Shown here: positions 1 to 64,000 of the stretch, one piece after another | Layout of the letters: the number at the start of each line of letters is the position of its first letter | How positions within the stretch are numbered: position 1 is the stretch's first letter | Source of the DNA: Laccaria trichodermophora | Taxonomy: Eukaryota > Basidiomycota > Agaricomycetes > Agaricales > Hydnangiaceae | Reading direction: 5' to 3' | Assembly (NCBI GenBank): GCA_018417955.1 | Contig: JACTVC010000036.1 | Coordinates: forward strand, 186,001 to 250,000 | Length of the DNA: 64,000 nucleotides | Notes under the pieces: model-generated | The model's database searches: none | The model's input: only the letters and a program-made list of their open reading frames with translations | Told to the model about the DNA's origin: nothing | Program-made: the position numbers and the translations under genes

Positions 1-262
1 GTTGTTGGTTGCACTCGCTACGCCGAGCAGTCAATAGCTCTGTTTTGAATGTTTATATTTGAATGTTTGAACCCTCACTCCTCCATGTTAGGGTTTGAAA
101 TTCTCACTAAAATACAAATGGCCCATGAGATGATATACTGAAATGATGAAACAATGCTATGGAGAAGAGATGGTACACACAACACCCAAGCTCTATATGT
201 TAATGATGTTCCATTGTGAGGGAGAGGATGTGATATGCAGACAGATGGCCCAGATGAGAGTG

Positions 263-1090
263 TCAGATAAGATTAGGGATATTGTGCTGGAACGAGCCTT
301 GGATATCCACGTTGCGAAGAGTGGCACTAGAGAGGGGCAGCATGACATTGTGGGAGCCCATGCCAATGAGCATGACCTTGCCACTGGCAATTGCGGCCTG
401 TTAGAGAGGGTTCAACGTTCTGGCAGTAACCTGAATGAAAAAAAAACAGCGAGGGAAGAATGAGATCACAAGATCAGGGAACTTACATGGACTGAGGTCT
501 GGATGGCTGGTTCAGCACCTGTGCATTCAAAAACAACATCAAAGCTGTCCTTCACCTCGAATGTGGAGAGAACCGACTGTGCAGTCTCCTTTGCACAACA
601 GAGTTGTTCTTCTGAAGTCTTGGCTTTGTCAGACATAGACATGAGAGGCAAAGCTGTTTTCTTTTGCGAAGTCGAGTCGTGTTTGATTGATGTTGATGAC
701 AACAATGTGAAATGCACCCAGTGATTTGGCGGCGGCACAAGCAAGAAGGCCAATGGCGCCAACACCGAAGAGAATGACGGTTTGACCAGTGGTAAGATTC
801 ATGCAGCAGGTAGTGTGGATGAGGACAGACAGGGGTTCTGCGATTGCAGCTTGCTCAGAAGTGCAAGAATCTGGCAGACTGATGGGTGAGAGCATTGGTC
901 AGAAACATCAGCAGGCGATTGGATGTAATACGTACTGGTGCAAAACATAGGCAGGGTGGTTCATAGGTGTTTGGAGGGTACCATCCATGTGAGGATGGCA
1001 GCACTACTGCAGAAGTGCAAATTTAGGCCATGCATGAGAGTAAAAGGTCATAGGAGACCACTTGTGGATGCGTGAGCTTCAGTGAGAGCT
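263..1090 (-). pseudogene. Decayed zinc-dependent polyol (xylitol/sorbitol-type) dehydrogenase
   Basis: Read on the minus strand, pieces match the medium-chain polyol dehydrogenase family in the right order: a DGTLQ...HPAYVLH segment (about 930-990), LPDSCTSEQAAIAEPLSV with the Rossmann glycine motif GVGAIGLL (629-895), FDVVFECTGAEPAIQTSVH (about 489-560), then, after an intron of about 88 nt (GTAAGT..CTAACAG), SGKVMLIGMGSHNVMLPLS and TLRNVDIQGSF (263-400). Such enzymes oxidise polyols with NAD. The copy is broken: a frameshift lies after the FAKEN segment near 650, another near 970, a TAA interrupts the part upstream of that, and the 5' half with the catalytic zinc ligands is missing. The recognisable sequence stops next to the target-site duplication of the transposon at 1103. 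Positions 1-262 hold nothing I can identify. Confidence 0.75.
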
Positions 1091-1124
1091 CGGCATTTTG
1101 GTGAGGTCTTTACCTTGCCCGGGT

Positions 1125-1432
1125 TAATCCATATGGAATCCATCAGCAATTCCATGTGGAATCCATGGAATGAATGTTGGCTGGGACAACAGCCAATTTA
1201 TTGTTCCATGGACATCATGGATTCCATATGGAATGATCATGGAATGGTCATGGAATGGTCAATTCCACATGGAATCCATCACTATTCCACATGGATTCCA
1301 CTGAATTCCATATGGAATTTATGCATATCCACCATGGAATCCATGGACAAGTCCATATGGAATCCATGGATAAGTCCACATGGATTCCATGGAACAAGTC
1401 CATATGGATTCCATGGAAACCATTAGAATACA
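1125..1432. repeat. Left palindrome array, TCCATATGGA dialect
   Basis: Sub-terminal array of short palindromes: GGAATCC/GGATTCC alternating with TCCATATGGA, TCCATGGA and TCCACATGGA. The same words fill the right end of the element at 6936-7320. Confidence 0.85.
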
Positions 1433-1519
1433 TACAAGCATTACTAGAAACTATTGAATAGAAACTCAGTAGCATTTGTAGTGTCCTTACTATATTAAAA
1501 ATAAAAATTTTAAAGTTGC

Positions 1520-1592
1520 ATTCTCGAAGGATTGAACTTGAGACCACAGGGATGCAAACAGCGCTAAAGCCAACTGGACCAAACCGGCTTTG
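1520..1592 (-). other. tRNA-like (Pol III promoter-like) sequence inside the left array
   Basis: On the minus strand an A-box-like TGGTCCAGTTGG (about 1570-1581) is followed about 40 nt later by a B-box-like AAGTTCAATCC (about 1529-1540), as in tRNA genes and tRNA-derived SINE heads. I do not see a full cloverleaf, so this is a tRNA relic or tRNA-derived module, not a working tRNA. It points out of the element, through the left array. Confidence 0.55.
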
Positions 1593-1751
1593 TTAGATAT
1601 AGAACCATGGGAAAATATATCACACCCTCACAGCCTGTTGCGTCCCAAACGTGGTAACTATGACTGAAGCGTTGCCACGTCACTTCTTTCTTACCACAAC
1701 CACGACCATCAACGACCACGACCATCAACCAACCACTACCACCTCGACTCC

Positions 1752-4483
1752 ATGCCACCCCGTACCCGTGCCGACGACAAGGCCTCGCGCAGCGGCCACG
1801 TACGCGCCCATTCGCCTGTCCGAAAGCGAGGACCGTCCAACGCGGGCGACCAGGCAAGCAAGCACCAGAAGAAATGTCAGGAGGACCCTGACGACATGCC
1901 CGCACAGCCCGAAGCAACGCAGGAGGAGGCGAGAGGAGCAAAAACGGGGAAGAAGAGAGGGGGGAAGATGAAGAAGGGGAAGAAAACGAGGTGCGTACCC
2001 CATCCACGTCGATCACCCCCCATCGATAACGCTGATGGGCCCCGATTACAGGAAAACGAGCGCCGACAAGGCTGCTGAGGATGCCAGCCAGCCATCTCCC
2101 ACCAAACTCACCCCGTAAGCAGCCTCCCCCCCCTTTTTTATATTTTTTTCTAATACTACTAACATCTGCAGGGCCGAGCGAAAGCTCGTCGCCAGCGGCA
2201 TCACCATTGCCCCCCCGGAACAAATCCGGGATCCCAAAGCATCCCACATGCCGCCCCCGCCAACCATTGTTAGCGCCCGAGAGCGTCGTCACGACGACAA
2301 TGCCCCCATGAAGGACCCACGCATGGACGACAAGGACCACAGTGGCAACAGCTCGGAAACGAGCAGTGAGGACCATGGTGGTGCCCACGACGACGCCAGC
2401 AGTACCAGCCAGGAGGACGACGATAACAGAGACGACGACAACGGGGACGATGATAACGGGGACGACAACAGCGATGGGGACGACAACAAAGTCGACGCCC
2501 CCACCAACGCTCACAGCAGCAACGACAGCATGGACGGCAATGGAGACAGTGGGGACGACCGCACCAGCAAGAAAGAAGACAAAGGTGACGCCAACGCCAG
2601 CGACGACGATGACGACACCAGCGACGATGACGCCAACAACAACAACGCCAACGCCAACGACAATGACGCCAGCGACGACGACGCCAATGCCAATGCCAAT
2701 ACCAACACCCCGCGCGACAACACCAGCCACCTCAATGCCAACGAAGACGACGCCAACGCGAACCACACCAACACCAACATCAATGCAGGCAACACCAACG
2801 CCAACCCCGACACCTGCGCCAACCCCGACCACAACAACGACGTCAGCGCCAACACTGACACCCTCCACACTAGGGCCGTGGGCAACGACAAGGCCCCCAG
2901 CCCAGCTTCTGGTTCTGAACATGCCCGAGGCAGTGAACAGCTCACCACTGACCTCGAGATGTTGGAACCAGGCCCAGGTATATACATTCCCTTAATTTTG
3001 TACTTTAATTTATACATATGTATAATAGTTACCTCTCTCCCTGCCCCTGCTGCTGATCAGGGTAATATAAATTATTCAATTTTCTATCTTCTAATTTCTG
3101 ACTTGCTTATATTTTAGATGTTGATATGGAATTAGAAGGGAGCCCACCAGCACTTGGGTCTTCACGCACAACAGGGGGTTTTTTACGTGGAAGGGCATTG
3201 GGAAACACCTTAAACCATGCCGATTTTCATAAGGTTCATTCTGGTGAACATTTTTTTACAGGCAGTTCTCAAGTGGACTACAAGATTTTTGCTTATCTGG
3301 TCTACAAAGACCCTGTTGAACTTAATGTAATTCCTGATCCTTTACTTCCTGCCAACACCATCTTTCGTATCTCTACTGTTCCTCCTTTGGAATCTGGGGT
3401 CGTTTTAAAGAAAGTAGCTAATCGGCTTGAGAGTGTCAAAGGTGGGTGAAGCCAAATATTCAACACTTTCAATTTACTGATGATTTTAAAGCTGCTCATG
3501 TTTTTTTGCAATCTAACTTGTCTGGTACTTGGCAGTGGAATCTCATGGGTCACTATGACAATGCTTTGTTGGATAATGAAAGCCTTGAAGTCAATAACAA
3601 CAATGAATGTCATATTTTATTTGTGAGTTTTATTATTGGTATTTATTGTTTTCATTTTCTTATTTTACATTTAAAGTGCCTTCCAAACAACTCTTTATTC
3701 TCTCTGGGATCTTCTTACCCCCCTTCCACTCACATCTCTAGTTCAATGTCTCGCTCTGCAGTATCTGAGTCTCGTTCTGGGTCCATGTCTCGCTATGCAT
3801 TCTCTGAATCTCATTCCCATCCTGATACTTCTCGTTCTCGTCCTGATACTCCCATGGACGTTTCTGTGCCATCTGGTGCTAAACGCACTATTGATGAGAA
3901 TCTGCTCTGTAGACTTAAAACAGCTGGGTTGCAGATCAATGAATCTCTGTGCTATGATACAAGCCCTGGTCTTCAGGTTATGTATCAACGTTACATACAC
4001 ATCCATAAGATTCAGGCTCAGGTTGCTGGCATGATTGCTGAGTGCAAGTGGCCAGCAGATGTTGGCAAGTATCCAAATAAGACTGAAATCATTGGTCTTT
4101 TTGTGGCCAAAACTACCTGGCACAATTCTTATGCCAAACTCTTTCCCACTGCTGAGGGCTATGAAGATATGCTGGCTTGGCTGGAGGGTGATCCCAACTC
4201 TAAATCAGACCTTGAGCTTTGGGGTGTCACAAAGTTGAAGTACACTCTGGTAGACTTGGAGGAATGGCTTAAAAAGCAGAAAGGCAAGAAAGTAGTCAAG
4301 TCCATGACGAAATCTGCTGCCAAGCCTGCTAAGGGTGCAAAGGAGAAGGAAAAGAAGCAAGGGTCAGGGTCAGGTGTTGGGAAGGGAGACCAAACAGAGT
4401 TGAAGCAGAAAGAAGTGGCCACAGAGCAGGTTGATAATAAGAAAAGGAGCCACAAGAAGAAAAAGGTTGCTGCTAGTGGGTAG
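1752..4483 (+). CDS. Transposon ORF1: acidic low-complexity / lysine-rich protein (789 aa)
   Basis: Six exons join in phase: 1752-1990, 2052-2114, 2172-2977, 3118-3441, 3492-3622, 3677-4483. The protein starts MPPRTRADDKASRSG. Its N-terminal half is basic, then very rich in Asp, Asn and Ala (encoded by GACGAC and GCCAAC runs, 2290-2870). Next comes a globular-looking part (SSQVDYKIFAYLVYKDPVELN...), a Ser-rich stretch (SMSRSAVSESRSGS), a conserved-looking segment with LFVAKTTWHNSYAKLFP, and a Lys-rich tail that could be a nuclear localisation signal. I cannot assign a domain. It lies 5' of the transposase in the same orientation and is probably an accessory protein of the transposon. Just downstream (4561-4690) another frame reads as a Ser-rich tail, so an alternative last exon is possible. 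Confidence 0.65.
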
Positions 4484-4687
4484 GTAGATTTTGGACTCAT
4501 CTCAATGTTTTTTTTTTGTATTTGTATAAGTGTGTTCACAAGTGTTCTCTTTTTTTTCTTTAGTGGTCATTACTGGATACTTCTAGTTCACTGTCTGACT
4601 TTGGCAATTCTGCACTTGTTTATGGTTCTAAAAATGCTTGGTCCTTCTTTGATGGTTCTGATGTTTCTGTGCCCTGGTGCCAATGCT

Positions 4688-6844
4688 ATGCAAAATGAAC
4701 AAGCATTTCCAGATATCTCATTCAAAGTGTTCAATGAGTTTATCACACAGAATTTCAGTTCAAAAATCACACTTGCAACTGTGTTGATGCTGTTGTTTAG
4801 CACAGTTGAAAACACAGATTTATTGAATCTCCATCGACGTCAGCAAAATCCCCAGCTTTCAGATGAAAAACGAGTAAATCTGAGCTCATGGATCAAATCA
4901 CTGGCTCGTGAAGTTGAAAAGCAGACTCCAAAACCAAAATTTAAAACTTTGTTTAAACAATCAGAAAATTTGAAATCACTTCCTGACAACCAAATTATAA
5001 CCAGCATTGGAACAAAGCTCAATAACTTTGCTGATTTATTGGGTCTTAATTCCTTTGGAAGTGATGGAAGGCCAATTCAAAGACTTCAACCAATTTCAAA
5101 AAAGGAAATTCAAGCAATCATGATAATTTGCCCACCATCAAATGTTTGTTCTGATGTTAAATGTCGAGGACGTGCCATTTTGCAACACTCAGATCCTAAT
5201 GAAATTGCCACAACAACTCTTATTAAAGGTTCTGAAATCTTTAAAGATGTTGCTATTCTGAGTGGAAAATGTTCTAGTTGCAAAACTCACTATTTTGCTG
5301 ATCATGAAAATTACCCTCAAGTTGGAGGCTCTCGGAGACGGGTATATCTTAATAATGCAAAATATTTGAAAGTTGGAAAATCTCTACATGTTGACCGAAC
5401 ATTTTCAAATGCCGTTGTTAATGGAACATACAGCTTTCATGCATCAGTGGCTGCTTATGCTGAGTTCTGGACCAACAGCTATGGAAAACAAGGCTCACTC
5501 AAACTTGAAAGACGTCAAATTTGGCAGGCATTTGTTCATGAAACAGTTCGTACCATTGCTCAAGCTTCTGGGGTCACATTTGAAACCAATGATAATCCAT
5601 CAATTGATGACTTCACTCATGATGCATTTGCTATTCTTGGTGAAGGTGGTGCTATGAGGCTGTCTGACAAACACACCTGCTCTGAGTGTACTCAAGAACG
5701 CAAGGCAGTTGCAGATTTTCTACCTGCTGCCAATGATGCAGCAGCTGTCCTTGGTGTTGATGAAAATCAAGCTGTACCTCAATTAGATGCTGCAGCTGCT
5801 GAAGAACTGCAAAATTTGGCAGAATCAGATGACCCAATGGATGTTGATACTGTAAATCAACCAGCTATGGTGAACATGGTTGTAATAGATGGCATTGTTA
5901 TGGGACCAACCCATTGTGCATTTGATAATTGTACAAGACCTCTTACAAATGCTTGTGGAAAGGGAGAATCATTTTGTCAGACCCATGAAAGAGAATTTCG
6001 TAATCGTTGTCGTGTTAAAGATTGTCAAAATAACAAGATTAACGGAACTCAAGCTTGTCATGAACATCGCAATGACTGGCATCGATATGGACAGTCTCAA
6101 TCAAAGTCAAGCTTGGCTGGTGTACGACGAATGCTAAATCAACCAAATGAAAATCTTGCCTGGAATCCAGAAGTTCCCAGGGATGTTCAACCTCATGATG
6201 AGGAAGCTCCTGAAGTGGAAAATAAAAACTATTTCAGTCCAAAGCGTTATTATTGTGTGGAAACAATTGTTGCACCTTGTGGTGTTGTCATTGCATGGGT
6301 CAAATTTGCAAAAGCTGAATCACCAACAAACATTCTAAAGTTTATGGAAGATACATTTCCAGATGAAAGTACAAGACCAGATTATATATGCATTGATAAG
6401 GCATGTTTGGTTCTTAGAACAAGCATTCAAAATGGAAGCTGGGATGAATGGTGCAAGACTACCCGACTTATGGTTGATGCATATCATTACATCAATCATC
6501 GCACTACAGATATGATCTGCCGAAAATATTGCAACCCTGCTCCTCTTGATGGATCAGCACCTAATTTGGTTATTGAAGCAGAGACAAAAGATGGGGAAAA
6601 ATATTTGAAACGAGCATTCAATACTCAAGCATGTGAACAATTGAATGGGTGGATTGGGGGATTTGATTCTATTTTGAAAAGGATGACTGTTGACAATTTC
6701 AACTGGTTTTTGCATGCAATGTTGTTTTATCATACCCGATATGTTCTTGAGAAGATAAAAAAGAGGGAAGAAAAGATGAAAGAAGGGGATAATGGAGATG
6801 GTGATGATAGTGATGATGATGGTGGTAGTGATAATGATGTATAA
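4688..6844 (+). CDS. KDZ-like transposase with CxC5/CxC6-type cysteine clusters
   Basis: The frame is open from 4505; I place the start at the ATG at 4688 (MQNEQAFPDISFKVF), because upstream residues are hydrophobic and look like translated intron or leader. The N-terminal part has a Cys cluster (CPPSNVCSDVKCRG ... GKCSSCKTHYF), matching CxC5 'cysteine cluster associated with KDZ transposases'. A second cluster (THCAFDNCTRPL ... CQTHEREFRNRC ... CQNNKINGTQACHEH) matches CxC6. The C-terminal part carries the candidate DDE residues: Asp in YICIDKACLV, Asp in MVDAYHYINH, and Glu in QACEQLNGWIGG, followed by WFLHAMLFYHTRY. It ends in a Lys/Asp-rich tail. The role is most likely cut-and-paste transposition of this element and its shorter relatives in the window. 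No internal stop is seen. Family assignment is from memory of motif patterns. Confidence 0.82.
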   Translation: MQNEQAFPDISFKVFNEFITQNFSSKITLATVLMLLFSTVENTDLLNLHRRQQNPQLSDEKRVNLSSWIKSLAREVEKQTPKPKFKTLFKQSENLKSLPDNQIITSIGTKLNNFADLLGLNSFGSDGRPIQRLQPISKKEIQAIMIICPPSNVCSDVKCRGRAILQHSDPNEIATTTLIKGSEIFKDVAILSGKCSSCKTHYFADHENYPQVGGSRRRVYLNNAKYLKVGKSLHVDRTFSNAVVNGTYSFHASVAAYAEFWTNSYGKQGSLKLERRQIWQAFVHETVRTIAQASGVTFETNDNPSIDDFTHDAFAILGEGGAMRLSDKHTCSECTQERKAVADFLPAANDAAAVLGVDENQAVPQLDAAAAEELQNLAESDDPMDVDTVNQPAMVNMVVIDGIVMGPTHCAFDNCTRPLTNACGKGESFCQTHEREFRNRCRVKDCQNNKINGTQACHEHRNDWHRYGQSQSKSSLAGVRRMLNQPNENLAWNPEVPRDVQPHDEEAPEVENKNYFSPKRYYCVETIVAPCGVVIAWVKFAKAESPTNILKFMEDTFPDESTRPDYICIDKACLVLRTSIQNGSWDEWCKTTRLMVDAYHYINHRTTDMICRKYCNPAPLDGSAPNLVIEAETKDGEKYLKRAFNTQACEQLNGWIGGFDSILKRMTVDNFNWFLHAMLFYHTRYVLEKIKKREEKMKEGDNGDGDDSDDDGGSDNDV

Positions 6845-6935
6845 TTTTAGTAGATAAAAGCTCAAATTTTTGTACTATGTCAATCAATACAACAACAGAC
6901 AATTTTAAGTGTAAGATGTTTATTCCACAAAGTCA

Positions 6936-7320
6936 TTCCATATGGATTCCATATGGAGTCCATGTGGATTCCACTCTGTAAACAGTGTAAGATAAGTGTG
7001 GAATTATGATTCCATGAACTCATTCCATATGGAAAGTCCATGGAATCCACCCACCAAAAGTATGGAATCCATCAGGAAAGTCCATGGAATCCATCAGGAA
7101 AGTCATGGAATCCATGTGGAAAAAGTATGGAATCCATATGGAAAAACCATGGAATCCATCCCCCATTCCATGGAATCCATCCACCAAAAGTATGGAATCC
7201 ATCCCCCATTCCATGGAATCCATCCACCATTCCATGGAATCCATCCCCCCATTCCATGGAATCCACCTGGAATTTCTGCAGTCCACCCCCCATTCCATGC
7301 ATTCCATATGGAATAACCTG
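6936..7320. repeat. Right palindrome array, TCCATATGGA dialect
   Basis: Tandem GGAATCC and TCC-n-GGA units (CCATATGGAATCC, CATTCCATGGAATCC) with spacers such as ACCAAAAGTA. Mirrors the left array at 1125-1432. Confidence 0.85.
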
Positions 7321-7345
7321 GGCAGGGTAAAGTACTGATTTTGGT

Positions 7346-9090
7346 CAGGATGGTAAAATTTGAGAGTGTCGTTCTGAGGAGGTCATATTTATAAAATATA
7401 AAAGCAGGAGTGAGCGTGCACAGTTCTCTTACCTCAGAAAGGGTTGCTAGGGTTGAAAGAATGAAAATCGACAAGTAAGCCCGCCTGGTATTGGTGAAGC
7501 AGGGACAGTTGAGAGCCTTGAAGGCTGCTCTCCCCTAAGCCTGCAATAGTTGATGGTCGATGAGACAATATGATGTATTCCACCATTGCGTTTGATGGTT
7601 AAGACTAGAGGCAGCGACTCGAGAATGGTATTGATACTCTCATAATGGCGAGGTGGCAGCAAAAGCATCTGCAGGTGAAATGGAGATGAGTCTTGGATGT
7701 GTGGAAATGGAACAAGAGCCATTTTCCCCTCACATATGCATGTCCTTGGACTCCCAGGTCATATCCACACTCCCTCAAAGACTCTTTCGCTCACTTTATA
7801 GTATGCAGGTGTGCTTGAGTGACCGGTTGGGCCTGGAGGGAGTTGGCAAGCTAGTGTTGAAATTTGCGCTTAAAGATCCTCATTTTGGAGAGAGTTTGTG
7901 AGTGTGTTGGAGGTGAGTGAGTGAGAGCGCATTGGATTGAGGTTGTGAGTTAGAGTGAGTAGTGGGTGGATTGCTTGGGACATTTGTGCTTCATTGTAGA
8001 GAGGAAGTGAAGTAAGTGTAAGTAGCTAAACAAGGGAGTAATGTTGCTCACTGTCTGATTTTTAATCACACTTTCCCTTGACAGTAAAACTGTAAGATAA
8101 AACCGCGAATATACTCCACAGCCACATGGAATGCCAATGCGGAGTTTTTTTTGGCCTCAGAGAGGCAAGGTAGTGTTACTGAGGGACAATGAACATGTTG
8201 TGGAACTGCAGACATCGGAATCCGGATGCTGGTTCCTGGATGTCACCTGACATGTTCAAGTTACCCAACATTTAACATTTAACCATGACGTTCTTCAATA
8301 GCTCATGCTATTCCTTCCCCTCTGAACCATCAATGATGACAAGCATGCTGATAGTGAAGAACAACAGGCAGGCGTTGCCACGATATATCGTCAGCACCAT
8401 CACTGCAGACGAACTGGGGCAAGACAACAAGTGGGATGGGGAAAAATGTGGCTGGGATTGTGGGTGCATCATTTGGTGAAGTGATGGTCTGGTTTTCAAA
8501 TCGGATGGAGACATTTTTGTTTTTGATGATGCTATTCACTGTACCTAAATTTTCATAAGTGAGCTTTCCGTGTCCAACTCTGAGTAGGCAAAAGTGACCT
8601 GCACATTCAGATACCAAGACATGTCGATGATCACCCATCTCCTACTCACAAGCCATCTGAATCTTAAGAAGGCTCTTGTTATCGGTGGTGGCGATGGAGG
8701 ATTATGAAGCACGATACCGTTGTACAAGTTGTGCTATGCAATATCGATGAGGTCAGTTGCTGATCTCCACTTCATGATAATTTTACTCAATATTCTCTTT
8801 GCCAGGCTATGGTGCAAGTGTCGAAGTGTTGAGGCAATACCTCCTGCACATATCTTACCTCCTCGGTGACTGTCTTCATTGGTGACAGTTCCACTAACGC
8901 CAGGATGTGATACGACGCACAATGATTGGGTAGTGCTGCTATGAAAGCTGGCATACAGAATTTTATCGAGGCTCAGTTTGACGCGCTTGGTGATTGGTTT
9001 CCCTCTGCCAACACATTGTGAGGTGGGAAGAAGATGTGTTATTATCTCACAGTGTGCTCACCCTTCATCCATAGATCTACAATCAAACCA
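7346..9090. other. No confident gene; degraded host-like sequence
   Basis: Several short open frames exist on both strands (for example minus 7447-7722 and minus 8330-8638), but none has a domain I recognise or a supportable exon chain. The sequence is not repetitive. It may be remains of host genes between two transposon insertions. Confidence 0.4.
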
Positions 9091-9099
9091 GCAAATACA

Positions 9100-9300
9100 A
9101 TGGCTTTCTACCTCCTTCCCATCACTGAGAGTGTCACCTTGAAATCAGAATTCAAGGCTGAGAACATCATTGTCTTCCAGTCCGCGAAACTGGACATACG
9201 TCCCAAGGGTTTTGATAAAACCCACATCAATATCACCAGTGCTGATGGAGATGTCCTTCTCACGTTCGCCATCTGTCGCTCACAGAACACCATCGGCATA
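9100..9300 (+). pseudogene. Truncated fungal galectin
   Basis: From ATG 9100 the frame reads MAFYLLPITESVTLKSEF, then FKAENIIVFQSAKL and FDKTHINITSADGDVLLTF, and ends near RRSQ/CRSQNTI at about 9294. This is the first half of a CGL2-type galectin (beta-galactoside-binding lectin of fruiting bodies, about 150 aa). The beta-strands that follow the 'NAIVFNS' position are absent: the reading frame runs into an unrelated repeat at 9297. The part with the main sugar-binding residues is therefore missing, and the copy should be non-functional unless an exon lies elsewhere. No intron is visible inside the retained part. Confidence 0.65.
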
Positions 9301-9545
9301 TGGCGGGGGCTGCACTGTGGTTACAACAACACCTCCTTCCGCCTCCAGGGGGTCAGGTGCGCAGAGTCAGGGTGGAAGCCACCCCACCTACGCAAACGTC
9401 GCTCAAGCATCACGCTGGCAGCCTCACTGATGAACACTATTTGATCTCCAGCTTGTACGGCAGGGGCTGCACTGCAGTTACAACAACACCTCCCTCCGCC
9501 TCCAGGGGGGTTAGGTGCATGGAGTCAGAGTGGAAGCCTTGTCCA
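9297..9545 (+). repeat. Imperfect direct duplication of about 85 bp
   Basis: 9297-9380 and 9456-9540 share GGGGCTGCACTG followed by TTACAACAACACCTCC and CGCCTCCAGGGGG with few differences. The first copy abuts the point where the galectin fragment stops. Confidence 0.75.
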
Positions 9546-10039
9546 GGCAGAGAACATGAACTTGACATTGTTGGTGGGAATGGTATGCGGAACATGGCTT
9601 GAGAAAATACGTGTCTTGTAGGACGGCTGAGGAGTGGGAGGGTTGGTGGTCTTTTGAGGTACTTTGTTGTTCTCTTTGTAGTAGGTTTGCTAATAAAATT
9701 TGATGAACATTTTGCAGATCACGGCAAGGCATATGCAAACTCACCGCTTGGGACATTCCAGCAGCCATACCATGCCCCTCCCCGCATTACCTCAAGCAGG
9801 ACAATGTATGGTGTTCGCCTCTGCTCTGCAAGTTCAAGTCTAAGTGTTGCCCCTCGGTCTCCTAAGCCGCACATGAGGGGGCTCTCCATCGTACAGAGTG
9901 AGGATTAATGAGGAGATGAAGGAGAATTGGTTGGTGCGTATGGATGTACCTATTTATCAATCTCTGCATCCCTTGACCCCATCTCTGGACAGTCGTTAAT
10001 GAATGCGAATAGAGAGGTCTTAGCAGTGCCCCCCCTATT

Positions 10040-10240
10040 CCTGCAGGAATCCGGTCATTCCGGTGGAATTCCGGTGGATTCCAGTGGAATGGAATTTAGC
10101 AGAAGGCCCTGCTAAATTATTCATTCCGGTGTTTTCCATTCCAGTGGAATTCCGGTGGATTCCGGAATTTACACCGGAATGTTCCCCGGAATGGTCTTCC
10201 CCGGAATGGGCAGGAATGGTGTTCCCCGGAGTGGGCAGGA
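10040..10240. repeat. Left palindrome array, ATTCCGGTGG dialect
   Basis: Units such as TTCCGGTGGAATTCC and CCCCGGAATG, in the 10014-11716 element. Confidence 0.8.
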
Positions 10241-10974
10241 ATGGAAATCCTGTTTATTTTGTTTATTTGTTATGTATTATAGTTTATTTATTTTCGATGA
10301 ATAACAAACAATGCTTGTTTGGCAAACAATGCTCACCAAACATACTCTCTCCTTCCACCACCACCACCACCATGCTCGTCACCACCGCCAACGCCACGCC
10401 ATCGCCGTCACCCGTAGCCACCACCGCCCACGTCACTCGTCAATTACCCATGGCCACGACGACCACCAAAATCAACCACAACACCATTCAACGACAACGC
10501 GGCGACGCCACGTCACGAAACAACGAGCACCAGAACCCACGAAAACACCCAACGCCCACGAAAACAACGCCCCCGGACACAAAACAACACCCAACGGAGA
10601 CAAAACAACGCCCACCACCCACGTACACCACCAGCGCCCACGAGAACCATACCCCGCCCACGAAAACACCCCACCGCCCACCGAAAAACACGAGCGCCCA
10701 CCGAAAAACATGCGCCGCCTACCGAAAAACACGCACCGCCCACACGACACACGACGGCACCACGCCGCCTACCAAAACCACCACGTCCACACCAACGCCA
10801 CCCACGACGACGCCCCCAATGGCAACCAGCGCCCACGACGACGGCGACGACAACGCCCACGAATAACGCAAAAACACGGACACACGACGAAAACGCGAAC
10901 ACGCGACGACGACGACGAAATGCGACACAACGATGGGACGCCAACGCGGGACGACGATGGAGGTCCCAGCCACA

Positions 10975-11275
10975 CTCCCTCTCCCCTCCACCATTCCCTC
11001 TCTCCCTTCCTCCTTCCCCCTTTCCTCGTCCCTCCCCCTTGCTCCCTTCCCCCTTGCTCCACCATTCCCTCCCCCCTTTCCTCCCTCCCCCCTTTCCTCC
11101 CTCCCCCCTTTCCTCCCTCCCCCCTTTCCTCCCTCCCCCCTTTCCTCCCTCCCCCTTCCTTCCTTCCCTCTTTCTTGTCCTTCCCCCTTCCTCCCTCCCC
11201 TCCCTTGTTCTTCCCTCTTCCTTGTCCCTCCCAAAAATATAAATACACCCCCACCTTGTCCCTCCCCTACCCCCT
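10975..11275 (+). repeat. Polypyrimidine tract (CCCTCCCCCTTTCCT units)
   Basis: Nearly pure C/T on the plus strand with a repeated 14-15-nt unit. Similar tracts occur at the same relative place in the other non-autonomous elements. Confidence 0.9.
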
Positions 11276-11494
11276 CCCTTTAAGATAAACTGTGTAGTGT
11301 GTAGTAATACATTTCAAATACATTCCCACCTTGTCCCTCACCCCCTCCCTTTAAGATAAACTGTGTAGTGTGTGTAGTAATACATTTCAAATACATTACA
11401 ACTCAATCTATGACTTCTACATGTGAATTTTATAAGGGAATATGAGTGCCAAGTCATCAGGATAAGGGGAGTTGAAAAAAACTTACTCTGCTTG

Positions 11495-11700
11495 ATTCCA
11501 GTCCTATTCCAGTGGAATTCCAGTGGGATGCTGTGGATTCCACTGGAATGACTCTATTCCTGCAGGGTTCCCCTGGATTCCACTGGAATTCCTCTGGATT
11601 CCTCTGGAATTCCTCTGGAATGACTCTATTCCTGCAGGATTCCCCTGGAATTCCACTGGAATGACCCCATTCCTGCAGGATTCCTGCAGGAATAGGTGGG
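11495..11700. repeat. Right palindrome array, ATTCCACTGG dialect
   Basis: Units TTCCACTGGAATTCC and TTCCTGCAGGAAT ending in GGAATAGGTGGGGCACTG, in the 10014-11716 element. Confidence 0.85.
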
Positions 11701-11724
11701 GCACTGTAAAGTACTGCGAATAGA

Positions 11725-13871
11725 TATAAGAATGAAGAATACCGCCCCTTATGCGTCCAAGCTGCCATGGAGATTGTCAAATCGCAGGTCCTCAATTTCT
11801 TGTCTGTTTTCTTGTGGCCATTTCATCTATTCACCTTATATTCCTTTTAGTGCCTCCCCCCACAGCACCCACCGCCCCAAGCCATTCATCAACCCCACCC
11901 TACTGCTGATGGAATGACTGGCAACAGCGGACCGAGAAGCTCACAACCTTCGCACCCACCAATTACCCACCGCTCCATGCATACAGCTGCAGCTCCATCC
12001 CCCCTCATGCAGGGTTCTACTCACCTCAAACGCAATATGGTAGGCCAACACCCAGCAGTTCAGGAACTCGTGCTGAGGATGGTACAGGAGGAAAAGAGTA
12101 ATTATTGTCACTGTTCTACCATCGCAGTCACGAGCTTTGTTGTAGTACATTTCTGACTCAAATCACAGCTCCCAGTAAACAATCAGGACTCTCGTTTTGT
12201 TAGTTTACTCCTGTATGTTTGTCCTACAAAATTTATTCAGTGTCAGAAGACAAATGCCTGAAGTGCAAGGGGCACTTCCACTGGCAATATCTGTTCAACT
12301 GCGTGCATCGACAGTGGCAAGTGCTAGCGTGCACTTTGCCATGGACACTGACTAGTGACTATTTATATGCAGATCCTCTGCGATCCGCTTCCAGATTTGG
12401 ATTTGAGTGGTGGCTGTCACCTCCAATTTACCTTTAAGGCCCATTTCACACATCAAAAGAAGGGGCCTTGAAGGTAAATTGCCACTCTGAACCATCACGC
12501 CTGGGATGATTCACACCATTTTTGTAGCTTTCACTGACAACACAAGTTTAGACCATCGACACTTGCAAGATACTGGTATTCAGTGCGATTGCTCTGAATA
12601 TCACGAGGTGACCCTCCCGCTCCGCTTCTTTATAAACATGTTCTCAAGTTCCTCCCCTCCAGTGATTGCATATGTTGCTTCCAATGTGCATTGTTAATTC
12701 ACTCTAATACAATCATTGACTTAACTACCCCATTTCAAGGAACATTTTGAGTCTACGAGAGTGATGAGGGAGATGACGATATCATTACTGTCTTTGCCAG
12801 CACAAATGTGGGCGCAGGCAGCTAAAGATCACGAGAAGTGTAGGCTATATTTAGTACTGTGCAGGCGCAACCATATTTAGATGAATCTTCCTGTATGCAT
12901 ATCCCAATTGAGATTGTGGCGACATTCTATATTCATTCAAATCCATGTGTAATTGGCTTGCAAGTTGCAACCTGATAAAATATATACATTTCTGATGCCT
13001 ATTGGCAATGCATGCAATTATTGTGTAATATTACAATGCCGCTACTATACTATGACAATGTATCTTGTAAAATATCCCTCAGCGATGTAAGCAGTGATAA
13101 CTGATTGTGCTCATTGTAAGGTCGTTGCAAGCCCTTTTGATCTTTGTTGTCTGGTGGCAACTGAATCCAAGGTGATCAAAATAGTCACGGGTTTTTGCTG
13201 ATGTTGGTATTTGGTTGACCACATTACATAAGGAAATTCGGTAAGGTAACAGAGAGCCCGATTTCACTCACAAGTTGCACTCAGGTGAAAAAAAGGACAA
13301 CAGAGAAGGAGCATGGGAGGGGTGCAAGTTTTTTTTTTCGAGGCCAACCACCTCAGTAAGCAACTTGAAAACACCTCCACTCAGTTCCATTGAGGTGTAT
13401 GTGTGTGTTACGTTGATGAGATGCCCATCAGATAGAGGCACAGCTGAAATACAAATGAGATAAAGACTGTAAGAGTCAATGAATACATGCACCAGGCACA
13501 TACCAGGCAGGCAAGGTTCATTTCTGACAGCATTTCCCAATGGTCTGGCTGTGCCAAGGGGGTCCAAGGATTTGAATGCCAGACCAGGGGGTCCAGGGGG
13601 GGGGGAGGCATCCAAGGGCTTAAAAAATTTTACTCAGTTAGATTAAAATTCTATATTTGAAGCCCAATGGCAATGGGCCATCAAGACAGACATTCAGCTT
13701 CACTTGGAGCAGGATTAAACTATTTGGCAACCCCCCCTCCTTGTAGCAACCCTCGACATTTCATGCATTTCATGACTTTTCGGCAGGGGATTATGCCAGA
13801 GATTACTACTTGGCCAACTACAAGCCAAGGCCTCATGTCATGTGGTCTGGAAATATGCACATGTGTCAGTG
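11725..13871. other. No gene recognised; contains a small hairpin
   Basis: Only short open frames without recognisable domains. Arms at about 12424-12441 and 12463-12482 (CAATTTACCTTTAAGGCC and its near-complement) form a stem of about 18 bp with a 20-nt loop. A G-run lies at about 13590-13605. Confidence 0.5.
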
Positions 13872-13873
13872 TA

Positions 13874-14137
13874 CTGTCCCATTTCAATCAATTCGGCAGT
13901 CATGCATCACAGTGCCCTCCAAAATGCTGAAATGTCACGCTTGTCACAGACATTTTCGTGGTGTGCCGAATTCCTCTGGCAATAATATCACCAATATAGA
14001 AAAATTTTCGTTGCCTGCAGCGCCAGACTGCTGAAAATTCGGGCACATCACGCCAACTTTGGGAAGTAGCCGAAACCAAAATTTCGGCAGGTCCGTCACA
14101 CATCACAGGCCCTGCCGAATTGATTGAAATGGCACAG
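13874..14137. mobile_element. Tc1/mariner-like MITE (264 bp)
   Basis: Terminal inverted repeats of about 26 bp (CTGTCCCATTTCAATCAATT at the left, matching complement at the right with one difference) are flanked by TA on both sides (13872-13873, 14138-14139), as expected for Tc1/mariner insertion. CGGCA-containing motifs recur inside. Too short to encode a transposase. Confidence 0.7.
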
Positions 14138-14413
14138 TATAAGACATTCTGAATGCTGTAGTTTTTAAACAAAAAGAATTTACAGTAGTACATTGAGATC
14201 CTCTTTGCAAATCCACCTAGTTCAATAGGAATGGTGCACTATTCCTCAAATGACACTGCTCACATTTTTGTCCATGCTAATTTCAAATAGGAGGCAATCC
14301 ATTGTGCAACAACACACCTGACCTCCTGCCAACCAATAGCAGAGTTTCAGGTGCTAAAATACAGTAAGTGTCTATATAAGTGGCATGTGGTCCAGCTTTT
14401 TTGCTCAAGAACA

Positions 14414-15860
14414 ATGTCTTTTTCCACTTATGCATCACCTCAGCCACATCTAGCCTTCTCTAATGAGTTCTTTGAATCTCTCAAAATTCATCAAATACCT
14501 GATCTTTCATACCCTTCAATGGCAGAACCTGGCTCTGTCTTTTTTAATGCACTTTTTGAGGATTCTCCCACCTCTGCTTCAGCCACAATTGTCACACCCA
14601 ATGAGGTCTTGCCACACTTTTCTGACTTACAACCAATTACAAAAGAAATGGAAAAAAGCTTTGAGGTTGGAATGCAGTCAGCTTCATGGGGAAGGGCCAT
14701 TTTGGACATTACACATTTTCCAAGGCAAGATACTTTAATTTGACTTCAAGTGGAGATACTGATTGATGGCTTTCAAGATCAATTTAATACAGAATATCAG
14801 CAATTACCTGCCAGCTGTTCAGGAGTACCAGCATCTCCTTACCCATTAGAAACTGCCTCAATTTGAAGTGCTTGGTCCTGCTCTTGAAGCATTCCGGAAT
14901 CAATTTTTTTGTGCCCGCTTACAAGGACTTTCCATCACCTGTGATTGCCCACTTTATAAGACATTTTTAACACCCTTGCTGAACTCACATATTTCTGTCA
15001 AGCTTTCCACCAAAGAGGTTTAACTTCAGCTGGAGCAGCAACAGGATTGCTTTTCCATCATCCTCCAGAATCCCTCATTCTTCTGACAACCTTTCTGATT
15101 AATGCCTGTGATGTGTTTCAAAGTTCCACAATGCCGATTTATACCAAAGAAATTCTTGCATTGTGGGAGCACATCCAGACTACCACTGTTTGCATCATTG
15201 CCATGAGTTTGGTTGCAGACAATCATTTTACTGCCCTCATTTATTGCCCAGGGTCTGTCAGTATTGAATATGGAGACCCTATGCACCAGCCACCAGGAGA
15301 TATCATCCCAGTCCTCCAATGGGTATTTCATGGATTATTTAAGACATCAATCTCTGAAATCACCTTTGGTTTCATTCCGAAGCAAGGGCCTGGCAATGGT
15401 GAAGGCAGTTGTGGGGTCATTGCACACAACTTCATTGAAATCACAGTTGACACACACTCAAACAGGGTCCAGTGTTGAAATGGACCCAAATCTGCATTAT
15501 TCAGAAATGTGGTTCTTCATGATTCAATTAGCTTTCACTATGCTTCAAGTCAAAGTGCTGGAGACTTTTTGGATTGGACTTTGCCAGTTTTGACTCCTGG
15601 TGGGCTTGAAAAAGGACAGGTCAATATTTTGACAAGCTCTGGATTCAATGATTTCAACAACTTTAGCCCCAATGTCAGTTACTTCTCCCAATTCATCAAC
15701 CTGTTAACCTGTCAAAAGTGCCAACTGTCAATAAATTACTGTCAATACCACAATTTCTTTTGCCACCATTTACTTTAAGTGCCACTGCCTACTCTGTGTC
15801 TGCTCCCCTAGTCAAAAAAGTCACATCAGGCAATCCCATCATGTTCTTGCCTCCACATCC
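14414..15860 (+). pseudogene. Ulp1-like (peptidase C48-type) transposon protein, degraded
   Basis: The first piece reads MSFSTYASPQPHLAFSNEFF up to a TGA at 14741. After several stops and frame changes, 15047-15478 contains NHFTALIY (candidate catalytic His), SIEYGDPMHQPPGD (Asp) and GEGSCGVIAHNFIEI (Cys), the order seen in Ulp1/C48 cysteine peptidases that often accompany large basidiomycete transposons. Further in-register pieces continue to SVSAPLVKKVTSGNPIMF near 15850. The host protein would cleave a ubiquitin-like modifier; here it is broken. The relic is interrupted by the element at 15931 and may continue as the FAR1-like piece at 19645. Confidence 0.55.
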
Positions 15861-15954
15861 TGGCCAGAAATGATGCCAAAATAGCCTTAACAGTCCACCA
15901 AACATGGTGTGAGCCAATCAATAAAAACTGCAGTACTTGACACTCCCACTGTTT

Positions 15955-16215
15955 GTCCAACGGAATCCAATGGACTTTCAGTGGTCCCTGCCATTTCCGA
16001 TGGACTCAGCGGATTGTCCATCAGAGTCTGCTGGACATGACTGGATTCCACTGCTAGTCCAGGCAAAGTCTGGTGAAAGTCCACTCAAACCACTTAAAAG
16101 CAAGAAATGGTTGGACTGGCTGGAATCCTGTGTCTGTTGGACTTCCAATGGAAACAGAGGCAGAAGCAGAAAAATTGCAAAGTTGTCAGTCCACTTGACT
16201 TCCAATGGACTTCTA
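15955..16215. repeat. Palindrome array, GTCCAATGGACTT dialect
   Basis: Units such as TCCAATGGACTTTCAGTGG and GTTGGACTTCCAATGG; here the core word is GTCC/GGAC rather than ATTCC/GGAAT. Same words at 19362-19625. Confidence 0.8.
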
Positions 16216-16385
16216 AGTAAAAAAGATACTAAGTGTTCAGTCTATAAATAAATCTAAGTTAAACCCTTATGCTGCTAAGTTAATCCTCAGAATTCCTTCA
16301 GTTCAGACACTAAGATTTCAAGAGACAAGAGACAAGGAAAATTGAAGTATATTTGATAACTACATAGGTTTATTTTACTATATTC

Positions 16386-17300
16386 TATGTCTCAGAGAGG
16401 GGGGAGTGGTGATCAGGAAGGAAGGGAGGAGGGAGTGGTGAGCAGAAAGGGAGGGGGGAGGGAGTGGTGAGTAATGGAGGGGGGAAGGGAGTGGTGCGGA
16501 GTAAGGCAGGGAGAGGGAGTGGTGAGGGGAGGGAGGGGAGGGAGTGGGGGAAAGTGATAAGGAGGGAGTAGTGAAGGGGAGAGGGAGTGGTGGGAAGGGA
16601 GTGGTAGAGGGGAGAGTGGTGGGAAGGGAGTGGAGGAGGGGGGAGGGAATGGTGGGGAGGGAGTGGTGGTGCTGGGCCCTCATCGCTGTTCACACATGGT
16701 GGTGTTGGGCCCTCGTCCGTTGTTATTCTGTGTTGGCATTGTCGCACGTTGTTGACGTGTCATCGTGTCATGTCATGTCATTGTCGCATGTTGTTGATGT
16801 GTTGTTGTGTCATGTCATGTCATTGTTGCATGTTGTTGATGTGTCGTCATGTCATGTCATGTCATTGTCGTTGTCATCACGTGTCGTGGGTGGTGCTGGG
16901 CTGCCATTGCCATTTGTGGGTGGGGTGTTGGTGGGCCGTTGTGGCCATCTATGGGTGCTGGTGGGCATGGTGAGCCATTGTTGCCCTTAATGGTGGTGGT
17001 GGTGGGTTGTCGTGCGGTTGTCGTCATTGTTGCATCACCATGTGGGCTGTTGTCACCGTTTATGGGTGCTGGTGGGCATCGTCAGCTGTTCTCCCCCTTG
17101 TCATCGTGTGTCATTGACACATCATTGTGTTGTTGTTGTTGTGTCATTGTGTCGTCGTCGTTGTGTTGTCATGTTGTTGTGCCGTCCATGTCATGTGTCA
17201 TTGACATGTCATCGTGTCGTGTCATCATGTGTTGGTGGGCTGTCATGGCTGTTTGTGGGTGGTGGGCATGGTGTGCTGTCAGTGTGTGTCATCGTCATCT
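16386..17300 (+). repeat. Purine tract followed by TGTCATGTCATTG low-complexity DNA
   Basis: 16386-16670 is almost pure G/A with GGGAGTGGTG units; 16740-17300 is a diverged TGTCATGTCATTGTTG / GGTGGGC repeat. It is the reverse-complement counterpart of the C/T tract plus CACCAC stretch of the other elements. Confidence 0.85.
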
Positions 17301-17309
17301 GTTGGTGGT

Positions 17310-18860
17310 GATACAGATGAAACCATTTCACCCATATAAAATTTGATTTTAACGATTTTACCAATAAAGGTCATCTCTAGTAAATACACTACATACAATT
17401 GCAATGATACAAAGAGTCAATGTGCATACCCGGCTCAGTTGACTAAAAATGCAAATGTGTGGAATCTGAAAATTGGACAAAGGCTTTGAAACTGGCAGCA
17501 GTACGCGTCGTGACATTATACTTGGATCCTATCTAAGATTCACCTACCATGAAATAGAGCATGAAGTGGTTCTAGAGTAAACACCCAACACAGGGAGAAG
17601 AATTGCATTACTACCAAAGGGTTTAGAAACACATAATGGATTTATTGTGAAAACTCGTGCTTATACAAGAAATACAGAAAAGACGACATAGACACCTAAA
17701 CGGCATGTCTGAAATGTTGAAAGACTAAACTACACCTAGGTAGTAAACATACAAAGACTTAGTGTGGCTCACAGCCATTCAGAAAGTCATGTACAGCAGT
17801 TCCTGCATACGCATCAAAGACTGATGCATCTGAACGTCACAAGTACAAACATAAGAGAAAGACCCATTCTATTATATGAAATATAATAAGAACCCCCTGA
17901 CAATTAAGAAAAAGACATTTGAAAACACCTTCGGAGTGTTTCCCAACCTCCATAATGAAAAGACGAGCCAAGACAAGGCATTTTAATTAAAAACTCGGAA
18001 ACAACAGGAGACCGAAGACTATTGGTAAATGCATACACATGCGCATCAACACATCAGGAAACATTAATCATTTTGTGATGTCATCTGTCAAACTGGTAAA
18101 CCGGGCCATAGAAAGAAACACGCAAGATCATGCCAAGCTAAGAATAGCTATGTTGGCTAACTCCGCGTATGCATCAAACACTGATGCATTTGAAAATGAA
18201 AGATGCAACACTACAAAAATCTGTAGTGTTCACAGAGAAAGACTACAAAATATACTACACATTCACTAAATTTCATATTTGTAATTCAGACCAAAGTATC
18301 CCACATTAAAAACACATGTAAAAAGTAGATAGGGGTTTCTGGAGTATATAAGGAGCACGCTGGCAGGTCAAAAGGCAAGCAATCGCCCCCCCATTGACCA
18401 GCTAGTTGCACTCCAAGTAGAGACTTAGGAGGTGGACAGTTGTAATCAATTAAAAGGAGATTTCTTCGTGGTTGGATAAGTACAGTGTGAACAAAGCCAG
18501 CATGCTTGGGAGTCAACTTGCTTGGAGACTTTTGAATAAGAGGTTTTAAGGACACAGTATCATTTTAGACGAGGCAGTGTACTCGTACCCTTGGTTTTGG
18601 AGCGTAGTGACATAATAAAAACTCATGGGAGTCATAAAAGTCAATTAAAGTCATGTTTTGTGTTAATAAAAGAAACTGTGATCAAAGAACTTTGCATTTA
18701 AGAGACCAAGTTCCCCAAAAGATATACTTTGTTCTATTGAACTATTCTAAACCACACCTTATAATAAAAACCCATTTTGAACGAAAACTCTTGAGACTAA
18801 ACCTAAGAAGACAAAAGTGGTATTTCTTAATACCAAAGGCCCTCGAACTCTTGCACCGAG
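17310..18860. other. Filler sequence inside the 3.7 kb element; no gene
   Basis: AT-rich DNA without an open frame I can support. An imperfect direct repeat is visible: GCATACGCATCAAAGACTGA (about 17807) versus GTATGCATCAAACACTGATG (about 18168), each followed by TGCATxTGAA. Confidence 0.5.
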
Positions 18861-18867
18861 ATTGTGA

Positions 18868-18895
18868 TAGTGTGTGTGTGTGTGTGTGTGTGTGA
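18868..18895 (+). repeat. TG dinucleotide microsatellite
   Basis: About 12-13 uninterrupted TG units followed by AGTGAGTGAGAG. Confidence 0.95.
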
Positions 18896-19243
18896 GTGAG
18901 AGTTAGGTGTATAGGGTTTTCCCCGATGCACTTGATCCTTGTTTGCATGTTTCGCACTTTCACGTTCATCTCCATGCAACGTGTATCAGTGGTCAGATGA
19001 GGTTGGGGTGGGATGGAAAGAGTGGGGATGGGGACTCACTTTGCACAGACAACATTGTCATCATGCATCGTCACCGTTGGACGACACTGGATTGTTGTTG
19101 TGGTTGGGGATGGATGATGGTTGAGGAAGAGAGAGGTGGATCATTGATGATGGGAAAATCAAGCATTGGTGTTTGCCGATGACCATTCTAGGAAGGCGGT
19201 CAAATAGTAGGTATGTATATTGCAAAACACCTACCTACATCAA

Positions 19244-19322
19244 AGCTGCCTTAGTGCAGCTGGTTCAGTGTCATGTTCAATATTCTTCAGTCCCTGAGGT
19301 CCAGTGTTCAATTCCATGATGT
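19244..19322 (+). other. tRNA-like sequence inside the left-type array
   Basis: A-box-like TTAGTGCAGCTGGTTCAG (19250-19267) and B-box-like GTGTTCAATTCC (19304-19315) at tRNA spacing. It points toward the left-type end of the 15931-19636 element, as at 1520-1592 and 20625-20705. Confidence 0.55.
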
Positions 19323-19361
19323 TGCATTTTTTTATATCTTATAATTATAATAAGAACAGTC

Positions 19362-19625
19362 TGTTGGAATTCTGTTGGACTTCTGTTGGAATTCCATTGG
19401 TGCTTGCCTGTCATTTCCAGTGGACTGGCTGTTAGTTTGTTGTTAGTCCATTGGAAGTCCATCAGAAAAGTCCAACGGACTTAGAGGTCCAACCAGAAAT
19501 GCTTGGAAAAGCTTCGGACATTCACTGGAAAATTGCTGTAGTTGCAAAGCAGAAAAAATGTCTGTTCTTAATACCCTCAGTCTGACAGAGTCCAGCTAGA
19601 GTCCACTCAGAAAAGCAGTGGCAGC
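19362..19625. repeat. Palindrome array, GTTGGACTTC dialect
   Basis: Units GTTGGAATTCTGTTGGACTT, GTCCATTGGAAGTCC, GTCCAACGGACTT; partner of 15955-16215. Confidence 0.8.
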
Positions 19626-19644
19626 ATAAAGACCTCAAAAACTG

Positions 19645-20337
19645 AGGCACTTACACCCACAGAGATATCGGACCTCACTCAGAATTTTATCAACTTGTGC
19701 TTGCCTAGTTCTAAAAGGAAGCCAAAGGGGAGATTGGCCAACCTTCCTGCCCCACACATACAACAGAATGTTTTTGTGTCATCTGATGAACCAAGCTCTG
19801 GTTCCAACTCTGAAACTCTGGTTGTTAGTACTTCTATCAGGCATCAATTCAAAATTGAAAGCCCAGATGGAGGTGAAAGCTGTTATTGATCTTTCCACAC
19901 CAAATCAAGTCTTGGTTATGCTAATCAAACAAGAAATCAAGGCAGAAGAACCAGGCACACCTCATGTCATCAACATCTGCATGCCTGAATCCAATCCTGT
20001 GCTCATGGACAGTAAATCTGCTCCTGCTATGTGTCCTCTGGTCAAAGTTACTCCAGGCATAGTGTGCTTGGGGACACTGTTTCATTCTTGGGAGGAGGCC
20101 TGGGATGCAGTATACACATGTGAGGAGTGTTTGGGGCACTGCTGGAGGATTGGTCAAAGCAAAATAGATATTCATGGAAACCAAAAGAATGTTACCTTGC
20201 AATGCAACCACTACTGCCAGCATCTTCCCATTCATTCTGTTAAAATTGATCCAGCAGATCATTGAAAGGGCAAATCAATCAAGACAAGCTGTGAGGCTTG
20301 TGTTAATGTCAACAGAATTCAATCTGCAGGTATATGG
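19645..20337 (+). pseudogene. FAR1/WRKY-GCM1-like DNA-binding domain protein, degraded
   Basis: After a Pro/Ser-rich lead (KRKPKGRLANLPAPHIQQNV) a frameshift near 19870 leads into a domain reading FHSWEEAWDAVYTCEECLGH, CWRIGQSKIDIHGNQKNVTL, CNHYCQHLPIHSVKIDPADH, an in-frame TGA, then KGKSIKTSCEACVNVNRIQS. The spacing of W, C/H and the DPxDH-(R)-KGKS motif resembles the FAR1-like zinc-binding domain found in transposase-derived fungal proteins. The TGA falls where Arg (CGA) is expected, consistent with a C-to-T change. The relic stops abruptly at the transposon end at 20338. Confidence 0.5.
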
Positions 20338-20359
20338 GAGCTCTTTACACTCCCCCACC

Positions 20360-20580
20360 TATTCCTACTGGACTCCCAGATTCCTACCAGACTGGACTGG
20401 GACTGGGACAATTTTCATGTTGGCTGATCACATACAAATTTTGTATCCCATTCCTACTGGAATGATCCCAAATCACAAGGAATTACAGATTCCTAAGGAA
20501 TGGGTATGGTGGAGTCCAATACCAGGAATACAATAGGAGTCCAGTAGGAATTTCCAAGTACAAGGAGTCCAATAGGATCA
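20360..20580. repeat. Left palindrome array, TCCTACTGGA dialect
   Basis: Units ATTCCTACTGGACTCCC and CCAATAGGAGTCCAGTAGGA. Contains the non-palindromic segment GGAATGATCCCAAATCACAA (20459) that recurs in the same orientation at 25769. Confidence 0.8.
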
Positions 20581-20624
20581 GCAGTTTGTTACTGTTGTTA
20601 TTATTATATAATAATAATAAGTGA

Positions 20625-20705
20625 ACCATGACAGAATCAAACCCTTGACTTCTTGGGCATAAGCAGAATATCAGTGCTTAACCAGCTGCACCACAATAGC
20701 ATTAT
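20625..20705 (-). other. tRNA-like sequence inside the left array
   Basis: On the minus strand GTGGTGCAGCTGGTTAAGC (A-box-like) and AGGGTTTGATTCTG (B-box-like) at tRNA spacing. Closely similar in its A-box to the copy at 19244-19322, and again pointing out through the left array. Confidence 0.5.
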
Positions 20706-21361
20706 TATAGGCACATAATATATTCTATACATACCTACAGGCTGACCTCTTGCTAGAAAGGACACCGGCAAATTCCACTGGAGTGTTGGGGCCCAACACT
20801 CCTTTCAGCAGATCCAGAGAGAGAAACACATTGTTTGGTCATGTTTGGCAAGGGCTTCAGGAGTAGATACACAATGCTTGTAAAGAGAGTGGATCATCAT
20901 CATCATCATCCACCATCCAGAGCATGTATTCGTGTTTGATCCTTTCCCAAGTTTCACTTGGCACCTCTCCACCACAAGTGGGAATTTCATGCAATCCATC
21001 AACCAACAACCTCCCATGTCACCACCACTCCATCCATGACACCCCAACAATGCTCACCTTTGACCCATGCCATTGACAACCAACACCAACTGCCATGCTG
21101 GCCAACAGACACCCTAGGAAGGCACAATGGCAAGCCATAATGCCAAACACACAAATGGCAATGAAGCAATGAATGCCACATCACTATCAGCAACAAGGCA
21201 ACCAAATGATGAATAACAAATTTCGATTCATCATTTGTAATCACCATTTGTAGGTACATCATCCCATGTCCCACGTCATTGCCCACTCACACCATTTAGC
21301 CAATGCTGGGTGCCACATTGTGACAGCAACATGGCACCCAGATGGAGGTCTTTATTGTCCT

Positions 21362-21544
21362 CCACTGATTCCTGCCGGAATCCGGGGAATTCCTGGAATT
21401 CCGGAGGAATCAAATTTGGCAGAGGGCCCTGCCAAATTGATCAAACAATTCCACAGAATTTTGAATGGAATTCAAATTCCGCTGGAATGATTCCGGTGAT
21501 CACCCGGAAGGAATGCTCACGGAATCAGACAGAACGGAATTCCT
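21362..21544. repeat. Left palindrome array, ATTCCGGAGG dialect
   Basis: Units CCTGCCGGAATCCGGGGAAT and TCCTGGAATTCCGGAGGAAT; partner of 24610-24715. Confidence 0.8.
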
Positions 21545-21592
21545 GATGCCCAAATCAAACGTCGGCATTTGCCGACGTTTGATTTGGGCATC
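21545..21592. repeat. Perfect 48-bp palindrome
   Basis: Arms 21545-21567 and 21570-21592 (GATGCCCAAATCAAACGTCG...) are exact reverse complements, 23 bp each, around a TT centre. It sits immediately inside the left array of the 21345-24732 element. Confidence 0.95.
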
Positions 21593-22244
21593 ATCAACAA
21601 ACAACGCCACATCTCTTTCCAACCACCATCATCACCGACACCTACTCACCACATCGCCAACGTCCACCACCACACACACCAGCCACCACGATGAGACGAC
21701 GACGACGGCCATGACACGGTAAACAACGCCTCAACGCCACGTCAACAACCCTAGTAAACAAGCACGGCAACACCACGTCGCTGATAGCGACATGGCAACC
21801 AGACGACAAACAACGATTTCGTCATTCATTGTCCTAGGTGAGCACCCCCCCAAACTCAGCCCAACCCAGCTCACTAACACCACACCCACAATGAGGGACG
21901 GACAGCACGTCAGCACCCCACCACGTCAACGGAGGGCCACGCGAACAGACGACCCACACATCACCACATCAACGGACCGCCACCACATCAACGGACGACA
22001 CCCATGTCAATGGACGACAACGACGACGTCAGCAGACAACGATGCCCACATCAGCGGAAAACGACAACGGCATCAGCAGACACCGCCCACGTCAACGGAC
22101 GACAGTGAGCACATCAACGAAGACACGACAGGAACGACATAAAGCACAGGCCGACGAACAGCGACGAGGCCCAGCACTCCCCATCACAGTCTCCCCCCTC
22201 CATCAGTCCCCACCACTGAGGTCTTTACCATCCCCCACATAATC

Positions 22245-22435
22245 CATATGGACTCCAGTGGATTCCAGTGGCCCATTTGTCAGGCCAAATTGGCTTGCAC
22301 AATTCCCAGTCCACTGGACTCTCACTGGACTACAAGCCACTTTCCTGAGTCCAGTCCCAGTCCAGTGGACTATGAGTCCAGTCAGAATCCACTGGAGTCC
22401 AGTGGAGTCCAGTGGATTCCAGTGATTCCAGTACA
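22245..22435. repeat. Left palindrome array, GTCCAGTGGA dialect
   Basis: Units ACTCCAGTGGATTCCAGTGG and GTCCAGTGGAGTCC; partner of 23676-23975. Confidence 0.85.
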
Positions 22436-23299
22436 TTATTGCTTATTACTTATTATTATTAATTATGAATACTACAAAAAAAGCAAAATGGACTATACAG
22501 ACTTATAATTCTATTGATCAATGAATAGAAAGGTAATGATATACATATTAGTATAGGTAGTGATAGCTGCAATAAGGATTCATGATTTTGGTCAGTCTGC
22601 GGGGTGAGGTCACATGACTACTTGAGGGTGTGCCATATCGTCACGTATCCTGTTTGCAGCATGGTCACACATCCGTGACCATCCCTTTCCCTTCCACCAC
22701 CACCACTGTCCTCTAACACCGCTGACGCCAACGCTGCCCACGCCAACAACGCCCATGCCCACGCCAATAACGCCCACGCCCACGCCAACAATGCCCACGC
22801 CAATGCAGAATGATGGGCCAAGAATGAGGGACAACGCCCATGACGTGGCAACGTCATGGGCCAAAGGTACGTATGCCCACCACCCCAATGCCCAGTTCTC
22901 ACCACGACAGGTGCCAGCGGCACGCAACAATGACTTGCGAGGACAACAAGGACAACGACGTGCGAGAACGATGACAATGATGACACGCGAGCACAACAAC
23001 ATGCGACAACAACAACATGACAACAACAACAACAACACGCAAGAACAACAACACACAACAACAACACGCAAGCATGACAATACGCGACAACAACGAACGA
23101 CACATGACGACAACGAACGAGTGCCCACCACCGCCAACGCCAATGCGGAATGGCGATGAGGGACCAGCAGCGGCACGCGACAACAACAACAACACACGAC
23201 AACAACAATGCGTGACAACAACAACGACATGCGAGCACGATGATATGCGACAGCGCCCACCACCGCCAACACCAATGCGGAACGGCGATGAGGGCCCAG

Positions 23300-23575
23300 C
23301 AGCAGCACCCCCTCCCCTCCACTCTCTCCCCCAATCACTACCTCCTCTCTTCACCACTCCCTCTGCCCTCCACTCTCTCCCCCCTTTCCCCCCTCCCCCT
23401 TTCCTTGCTCCCTCCCCCTCCATTCCTCTCTTCCCCCCTCCCTTTCCCTTCCCCCTTCCTTGCTCCCTCCCCCCTCCCTTTCCCTTCCTGACACCACTCC
23501 CTCCCCCTCCATTCCTCCCTTCCCCCTTCTTCCCTCTCCCCTTCCTTTTCCTTCTTCTCCCTCTCCCTTTCTGTA
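23300..23575 (+). repeat. Polypyrimidine tract
   Basis: CCCTCCCCTTTCC-type C/T tract of the innermost element. Confidence 0.9.
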
Positions 23576-23675
23576 ACATAGAATCTAGTAAATTTAATTA
23601 ATTTAATTAATAAATATATTTCAATTTTATTTTTTGTTTTGAGATCTAAGTTCAGGAATTCTGAATTAACTTAGG

Positions 23676-23975
23676 TCTGTGGCAGTCCAGTCCAGTCCAG
23701 TCCAGTTTTGTGTTGGGAGAGTCCAGTGGAGTCCAGATTTGTGATTTGCAGTCCAGTCCAGTCCAGTCCAGTCCAGTCCAGTTTTGTGTTGGGAAAGTCC
23801 AGTGGAGTCCAGTTTGTCCAGTCCAGTTTTGTGTTGGGAGTCCAGTGGAGTCCAGTGGAGTCCAGATTTGTGAATATTGTTATAATGGTCCAGTATATAG
23901 TGGAGTCCAGTGGAGTCCAGTGGAATCCAGTGGAAGCCAGTGGAATCCAGTGGAGTCCATGTGGATTGCATGGGG
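23676..23975. repeat. Right palindrome array, GTCCAGTGGA dialect
   Basis: Runs of GTCCA (up to six in a row) and GTCCAGTGGA units, with TTTTGTGTTGGGA spacers repeated three times. Confidence 0.85.
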
Positions 23976-23999
23976 GATGGTAAAGTATTGCCCACCACT

Positions 24000-24370
24000 C
24001 CATCCACCCTCCCTCTCTTCTCTCCCTCCCTCCTTCTTCCCTCCCTCCATCCTTCTTCCCTCCCTCTGTCCCTCTTCCCTCCCTCCATACCCCCCCTCTC
24101 TCCATACCCCCTCTCTCTCCATGCCCCCCCCCCTCTTTCCCTCCCTCCCCCCTCACTCCCTCACTCCCTCCCCTCCATCACTCCCTCCCTCCTCCATCAC
24201 TCCCTCCCCTCTCCATCACTCCCCACCACCTCTCCCCATCACCCCCTCCCCTCTCCACCACTCCCCACCACCTCTCCCCATCACTCCCTCTTCCATCACC
24301 CCTCTCCCCACCACCCCTCTCTCCTTCACCCCTCTCCCCCTCCCCTCCATCCCTCCCCCTCCCTTTAACA
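24000..24370 (+). repeat. Polypyrimidine tract with CACCACTCCC units
   Basis: C/T-rich with interspersed CATCACTCCC; belongs to the 21345-24732 element and was separated from its low-complexity part by the inner insertion. Confidence 0.9.
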
Positions 24371-24609
24371 CTCTATGTAGTAGGATGATTTTTTAGTAGA
24401 ATAATCTCATGTAGTTCTAGTGAATACACCTGAATTATTTATGTTCAAATTTGAATATCATAAGCAATTCCTAAGTTTAAGTTATCAGCATAGAATAGAA
24501 TAATAGATTGACTGACTGCATTACACAAGTAATTCAGGAGGTCTTGATAAGTGCAGATTAAGTCATATGACATCTAGCTAAAGTGGAATTGTAGGGGGAA
24601 TCAAGAAGT

Positions 24610-24715
24610 ATAGATTTGTACTGAAATTTCTGTCTATTCTAGTCGGATTCCTGTCAATTCCGGCCGGAATGCACAGAATTCCTGGAATTCCATGGAATCC
24701 GGTAGGAATCAGTGG
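24610..24715. repeat. Right palindrome array, ATTCCGGCCGGAAT dialect
   Basis: Short array with ATTCCGGCCGGAAT and GGAATTCCATGGAATCCGG. Confidence 0.75.
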
Positions 24716-25309
24716 AGGAATGGAAAGTATTGCCCAGATGATGTACAACAAACTGAAATTCATCATCCATCATCATTTTTTCTTCTAGACTATGACACCA
24801 CCCATAAAGATCAACTCCCCCCCTCTCTGAACAACTTCCACAGCACGCACAGGAGCTGCACCACCTATAAAAAGCACCCACCACCCACAACAAAACACCC
24901 ACCACTCTTGAAGAACACCCACTGCCCACAAATGACGATGCCACCCACAAATGATGACTGCCGCCCACAAAAAGCCCCACCCATGCATGCAAACAACACG
25001 GTGCCCACAAATGACAACTCAGTGCCCAAATGAGAACACCAAGGGACAGGAATGATGACCACCCATGAAATATGACCACCCATGCCATGGACCCCATGTA
25101 CAACAACAACAACCACCAACATATGACTCACGAGGGCCACGCCAGCACCCCAATACCTGGGTCGATTACACACCCAGGCAAGGGATGCAGCTACTTTACT
25201 ATGCTTAGGATGAGAATGACTGCCTGTGTACAACAACAACTGCCCACAAGAACAACTGCCCATGCACCAGAATGACTGCCCATGGATGAGATTGAACCCC
25301 ACCTGTCTT

Positions 25310-25555
25310 CCCCCTCCATCCATCCCCTCCCTCTCCCTCCATCTCTCCCCTCTCTCCCCTCCTTCCCCCTCCATCACTCCCACCTCCCTTCCCTCCCTTC
25401 CCCTCCCTCTCCCTCTCCCTGCCTCCCCCTCCCTTCCCCTCCCTCTCCCTCTCCCTGCCTCCCCCTCCCTTCTCCTCCCTTCCCTTCCCTCCCCCTGCCT
25501 TCCTCTGCCTTCCCCCTTCATCATTCCCCACCCCTTCCTCCCTCCCCCTCCCTGA
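25310..25555 (+). repeat. Polypyrimidine tract
   Basis: CCCTCCCTCTCCCT units, including a near-perfect duplication of about 45 bp (about 25395-25485). Part of the outermost element. Confidence 0.9.
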
Positions 25556-25694
25556 CCACATTAGATTATTAAATTTTTGTATATATTTGTGTATATAGTT
25601 ATCAATATAATATCTATGTTTACATGGAAGTTTGGTATGGAATTTTGAGGTGTTAAAAGGTCGACTGACTTAATCAAAAATTGATAGAATGCAT

Positions 25695-25885
25695 GATACT
25701 CTACTAGGAGTCCAGGAGGAATCCAGTAGGAATCCAACTGAAGCATTGGATTTTTCCTACTGGACTGGAATGATCCCAAATCACAAGGAATTGTGGATTC
25801 CTAAGGAATGGGTATAGTGGAGTCCAATAGGTGGAAAATGCCTTCTTTGGAAGAATTTTTGAAATCCAGTGGGAATAGGTGGGGG
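25695..25885. repeat. Right palindrome array, TCCTACTGGA dialect
   Basis: Units AGGAGTCCAGGAGGAATCC and TTTCCTACTGGACTGGAATG, ending GGAATAGGTGGGGGAGTG. Confidence 0.8.
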
Positions 25886-25899
25886 AGTGATAAGTACTG

Positions 25900-26354
25900 G
25901 AGTAGAGTAGTACTTAATTCTTCATATTTTTCAGACTCTCACATGACATATTTATGGAGCTGTCAAAACCTCATTTTTTTCACTTTTTTCTACATGAAGC
26001 AAAGAATGGGATCCAGACCTCATATTCATGTCAAAGATGTATATAGAATATTTGTATATCATCATATTTATATGGTAAATAGTACCCAGAACTTGAGGAA
26101 AATATAGTATTCTTTATGTGGTGCAAAACTTATGGTGAGTCACTGTATACTTTATTTTGGTTATGTGTCAGAGTAGAGAGATGTGGAAAAATACCCTGGT
26201 TTGAATAGACATGAAGAGTTGTCAGGACTGACCTGCATTACCTCTCTTCTTATGAATTCCAAACAACAGCTGGGGTTTAAATTTTGATATTTTTTTGCCA
26301 ATATTAGAAAAGAGGTGACCTGAAAATATGAGCATCAAAAATATGGAAAAGTGA
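25900..26354. other. No gene recognised between transposon stack and NLR
   Basis: AT-rich sequence with no supportable open frame. It may contain the 3' untranslated region of the NLR gene on the minus strand. Confidence 0.5.
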
Positions 26355-29300
26355 CTAGAAGCTCAAATAAATACCTTTCTTTTCAAGATGAATGAGTTCA
26401 TCATCCAGATTGGTAGTAGGTGGAAGAGTAGTTGGGGCCCCTACTGCATCAGAGTCATCTTCTCCCAGAACTCTGTTGCTGGCATGTGGAACTTCACTGT
26501 CCACATTTCCCTTCTCCATAGCTGGGGTCACAGAAACTCCATGGCTTGTATTGTAAACTTGGCTCTCTGCATCATAAACCTTCATGGATTGACTCATGGC
26601 TTTCTGTGTTGCTGCTAAATTCTTCATGGCTATGATTGTGTGTGGGTGTTCTTCTTCATAAATCTTTCTCCTAGCATCCAGAACTTGGATCTGCAGCTTC
26701 TCTGCTTCTGTATATTTTCCCAGGTCTCTGTATGTTGATGCAAGACTTCCCATGGCAGAGATTGTGTATGGGTGTTCTTCTCCAAGAACTTTCTTACAGA
26801 CATCCATAACTTGGATCTTCAGCTTCTCTGCTTCTGTATGTTTTCCCAGATCTCTGTATGTTGATGCAAGATTTCCCATGGCAGAAATTGTGCCTGGGTG
26901 TTCTTTTCCAAAAATTTTATTCCTGGCATCCAGAACTTGGATCTGCAGCTTCTCTGCTTCTGTATGTTTCCCTAGGTCTCTGTATGATGATGCAAGATTT
27001 CCCATGGCTAAGATTGTGTCTGGGTGTTCTTCTCCAAGAACTTTCTTCCTGGCATCCAGAACTTGGATCTGCAGCTTCTCTGCTTCTGTATGTTTCCCTA
27101 GATCTGTGTATATTGATGCAAGATTTCCCATGGCTAAGATTGTGCGTGGGTGTTCTTCTCCAAGAATTTTCTTCCTGGCATCCAGAACTTGGATCTGCAG
27201 CTTCTCTGCTTCTGTATGTTTCCCTAGATCTGTGTATGTTGATGCAAGATTTCCCATGGCTAAGATTGTGTGTGGATGTTCTTCTCCAAGAATTTTCTTT
27301 CTGGCATCCAGAACTTGGATCTCCAGCTTCTCTGCTTCTGCATATTTCCCCAGATCTGTGTATGATGATGCAAGATTTCCCATGGCTAAGATTGTGTCTG
27401 GGTGTTCTTCTCCATGAAATTTCTTACAGGCATCCAGAACTTGGATCTCCAGCTTCTCTGCTTCTGTATGTTTCCCTAGATCTGTGTATGTTGATGCAAG
27501 ATTTCCCATGGCCAAGATTGTGGCTGGGTGTTCTTCTCCAAGAATGTTCTTTCTGGCATCCAGAACTTGGATCTTCAGCTTCTCTGCTTCTGTATGTTTT
27601 CCTAGGTCTCTGTATGTTGATGCAAGATTTCCCATGGCAGAGATTGTGCCTGGGTGTTCTTTTCCAAGAATTTTATTCCTGGCATCCAGAACTTGGATCT
27701 GCAGCTTCTCTGCTTCTGTATGTTTCCCTAGGTCTGTGTATGTTGATGCAAGATTTCCCATGGCTAAGATTGTGTGTGGATGTTCTTCTCCAAGAACTTT
27801 CTTACAGGCATCCAGAACTTGGATCTTCAGCTTCTCTGCCTCTGTATGTTTCCCTAGATCTGTGTATATTGATGCAAGATTTCCCATGGCTAAGATTGTG
27901 TGTGGATGTTCTTCTCCAAGAATTTTCTTCCTGGCATCCAGAACTTGGATCTGCAGCTTCTCTGCTTCTGTATGTTTTCCTAGATCTGTGTATATTGATG
28001 CAAGATTTCCCATGGCTAAGATTGTGCGTGGGTGTTCTTCTCCAAGAATTTTCTTCCTGGCATCCAGAACTTGGATCTGCAGCTTCTCTGCTTCTGTATA
28101 TTTTCCAAGGTCTCTGTATGTTGATGCAAGATTTCCCATGGCAGAAATTGTGTCTGGGTGTTCTTCCCCAAGAATTTTCTTTCTGGCATCCAGAACTTGG
28201 ATCTCCAGCTTCTCTGCTTCTATATATTTTCCCAGATCACTGCGTGTTGATGCAAGATTTCCCATGGCTAAGATTGTATTTGGGTGTTCTTCTCCAAAAA
28301 TTTTCATCCTGGCATCCAGAACTTGGATCTGCAGCTTCTCTGCTTCACTTGAATATCCTTGTTCACAGAGTAACCAGCCAAACTTTTCATAAGCATCATC
28401 AAAGTAATTGTTGTTATACTGCATATTCTTTCTGACATGTGTCACCAAAGTTCTCCTAAAGCCATATGACTGACTTTCATCATTTTTTAGAGAAGCAGAT
28501 AATATAGCAAATGCCATCAAAGAGCATTTTTGCTTTTCACCGACACTCATCCTATCCCCACCCCATGCATTTACCAGTGGATGCATGCTATGCACACTAC
28601 CAGATGCATCTTTCTTGATTAAACAGAAAGACAGTAAGACTCGAACCCCCTCTTTAAAGTGTAGATTATCCCAAGTACCATCCTTGTTGAGTGATAGCAG
28701 TTTTCGATCTAGAACAGAATGTGCCAGTGGTAAGTCAGGGTGAGACATTGTTTCATTTTCTTGAGTAGCAGCATAGAAAAAGATTTCTTCACTGACACTC
28801 TCATGATGGAAAAATGGAAACAATTTCAGTAGAAATAATGCACTGTCAGCTGCCCTAGCCTTGTCAAAATTATGAGATCTAGCCCTCTTTTGGATTTCCT
28901 CATATGACAACTCCCAAGTTCTATAGACACTTTTGTTATATTTAGATGCCCCAGTGAATTCAGAATGTGATAACAATGTTTCTCTATGATGGAGATATTT
29001 ATTAAGGTAGTCACCAATGTTGGAAGCTCCAGAGCCAATGAATGCACCAGCCTGATCAACAGCAAGAGGTAAACAACATAGCTCTGTCACAATCTTAGAA
29101 GCTTCTGCTTTAAAATCCATACTCAAACAGCTAGCTTTCAGAAGTAATGCAATAGCATCCCTTTCTTCCAACTGTGTCACCTCAAGAGAATTCTCTGGTG
29201 AAGTCAAGCATTGCATGCTAGCATTGCGACTAGTAATCAGAATGTTCCCCCCTCTACCAGGTGGAAAATATCCCTCTAGCTCAGCAGGAGATAGAATATC

Positions 29301-29891
29301 AGCATTGTCAAAGACCATAACATAGTTCTCTTTCAAAGAGCCAATCCAGTAGAGAGCAGACTCAGGTGACCCATTCAACATGCCAGAGTTAGCGTCAGGA
29401 AGGAGACAAATGCCCTTGAGCCCCTGTAGAATGGCACCAGCAGAAGATGCATCAATCCAGAAAACAGGAGAAAAACTGAGGGGTAGTAGGCCTTCAACAA
29501 CAAAGGTCAAGCATATGGCTTGATGTGCTCACTGGTCAGACATTTCCTCAATGAACTTCAAGCAAATTTGAGTCTTTCCGATACCTCCCATTCCATGCAG
29601 TAAAAAGTACTTTCTTTGCTGAACCCCATCGGTGGAATCAGCGAGAAAATGTTCCTTGAGTTTTTTGATAATCTCCGTTCGACCTGTGAACCGAGTGCTC
29701 GGGTTTGGAACAAGGGGGATTACCGCATCAGATATCGCTGAGTTGTTATTGATGTATATCTGCGAGAAATCCAGGCCATCAGCTTGCTCTACGAACGAAA
29801 ACCCGATAGTTTCACGCACGGTGCTTGCTGCGTAGATTGTGCCGCTCATGACAACATCACGAGCGCCCGGGAAAATATTCGTTTCACTCAT
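26355..29891 (-). CDS. NLR-like STAND protein: NB-ARC-type NTPase with TPR repeats (1159 aa)
   Basis: Exon 1 is 29533-29891 and exon 2 is 26355-29475, joined across a 57-nt intron (GTGAGC..CTCAG); the sum is an exact codon multiple. I start at MSETNIFPGARDV because the upstream in-frame extension looks like 5' leader. The Walker A motif is GMGGIGKTQI, followed by FWIDASS, VMVFDNADILS (Walker B) and the NILITSR sensor, then a CCLPLAVDQAGA segment (GxP-like) as in NB-ARC domains. The C-terminal half is about 14 TPRs of 42 aa (LDARKKILGEEHPDTI-SAMGNLASTYRDLGKYTEAEKLQIQV type). Such fungal NLRs are thought to sense non-self and trigger cell death; the N-terminal effector here is short (about 60 aa) and not recognised. 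The repeat similarity suggests recent unit duplication. Confidence 0.88.
26640..28350 (-). repeat. 126-bp tandem repeats encoding the TPR units
   Basis: About 13.5 direct copies of a 126-bp unit (marked by repeated GATGCAAGATTTCCCATGGC on the plus strand). This is coding repeat, not satellite; the long plus-strand open frames here are its mirror image. Confidence 0.9.
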
Positions 29892-30149
29892 ACTGAGGGA
29901 ATACACTGCTGGATGGAAGGAATCTGAAGTGGGCGAAGGAAAGAAACGAGTAAGTACCTGACGCCCAGAGACCCCCAATCCTTCCACGTGTTGAGCAAAG
30001 CGCTTGGCAAACACCTTTCAATCTCTGACATCATCACACGTGTATAACTAATCATTAATCATTCCTGACAAGAAACAGGCAGGAGGGTGACCTGGTCTAC
30101 GGTTCAAGAGAAAAACATCTCACATGACTTCCCCTTTGAAGAGACACAA

Positions 30150-31520
30150 GTACCCTTCGTTTTCCGAACGTACCTTCAATTCCTGTGGCTCCCTGAGGTA
30201 CTATCGACTTCATTTCCCCTCTGCTGTGGTGCTAACACGCTTTCGAGTCAATAATGCCTCTACACCTCCTCGGTTCATCCCCGCGACGTGCCCATACGCC
30301 CACTACGTCGACCATCATTGCAGTCCTTGACCCACTTCTGCTCACGACAGGAACTACCCACAAAGAAATACTGCGAGGAGCTGCCAAAGATATTGATGAA
30401 CGGTGGTGGCGTGGGGCAAATGGAAGAGACGATGATGTGGTACGCGGCGTCGCGTGAAAGGCCGAGGAGGAGCGTTGGAAGTGGACCCGCTCCACCACCC
30501 CCAGGAGCTGTGGGATGCCAAAGAAACGCAAGCGATCTGTTCGAACGCAGACAGCTGTCCCTGTTCCCACCTTAAAAATCCATCTGGAAGTCTTCATGGA
30601 CACAGTCGATCGGCAATCAGTTCCCAGCCGTGACTTGTTAAGCAAGTTGCGCGATACAACGGACGAACGCGACTGGATGCAGAGATTCTGCGAAGACATT
30701 ATCGAGCGTTAGTACGTTTCGTGTCCCCTCGAAAATCACACTAAACTGATTCTAGGCCTGAAATCAGGTATTACCAGACCAATGTGCCACCTCCCCAGCC
30801 ACCGAACAATCCATCTACCCTGAAACCGCTGACCATCCTGCGTCCTATCTAGCATCCCCCGTCACTTTCTACGACCTCAGGCCGCGGTAACGCAACGAAG
30901 CCACACACGGCTACGCTTGATCTCTCTCGTTCCCTGTCCATATCTCTCGAGCAGGAACGAGGAGAGCGAAGGAACGTCTGGGGAGTGTGGAAGTTGATAA
31001 GAAACGCGAGGTTAGCATGTCGCGGGTATTTTGCCCAAGACGAAGACGCAGCGTACAGATGCCAAGGAGTTGGGCAAGGGAAGGAGAAGGCGGGTGGAAA
31101 GACGGGCTTGAGGGACATGGGTGTGACTTTGGTGGAGAAACCGCCGGTTAAACCGCGTGCGAGGTCTTCTTCGCAGTCTCAAGTGCCATTCCAGCTGAAC
31201 TCACAACCGGCAGTCAACGACAAGCGACTGGACGGCCTGCTTCGTCGTCATTTAGGGCTGGGGGCCTGTTTTCTCATCTCGAGGCTAGAGACTACAGTCT
31301 CCTCCTAAGACGGACCGCAGTTACAAAGACCATGCTGTTCGATAACACCCCGTCGAACACCTGCTAAATTTCAGCTGCGGGAAAGTTTATCTGGACGGTC
31401 GGCGTGGAGGGTGCATGGACACGTTACAGGGACAGACCGAGGACTGTAAAACGTGTCATGACCGCAGCACACGTAAAGTACCGTTAAGGGAACCGGGGGA
31501 TTAAAGGTACGTTCGAGAAA
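30150..31520. repeat. Diverged inverted duplication with unassigned open frames between arms
   Basis: Plus-strand 30160-30320 and minus-strand 31380-31515 align over about 140 bp (GAACGTACCTT..AATCC, GGTACT, TGCTG-GGT, CCTCGGT-TCCC, CGACC) with many differences. Between them, short plus-strand frames (for example MPKKRKRSVRTQTAVPVPTL at 30515, continuing via a possible intron into PEIRYYQTNVPPPQPP) look partly coding, but I cannot assemble or name a gene. Confidence 0.45.
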
Positions 31521-31559
31521 GAGATTGTTCTGGCGTTTGCTCATATCGTTCAGAAGCAA

Positions 31560-32583
31560 GATGCTTTGCTGTTGAACTGTAGATCAGGTCTGCCAGACTC
31601 CTGCCCGGTTCTAGTGAGTGAGGGAGGTCTGTGAGGGTTGCCATTTGAGGGTGCCGGTGATGGTGCAAGGTCAAAGAAACACGGTCCGCCTCGTCCACAC
31701 CATCACATCCTCGACATTCTGCGTAAATAATACCGACGTGGAGCTTGCGTGGAGCGTATATCCTTCATAAATCTTCTTTATGACAATAATGGCCTCAGTT
31801 ATGCGGGAAGGACCTATTTTTACGCTCTATCTTCCATCCTACCCCAATCTTCCAGTGCCAGACTTCCACCAAACTTCCACAATATTTCACGGTTTTGCTT
31901 GTCTATATGAGATCTTGTGCCACGGCGAGAGTCAAGTCACAAAACCGCTGGTCTATCTTGTATCGCGACCGCTAAAGCTGATGGACATGGCGTGCCACAT
32001 GAGATTGCGAAAAGAGGATGTCAAGAGGATGTTGTGGCAGGAACTGTTGGATGTTTTGACTTCAGTAGTCTGGATTACAACCCCAACACCAATTAAACAA
32101 ATATTGACACGATATGTACTGACCTGAGCTTCAACAGATGCAATAGATGGGAGTCGAGGAGAAAGTTGGGAAGGCGAAAGGTCAAACAAACCCCCACTAT
32201 GCGCATACATCCCCCATCTGAATTAACACGGATTGGTACGGAAATGGAGGGAAGGGTGGGGCGTCTGCGATCCTCGCTCCGGGTCCTCCCCGTTCCCGAA
32301 ACCGTCGGTAGACCACGGGGATGACACCAGAGGGACCTTGAGGCCTTGAGGCATTAACCAGGACAAAATGAGGTGCTTGTTTCATGCTTTCCAAATATAC
32401 GATTTCTAGGTTACATTACTGGCGAACGCATGGCAAAAGGATGTGAGTCGGCGTCCTACTGGCAAAAAACGTATCCCATAGTCAGAGCATTTGACGCATA
32501 TATTCGAGCAAACGCCAACTGGGATTGTGTTAGCGAGAGAAGTTATGAGAGACAAGCATGCCACGTACCTTTTCCCATAAAAC
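31560..32583. other. No gene recognised
   Basis: The longest frame (plus 31780-32127, beginning MTIMASVMREGPIFTLY) has no domain I know. Nothing else can be supported. Confidence 0.4.
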
Positions 32584-33490
32584 TCAAAAAGCAACCTGGA
32601 AACATCGCAGCTTATGCCCGTTCTTCCAGTGCCAAGTCTGGCACTTCTTTCCACAGTACCTCACGCTCTTACACTTTGAGCATGCAAGCTCCGCCTCTTC
32701 GTCACAAGAAGACCTCCCACAATTATCCACCTGACCTTCCAAATAGCTGCGTGTCGAGCTCAGGTAATAGTCTGCCGGCATGCTTTCTATGCACTTCAAT
32801 ATCCCATGCAACCTCTCGATATCAACGCGTTGTATCTCCGGGAGTCGTTCAAACTCCGGGGTACCTATCAAAGCATTAAGCTTCCGGGCAAGCTTTGTAC
32901 GAACATCCGCATCGATGGACGATTTGCCGTCGTCGCCCTTCGTCGAATTTCCCCAGAAGAGGAAATGGATAATGAGACAACATATTTGACCGGGCCCACT
33001 GGGGCGTTTCCATTGAATGCCTTGCACGAAGCCATCGGCGATTATATTCGCGAGGTCAGCGTATTGCGGCGATTGGATGAACTTGCGAAAGTATGGCTCG
33101 GTTTTGGGATCGGGGAGGAGGGAGAGAACTTGAATGAGGGTCGAAAAGGCACGAGGCTGCGTTGTGCGGGAGAGAGCGCGGAGAGATGTTGCGAGTTGGC
33201 CCAGATGATGAGCTGCGAATGCGCTCCAAAAGTCGAGTACGGCAAATGGAGGCAGGATGAACATCGCATTGATCTGTTGAATAACGTAGTTGTCAGAAGT
33301 GCACGGAGTTGGGATCTAGCGGTTTACGCACTTGAGACTGAATTTCTTTTTCTTCAGCGTCCGTGAGGTCTGTGTCGGATGGCAGTGGATCAAGTAACCT
33401 GAGATTTTTCGCGAGCAGTTCTACCAAGGAGATAGCTTCACGAATCCAACCATCCACATTGTATTCGCGGCCATTGAAGGTGAAGGACAT
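32584..33490 (-). CDS. MYND-type zinc finger protein (282 aa)
   Basis: Two exons, 33332-33490 and 32584-33273, joined by a 58-nt intron (GTGCGT..CAACAG); lengths are in phase. The C-terminus carries a MYND finger: CGRSSCDEEAEL, CSKCKSVRYCGKKCQ, HWKNGHKLRC, with all eight expected Cys/His ligands in order. The preceding 230 residues form a helical-looking region (FWSAFAAHHLGQLATSLRAL, YFRKFIQSPQYADLANIIAD) with no named domain. MYND fingers bind proline-rich peptides; in mushrooms many such proteins of unknown role exist. The MYND domain at the extreme C-terminus, ending 5 residues after the last Cys, is the usual layout. Confidence 0.85.
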
Positions 33491-34129
33491 GATGATGGGC
33501 TAAATTGAGATCGCGAGAAAACTTCGTTGTGGTGCTGACCAAACGAATCACATGGTCGCTTAAACTCCTGACTTTCACCATTGCGCTTCTACACATCGAC
33601 ATCCGCTTTTTTCTTCATGCGCAACGACTCGGAAACCCAAAATTCCGTCGAAATCACAGAGCTAAACTGCAAGACAAGACTCCGGGATGAATAGTGTGTA
33701 TCAACCATCCTTGAAAGGATGCATAGAACGATTCAAGGGGGATCATGTTGTCGAACAGCCTCAGGATTTGACTTGCAGAACGATGACTTCGCGAAGAACG
33801 GCCAAGCCTCTGTTCTGTGTCTTGCCAGCAGGCTTCCTTCTGTGGTTAACCCTAACCCTGAATAGTGGTTTCAAAAGTAACTCCGTGGACTGAGGACTCA
33901 CCACCACATGGCACCAACATCCGTGAGATCTGCTTACTCTAAAATTAGCCCACTTACTTACGTGCCTTGACGTAACAGATATTAGGAGCGCTTAAAAGTA
34001 GACGTACAAACGTGCGCATACGGCGGCCAGGGGCAGCTGTTGTAAAAGTCTCATGACGGAATAAAAGCCCGGGGATGATGTGGATTTCAAGGAATTACCC
34101 CCTGCTTTCCGGACTTCTAGGCGGTTACC
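33491..34129. other. Intergenic region upstream of the first phosphatase
   Basis: No gene seen. GGAATAAAAGCC at about 34057 lies about 70 bp before the phosphatase ATG and could be a TATA-like element. Confidence 0.4.
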
Positions 34130-35786
34130 ATGCTCTCGTGGAAGCAGCAGCTCATTCTGCCGCTCGTGGGCTTCGTATCTTTCGTCCTCGCTGATCTACC
34201 CTCCGTTTCTCACGTCCGGGTCCCCAATGACACCTATGAACCCGTACAAATCCGGCAGGCGTACGCCGGGTCCACCGGGATGCACCTCTCTTGGAACACC
34301 TTCGCTAAACTCCCAGCGCCTCCCACTGTGCACTACGGTTTCTCTCCCACCGTCCTTCCATTTCATTCCTCACCTCAAAACGGGGAAAGCGTGACGTACC
34401 CTACGTCCCTCACTTATAACAACCATGTCCGACTAAAACACCTGTTCCCGAACACTAAATACTACTGGAAGCCTGCGTATTCTAACAAAAGCAGCATTTT
34501 CTCGTTTACTACGGCTAGAGAGACGGGTGATCATACGCCGTTTACGGCTGCTGTGGTTGTGGATCTTGGGTTGATTGGACCGCAGGGGTTGAGTACGACT
34601 GTTGGCACGGGTGCTGCGCACCCACTCCAGCCTGGCGAGATCAACACGATTCAGTCTTTGCAACAGCACCAAGACTGGGATTTCCTTTGGCATCGTAAGT
34701 TCCTAATACAATTACTCGCTTCGTTGGACTTCCCATTTACTAATCAACTCCATTCAGCCGGAGACATCGCATATGCCGACTACTGGCTGAAAGAAGAACT
34801 CCAAGGTTACTTGCCCAACACTTCCATCGCGGACGGCTACCACGTCTACGAATCACTTCTCAACCAGTTCTACGATGAAATGACCCCACTCACCAGCCAG
34901 AAACCATGGATGGTTGGGCCAGGAAACCACGAAGCGAATTGTAAGTCCCACAACACGCCACCTCCCTTCTCCAACCCACTTACATCGACGTTCAGGCGAT
35001 AATGGCGGTACTAAGGGATACGACGTCACCATCTGTGTTCCCGGTCAAACCAACTTTACCGGCTTCCGGAACCATTTCCGCATGCCCTCCTCCGAATCGG
35101 GGGGTCTCGAAAATTTCTGGTTCTCGTTCAACCACGGGATGGTTCATTTTGTGCAATTTGACACAGAGACTGATTTAGGGCACGGGATACTGGGACCTGA
35201 TCAGCCTGGGGGATCGGCAGGAAATCCAGGAGAGGACAGCGGGCCGTTTGGGTTGGCGGATCAGCAGATCCAATGGCTCATTAACGATCTAAAAAATGTG
35301 GACCGCAAGAAAACGCCGTGGGTCGTCGCTGGTTCGTTTTTCCTATGATCATATACTTTATTTTTAACTTACCCTGCCAATTGTCTAGCTGGACATCGGC
35401 CTTGGTACGTGAGCGGCGGCGTCTGCCCAGAATGTCGAGAAGCGTTCGAAGCTACACTGAACCAGTATTCCGTCGATCTCGTCATGTCCGGCCACGTTCA
35501 CGTCTACGAGCGCGCTGCCCCGATTTTCAACGGCACCGTGGACCCCAACGGACTGAACAACCCCAAGTTCCCGTGGTACATCACAAATGGGGCTGCGGGG
35601 CACTATGATGGGTTGGACACTTTGAGCACGACGCTGGCGCCGTATAGCAGGGCGGCGTCTGATAAGTATTATGGATGGAGTCGACTGGTGTTCCATAATT
35701 GCACTCATTTGACGCATGAGTTTGTGAAGAGCGCGGATGGAACTGTTTTGGATAGCGCTACGCTTTTCAAGGATAGGAAGTGTTGA
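34130..35786 (+). CDS. Secreted purple acid phosphatase, copy 1 (493 aa)
   Basis: Four exons: 34130-34694, 34758-34940, 34996-35331, 35389-35786; total in phase. A signal peptide (MLSWKQQLILPLVGFVSFVLA) precedes the N-terminal beta-sandwich (HVRVPNDTYEPVQIRQAYAG). Metallophosphatase motifs appear in order: VVVDLG, PGDIAYADYW, GPGNHEANC, AGHRPWY, GHVHVYE, giving the dinuclear metal ligands Asp, Asp/Tyr, Asn-His-Glu, His and HxH. The enzyme hydrolyses phosphate monoesters outside the cell or in vacuoles. Several NxS/T sites are present. It is a tandem paralogue of the gene at 36557; all three introns sit at the same positions in both. Confidence 0.93.
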
Positions 35787-36556
35787 TGGGCTGAGTGGGG
35801 ATTTTCTTTTTTGAATGTGCGTTATCATGCACTCAAATTCTAGTCCTTCGTTTCTCGATTTATACAACTTTTTCTCGCTCCTTGGCGACGCGATTCGCAG
35901 GAGCCCGCATACCCTCATTATTTATGCCCTTTGTAGAATCGACTAAGGTTCTTGAATGAAAACCCTTGTTGTAATGTGATCGCAGAAAATGGATGAGGCA
36001 ACGTTATAAATATGGGACGTTCAAGCGAACGTGGTTTATTGAGGACGGACTCGGGAATTCCCCGTTCCTCTACCATCTCTCATATAAAGTAACCTATCAC
36101 AAAAATCTCCTGTGATGGACCGTGTGTCCCCCTATGGGTGCTCGCGCTCAGGCCTCAGGTTCGGAGACCACAATATCGTTGTTTCCAGACTGAAGCAGAG
36201 GGCTACGCTATTTTTAGAACTCCAGTGCAAAAAAAGTGTCATGTGACACTGATGTTGTTTCCTGGACATCCAAGCTACATAGCTCTCTCATCGCCGATCC
36301 TATTCTATGACTTTACTTCCACAACTCTAGCGGGAGTGATATCTTTTGACTGTCATGTCGATCTAGGACGCTCAAAGTCTCATCGTTAGGAGTTCAAAGA
36401 CGATGGCCAACTAGTACATTGGAGTCGTGGGCCAGTTTAGGTCTCACTAACAGGGAAGTCTTCTTCGCTATTATTGGACTCCTTCTCCTTTTTGAGGTAG
36501 AGATGTGGGGGGTTTCAAAGCAGTATTCTCCTTTCCAAGCTTTCTGAAAGGCTACC
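35787..36556. other. Intergenic spacer between the two phosphatase genes
   Basis: Terminator and promoter region; no gene or repeat recognised. Confidence 0.5.
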
Positions 36557-38180
36557 ATGAAGCACCAGCTGCTCCTTGTGAGCTTCGTACCCCTCATCCT
36601 TGCCGAATTACCCTCTATCTCCCATGTGCGGGTCCCCAAGGACCCCTTCGAACCCGTCCAAATCCGTCAGGCGTACGCCGGGTCTACTGGGATGCACCTC
36701 TCTTGGAACACCTTCTCAAAACTCCCCGCTCCACCCACTGTGCACTATGGCTTAACGATCACCTCCCTTACTTCCGTTTCTTTGCCCCAAAATGCGGAGA
36801 GTGTGACTTACCCTACGTCTCTCACTTACAATAACCATGTCCACATCAAGTACCTGAAGCCGAACACCAAATATTTTTGGAAGCCAGCCTTTTCGAATGC
36901 GACCAGCATTTTCTCATTTACTACAGCAAGAGAGGCGGGTGATCATACCCTTTTCACGATTGCTGTGGTTGTGGATCTTGGATTGATCGGACCGCAAGGA
37001 CTGAGTACAACGGTTGGTGCTGGCGCATCAAACCCTTTGAAGCCGGGAGAGATCAATACGATCCAGTCTCTGCAGAAGCACGAGAGTTGGGATTTTCTTT
37101 GGCATCGTGAGTTCAGTTCTTTTGGAATGCACCTTCAATCGCTCGTGCTCATCGCTCTGGGTCAGCGGGCGACATTGGATACGCCGACTACTGGCTCAAA
37201 GAAGAACTTCAAGGTTACTTGCCCAAGACCTCTATCGCCGACGGCTTTCATGTTTACGAATCCCTTCTCAACCAATACTATGACGAGATGACGCCCCTTA
37301 CTAGCAGAAAACCATATATGGTGGGACCGGGAAATCACGAAGCAAACTGTGGGTCCCACCCCCCCATTTTCTGCTAAACCCACTCAACTGCGCACGCAGG
37401 TGACAACGGAGGTTTGCATGGATATAACGTTTCGATCTGTGTCCCTGGTCAAACCAATTTCACTGGCTTCCGGAACCACTTTCGTATGCCCTCCTACGAG
37501 TCCGGCGGACTCGAAAACTTCTGGTACTCTTTCAACCACGGGATGGTCCATTTCATCCAATTCGACACAGAGACTGATCTTGGCCATGGGATCATAGGAC
37601 CTGACCAGACCGGGGGGTCGGACGCAGGGGAGGACAGCGGGCCCTTTGGGTTGGTAGACCAACAGATTAACTGGTTGATCAATGATCTAAAGAATGTAGA
37701 CCGCAAGAAAACGCCGTGGGTCGTCGCTGGTCAGTCTCTGCCTCGATTTCAAACAATTATTTTGCTTATATCCAGTGTTTAGCTGGCCATCGCCCGTGGT
37801 ACGTCAGCGGGGCCATCTGCGCAGAGTGCCAAAAAGCGTTTGAATCCATACTCAATCAATACTCCGTCGACCTCATCTTCACTGGCCATTTCCATGTGTA
37901 CGAACGTATCGCTCCCATCTTCAACGGCAAAATAGACCCCAATGAACTGAATAACCCCAAGTTCCCGTGGTATATCACCAACAGGGCTGCCGGTCATTAT
38001 GATGGGCTGGATAATCTGCATACAAAGTTGGCTCCGTTTAGCAGAGCGGCGTTTGACAGGCATTATGGCTGGAGTCGGCTGGTGTTCCATAATTGCAGTC
38101 ATTTGACGCATGAATTTGTGAAGAGTGCGGATGGTAGCGTTCTAGATAGGGCTACTCTTTTCAAGGATAGGAAGTGTTGA
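36557..38180 (+). CDS. Secreted purple acid phosphatase, copy 2 (486 aa)
   Basis: Four exons: 36557-37106, 37166-37348, 37400-37729, 37783-38180, with exons 2 and 4 exactly as long as those of copy 1. The signal peptide is shorter (MKHQLLLVSFVPLILAELP). All metal-binding motifs are kept: VVVDLG, PGDIGYADYW, GPGNHEANC, AGHRPWY, GHFHVYE. Differences from copy 1 are mostly conservative, apart from the region after VHYG and one indel in the GGS segment of exon 3, so both should be active. The second copy may allow different regulation by phosphate, which the sequence does not show directly. Confidence 0.93.
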
Positions 38181-38422
38181 CAGGCTGGGTGCGGATGTTC
38201 TGCGTTGTCACAGGTTGTCATGGACTTAATCAAGTTTTAGTTGCGTTTTGGTAATAATTTTCTATTGGAAAAGGCTACTAGCAAAATTTGCGTGCCACAT
38301 GATGTACCGTGCCTTCGTCCAAAATGCTACAAAACAACTACATCGTCTTCAATATTTTACAAAAAAATGGATGATGGGATGGCACTGTCGTGGAAAAGCG
38401 GCAATGCTGTAAAGTGGAAACC

Positions 38423-39781
38423 TCACAAAGGCTCAGATAGGACTGGAGATGGGGGTCTTGTTGCAATTGCATCATCCTCTCCATGCTCGCGGTCATCCTG
38501 ACTATCATCCCCCACGCCGCGCTGCATCTTGATCAAAGACGAAACTCCTTTAACTCCAGCGCCCAAAGCGGTTGATGCACCAGCAACTGCTGTCACGCTT
38601 GGAAGCACCGCAGTAGCTCCTATCGACTGGAATATCGAGAATAGTCCCCCAGTGAATCCCCCATAAAATATTGATTGAATGGTGGCTGCTATCGAACCTA
38701 TCATCGTGTTCGAGTAAAAGTTATTCTGAGGTCAGACGGATGGTACTTGCGAAAAATAAATTACATACCAGGCAAAACACCCCCTACGGTGAACCCTATC
38801 GCGTTCAAAGCCAAGACTCCGAGCCCTGGGAGAAGGACGACAGCCCCCCCGATAATAAGGCCTGCACTTGCCGAGGCGGCAATAAATGGATGATTTTTGT
38901 AGAATTCGCCGAGTTGATCTTTGTTTGCTTTCCCTTTCGCTGCCTTCGAGACTGAATGTTGGGGTTAGAAATACATAGCCTTTCGTATGTTTGAATTTAC
39001 TCACTTTCTGTCGCCTGGCCTATGAGAGTAAAAAAAAATTTAGGATGTACGAGGTCGTTTGGAGAAACCACGTACGATTTACCAGTCTAAAATCCTCCTT
39101 GAAGTCATCCCAATCCCAAAAACTCCGCTTCGTCTCTTCCAAATATCTAGTCTTCCTCTCGCTCATAACGGCTTTCAACTCCTGGGCCTCCCCCTCCGGG
39201 GCCAGGAAGAAAATGGCGACATCAGCCCATTGTAAAGGTAGGATGTCGCAATCACCTCCGCAGGCCTCGATAGTTCCACTGAACCAGGCTTCCAGTTTGT
39301 TTGCAGAGATTGCCGACTCAGAATCAGACTGATTCAGAAGGAAGGGGTAGGAATGTGTTTTTCCAGCCCAGTCATCAAGCCGGCGTTTGAGCTTTCGGGG
39401 AGAATAGACCGTGAAAGGCGAGGCTAAATATATAGTAAGACTATCCTTGAAGTCATCCCAATGCCAAAAAAGCTGCTTCTTCTCTTTCAAATATATAGCC
39501 TTCCTCTCGGTCGTGACGGCTTTCAACTCCCAGGCCTCCCCTTCCGGGGCCAAGAAGAAAATGGCGACATCAGCCCATTGTACAGGGGAGATGTTGCAAG
39601 CAGCTCCGAATGCCTCGATACGACCAAACCATTCTTCCAGTTTCTTTGTAGAGATTGCCGACTCAGAGTCAGACTGGTTCAGAAGGAAGGGATAGGATTG
39701 TGTCGTTCCAGCCTGGCACTCAGCAAGCCGGCTTTCGAGATCTTGGGGAGACAGGATACTTGGGTTGCCAGCGGTCGCCAT
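38423..39781 (-). CDS. Duplicated-domain protein with ISG12/IFI27-like hydrophobic C-terminus (388 aa)
   Basis: Exons 39083-39781, a 10-nt micro-exon 39005-39014, 38769-38951 and 38423-38697 join in phase. The first 233 residues are two copies of an unnamed domain of about 100 aa (LESRLxEWAGTTQSYPFLLN, QSDSESAIS, GGDCDISPLQWADVAIFFLA, PEGEAxELKAV, FWDWDDFKEDF). Then FIAASASAGLIIGGAVVLLP, ALNAIGFTVGGVLPGSIAAT, IQSIFYGGFTGGLFSIFQSI and GATAV follow: Gly/Ala-rich transmembrane-like helices strongly resembling the interferon-inducible IFI6/IFI27 (ISG12) family. Those proteins act at mitochondrial or ER membranes in animals; their fungal role is unknown. The acidic tail ends PPSPVLSEPL. The micro-exon and the acceptor of exon 4 (ATAG) were chosen because only they keep the frame and the family pattern. 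Confidence 0.65.
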
Positions 39782-39837
39782 GCAGTAGTTCGATGCAGGA
39801 CGGGTTGAACGTGTTCAGTGGGTGCAAGGCGAGGATG

Positions 39838-40549
39838 AAGTATGAGTCAGTTAAATCTGGGCTGTGGGGAGTTCCCGAGTAGGCATATTTATGATCAAGC
39901 GCGCGTCTAGTGAAACGTGTGCGGGCGACGCTGCCTCGAGGAGTCCTCAGTCAGGACGGCAATTATGTACGAGAGCAAGCGCGTCAACCGGAAGCTATAT
40001 CAGGACCCCTAAATCAACAACTACCTTCAAATATCTATCCCTCCTCTCGATCATAACAGCTTTCAATTCCCGAGCAATTCCCGAGCCTCCCTCCGGCGCC
40101 ACGAAGAAAATGGCGACATCAGCCCATTGTAAAGGGGAGATGTCGCAATCACCTCCACAGGCCTCGATATCTCTAAACCATGCTTCCAGTTTTTCTGCAG
40201 AGATTGCCGACTCGGAGTCAGACTGGTTCAGGAGGGAGGGATAGGATTGTGTCGTTCCAGCCCACTCAACAAGCCGGCTTTCGAGCTCTTGGGGAGACAG
40301 GATTCTTGTGTGGGATACCATGCTGTACTTCGATGCAGGATGGGAACGTGTTCAATGGGCGGAAAGGTGAGGATAACGTATGAGTCAGTTAAATCTGGGC
40401 TGTGGGGAGTTCCCGAGTACGCATATTTATGATCAAGCGCGCGTCTAGTTAAACGTGTGCGGGCGATGCTGCCTCGCGGTCGGCGATTATGTACGCGTGT
40501 CGATCGGAAGCTATATCAGGACTCCCAATCAACAACTACCCCTCCAATA
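39838..40549 (-). repeat. Tandem duplication of promoter and first domain
   Basis: About 39838-40015 repeats at about 40378-40549 with over 85 percent identity (GTATGAGTCAGTTAAATCTG, GGGGAGTTCCCGAGTA, CATATTTATGATCAAGCGCG, AAGCTATATCAGGAC). The unit comprises the upstream region plus the first domain of the ISG12-like gene. Confidence 0.85.
39995..40321 (-). pseudogene. Truncated tandem copy of the ISG12-like gene's N-terminal domain
   Basis: An open frame of 108 aa (MVSHTRILSPQELESRLVEW...) matches the first domain of the neighbouring protein almost residue for residue (QSDSESAIS, CGGDCDISPLQWADVAIFF), but after RRDRYLKV it runs into the duplicated promoter and ends VVVDLGVLI. It has a complete promoter-like upstream copy, so a short soluble single-domain protein could be made; more likely it is a by-product of tandem duplication. 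Confidence 0.6.
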
Positions 40550-40579
40550 CAAAAGGTAATGTAAGATACAAAGATAGGC

Positions 40580-42077
40580 TCACTCGCACAACACACTCCA
40601 ATTCTCGAAATGCCGTCTCCCAGTCTGGATATCCGTGATCACGGTGTACATGGCCTTCCCAACGGGGCCTAACCCAGCCTCGTGCACAGGGAGGATAAGA
40701 TCCTTGCCCTCATGGCCAATACGGCCCACAGGGGCAACGACAACGGCCGTTCCCACGCCGAACGACTCGATAATCTTGCCCTGCGCTGAGAGGGCAGTGA
40801 TTTCGGACATGGTTAGGACGCGTTCGTGCGTGTGCAGCTTTTGTGAGGGTGGGATGCTGGGGAGGAGGAGTTTCCCTGAGGTGTGGGCGTTCGCGAGGGT
40901 GAGTGTGGAATCGCGTGTGAGACCGGGAAGAATGGTGCCGTCTAGCGGTGGAGTGATGATGTCCAAATCTGTCGAAGGTGTTAATTTGGATGATCATGTG
41001 GAAAGGGAGAGCTGGACGTACCTCCATCATCTCTCTGTGCAACGAGGAAAAAGTTCATTGCTCCTACTTCTGTCACTCGTTGGTCGTCCCCGAGCAACCA
41101 TAGGATCTGGTCGTAGCCCTGCTTCGCGGCTATTCGCTGAGGGGCAAACCCTGGGGCGTAGTTCAATCCCAGTTTGTGTCCACCAGTCCCTCCCGGCCAT
41201 GAACGCACACTTTCGCTGACGGCAAGTAATGATATGGGTTTGGTGCCCCCTCGGAAGTAGGGTCCGGCTGGAGTTACGATGACGAAGATGCATGCGCTGT
41301 CAGAGGCCGCGACTCCAAGAGCTTAATAGAATGATGAGACTGGAAGGATACGGGGAGGATCCAAAAACGCCGCACCTGCCCGAGTACCGATGATGGTGGG
41401 TCGGATGTATAAGCTGTATCCCGGCTTAGTTGGTATCCACCGTTTCTCAATCTGAATGAAGCGTTCGATGAGGGTGAGGAGAGCGTCCGTGTTGAACGGC
41501 TAAAAATAGAATTGGAGACGGTTGTGGGGTGAGTTTCCGAATGCTTACTGGTAGAGCCACGCGGTCGGCCGAACGTGCGAGACGCTCCATGTTTTTTCGT
41601 GGTCTGAACAAACGAGCTTTGCCATCAGGTCCGAGATATGCCTGCGTTGAGATGAGCATCAAAGTCGAAGAAGGGGAATGATGGACGCACTTTCATTCCC
41701 TCGAAAACATTGGGGCAATATTGCAGGCAGGAACTCATGGGGTCAAGGCTCAACGGCGCATACGGTTTGATCTCTGGCGCTGACCAGCCATGTACGGGGT
41801 CGTGATTCATGACCAGCATGTGGTCGGTTTGTGTCTAAGAGGTGAATATAAGCTATGAGAAGCCATCAGGTGGAGCACAACTCACCTGGCCGAAAACGAG
41901 TGATTCCGGGACAGGAAGAGGCTTTAGTGTTTTCGCCAGCGTAACAAGGAGCTTCGAGGCCTAGTGGCAAGAGGAATGTCAGAATGAACGCTGGTGAATG
42001 GCTGATACACGTACATCGAGCTCAGCGGGGCGAGCCTCTGCGACGGCTTGAGGGTTAGATGATTTCATGATGGCCAT
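40580..42077 (-). CDS. Branched-chain amino acid aminotransferase (395 aa)
   Basis: Seven exons: 42015-42077, 41886-41960, 41691-41834, 41549-41641, 41376-41499, 41022-41321, 40580-40968; total in phase. Family IV PLP transaminase motifs: YCPNVFEGMK, KARLFRPRKNMERLARSADR, RPTIIGTRAG, the PLP-lysine region GGHKLGLNYAPG, ILWLLGDDQRVTEVGAMNFF, and TPPLDGTILPGLTRDS. The enzyme interconverts Val, Leu and Ile with their 2-oxo acids. The start MAIMKSSNPQAVAEARPAEL lacks an evident mitochondrial presequence, so a cytosolic form is likelier. It is divergently placed (729 bp between start codons) to the E2 subunit of the branched-chain oxo-acid dehydrogenase, the next enzyme in catabolism. Confidence 0.93.
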
Positions 42078-42805
42078 TGTGTGGTATTGGTGGGAGACAG
42101 TGGTGGATGAGAGGATAGAGAAGAAGGAAATTCCTGGTCCGAGTCATGGTCCGGTCGCAAAAATGATGGGGCGAAATTTTGTTGACATGATCGATACTAC
42201 ACATACAGTACATCTTATCTTATCTTCGTTGAGATAAAAGACGTGCCACCAAATTCGCGATTTAGATACTCTTGGGCTCGATAACCCGTTTCACGGCTTT
42301 CTTATACCATTTTGACGGACCACGAACCTGCCAAAAGCAGTAAGTAATGGTCAATTGAACTGTACGTCGGTTTGGACATGATGGACGCCAGGATCCGACA
42401 ATATGTAGATCCGCACCCAAATTGATCTATTCAAGTTGTCAGTGCACTGATTGCCAGGCATTGGCAAAGTCCTTGAGCAGCAGCTTGTGGTGAGCTGCAA
42501 ATCTGATCATTATTCGTATGACACTCATAAACCCAACAGAAACCTATGTAGCCTTTCTTGCTTTTGACCTTTCAAGACAATGTACCAAATTACGTGGCAA
42601 GAATAAATCTATCTCTTTACTAAACCACGTAATTTTATCATTCGAATGTCTGAAGCTGAGGCAAACCTTAGGTTGCCCAAACAACAACTCAGGAAACTTG
42701 ACTGCTTTGAAGCCCCTCTCTTTGATTGGCGGAGGAGCGGCCCGGTCCCCAATTGTAACCCTAAAATCAGGACCTAACCCCAATCACTGGTTCCCTCCTC
42801 CCATC
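42078..42805. other. Divergent intergenic region between BCAT and BCKDH-E2
   Basis: Probably a shared promoter region. It also holds a minus-strand open stretch ending with TAA at 42262 (LGADLHIVGSWRPSC ... GPSKWYKKAVKRVIEPKSI) that could be the last exons of a small gene; I do not recognise it. Confidence 0.45.
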
Positions 42806-44415
42806 ATGTTCGCCCGTCCCATACCCCGGCTTCTGGGTCGTTCGTGGGCCAGATCCTCCTTCCATTCAACAGCAACATTCTGGGCATCCAAAAGGGTCGT
42901 TCACAAGTTCAAACTTGCCGACATTGGTGAAGGAATAACGGAATGCGAGGTCATAAAGTGGTGCGTATGTTCCGGCCGGACCCACTGGCTCACTCTGAAC
43001 TTGAAGGACATTTCCTTCTCGCAGGAGCGTAAAACCTTCGCAAGTCGTTCAGGCTTTCGACCCTTTATGCGAAGTCCAAAGTGACAAGGCGAGCGTGGAG
43101 ATAACGAGCCCATTCGAGGGCGTGGTGAAGGAGCTCCTCGTTCAGGAAGGGGAAGTAGCCAAGGTTGGAGCGGGGTTGTGTCTCATCGAGGTGGATGAAG
43201 AGACGAAAGAAGGAGAAGAGGTAGGGAAGGAGGCTTCGACGCCAGCGGCTGAGATAGCACCACCAAGCGTTGAAGAACCCATTCTGAAGAAACGGGGAGT
43301 CCATCCTTTAGATCCGAAATACGTACCGGAGCCTGGCCAGGCGAGGAAAGAGGACGTGTTCGCTGCTCCCTCAGTGCGTCATTTGGCCCGTCAAAATGGT
43401 GTGGACCTTGGCCTGCTCGTTCCTGGAAGTGGCAAGGCTGGCCGGATAGAGAAGCGGGATGTCGAGGCGTATCTCGCGCGCAGCACCATGACAGAACAAA
43501 CCACGCCGTTGACGGCTGTAGATCAACAGGGAGATGTTGTTATTGAATTGGGCCGGACGCGGTATGGAATGTGGAAAGCCATGGTCAAGGTAAGCTGAGT
43601 CTCTCTTATTCGAAATTAGTTTATTGACCACTCCTTAGAGCCTCGAAATTCCACATTTTGGTTACTCGACTACTCTGGACGTAACAGAGTTACACAATCT
43701 TCTACCCATTTTCAATAACCATATACCTCCCCACTTCTTACCCTCGACTTCTCAGGCTCAACCACCTCCCGTCAACCCCTCCGCACTGTACCCCGCGCCT
43801 TCTCCGCCTCGGGTTACAGAGTCACACCAATTCACGCGTCTAACATATCTCCCTATCCTCCTCAAAACCCTCTCCAAAGCCATGATTGAATGGCCACTTC
43901 TACGAAGTTCCATCACCAAGGGAACCAACGACCCAACCGCAAAACCAACCCTCACCATCCGTCCCTCGGCCGACATCAACATCGCCCTCTCCACCCCCTC
44001 AGGCCTCTACACGCCCACCCTCCAATCCGTCAACACCCATTCAATCTACACCCTCACCTCCCAGCTCAAACACCTCTCATACCTAGGAAGACAGACGCCC
44101 TGCGGCCTGACACCGAAAGAGATGCCCAAGCGCGGCGGGACGCTGACCGTATCCAACGTCGGCGCTATAGGCGCTGGGGAATTCGCGTCCCCTGTTTTGG
44201 TACCTGGGGGTGGTGTAGCGATCGTGGCTATTGGGAGGGCAAAGTGGGTTTGGGACGTTGATAGGGGAGATGGGAAGGGGGAGAGGAGGTTGAAGGTTGG
44301 GATTAGCTGGAGTGCGGATCATAGAGTTGTGGAGGGGGCGGAGTTGGCGGCGTTTGTGGAGTGTTGGCGTGGGTATGTTGAGGTTCCGCAGAGGTTGATT
44401 GCGGAGGGTGTATGA
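42806..44415 (+). CDS. Lipoamide acyltransferase E2 of branched-chain 2-oxo acid dehydrogenase (498 aa)
   Basis: Exons 42806-42960, 43025-43589, 43639-44415; sum in phase. The N-terminus MFARPIPRLLGRSWARSSFH is an Arg/Ser-rich mitochondrial presequence. The lipoyl domain (VHKFKLADIGEGITECEVIKW) has the lipoylated Lys in QSDKASVEI. A peripheral subunit-binding domain follows (APSVRHLARQNGVDLGLLVP), then the catalytic domain from MWKAMVKSLEIPHFGY to the C-terminus with GTLTVSNVGAIGAGEFASPV and SADHRVVEGAELAAF. The active-site motif normally reads HRxxDG; here it is HRVVEG (Glu for Asp), which may be a normal fungal variant. It transfers acyl groups from lipoamide to CoA in Val/Leu/Ile breakdown. 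Confidence 0.92.
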
Positions 44416-44808
44416 GTAGTTAGTTAGGGCTTCGTGGGTGACGAAAAATAAGATACCAATGGAATTTAAACAAGTTTTGATAGAGGGAGGCTGGTGTGGT
44501 TTAGTAAAAGAATTCCATTATCATTCGACAGTCCTCGCGGCAACTAGTCCAGGGAAAGAGCTTTTCATTCCATGGCAAATCTACTTTCGAGAACAAGAGA
44601 ATACTCCTGAGTAGCAGGGATTGGTGAGACGGCCAGACTTCAGCGGAATCAAACAAAGTGGAAGAGCGTTGAATGGGGGCGTAATCGATATCGTCTATCG
44701 TCTGTATTTTCAGTGCAGTCCTACCAAAACGATTTGCGTCGATCATGAGTTCTTCAATTCGAACAGATGACGTGCAGATCACTCAACCTGCCATTGGGCA
44801 TGGTTGGT
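44416..44808. other. Intergenic; no confident gene
   Basis: A minus-strand frame (44501-44782, beginning MICTSSVRIEELMIDANRFG) has no known domain. Confidence 0.4.
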
Positions 44809-45492
44809 TTACTTAGCACTGCGCTGGGCCGTGTCTCCACCTAGCAAATTCGCCACTACAGCAGCGCTATCCTGCGATCTCTTGAGGGTCTCATACAACA
44901 CTTGAACGCTCCGACTCGCCTCTGCCAAAAGCTGCTGTTCACTCGGGATACCCGTTGCGTTCGGTGGAGGAAGCGGGAGAGCGCCGATACCTGTGTGTCT
45001 CAGGGTATCGTATAGGTTTTGGATACATTGTTTGAGGGATTCGATGCATTCTATGTGATTAACTGTGAGTGCCTTACTAGTGAGGTGTTGGAAGTTTAGG
45101 ATTACCGGAAGTATGTTTCGGTGACGTGTTGGGATTGTAGGCGTTTTGTCTGCGTAATCGTGAATGAGCAGCTCCGAGTCCGTCTACAGATTCGATGCAC
45201 TGATCACTCACATACTCGACAACACCTCCCTCGCAAGGCTCTGAACCCTAATCACCTGGTCCTGAGCAAGCGCCAGGTGTTCTTTAAACAGCTCTGGTGA
45301 ATTCGGGTCTGTCCCTTGATGGAGGGAGCTAAGTTGCGCTCCTCCTCCTCCTCCAGGCTGATGATGCGCATGAGAGTTTACGTTGGAAACGTTGGCTGAG
45401 AATGGCGGGATGGCTGGGACGCCGTATGTTGGATACCCGGAGATGGGGTTGGTTGATGATGTGGATACGGTCCTGGAAGAGGCTGGGAGCAT
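44809..45492 (-). CDS. Small conserved-looking coiled-coil protein (188 aa), function unknown
   Basis: Three exons: 45212-45492, a 44-nt exon near 45108-45151, and 44809-45050; the sum is in phase (donor GTGAGT after TCGAGTAT). I start at MLPASSRTVSTSSTNPISGY because upstream residues look like non-coding sequence and the neighbouring divergent gene starts at 45654. A Ser/Gly-rich lead with a run of five Gly is followed by two helices: FKEHLALAQDQVIRVQSLAR and ECIESLKQCIQNLYDTLRHT, then EQQLLAEASRSVQVLYETLK. The helix layout is reminiscent of small scaffold subunits such as Mediator components, but I see no decisive motif and do not assign it. Confidence 0.6.
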
Positions 45493-45653
45493 TTTGACTC
45501 TTGAGGTTGCAGGCGAGGCGGAAAATGTGTATCTAGGAAAGATCACGTGTAGTGGAATTCGAAGTGTACAGCTGTAACTCCGACAAGCTCGCTCAGCCCA
45601 GTGTGCGCTTCGATGGCAGGGCATTGTTCTTTCCGTATCATCACCAGCCATCG

Positions 45654-47018
45654 ATGGATGAACCGCCTTCACCACTGCTAAAGTCAAGGATTCCAAGAAA
45701 GACCGTCATTGTTGACCGCAACTTGTGAGAATCTTTTCTATATGTGTACTGAAAGCTTGAACATCATCGCCCACTTTTCAGATACAAATATCACTGGGAA
45801 TCTGGCATAGCCGACCCTCATTGTCCTCTTCAAAAGGGGATCATTTGTTATCGCCGGAACGACACGATATTCGAGCACAACATCCATTCCTTTGAGTTGA
45901 AACATGAGGTTGATTTTCACACGTCGCTCACTAAGAAAGTCGTATACAACTAACTAAACTATGCTTTCAAGCCACGAATCATCGTCCCGAAACAACCTTC
46001 GCGAGAGTTAAAGAAAATTTCGTTCGTCCCCATCAAAGGCAATCGGATCCTACTATTCGCAAAGTACTCCGTCAAGTTCCTGCCAAAGTACTATCTACAC
46101 CTATCAATCCACAAAGTCCGCTCCGACCATCGTGTTGGTCCTGCTCTGTGGTCTTTCAACGGTGGCGTGGATGGTCACGTCGATATTCTCGGTTTGGAGC
46201 TGATCAAATCGACCTCGGAAAATGAATTGGGAATCACTTTTTGGGAGCAATTTGGCGACCATTGGAAACTGTTCGACATCTCTACTACTGACGACGTGTG
46301 TAGATTTCCTCTAATTGAGTCGGGGAGAATAGGTTTTGATCTCAAGTTCAAGTCGGAGTGGGTGCGCGGTAGCAATTCCGGTTTGTCCCAAAATTCTCAT
46401 GTGAACCCGCTCTGATGTTCCTCCAAGTCACACTATCCCCTGACACGCGCATTCTCCTAAATGTGGATGTGAAAGTCGGACAACACAACGAAACGATTGA
46501 CATTCACTATCTGAATTCTGGTGGCACACACTTTTCCTTTGTCACCCGCATGTCTATTCCCGTCGCAGAAAAACCCCTTTACGATCGACCAGAACTTGCA
46601 TTTTCCGCCGATGGGTCCAAGTTTGCTATGGCTATGGCTCACGGCGGCGTGTCTGTTTGGGATATCCGAAGCAAAGCTCCTTTACGGACATTCACGGGAC
46701 TCCCTCAGCCCAACGCCATTCGCCGGGTTCTACGATATCCTCAATTTTGTAGTGGAAAGTTGGGAAAAGAAATTCTGGTGTTTGTTCACGTACGGTCGTA
46801 TGTTCACATCCTGATACATACCTCTCAAAACGAATTCTTAGCACGATCGTGTCTCCGATTTTGCCATCATTCATGTGGTTGATGTGACGTCGTTTGAGAC
46901 GGAAGAAAGGCTGTTCTTGAAGAATGAAAGCCGCGATGTGGTTGTGCTTTTCTTCGATCCACGCAAGGGAACTCTGTACGCTGAACTCCACGGGACAATC
47001 TACCAGTGGGACCTGTAG
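45654..47018 (+). CDS. WD40-like DUF2415-type protein (377 aa)
   Basis: Five exons: 45654-45724, 45782-45908, 45972-46368, 46428-46789, 46842-47018; sum in phase. It starts MDEPPSPLLKSRIPRKTVIV. The middle has WD-like strands (NRILLFAKYSVKFLPK; DHWKLFDISTTDDVCRF; LAFSADGSKFAMAMAHGGVS with VWDIR). The C-terminus reads CSGKLGKEILVFVHHDRVSD, FAIIHVVDVTSF and GTLYAELHGTIYQWDL, a pattern I associate with the DUF2415 domain of fungal WD proteins. Function is not established. It is divergent from the coiled-coil gene, 162 bp apart. Confidence 0.72.
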
Positions 47019-47542
47019 AATAATGGTCCCGAATGGTGGATCGGGGAGGAGTAGAATGCCCGCCTCGACAAAGACGTCCATTACGCTAGCAAGTAACGAG
47101 TGTTCAAGCAAAAGAATTCGATGGAGACTGAAATTGGATTAATCTCGGCTTAGGTACCGGCAAAGAATCAAATGAGCGGGGAAGTCATCAAGTGGACAAG
47201 CTGTGTGTCGGAGTGCGCTGAACATTTGCTCCAGAAGAAGGTTGGAGAATTCCCGCTGCGTTGAATTTGTACTACGCGGCAGACGGTGTTGCGGGCGCAG
47301 GTACGACGCGAGGACGACAAGGCAGATTGAGGTCGCCGAGTTGTAACTTGGGGAGAACTTATGGCGTCGTGTTTGGTCAATCCAACATCTGGTGCTGATC
47401 CGAGTCCCTCCGCCTGTGCTACCCTGATGCTTGAATTTTGGAAAAACCGCAAAACCACTTTCCTGAAAAGAAAAAAAAAGAAAAGAAAAGCACACTGAGG
47501 TTTTGCAGAATGAAGTAAAAAACAGGTTCCCGAAGTTATATA

Positions 47543-47635
47543 TAGCAGCAACTCGTTTCGATCGAGTGACCTCGGGGTTAAACGACGTTATACCACTATA
47601 TGGGCCCCGCGCGCTTCCAACTGCGCCATGCTGCT
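47543..47635 (-). tRNA. Initiator tRNA-Met (CAT), intron-containing, copy 1
   Basis: On the minus strand the gene starts AGCAGCATGGCGCAGTTGGA and ends CGAAACGAGTTGCTGCT plus A. The acceptor stem AGCAGCA/TGCTGCT is perfect, the anticodon loop is GGGGCCCATA..ACCCC with CAT at 47600-47602, and the T-loop region is GATCGAAAC, the eukaryotic initiator signature instead of TTCGA. An intron of about 19-20 nt follows the base 3' of the anticodon (about 47580-47599). Confidence 0.92.
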
Positions 47636-47959
47636 GACACTTACCTGCGCTCACCTAGAAGCTAAGATGCAAAGTTAGTAACTTTGACTTTCACATCTCT
47701 AACTTTGCTCTGACTTTTTGTTTTCCACCCCGCTCTCAAGTCTCTCGTAGGCAGACAGGCTCGCACATTCGACAAGCTAATCAGACCATACACTCACTTA
47801 TTTTCTGTGGATGCCCACTCCGAAAGCGGTCGCACTCCACCACATTGCGTCTGCATTGGCGCGTCCCTCTTCGCCTGTGACTGACATTGGGCTGTCAGGA
47901 TTTTGGACACGTCGTCATTGAAACGCTGATCAAGCTTAATGGACTTTCGGAGTGATTGT

Positions 47960-48420
47960 AAGAGTCTGTTTGAAGGCGGGTGAAGGAGCTGCTCGTGGAG
48001 AGGAGGGCATGGCGGACGTTGGACTGGGGCTGTCCTGGTATCCGACGCATATATTGAATCCTCATCGAGCACCTCGATCGATTACCACAGCAGAAAAGGA
48101 ACAAGCGGCACCGTGGTCCGTCACAGGATACATATTAACGGGGAGTCGTCGTTGTGGAATTGGGACGGGACATGGTCAAAGTGAGCGGATTTCCCTAGTC
48201 CGAATTCTATCCATTGACCGCTGCGTAGAGCTTCGAAAGCTTCACGGTCTGCACTTTGGCTATCGCTCCCCACAGTTGCAAACCATTCCTCTCCGCCTTT
48301 CCCATATGACTTCCTGCTTCTCAGACTCTTCTGTCTGCGATTCCACCAGGCATCGCGTCTTCACTCCCCTGGTTTCTGACTCACGGGACATCATGCGCTT
48401 CCCGTGAGACCCCTCCCCAA
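47960..48420 (+). pseudogene. BCKDH-E2-like fragment 1
   Basis: 48170-48290 matches the exon 2/intron 2/exon 3 junction of the E2 gene at 43580-43670: CATGGTCAAA/GTGAGC, then ATTGACCGCTGCGTAG, then AGCTTCGAAAG and CACTTTGGCTATCGC, versus CATGGTCAAG/GTAAGC, TTTATTGACCACTCCTTAG, AGCCTCGAAATTCCACATTT. The rest cannot be translated and the reading frame is lost. Because the intron is retained, it came from DNA duplication, not from a retrocopy. The upstream part (47960-48160) is a repeat of unknown origin. Confidence 0.55.
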
Positions 48421-48679
48421 AGCCGTGGGGTGGTTTAATGGACTTAGTCTTCTTTGGAGTTTTGACGTTATTTTGGGCGTTCAGAACTCAGAACTCTCCG
48501 GCTTTCTAGATCTGGTCATACCCCGTTCCCAAAACCTCGAAAGTGTGATCAACCGTCAATCGAACATCCGGGGCTGATCTGCGCCTCCGCTACCCTGATG
48601 CTTGGATTTTGGAAAGACCGCGAAGCCATGTACATACTTTTTTACTTGAGGTCTTGTAAAAACAAGGTGACCGAATTAA

Positions 48680-48773
48680 TAGCAGCAACTCGTTTCGATC
48701 GAGTGACCTCGGGGTTGCACCTAATTGATAAGATTATATGGGCCCCGCGCGCTTCCAACTGCGCCATGCTGCT
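48680..48773 (-). tRNA. Initiator tRNA-Met (CAT), intron-containing, copy 2
   Basis: The exon sequence is identical to copy 1 (AGCAGCATGGCGCAG..., GATCGAAACGAGTTGCTGCT), anticodon at 48738-48740, but the intron differs (ATAATCTTATCAATTAGGTG region). Same orientation, 1.1 kb away. Confidence 0.92.
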
Positions 48774-48992
48774 GACACTTACTTGCGCTCACCTAGAAGC
48801 TAGAGTTTGAAATTAGTAACTTTGACTTCCGCCTTGGTGCACAACTCTGCTTCAAGCTGATCTTCGACATCTCGTTTGCGGAACTTTAAAATGTTGATGA
48901 CTTGCGGAAAGCCCCGTTGCTCTACTTAAGTGACAAGCATGAGAACGGCCTCGTTCCCTTCTCTTTTCCTTGGTTTCCCCTCTTCACCCTCT

Positions 48993-49957
48993 ATGGCCTT
49001 CAACTGTAGAGACTGTCCGCGCTCCTTCAACACTATTTCAGGTCTCTCATCTCATTGTCGTGCGAAAGCCCATGCCTTTCATGGATGCATCGATTGTGAT
49101 CGTGTGTTCGTGAACAGTGTAGCGCTGGCACAGGTACGTAATCCACCATTGACTCCCATAGGCTGAGGCCGCTCACTACTCTTTGAAGCATCTCGCTGCG
49201 TCTCCTGCGCACGCAGATTCCGATCCTTCCAGCGACGAAAGTGACGACGGCAGTGATGCATCTGACGATGAGGAGCCTTACTGCAGGGGGTGCGATCGCT
49301 GGTTTATCGACCTCGATAGCCTATACCAGCACCTGTCTGCGAGCCTAAAGCATAACTGGTGCTTTATTTGTTCTAGGGATTTCAATTCGGAGACCGCGCT
49401 AGATCAAGTTCGTCCTACCCGTCCTTCACAGTGTAATGAACAACGCTTAATAATTTGTTTAGCATAATTCATCGAAGCTGGCCCATGCCGATCGATCCTT
49501 CAAGTGCCCCTTCTGTTCGAAGATGTTCAAGGCGCCTTCCGCCATTGCCCATCACATCGAGTCCGGTTGCCATAAGATCAATCGCCACCAAGTCACCGCA
49601 GCAGTGAAGAAGCTCAAGATTGTTCCCGACATATGCATCACCCGGCTTCTCCCTTCTTCAGGCCCGCCTACGATATCAACTTACATTGCGACGGAACAAT
49701 CGTTCAATGGAACATCGTACGAATGCTTCTTATGCCACAAGGGCTTTCGACTCCTTACCAGCCTTAACACGCACCTGGCTTCGCCGGCCCACGACGCCGA
49801 CGAATTCAGGTGCCCAAAGTGCAACAAGGACTTTACGGTAATTTCAGCACTTGTCCAACATATTGAGAGCGAGGTTTGTGGACTAGCTAAGATGCAGGAG
49901 GTTCAGGGTAATTTCAACGATTTGACGGCGAACTTCTCTCGTCTACTTCGTCTTTGA
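48993..49957 (+). CDS. C2H2 zinc-finger protein (284 aa)
   Basis: Three exons, 48993-49133, 49189-49407, 49463-49957, in phase. Start MAFNCRDCPRSFNTISGLSS. About six C2H2 fingers are visible: CRDCPRSFNTISGLSSH, CIDCDRVFVNSVALAQ/HLAASPAH, CRGCDRWFIDLDSLYQHLS, CFICSRDFNSETALDQ/HNSSKLAH, CPFCSKMFKAPSAIAHHI, CFLCHKGFRLLTSLNTHLAS and CPKCNKDFTVISALVQHI. An acidic linker (DSDPSSDESDDGSDASDDEE) lies after finger 2. Both introns fall directly before the first zinc-binding His of a finger (slashes). The role is unknown; single-strand or double-strand nucleic acid or protein binding are all possible. Confidence 0.85.
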
Positions 49958-51607
49958 ACATGTCGATGTTCTGGTACGTTTATTTTTGTGCAGCTCGCCG
50001 TTGCCTTATTCTCTTATCTAGGGGACTGAAACGTAGATCAACGCTAGTCGTAGCGTTGTTCTATTTTACAGCCTTCAAACCCTAAATTCTTTTTTTGTTT
50101 CGTATCGTTCTTGTCTGCTCCGCGTCAAGTTGGATTACCCTGCAGTCATCGTCAGTTCTTGTAAGGCTACCTAGAGTTGATAGCGAATCTCTATTCAACG
50201 TGTCGTATGTGTAACACTCAAAGAATTATTTGCCACAACCGATTTCTAGCGTGGTCGTAGGGTGGGGTTTCAGACCCGCACACTGATACGTTTATCTTAA
50301 GAGCATCCCTCCACTCAACCTCCACTATACTGGACGTGAGAGTAAAATACGATAGACAATAAAGATGAATTAGCGGAATTCGGAGCGGCCTCAAGCCGCG
50401 ATGTGTCATCTACACTAATGCCCCTAAAGAAACAACGCCCTTCTTGCTCACAATGATTGTTTGGTTTTCATAGCATTACGACTTAACTTCCACTGAATAC
50501 TACTTATGCGTCTCTGAAAGACCGTAAGAATGCAAGAATTTATGCGTTTTATTTGTTTTAACAATCATCTGCTACCACTATAGTTTACCACGCAGTAAAA
50601 CACGTCTACCATTTTGCAACCATTTTGGTTACTTTTTCTGTAGCCTGCACTTCACACAACGTACTGTAATTCATCCATCCAGGCCTCAAATCTACGCAGA
50701 CAGATGGTTGAACGTTGAACACTCAGGAACCTTGATTGCGATCAACTTTCAAGCATACCCCAAGCATACCCCACATGCGAATGATTCCCCACATCGGAAG
50801 AAAGTCCCGGTAATTCAAATTCGAAAATTTGTCCCGTTGCGGCCCGTGGGCCATCAACGTTCAACTAATCATTTACATAATAATGTTGTTACATACTACG
50901 CACCAAGCTTTGAGCATTTCAGCCGAATAAGATGAAAATTTATGTCTTTCCCACTTAAGACGCTGGCTGAAGGGTAGATTTTAGAAATGCGGTTGAATAA
51001 CTTCAGGGATTTTTATACGTCATTCGTGAGGGAGAATTTAGCGGACACAATAGGTAGTCAGAGAGATTATGATTGATTCCTCGCACCACATCGGAAGCCC
51101 GGTCCGACTCAAGAGGAGGTAAGTAATTAGACGAGCACGGTTAGTCACAACGTTAGTATATTGGAGGGCCATGCAGGGAGAGAAGAGTTGTACCCCTATG
51201 TGCAAGGGGAAGTGAGTATGTTCATGAAATTTCTCCGGTCAAGGATGTGCTGAAAATTATAAACAAGAAGCTCGATTTTCGAAGGAAAAGCGCTTACTTA
51301 CGTAAGCGAAACCGTCGAGCCTTACTTCGGAGTCTAAATTTATCCATTCTTACCACCATGCTCTGGAACATCTCGCCGACGCTTGCTCTCTTATGCGCCA
51401 TACGCTTACTATACGTCCGGCTATAACGTTTGAAAAGTCAATGCCACTTTAGAACCTACGTTGACAACGATCCAATCATGTAAGAGCCTGCGAAATTGAC
51501 CTGGTTGAAATTGGTTGACTAACGCGTTTGCTCAGGAGGTGAATCTCACTCCTACCTTACGATCTATCCCGAGTGGCACGAGGAAAATCTGAGATCGAAA
51601 CCAACAC
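49958..51607. other. Long intergenic region, no gene recognised
   Basis: Short frames only, without domains. TACGAACATCC-like simple motifs are not repeated. No tRNA or transposon end was found. Confidence 0.5.
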
Positions 51608-51614
51608 TATAAAA
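51608..51614 (+). promoter_or_regulatory. TATA-like box of the carboxylesterase gene
   Basis: TATAAAA lies 48 bp before the ATG at 51656; position is plausible for a short fungal 5' leader. Confidence 0.4.
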
Positions 51615-51655
51615 TCTCCCCACTCATAGGTTTCGGACCCCAGGCTTCGGACAAG

Positions 51656-54041
51656 ATGCTTCTCTCCCTCTCCTACGTGTTGGCGCTCTACTCTCTGTCA
51701 ACGTTCGCTGCGCCCACCACGAACGACGGTGTTCCCCACGTCAAGTTGGGTAAGACGACGCTTGTCGGGAGGGCTATCACAGCGTCGAAGGTCGAGTTCT
51801 TTGGAGGTACTGTCGTTCACGATGGTTACTTGACGATTTGTTGACCTATAAATTTGCTTTGCTTGTAGCTATTCCTTATGCTGAACCTCCCCTTGGTCCG
51901 CTTCGCCTCAGGCCCCCTGTGCTGAAAACGCATCTGAACGTTGCTACGTTTAACGCGACAAATTTTGGCAAGGGTTGCTTGCAATATGTAAGTCGGTGCT
52001 GCCTTGCGATCGTTTATGCTGATATCAGGTGTCGTTAGCCAAAGCATCTTACTGCTGATGAAGTTGACGAGGATTGCATGACTATCAATGTTTATCGTCC
52101 GGCTGGGATTAGTTCTGATGCCAAATTACCTGTGGTGCGTTTCATTTTTTTTTTATGTCGACGTTTTCAGTGACGTCTTTTGTTCAGTTGTTTTGGACGT
52201 ACGTTGTTCAAGACATATTTTCTCTTCCCGTCTTAAATTAATGATATCTTAGCCATGGCGGTGGGATGATTCAAGGTGCTGGAAACATGTTCAACGGAAG
52301 CGCAATCGTCGCTCAGAGCATAACTCGGGTTTGTTCCTCCTCTCACCCTTCCTTTAACGCAAGTATTCATTTTAATCTAGGGTACCCCAATCATCTACGT
52401 CAACTTTAACTATCGTCTCGGCCCTCTTGGGTTCCCTCAGGGTCAAGAAGGTGGGTAATCCTCCTTGCGTCAGCCGTATGACTCAAACATATTATCGCCT
52501 AGCCATCAATAACAAAGCGCTCAACCTTGGACTCAAGGATCAAGTAACCGCCCTCGAGTGGGTCCAGCAGAACATCGGGATTTTTGGCGGTGACAAGAAA
52601 AAGGTCAGTGGCTACCACCAAGGCTAATAATCACGCCACTAATCTCCATTCCAGGTAACCGTCTTTGGAGAGAGCGCCGGGTCTATTATGACGTCCGCCC
52701 TCTTCCTTAACTCAAACCTCGAGAAGTATGCGAGGGCCGCAGTAAGCCCCTGTCAATTATCACCAACGACCCCTACCAACCCACCCTCAGATCTTCCAAT
52801 CTGGACACTTGACATTCAAAGGAAACTTTCCCGCAACGCATCAACAGTCTGATTGGGACGGCTTCGTTGCCCTCGTCCCAAGCTGCGCCGACCTTGTCGC
52901 CACAAATAACACCTGGGATTGCATTCGTGAGGCCCCTGTCGCTGAGATCTTTGCTTCCCTCGTCAACGTGGAGACAAACACGGCCGCACCCTTCATGCCA
53001 GTGCTTGATGGGCCGGACGGGTTTATCCCAGATTACCCGTCTAAGTTGTATGCTAAAGGGCATTTCGCGAAACTTCCATTCATCACAGGGACTAATCTTG
53101 ATGAAGGTGCGTTCTTTTATTTTTCTTGCCTCTGGAGAATATGAGCCGAAGTGAAGGAATGTAGGGACACTCCTCGTAGCCCCGACGATCAACTCCACGG
53201 ACCAAATTCGCGCGAGCCTCATCGCCGGCGCCTCCCCCTCCAACAACCCCGCTTTGCTAAATGCCTCAGTGGATAAGATCTTGCAGCTGTACCCCGATGT
53301 TCCAGCGCTCGGTGCACCCTTTGGGACTGGCAATGAGACATTCGGGTATTCGAGCCAGTACAAAAGGATGGCTGCCATCTGTGCGTTCCCTTCCTTTCCT
53401 TTCTTGGTTTCACCCCGAACTGACTGTTGTTGTGGCATGCATAGCTACTGACGCGATGATGTTGGCGCCGCGCAGATTCTGGCAGAAAGCCGCTGCCGAC
53501 TTCGGAGTCAAGACTTACGGGTATCTGTTCACTGAGCCTATGCTTGCCGACCCCCCTGCTCTCGGCAGTGCGTTTGTTTCTTCCTTTGTGTAAAGTTGTG
53601 ATATTTACCCGCTTGACTTTCAGCAACGCATGCTGTTGATCTCACATTCGTCTACGGTGGGCTCTACTACAAGCCCCTCGAGAAAACGACCTCCGCACAC
53701 ACGGCTAGCAGCTACTTCATTGATTACTGGGTATCGTTCACGAATGGCTTGGATCCTAATGACAGGAAGGGTGTACAACGTGAGCTTTCCTCTTTGTATT
53801 GTCATTTTGAGTGTCGGTTGAAGGGATTTCTTTGATACCCCAGGCCCCAAATGGGAGCAATACACGCCTAAGAACCAGGTATACCTTCTTTCTGATTTCA
53901 CGAAAAGGATGTTGACATCAGTGATGCCTTTTGTAGGTTCTCCTGCAGATTAACGGACAGAACACGACGACTATCCCTGATACCTTCCGCAAGACACAAA
54001 CTGACTTCATGAATTCGGATCCAGCAATTTGGTTCCATTGA
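51656..54041 (+). CDS. Secreted type-B carboxylesterase/lipase
   Basis: A gene of about a dozen short exons. It starts with a signal peptide (MLLSLSYVLALYSLSTFAAP). Family order: IPYAEPPLGPLRLRPP, EDCMTINVYRPAG, HGGGMIQGAGNMFNGS (oxyanion hole), YVNFNYRLGPLGF, LNLGLKDQVTALEWVQQNIG, and the nucleophile elbow VTVFGESAGS (catalytic Ser). Then LPFITGTNLDEGT gives the acidic residue and ATHAVDLTFVYGG the catalytic His. It ends FMNSDPAIWFH at TGA 54041. Such enzymes hydrolyse esters or lipids outside the cell. Exon edges visible: GTACTG after FFGG (51808), GTGCGT near 52135, GTAACC acceptor near 52655. No break was seen. Confidence 0.9.
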
Positions 54042-54219
54042 TTTTCAAAAGAGACTAGTTTTCATTCTGCCAACTCGAAACCACCTGGCTACCCGAGGGG
54101 AGACTTGAGGAATAGTGATGATTGATTTCGCATTCGGATAGGATAAGTAATACGATTTGTGAAAATATTGGTTATGATATTGTTACGACTTGGTTACGAC
54201 TGTACCTCTCTAGCTTTTT

Positions 54220-55130
54220 GCTTTTTCTACCCCGATCTCAAGTCTCTCGAAGGCAGGCAGGCTCGCACGTTCGACAGGCTGATCAGGACTATACACTCAC
54301 TTGCACTCGGCTTAGTTTCTGTGTATGCCCACTACGACAACCGTCGCACTCCGCGACATCGCGTATCCCCTCTTCGCTTGTGACTGACTGGGCTTCCAGG
54401 ATTTTGGACAGGCCGTCATTGACGCTGATCAAGCTTAGGGGACTTTCGGAGTGATCGTAAGAGTTTGTTCGAAAGGCGGGTGAAGGAGCTCTTCGTGGCG
54501 AGGGGGGCATGACGGACGTTGGGCTGGGGTTGTCGTGGTATCCGACGCATATATCGACGCGTCGAGCAAGGGCATTCCATGGTGAAGCAGGTCATGACTC
54601 ATCTGGATGTCGTCCCCGGGGGTTTGAAGGACGAACAGAAGAAGTAGGACGTCGCCGATCAAAGTGAGGGGATTTCTTTAGTCCACATTCTACCAATTGA
54701 CTGCTGGGTAGAGCTTTGAAGTTTGACGGTCTGCATTTTGGCTATCGCACCTCAGTTTCCAACCATTGCTCTCGGCCTTCCCAATATGCCCTCCTGCTTC
54801 TCAGATTGTTCTGTTTGCGGTTCCACATTACGCCCCTGAAGGCGGGCGACTGGAAACCGAGGCCAACACTGGGAGTTTGCTCCGTTAACACATGTCGTCG
54901 GCTACACCTTTTCGTTCTGACTCTCCAATCCGTGAACACCCACAACTTACTCCCTCCTCGTACCTCATAACGAGGATCTGACCCTTCCTCTCTTCGCATC
55001 ATAGGTACTTTGCTCCACGCCTTCACCGGTTGCAGCAATCTACGCAGCAACGGCCTCATCACCCTGTCCGCTTCGACTCCCTCTAGGGCACGCAAACTCC
55101 GATTGGTCGACAAGCAATGACTTCTCCCAG
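54220..55130 (+). pseudogene. BCKDH-E2-like fragment 2 with its upstream repeat
   Basis: 54220-54600 repeats 47715-48060 (CTCAAGTCTCTCG-AGGCAG, CTGATCAAGCTTA, GGACTTTCGGAGTGAT, GGTATCCGACGCATATAT). 54660-54780 repeats the E2-like junction (GTAGAGCTTTGAAG, CATTTTGGCTATCGC), and 54916-54960 resembles a later part of E2 exon 3 (CTCTCCAATCCGTGAACACC versus CCCTCCAATCCGTCAACACC at about 44018). Frames are broken, so this is a decayed partial duplicate that extends further into E2 than fragment 1. Confidence 0.55.
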
Positions 55131-55308
55131 CTGAAGCACCTCTCCGATGTTGACATTGTTCGACCACGCTTCACGCTTCATGCATCTGACATACCATCTT
55201 GCTAAAGACTCTCTGCAGATGCTATGATTCGAAGGTTTCCTCCGCAGACTTTAACAACCAAAATTGACGTATCAGTCTCAAAATCTATCATACAAAAGTC
55301 CTATACGA

Positions 55309-56483
55309 CTAATCTTCAAACTCCGTTCCCTCCCCCTCCGATTCTTCCCCAAAAGGCCTCTTCGCCAACGCCTCCAGCTCTGCAATATGTTTATTCAACA
55401 TCTTCCCAACCATAGCCACACCTCCAATCAATATCCGAAGATCGTTTCGCAGCTTCTCCGCTTCCGCCGTCAACGCCGAAGTCTTGCGACGATGAGAGGA
55501 AGGTCCTGCCCTTGGCATAGTATCTTCCATTGAATGATGGATAACTGAGGAATTGTCTAATGTCCTAGAACCAGAGCCTGAGCCTGATAGGCACTGCCTG
55601 ACTTTCCGGGTCTCAGCGTCCACGATCGCTTTTCTTTTTCCCTTTCCCAGATCTCCCGGTGGTGGTGCTACGCCTCCTGCTTGCTGTACAGCACCAGGTA
55701 CTTTCTTCGTCAGCGAACATGCTTGTTTGAGGTGGATACATCGCTCGCATCTGCTCCCTAGGCTCTTTTCTGAAAAACACATTCGTGGGACGGCTGCTTG
55801 GGTACATCGGTGACACTATAGAAGTTAACGGCTCTCTTAGCCGTGGGCACGGGGTAGGACGGAGGAAACGTACCCGTGGGTCATTTAGTTTGTGGATGTT
55901 CGGTTTGAAGACTGGGGGTTCTCTTTTCACTTGATGGGATGAGGTCGGTTGAGGCGCCTTTTCCTTCTCCTTCTTCGCCGCTCTAGAGTTTGAGTTTGAA
56001 GATGTGCCAGCACCACTGGGAGCATCGACTTCAACGACCTCCCCCTCCTGCCCCTCATGCTCCTCCCCATCTTCGGAATCATCAAACTCCAAGTCGATGA
56101 TCTGCGATAGAGGTACCACCACCGCGATCTTATTCGCGCACCTGGCGAACCGCTGGTCGATGATGGTGAGCGCTGGTTGGGTCAACCACGTCCGGGATCG
56201 GAGCGTTGCCATCCATGACGGCATGAGGTTTTTAGGCCAGTGGAGTTGGTGCTCTGTTGCTGTTTCGACGGTGCCGATCCATTTGTCCTGGGATGCGTTT
56301 CATTACATATATGAGTGGCGGTTGGATGGGACGGACGGGGTGCTTACTTACCAGTACCTCTGAGATGATGGTCCACTCTGCCTTTTTCGCGTCGGCCCTT
56401 TTGAGTTTGGGGGAAGTGGCGGATATGACGGAGTTCAGCCTTGTTGTGGCGCGCTTGAAGTCTTCTAGAGTTCTGTTCGACAT
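55309..56483 (-). CDS. Cys-cluster (Zn-binuclear-like) protein (350 aa)
   Basis: Exons 56352-56483, 55874-56287, 55309-55815, in phase. It starts MSNRTLEDFKRATTRLNSVI. A long acidic linker (DLEFDDSEDGEEHEGQEGEV) and Lys-rich stretch precede a cysteine motif, CHRCTQAAVPRMCFSE then GSRCERCIHLKQACSL (six Cys in C-x2-C, C, C-x2-C, C order), like a variant Zn2Cys6 cluster. The end has a helix AEKLRNDLRILIGGVAMVGK with MLNKHIAELEALAKRPF, probably a coiled coil. It may bind DNA, but the Cys spacing is not the classical one. It starts 232 bp from the divergent AT-hook gene. Confidence 0.68.
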
Positions 56484-56714
56484 GGCTGGGTGAGGGAGAG
56501 AGCAGCAAAAAGGTTATCTTGTAACCAGCTTGTAAGTTGCAACTGGGTGTGAGCCTGTGAGGCTGTTCACATTTGATCGGACGCATTCAGGGTGATTTTG
56601 GAGGTTATCATATTTATAGTTTGTCAGCGTGATAATTGACGTGGTTCCTCCGAGTCCCCGCCCTGCAAATCTGCAGCACTCCCGTCCAAACCCAATATCG
56701 CACTTCGAGAGGCA

Positions 56715-58230
56715 ATGCCGCGCAGTACGTTTCTTCCTGGCGCCCCTCTTTTCCTCTGAACCAATCTTAATCTTCATTCCAAAACCCAGAATCTTCTGCG
56801 GCCGTCTCGAACTCTCGACTTCCACTTCGACTTCCGAATATCCCCTCAACGGTTAGTTTGATTCGTTTTGCTGTCGTTCCAGTCGTCTTACACATGACAG
56901 CATGCACAGAAACGGCAGGTGTTTGGGGTAACTAAAAAAGAGCTTCAGGCGATCCTCGTCAGTCGTTTCTCGTCCTCCAACCTCCTAAGCTAATAAGGAG
57001 AAATGGGAAATGGTAGGGTACTGTTCGACGTTTCATGGAATTATACCTCGACATCGATCGCATCCTTTCGAACCAGCAAGATGAGCTGATTAAAGTTGAG
57101 AATGCTGTGAGGTCCCCCTCTGCAATTTAATCGTCCAGCCGCTAACTTGACATACATAGGTGAAGGAAGCATATCCCGACATGTTCGGTAACGATGAAAT
57201 TAAGATCCAGCACATACGAAACTACATTTACACCAACCATTCAACTATACGGTCAGCTAGGAAACTTTCCAAGAGAGGAGGAAAGAAAGAGGTGGTGGAA
57301 ATGGGGACAAGGCAGACGGAGATTTCTGATGAAAGTGGTGAAAGTGATGCAGAGGCTATGGATGAGGATGCTGGGCCTTCCAGTGCTAGTGGGCGTTTGG
57401 TACGTTTGACATAATTATTCTTGGGGAGGCAACCACTGAGACTCTTTCAGAGGCAGGGTTCCCCTCTGGTACCGGAAAGCGAACCCCAGAGCGCACCCTC
57501 ATCTAGTGCAAGGCAGGCTTCATTGCCCCCTGATTCGGTCGAGCAGACGGTGCACGTCCGCCCGACTCATTCTGCTCCATTACGGAAGAGAGGCCGGCCA
57601 CCGAAGGGAAGTGGACGACCAACAGAGGGGAGCGAGGTCACTCCTTTCGTCAATGCGTCAGTTTTGGCCAGTGCGGGACATGATTCAATGCCCCCTGATA
57701 CGGTCGAACAGACGTTACACGTCCACCCCAATCATTCTGCTTCACCACGAAAGAGAGGCCGCCCACCGAACAGACCAACGGAGGAGAGCAGGGTCACTCT
57801 TGCCGTCAACTCATCAGCTTCGGCCAGTCGACTCCCCAACCGTCAAGTCGAGGTCGTCATTCAATCTACACAAGCTGCACTACCTCCGCCCGCTCACGCG
57901 ACACCACCTAATCCCCAGACCGAGACGCCTCCCAACGAAAGCTCGGACACAGGCTTGAAAGAAGTAAAACAATTCCTAGCCTCAACGTGCAACCCATCCC
58001 TCATCCACCTCCTGGACCACCTCGTGCACTATGGCTGCGTCAGCGGCGATTTCCTGCGATTTTTGGCGGGAAGGGCGGCGAAGGTTGAGGAGGAGGAGTT
58101 TCATAACTATTTGAGGAACCATTTCTCGAAGGGCCGTGGACGTGCACATGGACAAGAAGGGAGGGATTTGACGGAGATTGAGATTTTGGTTTTGACGGAG
58201 GGGTTGTTGAGGTTGAGGGGTGATAGGTGA
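56715..58230 (+). CDS. AT-hook protein, function unknown
   Basis: A model with several exons fits: ATGCCGCGCA (56715-56724); AATCTTCTGCG..CAACG (about 56790-56852); AAACGGCAGG..ATCCTC; GGTACTG..AATGCT (57015-57108); GTGAAGG.. from about 57160; then the last exon to 58230. The protein starts MPRKSSAAVSNSRLPLRLPN, has a helical part (RRFMELYLDIDRILSNQQDE, LIKVENAVKEAYPDMFGNDE), an acidic segment, and two AT-hook-like motifs (RKRGRPPKGSGRP at about 57585 and RKRGRPPNRP at about 57750). These lie in a duplicated segment of about 60 aa (LPPDSVEQTVHVRPTHSAPL / MPPDTVEQTLHVHPNHSASP). The C-terminus is helical. AT-hooks bind the minor groove of AT-rich DNA. Confidence 0.65.
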
Positions 58231-58626
58231 TAGGTGAGGGACGGGTTTGGGTAGTGGAATTGGTTGGGGGGTTAAATGTGTATGGATGAATGAAGGAGAG
58301 CGTTTCGCTTGATATAAGGTGTGTGTTGTACGACAGGGAAGGTATGGGCAATTGAAGTGAGCCGAGAAGACCCTTTAATTTTTTCGGAGAGAGGGCGTAC
58401 CATCCTGGCAAGGTCGGCTGGTCGGCGGGGTTACAAGGATCAAGTTGATGGTGTCGCACTGGGGCGAACGAAGCAGAAGTTTGGGTGTAAAAATTCAATA
58501 TACAATGCCTCGCCATCCACTCAGCAAACGTTACCCACCCAACTGCTGTAGCAACAAACCCCCATTTCTCCGTCTTTCTGTGCTTACTTACATGATTTAA
58601 TTTCGATATGCCGTAGACATATGAAG

Positions 58627-58722
58627 TCGGATATGGTGTAAAGGGCACTGCATACCATGAAATGATGGATCATAAGAATAAAAATGTGTCGTGGTGGTCT
58701 GGGTTCGAATCCCAGTGTCCGA
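58627..58722 (+). tRNA. Candidate tRNA-like gene, identity unclear
   Basis: A 7-bp acceptor-like stem (TCGGATA/TGTCCGA, one G-T pair) encloses a D-arm-like TGGTGTAAAGGGCAC and a perfect T-arm CTGGGTTCGAATCCCAG. The middle part is too long and needs an intron; the anticodon cannot be fixed. It may be a tRNA pseudogene. Confidence 0.35.
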
Positions 58723-58978
58723 TCTGCTGAGGGCAAACAGTGCTCCGTTTTTCCCAAGTTTGAATGAGTGTGAATGCGACGGCGAACTGCTTATTCCTAC
58801 ACCCCTCCATACAATGAAAGTTGAAGTTGATATTCGTTTTTGTATATTCTGGCAATCCTAGTGCCGGAAATGTATATGTCGTCGAGTCTTTTTTTCTCGT
58901 TGTAGGGACGTTTGGCGAAAGTAACGGAACGATGCAGAGGAGTGGAGTTCGGGAGAGTTGTTGTGGAATAGATACAAA

Positions 58979-61506
58979 CTAGATTTTACTCACTCTGAGT
59001 GGGAGTTCGTTCTTACCATTCCCACCAACCACGGTAGGCGTGGCTATCATGTTCATCTGCCAAAATATCTCCTTGTCGGAGGGGGAGAATTTGAAAGACT
59101 CGATCAAGAGCGAGAGCACGACCTCTGAAGAAATCACGTCAGTGATCAAGAAAAAAAAACCGTGCTTGTGGAATTCAACAGACTCATTTCGAGTTGGGAG
59201 AATTTGAATCCGCTGTGGGGTGCGATTTTTCAGTCATATAGAACAAGGAAGAAATCGAAAACATGATACACACATGCAAGATCTCCCACCGCCCCCGAAT
59301 GTCATCCTGATATTTTTCACGGATTAGATTAGTATTTGCAAAATAATACCGATGACCCACAGGTTTGAATAGACCCCTGGAATAGGTGCACTAGCTACTG
59401 AGAAGGGTGAGGCGCTCATCCATCTCTCTGGGATCCATTCTAAAGAATCGGAACCCCATATCTCCGGGTCACGGTTGGATGCGAGGGCTGAGATGATGAT
59501 GTTTGTGTTTTTCGGAATGGGAATTTCATTGATTTCGCATCCGTCGAGTCCTTTGATGGGGTTTGAGAGTGGCATCACAGTGTCTGCACATGTCCTATAT
59601 TGTTTTCTCAGACATCGGAATAAAAGAAGATGAAGGGCGAGTGGAGCGGCGTACGTTCTCAAAAGGTAAGATAACGGGGGGTAAAGACGAAGGGTTTCTC
59701 TGCAAACCGCGTCCAGATACGGGAGTGCTACTAGCTCATCGTATGCAAGGTCCCCATACTCAACGCGGGCTTCGGTGACTTCGCGGCGCAATTTTTCTTG
59801 AACATCTTGATTCTGCGCTAATAAGAAAAGGGTGCGAGCAAGCGCGTTTGACGTCGTGTCCATAGCTGCGAATATCAAAGTTCTGGAAAATAGGAAATTA
59901 GAGACCAGAGCAATTCACAGGTTTGTTTTTTATGAGAGTTAAAACGCACGACATCTGTCCGATAAGTTCGGATTCATCTAGTCTATCTTCATTCGTTGCA
60001 TGCATGTTGGCTCTCACTAGTGCAATGATAAGCATGACATTATCAAAGAGAACGTGATGATCTACTCACTGAGAATACTCATGATATCCTTCCCCCTCCC
60101 AATCTGTGCGGCCAAAGCCTCGTCCCCATCCATCAACGCCTTCTTCTTGGATTCAAAAATCTCGACAGAGGTGTTGTACATCACATCGACAATGTCTCGC
60201 ACATCATGCAGGTTTTTCCACGGAAGCAAGTCAAGGACGAAGCGTCGGAATTTTGGGGTGCCGATTTTGAGTGCGGGGACAAGCAGGTACGCGCGGAAGA
60301 ACGCGACGCGGATGATGGTGGGCCTAGGACGGCCGTTAGAAGAAGTTTCATTCTGAAACGCTGATAAAACTCACACTAGCTTTTTGACGGAGTCGCTGTA
60401 TGGGTGTGGAGCGGCATCTTCAGCTAAGGAATCGAATGAGTAGCCTAGGCCACTCTGACCAATCAATTCCAGTGCTGTACGAGCCATCCATGAGACGAGA
60501 TCGATCTGAAAGGGTTGGAGAGTGTTGTTTGAAGGTTTTTCTCATGAAATTTACCTCTTGAGGACCATCTTCGACTTTCAACGCGATCGACGCCCGAAGC
60601 TGAGTGGAGAGTATGAGGATCGTGCAGGGCTTTAAAGATGTGGAGTGCTAACGTTATGAGTGACATTGTAGAAAATGGGAACTGGAATATTGTTTCGTGT
60701 GAAGAGCAAGGAACGAGGGTCAGATCAACGAACCCATTTCACGCATGTGAGCAATGGAGAAGACTGGGTTTAACATCTTTCTTTGTCGGCGATGACGTTC
60801 TCCTACATCACCACTAGATGAATTGGTGTATCCCGAAAAGCGTTCGCATCACTCACCCTTGTTCGCCAGCAGCCCATTACCAAACAGTAACCGGTTGAAT
60901 CTGAGCGATTGAATGTGATCAGTCAAGTAGCAGAGCCTTCGGGAAAAGAGAGAAAGGAGGTACACAAAAATCGATGATTCCTTTCCGTATGAATGTTGAT
61001 CCTGTTTGAAACACATATGTATCTTGGCAGAACTGTGTGAGGTCTGGCTTACCTTTACAACAATGTGGTACATGGCCTTCGGATCGAACACATAGAGTTG
61101 ATTTTCCTTGATCAAAGTGAGTGTTGCCGCCTAGTAGCCTTCTCATGACAACAATCTCGAACATACACCGAACAGGGCCTTGACCTTGACCACACCTCCA
61201 TCTGACAAGAATAGTACTTTTGAGACTCACACACGAACAAAGTCCAAATGTTACCTACATTTGGTTGCGATGTCATGATGGAAGTCCCAACCATTAACGT
61301 TGAACAATTGCGGGAAGTTACCTGAAAAGCAGTGTGTCCTGCCGCGCGTTGTTGGAGTTGATAGTACACGTACCTTTGAAGAAAGAAGGGGAGGGAGGCC
61401 CAGGAATGTTATCGAGAGCCGTCTTCACGACGAGCCGACGCAGAACACGATAAAAAGCCCAGAAGCCAACGAACACATAGATTCCTTTGAAGATTGACTC
61501 GTGCAT
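58979..61506 (-). CDS. Cytochrome P450 monooxygenase
   Basis: A many-exon gene read on the minus strand. It starts MHESIFKGIYVFVGFWAFYR (membrane anchor; the longer upstream frame was rejected), then DNIPGPPSPSFFKG, NGWDFHHDIATKYGGVVKVK, the C-helix region ERHRRQRKMLNPVFSIAHMR, I-helix FAAMDTTSNALARTLFLLAQ, ExxR in CRETLRLYPP, the NRDPEIWGSDSLEWIPERW segment, and the haem-binding MTFGGGGRSCM near 59275, all at usual spacing. It ends NGKNELPLRVSKI with TAG at 58979-58981. It is a microsomal monooxygenase of the basidiomycete type (CYP family not determined); substrate cannot be told. No lesion seen. Confidence 0.88.
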
Positions 61507-61770
61507 GGTGGGGGAAGGAGGAGCGTGCACTCTGCCGGAATGGTGCCACGACTCATAGCCACCGTCCCGAAGTTCTTGTTCTTCATCAAAGATGAACCTG
61601 GTGATACGTAAAGCTTCGGGTATCGGCATTTCCCGAGAGCCGTGTGCTTTTTACATGGACGGCGCCTCCGTATCACCAGCTAGCTGGTTTTTTTTCTTCC
61701 CAGACGTACTTAGTTTTCCTATAAGTAGCGACGTTAGACTTATTGAAAGCGATTCTATTATTGTCGGTCA

Positions 61771-63983
<2,213 letters not shown>

Positions 63984-64000
63984 CTGTTCCATTCCACATT

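Follow-up and report, generated by a model that had tools for sequence, protein, structure and literature searches.

Lineage-specific arrays of TCC/GGA dyads as likely binding sites at the ends of fungal elements encoding a predicted CxC5/CxC6 transposase

CACTA/EnSpm elements carry subterminal repeats that are read by TNPA; the authors describing them raise the rate at which repeats and their reader might coevolve, and with it the open question of how transposases evolve in step with their numerous binding sites (PMC2613891). The hAT elements usually leave target duplications of 8 bp (PMC12730594) and, in Hermes, a BED domain sits on the quasi-palindromic STR1-STR2 (PMC10368747). Duplications of 7-8 bp are given for the Kyakuja-Dileera-Zisupton (KDZ) elements, with 8 bp for Zisupton (PMC12730594). 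In Pleurotus ostreatus, inserts encoding the Pfam pair CxC5 and CxC6 occur in dozens of copies, including a 6.8-kb insert in poMSH4 with a 739-aa ORF; the authors of that study found no KDZ transposase nearby, linked the insert to Copia, and noted direct repeats of 46 bp along with a cluster of microsatellites (PMC7641404). Among fungal regulators, the Zn2Cys6 proteins recognize CGG half-sites separated by spacers that differ in length (PMC3334620).

The window, a 64,000-nucleotide stretch of the Laccaria trichodermophora genome, contains the six elements that a sequence-only reading had placed there. Five are flanked by 8-9 bp target duplications, and the exception, E4, has paired ends. The 6235-bp E1 (1103..7337, plus strand) is transposase-bearing and has the 8-bp target duplication ATTTTGGT. 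Its arrays (approximately 1128-1425 and 6936-7312) are written in the words TCCATATGGA, TCCACATGGA and TCCATGGA, with an anchor dyad TCCATATGGA at element bases 26-35 on the left (1128..1137, plus strand) and another at bases 26-35, counted inward, on the right (7303..7312, minus strand). E2 (10014..11716, plus strand) and E3 (15931..19636, minus strand) are without a transposase gene and are flanked by the 8-bp target duplications CGAATAGA and AAAAACTG (plus strand), respectively; the right terminus of E2 matches that of copy L033, and both termini of E3, whose dyads have 3-bp spacers (AAT, AAC, GAT, GTT, ACT), match L035-L040. E4 (20338..25899, plus strand) has paired ends with TCCTACTGGA and TCCAGTAGGA, matches L008, L025 and L031 in terminus and word, and hosts E5 and E6; a target duplication was sought in its flanks, GTATATGG and GAGTAGAG, and none was found. 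Nested within it, E5 (21345..24732, plus strand) has the 8-bp target duplication CCCAGATG, a right terminus matching L041, and few dyads (TCCTGCCGGA, TCCGGAGGA, TCCGGCCGGA and others), insufficient for a clear word. E6 (22218..23990, plus strand), nested in turn within E5, is flanked by the 9-bp repeat CCCACCACT, matches L032, and has the array word TCC-ACT-GGA with anchors of 4-bp spacer. Beyond the window, 8-bp target duplications flank six more transposase-bearing copies (with one mismatch in L036), and L042 has one of 9 bp. The 10-12 terminal bases once thought common to all elements are really 8 bp, and the left terminus (GAGGTCTT; GAGCTCTT in E4) differs from the right (CARTACTT).

E1 encodes a predicted DDE transposase of 779 aa (4505..6844, plus strand) with the Pfam domains CxC5 (residues 204-326) and CxC6 (460-527) and a predicted integrase-like catalytic core (DDE/RNase H-like). 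Of the predicted catalytic triad, D462 and D631 are present in 77/77 rows compared, and E711 is Glu in 41/77, a further 12 rows having a gap there; a likely intron often interrupts this region. A Foldseek search by itself returned no PDB match for the transposase at E <= 0.001. Pfam returned only CxC5, CxC6 and one sub-threshold Med2 match for this protein, and neither a hAT dimerisation nor a BED domain was found. The KDZ transposase domain PF18758 is without a match in it up to E 1; the domain has 182 matches elsewhere in the genome and, among the matches listed, none falls inside nine end-to-end elements. Because of the predicted integrase-like DDE core, the CxC5/CxC6 protein is likely the transposase itself. 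This suggests that proteins of the CxC5/CxC6 type, which Pfam associates with KDZ, are themselves transposases, and that could account for the insert carried by the sporeless oyster mushroom.

Compared with the described systems, the locus resembles CACTA/EnSpm in its subterminal repeat arrays at both ends, family-dependent motif and two encoded functions (PMC2613891). However, CACTA termini and 2-3 bp duplications (3 bp in that source) are absent from the elements here, which instead have the termini given above, 8-9 bp duplications, helical-phase dyads and a CxC5/CxC6 protein. The 8-bp duplications, the zinc domain, the strict phasing and the almost palindromic subterminal sites next to the terminus recall hAT (PMC10368747, PMC12730594), whereas hAT and BED Pfam matches are missing and the word differs among lineages of one genome. 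With KDZ the elements share the duplication size, the 8 bp of Zisupton being present in four window elements and six other copies, and CxC clusters that Pfam named after KDZ; they differ in PF18758, which is missing from the E1 protein and, among the matches listed, from the nine end-to-end elements. The P. ostreatus inserts have the same Pfam pair, although termini or a target duplication are not described in the available text (PMC7641404). The likeness to Zn2Cys6 sites (PMC3334620), namely constant triplet half-sites and a variable spacer, is by analogy only; a Zn2Cys6 Pfam domain was not found here.

The word common to these arrays is the dyad TCC-N2..4-GGA, found at both ends of the window elements. 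In the 12 ends, spacers of 2, 3 and 4 bp occur 17, 40 and 37 times, against shuffled means of 2.0, 2.2 and 2.5, and 95 of the 116 dyads in the window lie inside element ends (5,772 bp, 480 bp per end), with 21 in the remaining 58,228 bp. The palindrome words reported earlier are far above chance as dyads, but perfect palindromes make up only 29/94 of those in the 12 ends; the inversion is confined to TCC and GGA, and the spacer is mostly asymmetric. Neighbouring dyads are 10-11 bp apart in 106/240 cases (random maximum 55), a helical phase that is kept across gaps. Genome-wide, an anchor dyad at base 26 gave 450 left-end and 653 right-end matches, with 1 and 13 for the reversed-pattern controls. 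Weighing against a binding role, TCC is not unique in half-site conservation: of 28 inverted trinucleotide dyads tested, 6 have a lower score than TCC, although each of these has far fewer sites, and in cluster 6 such conservation was not seen (0.262 vs 0.209).

We put at roughly 0.6 the probability that these dyad arrays are lineage-specific binding sites for the predicted DDE transposase or a partner protein. The TCC/GGA half-sites would be read by a dimer whose geometry is set by the spacer, and several dimers lined up on the same face of the DNA would draw the two ends to each other for cut-and-paste movement. Gene-less copies could remain mobile by keeping the word of a transposase-bearing lineage and, once a reader changed, its array might be rebuilt through point changes, CpG decay and local tandem duplication, with the new word eventually standing at both ends. 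Lineage-specific iterons, as first proposed, are supported by the anatomy of the arrays: the fixed anchor, helical phase, sharing between both ends, spacing, and a lineage with the half-site CTGATCAG. The 36 copies examined in this one genome fall into 13 transposase clusters, and words can be read at hundreds of ends; with the half-site replaced in one lineage and the spacing switched repeatedly, they form a natural series for mapping residues to words. A bolder proposal, which we consider distinctly unlikely, is that CxC5/CxC6 elements are a so far unrecognized DDE transposon superfamily whose half-site-and-spacer code switches as a whole from lineage to lineage (spacing from 3 to 4 bp and, in one case, TCC/GGA to CTGATCAG). 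The hundreds of ends in a single genome would thereby fall into sets that cannot read one another, and transposase-bearing lineages would escape their gene-less parasites.

It is possible, and compatible with binding-site reading as a form of it, that the words are read by an accessory protein and not by the transposase, as TNPA does in the CACTA precedent (PMC2613891). The candidate ORF in E1 (3446..4483, plus strand) probably represents a single exon of a longer gene, and a domain of ~100 aa within it is encoded upstream of the transposase in 10/13 clusters. However, clusters 3, 4 and 11 yielded no such domain, and the transposase has two cysteine clusters of its own that could bind DNA. No informative PDB match came from the predicted fold of the accessory protein, a result that rules nothing out.

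Somewhat unlikely is pure descent, whereby end sequences were inherited with the transposase and the words drifted under an unchanged reader. The comparison covers 36 transposase-bearing copies of one genome in 13 clusters, with nearest-neighbour counts out of 31. Array clusters and transposase clades correspond, the nearest array match being in the same transposase cluster in 31/31 (k=6), 29/31 (k=5) and 29/31 (whole words alone); the adjusted Rand index (ARI) is 0.90 for all 6-mers and 0.56 for words alone (shuffles <=0.22). Both the letters of the words and their spacing mostly track where, on the transposase tree, the transposase encoded or matched by an element lies. The clusters are followed equally well by the non-word DNA beside the words (ARI 0.94, nearest match 31/31). 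Shared ancestry therefore suffices to account for the match, which is no evidence for the coevolution with transposase lineages offered among the first explanations. Also in keeping with descent, array similarity falls as transposase divergence grows, from 0.86 (<5%) through 0.65 (5-15%), 0.43 (15-40%) and 0.20 (40-50%) to 0.13 (>50%). Against the binding-site reading, arrays and transposases correlate only weakly from cluster to cluster (Spearman -0.29, 53/3000 permutations), and the array of L009 resembles clade A (0.62-0.65) despite 47-48% transposase divergence, with only 0.39 for its relative L024 (17% divergent). No near-identical transposases among the 36 copies were seen to carry differing words, the lowest array similarity below 5% divergence being 0.38 for L042/L044, where most of the L044 array is lost. 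Against pure descent, the same word stands in many dispersed copies at two ends having little else in common, and in 207/219 dyads the spacer has the length, 3 or 4, that is typical of its cluster, spacing being near-exclusive within clusters. Additionally, L042 keeps the terminal layout but has CTGATCAG as its half-site at both ends (7 copies at one and 12 at the other, with none in the interior).

Agreement between the two ends of an element could also arise by homogenisation, in which ends copy each other by gene conversion, or words spread by slippage or local tandem duplication, with no protein needed; we regard this as very unlikely. Across 13 family representatives, the left-right 6-mer similarity of arrays is 0.512 within and 0.231 between families (0/100,000 permutations as high), and ten consecutive TCC-ACA-GGA at the right end of e1, repeated blocks in the right end of E6, and a 29-bp tract common to both E4 ends and extending past the words are of the kind homogenisation would leave. 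With dyads and half-sites masked, however, the similarity drops to 0.105 vs 0.076 (312/20,000), which speaks against conversion of whole ends; the longest exact strings common to both ends are word-like (12-24 bp) in 11/13, and helical phase holds across gaps. Nor are the two ends of an element always alike, which weighs against the binding-site reading too and is one of the two outcomes named beforehand as refuting the dialects: e1, a relative of E2, has TCC-GGT-GGA four times on the left and the ten TCC-ACA-GGA on the right. In E2, GGT spacers (three) stand with others on the left and AGA (three), AGG (two) and AGT on the right, AGT alone being common to both, and in f1 and in f2 the two ends likewise differ. 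The notion of private dialects was also too strong, since TCC-ACT-GGA is common to E2, E6 and transposase clusters 3, 11 and 13, ATAT/AT words are common to families E1, a1 and h1, and only 6/13 left ends have their own right end as best match (k=6).

Decay of a single ancestral set of CG-containing words into differing TG/CA forms is highly improbable as the origin of the dialects and not sufficient alone, as it cannot produce spacer length or the CTGATCAG half-site and, in cluster 9, CpG transitions are just 51/1104 differences. CpG decay nevertheless accounts for part of the word divergence: in cluster 1, where CpG makes up ~10% of bases, such transitions are 117/334 right-end and 94/370 left-end differences, and CpG observed/expected ratios are 0.63-0.79 in the left ends of E2, e1 and f1 vs 0.00-0.07 in their right ends.

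The six elements of the window (C30:186001-250000, in a genome of 59.0 Mb on 77 contigs) are all insertions or end pairs, and the window's proteins have named relatives in fungi including Laccaria, Flammula, Galerina and Pleurotus, which makes a mushroom the probable host. Left ends start with GAGGTCTT, or with GAGCTCTT in E4 (20338-25899), and right ends, read inward, with CARTACTT. Target duplications measure 8 bp at four elements and 9 bp at E6 (22218-23990); the flanks of E4 contain no target duplication. E6 is nested inside E5 (21345-24732), which itself lies inside E4. Matched by terminus or word, every element has a counterpart bearing the transposase, a CxC5/CxC6 protein of predicted DDE type. 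E1 (1103-7337) is its own counterpart, and among loci elsewhere in the genome, E2 (10014-11716) is matched by L033, E3 (15931-19636, minus strand) by L035-L040, E4 by L008, L025 and L031, E5 by L041, and E6 by L032, which carries sixteen copies of TCC-ACT-GGA.

The words that make up the terminal arrays are dyads of TCC and GGA half-sites with 2-4 bases between them. Across the 12 window ends, spacers of 2, 3 and 4 bases occur 17, 40 and 37 times, against shuffled means of about 2, and 29 of these 94 dyads are perfect palindromes. The 5,772 bp of element ends hold 95 of the window's 116 dyads, and the other 58,228 bp hold 21. An anchor dyad occupies bases 26-35 of the window ends, and is degenerate at the left of E3 and has a 3-bp spacer at its right. 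Genome-wide, the anchor layout has 450 left-end and 653 right-end matches (reversed-pattern controls, 1 and 13). The dyads are also phased: in 36 representative ends with 276 dyads, 106 of 240 neighbours stand 10-11 bp apart (random mean 39, maximum 55), and 10.5 bp is the strongest of seven periods tested. Left-end stem-loops are formed by AATTTAGCAG..CTGCTAAATT at 10093-10118 and AATTTGGCAG..CTGCCAAATT at 21413-21438, neither equalled in 60 shuffles; a similar, weaker one occurs in the family representative f1.

The sequence-only reading had given each element a private palindrome dialect, the same at both ends and different between elements. Overall, the two ends do agree, with a left-right array similarity of 0.512 within elements versus 0.231 between families (13 family representatives; 0/100,000 permutations). 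With dyads and half-sites masked, the similarity falls to 0.105 versus 0.076 (312/20,000), and thus the ends have mainly words in common, a 29-bp tract common to the ends of E4 being an exception. Anchor spacers likewise differ at 0.64 positions in 28 unique end pairs, versus 2.29 when shuffled (0/20,000). However, the representative e1 has TCC-GGT-GGA at its left and ten TCC-ACA-GGA at its right, f1 and f2 also have unlike ends, and TCC-AGT-GGA is the only word common to both ends of E2. In E2, e1 and f1 (10014-11716; L057-L060), CpG observed/expected is 0.63-0.79 at left ends and 0.00-0.07 at right ends. Nor are the words private: families of one clade have words in common. Owing to this and to the unlike ends of some elements, only 6/13 left ends select their own right end at k=6, and 7/13 in the reverse direction.

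From 44 starting loci, 36 copies, some broken, had a readable right end and a transposase with 300 or more aligned residues; these fell into 13 transposase clusters at 15% divergence. The closest array belonged to the same cluster in 31/31 testable copies at k=6 and 29/31 at k=5, and when arrays were clustered blind to the protein, the adjusted Rand index was 0.90 for 13 clusters, 0.80 for 11 and 0.77 for 15 (no shuffle exceeded 0.22). Arrays and transposase clusters agree, but masking every word in these stretches leaves the agreement just as good (0.94; 31/31), and whole words alone reach 0.56 and 29/31 (shuffles at most 0.22). Since masked DNA tracks the clusters as well as words do, descent suffices for the match; words go with lineage, adjoining DNA does likewise, and the match by itself does not demonstrate coevolution. 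Between clusters the array-transposase relation is weak (Spearman -0.29; 53/3000), TCC-ACT-GGA recurs in clusters 3, 11 and 13, and L009 is a counter-case with an array like clade A and a protein unlike it.

Within five clusters, differences affect 6.1% of compared half-site positions, 19.0% of spacers and 14.0% of other array DNA, rates drawn from ordered pairs that are not independent. This conservation is not unique to TCC, with 6 of 28 other dyads scoring lower, and is absent from cluster 6. The spacers of cluster 1 change more quickly than the DNA around them (0.204 versus 0.084), CpG transitions making up much of the change.

Spacer length is nearly exclusive within transposase clusters: among dyads with 3- or 4-bp spacers, a count that omits 21 with 2-bp spacers, 207/219 have the cluster-typical spacing (shuffled maximum 150). 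Placing the 3-bp label on the tree takes 4 changes, of which well-supported branches force 3. The half-site itself is replaced in L042 (2465-8822), an element with the usual termini, a flanking 9-bp repeat and a transposase 43% identical to the window's. Its ends contain no TCC dyads; CTGATCAG stands at the anchor place and occurs 7 times within 330 bp at the left end and 12 times at the right, and is absent from the intervening 5,698 bp. L044, a close relative, keeps one CTGATCAG copy past its right-end anchor.

Layout, phase, clade association and, with exceptions, both-end agreement are established from the sequence. The half-sites may be read by dimers whose geometry would be set by the spacers, and the arrays could build a synaptic complex. 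The lineage-associated words resemble the family-specific subterminal repeats described for CACTA elements (PMC2613891), and the phased dyads the near-palindromic phased sites of hAT elements (PMC10368747). Within the literature searched, the helical dyad grammar, spacing switches and replaced-half-site lineage appear new, as does the argument that CxC5/CxC6 proteins are transposases. The 6.8-kb CxC5/CxC6 insert in poMSH4 of a sporeless oyster mushroom, Pleurotus ostreatus (PMC7641404), is probably another such transposon, not a Copia by-product.

Long polypyrimidine tracts occur in the elements lacking a transposase gene (10960-11260, 23300-23560, 24000-24370 and 25290-25560). Adjoining the elements, a large minus-strand open frame with 14 TPR_12 stretches (26355-29510) is one we take to be an NLR-like gene. 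Broken-looking coding sequence flanks E3 on both sides (14351-15478, 19637-20262); by eye, it resembles a Ulp1-type protease gene, into which E3 presumably inserted. Elsewhere, copies of the right-end motif GCACAGTAAAGTAC form inverted pairs separated by a few kb (G000 C2:1402106 and 1405954; C4:858241-892387), as if these elements had the same terminus at both ends.
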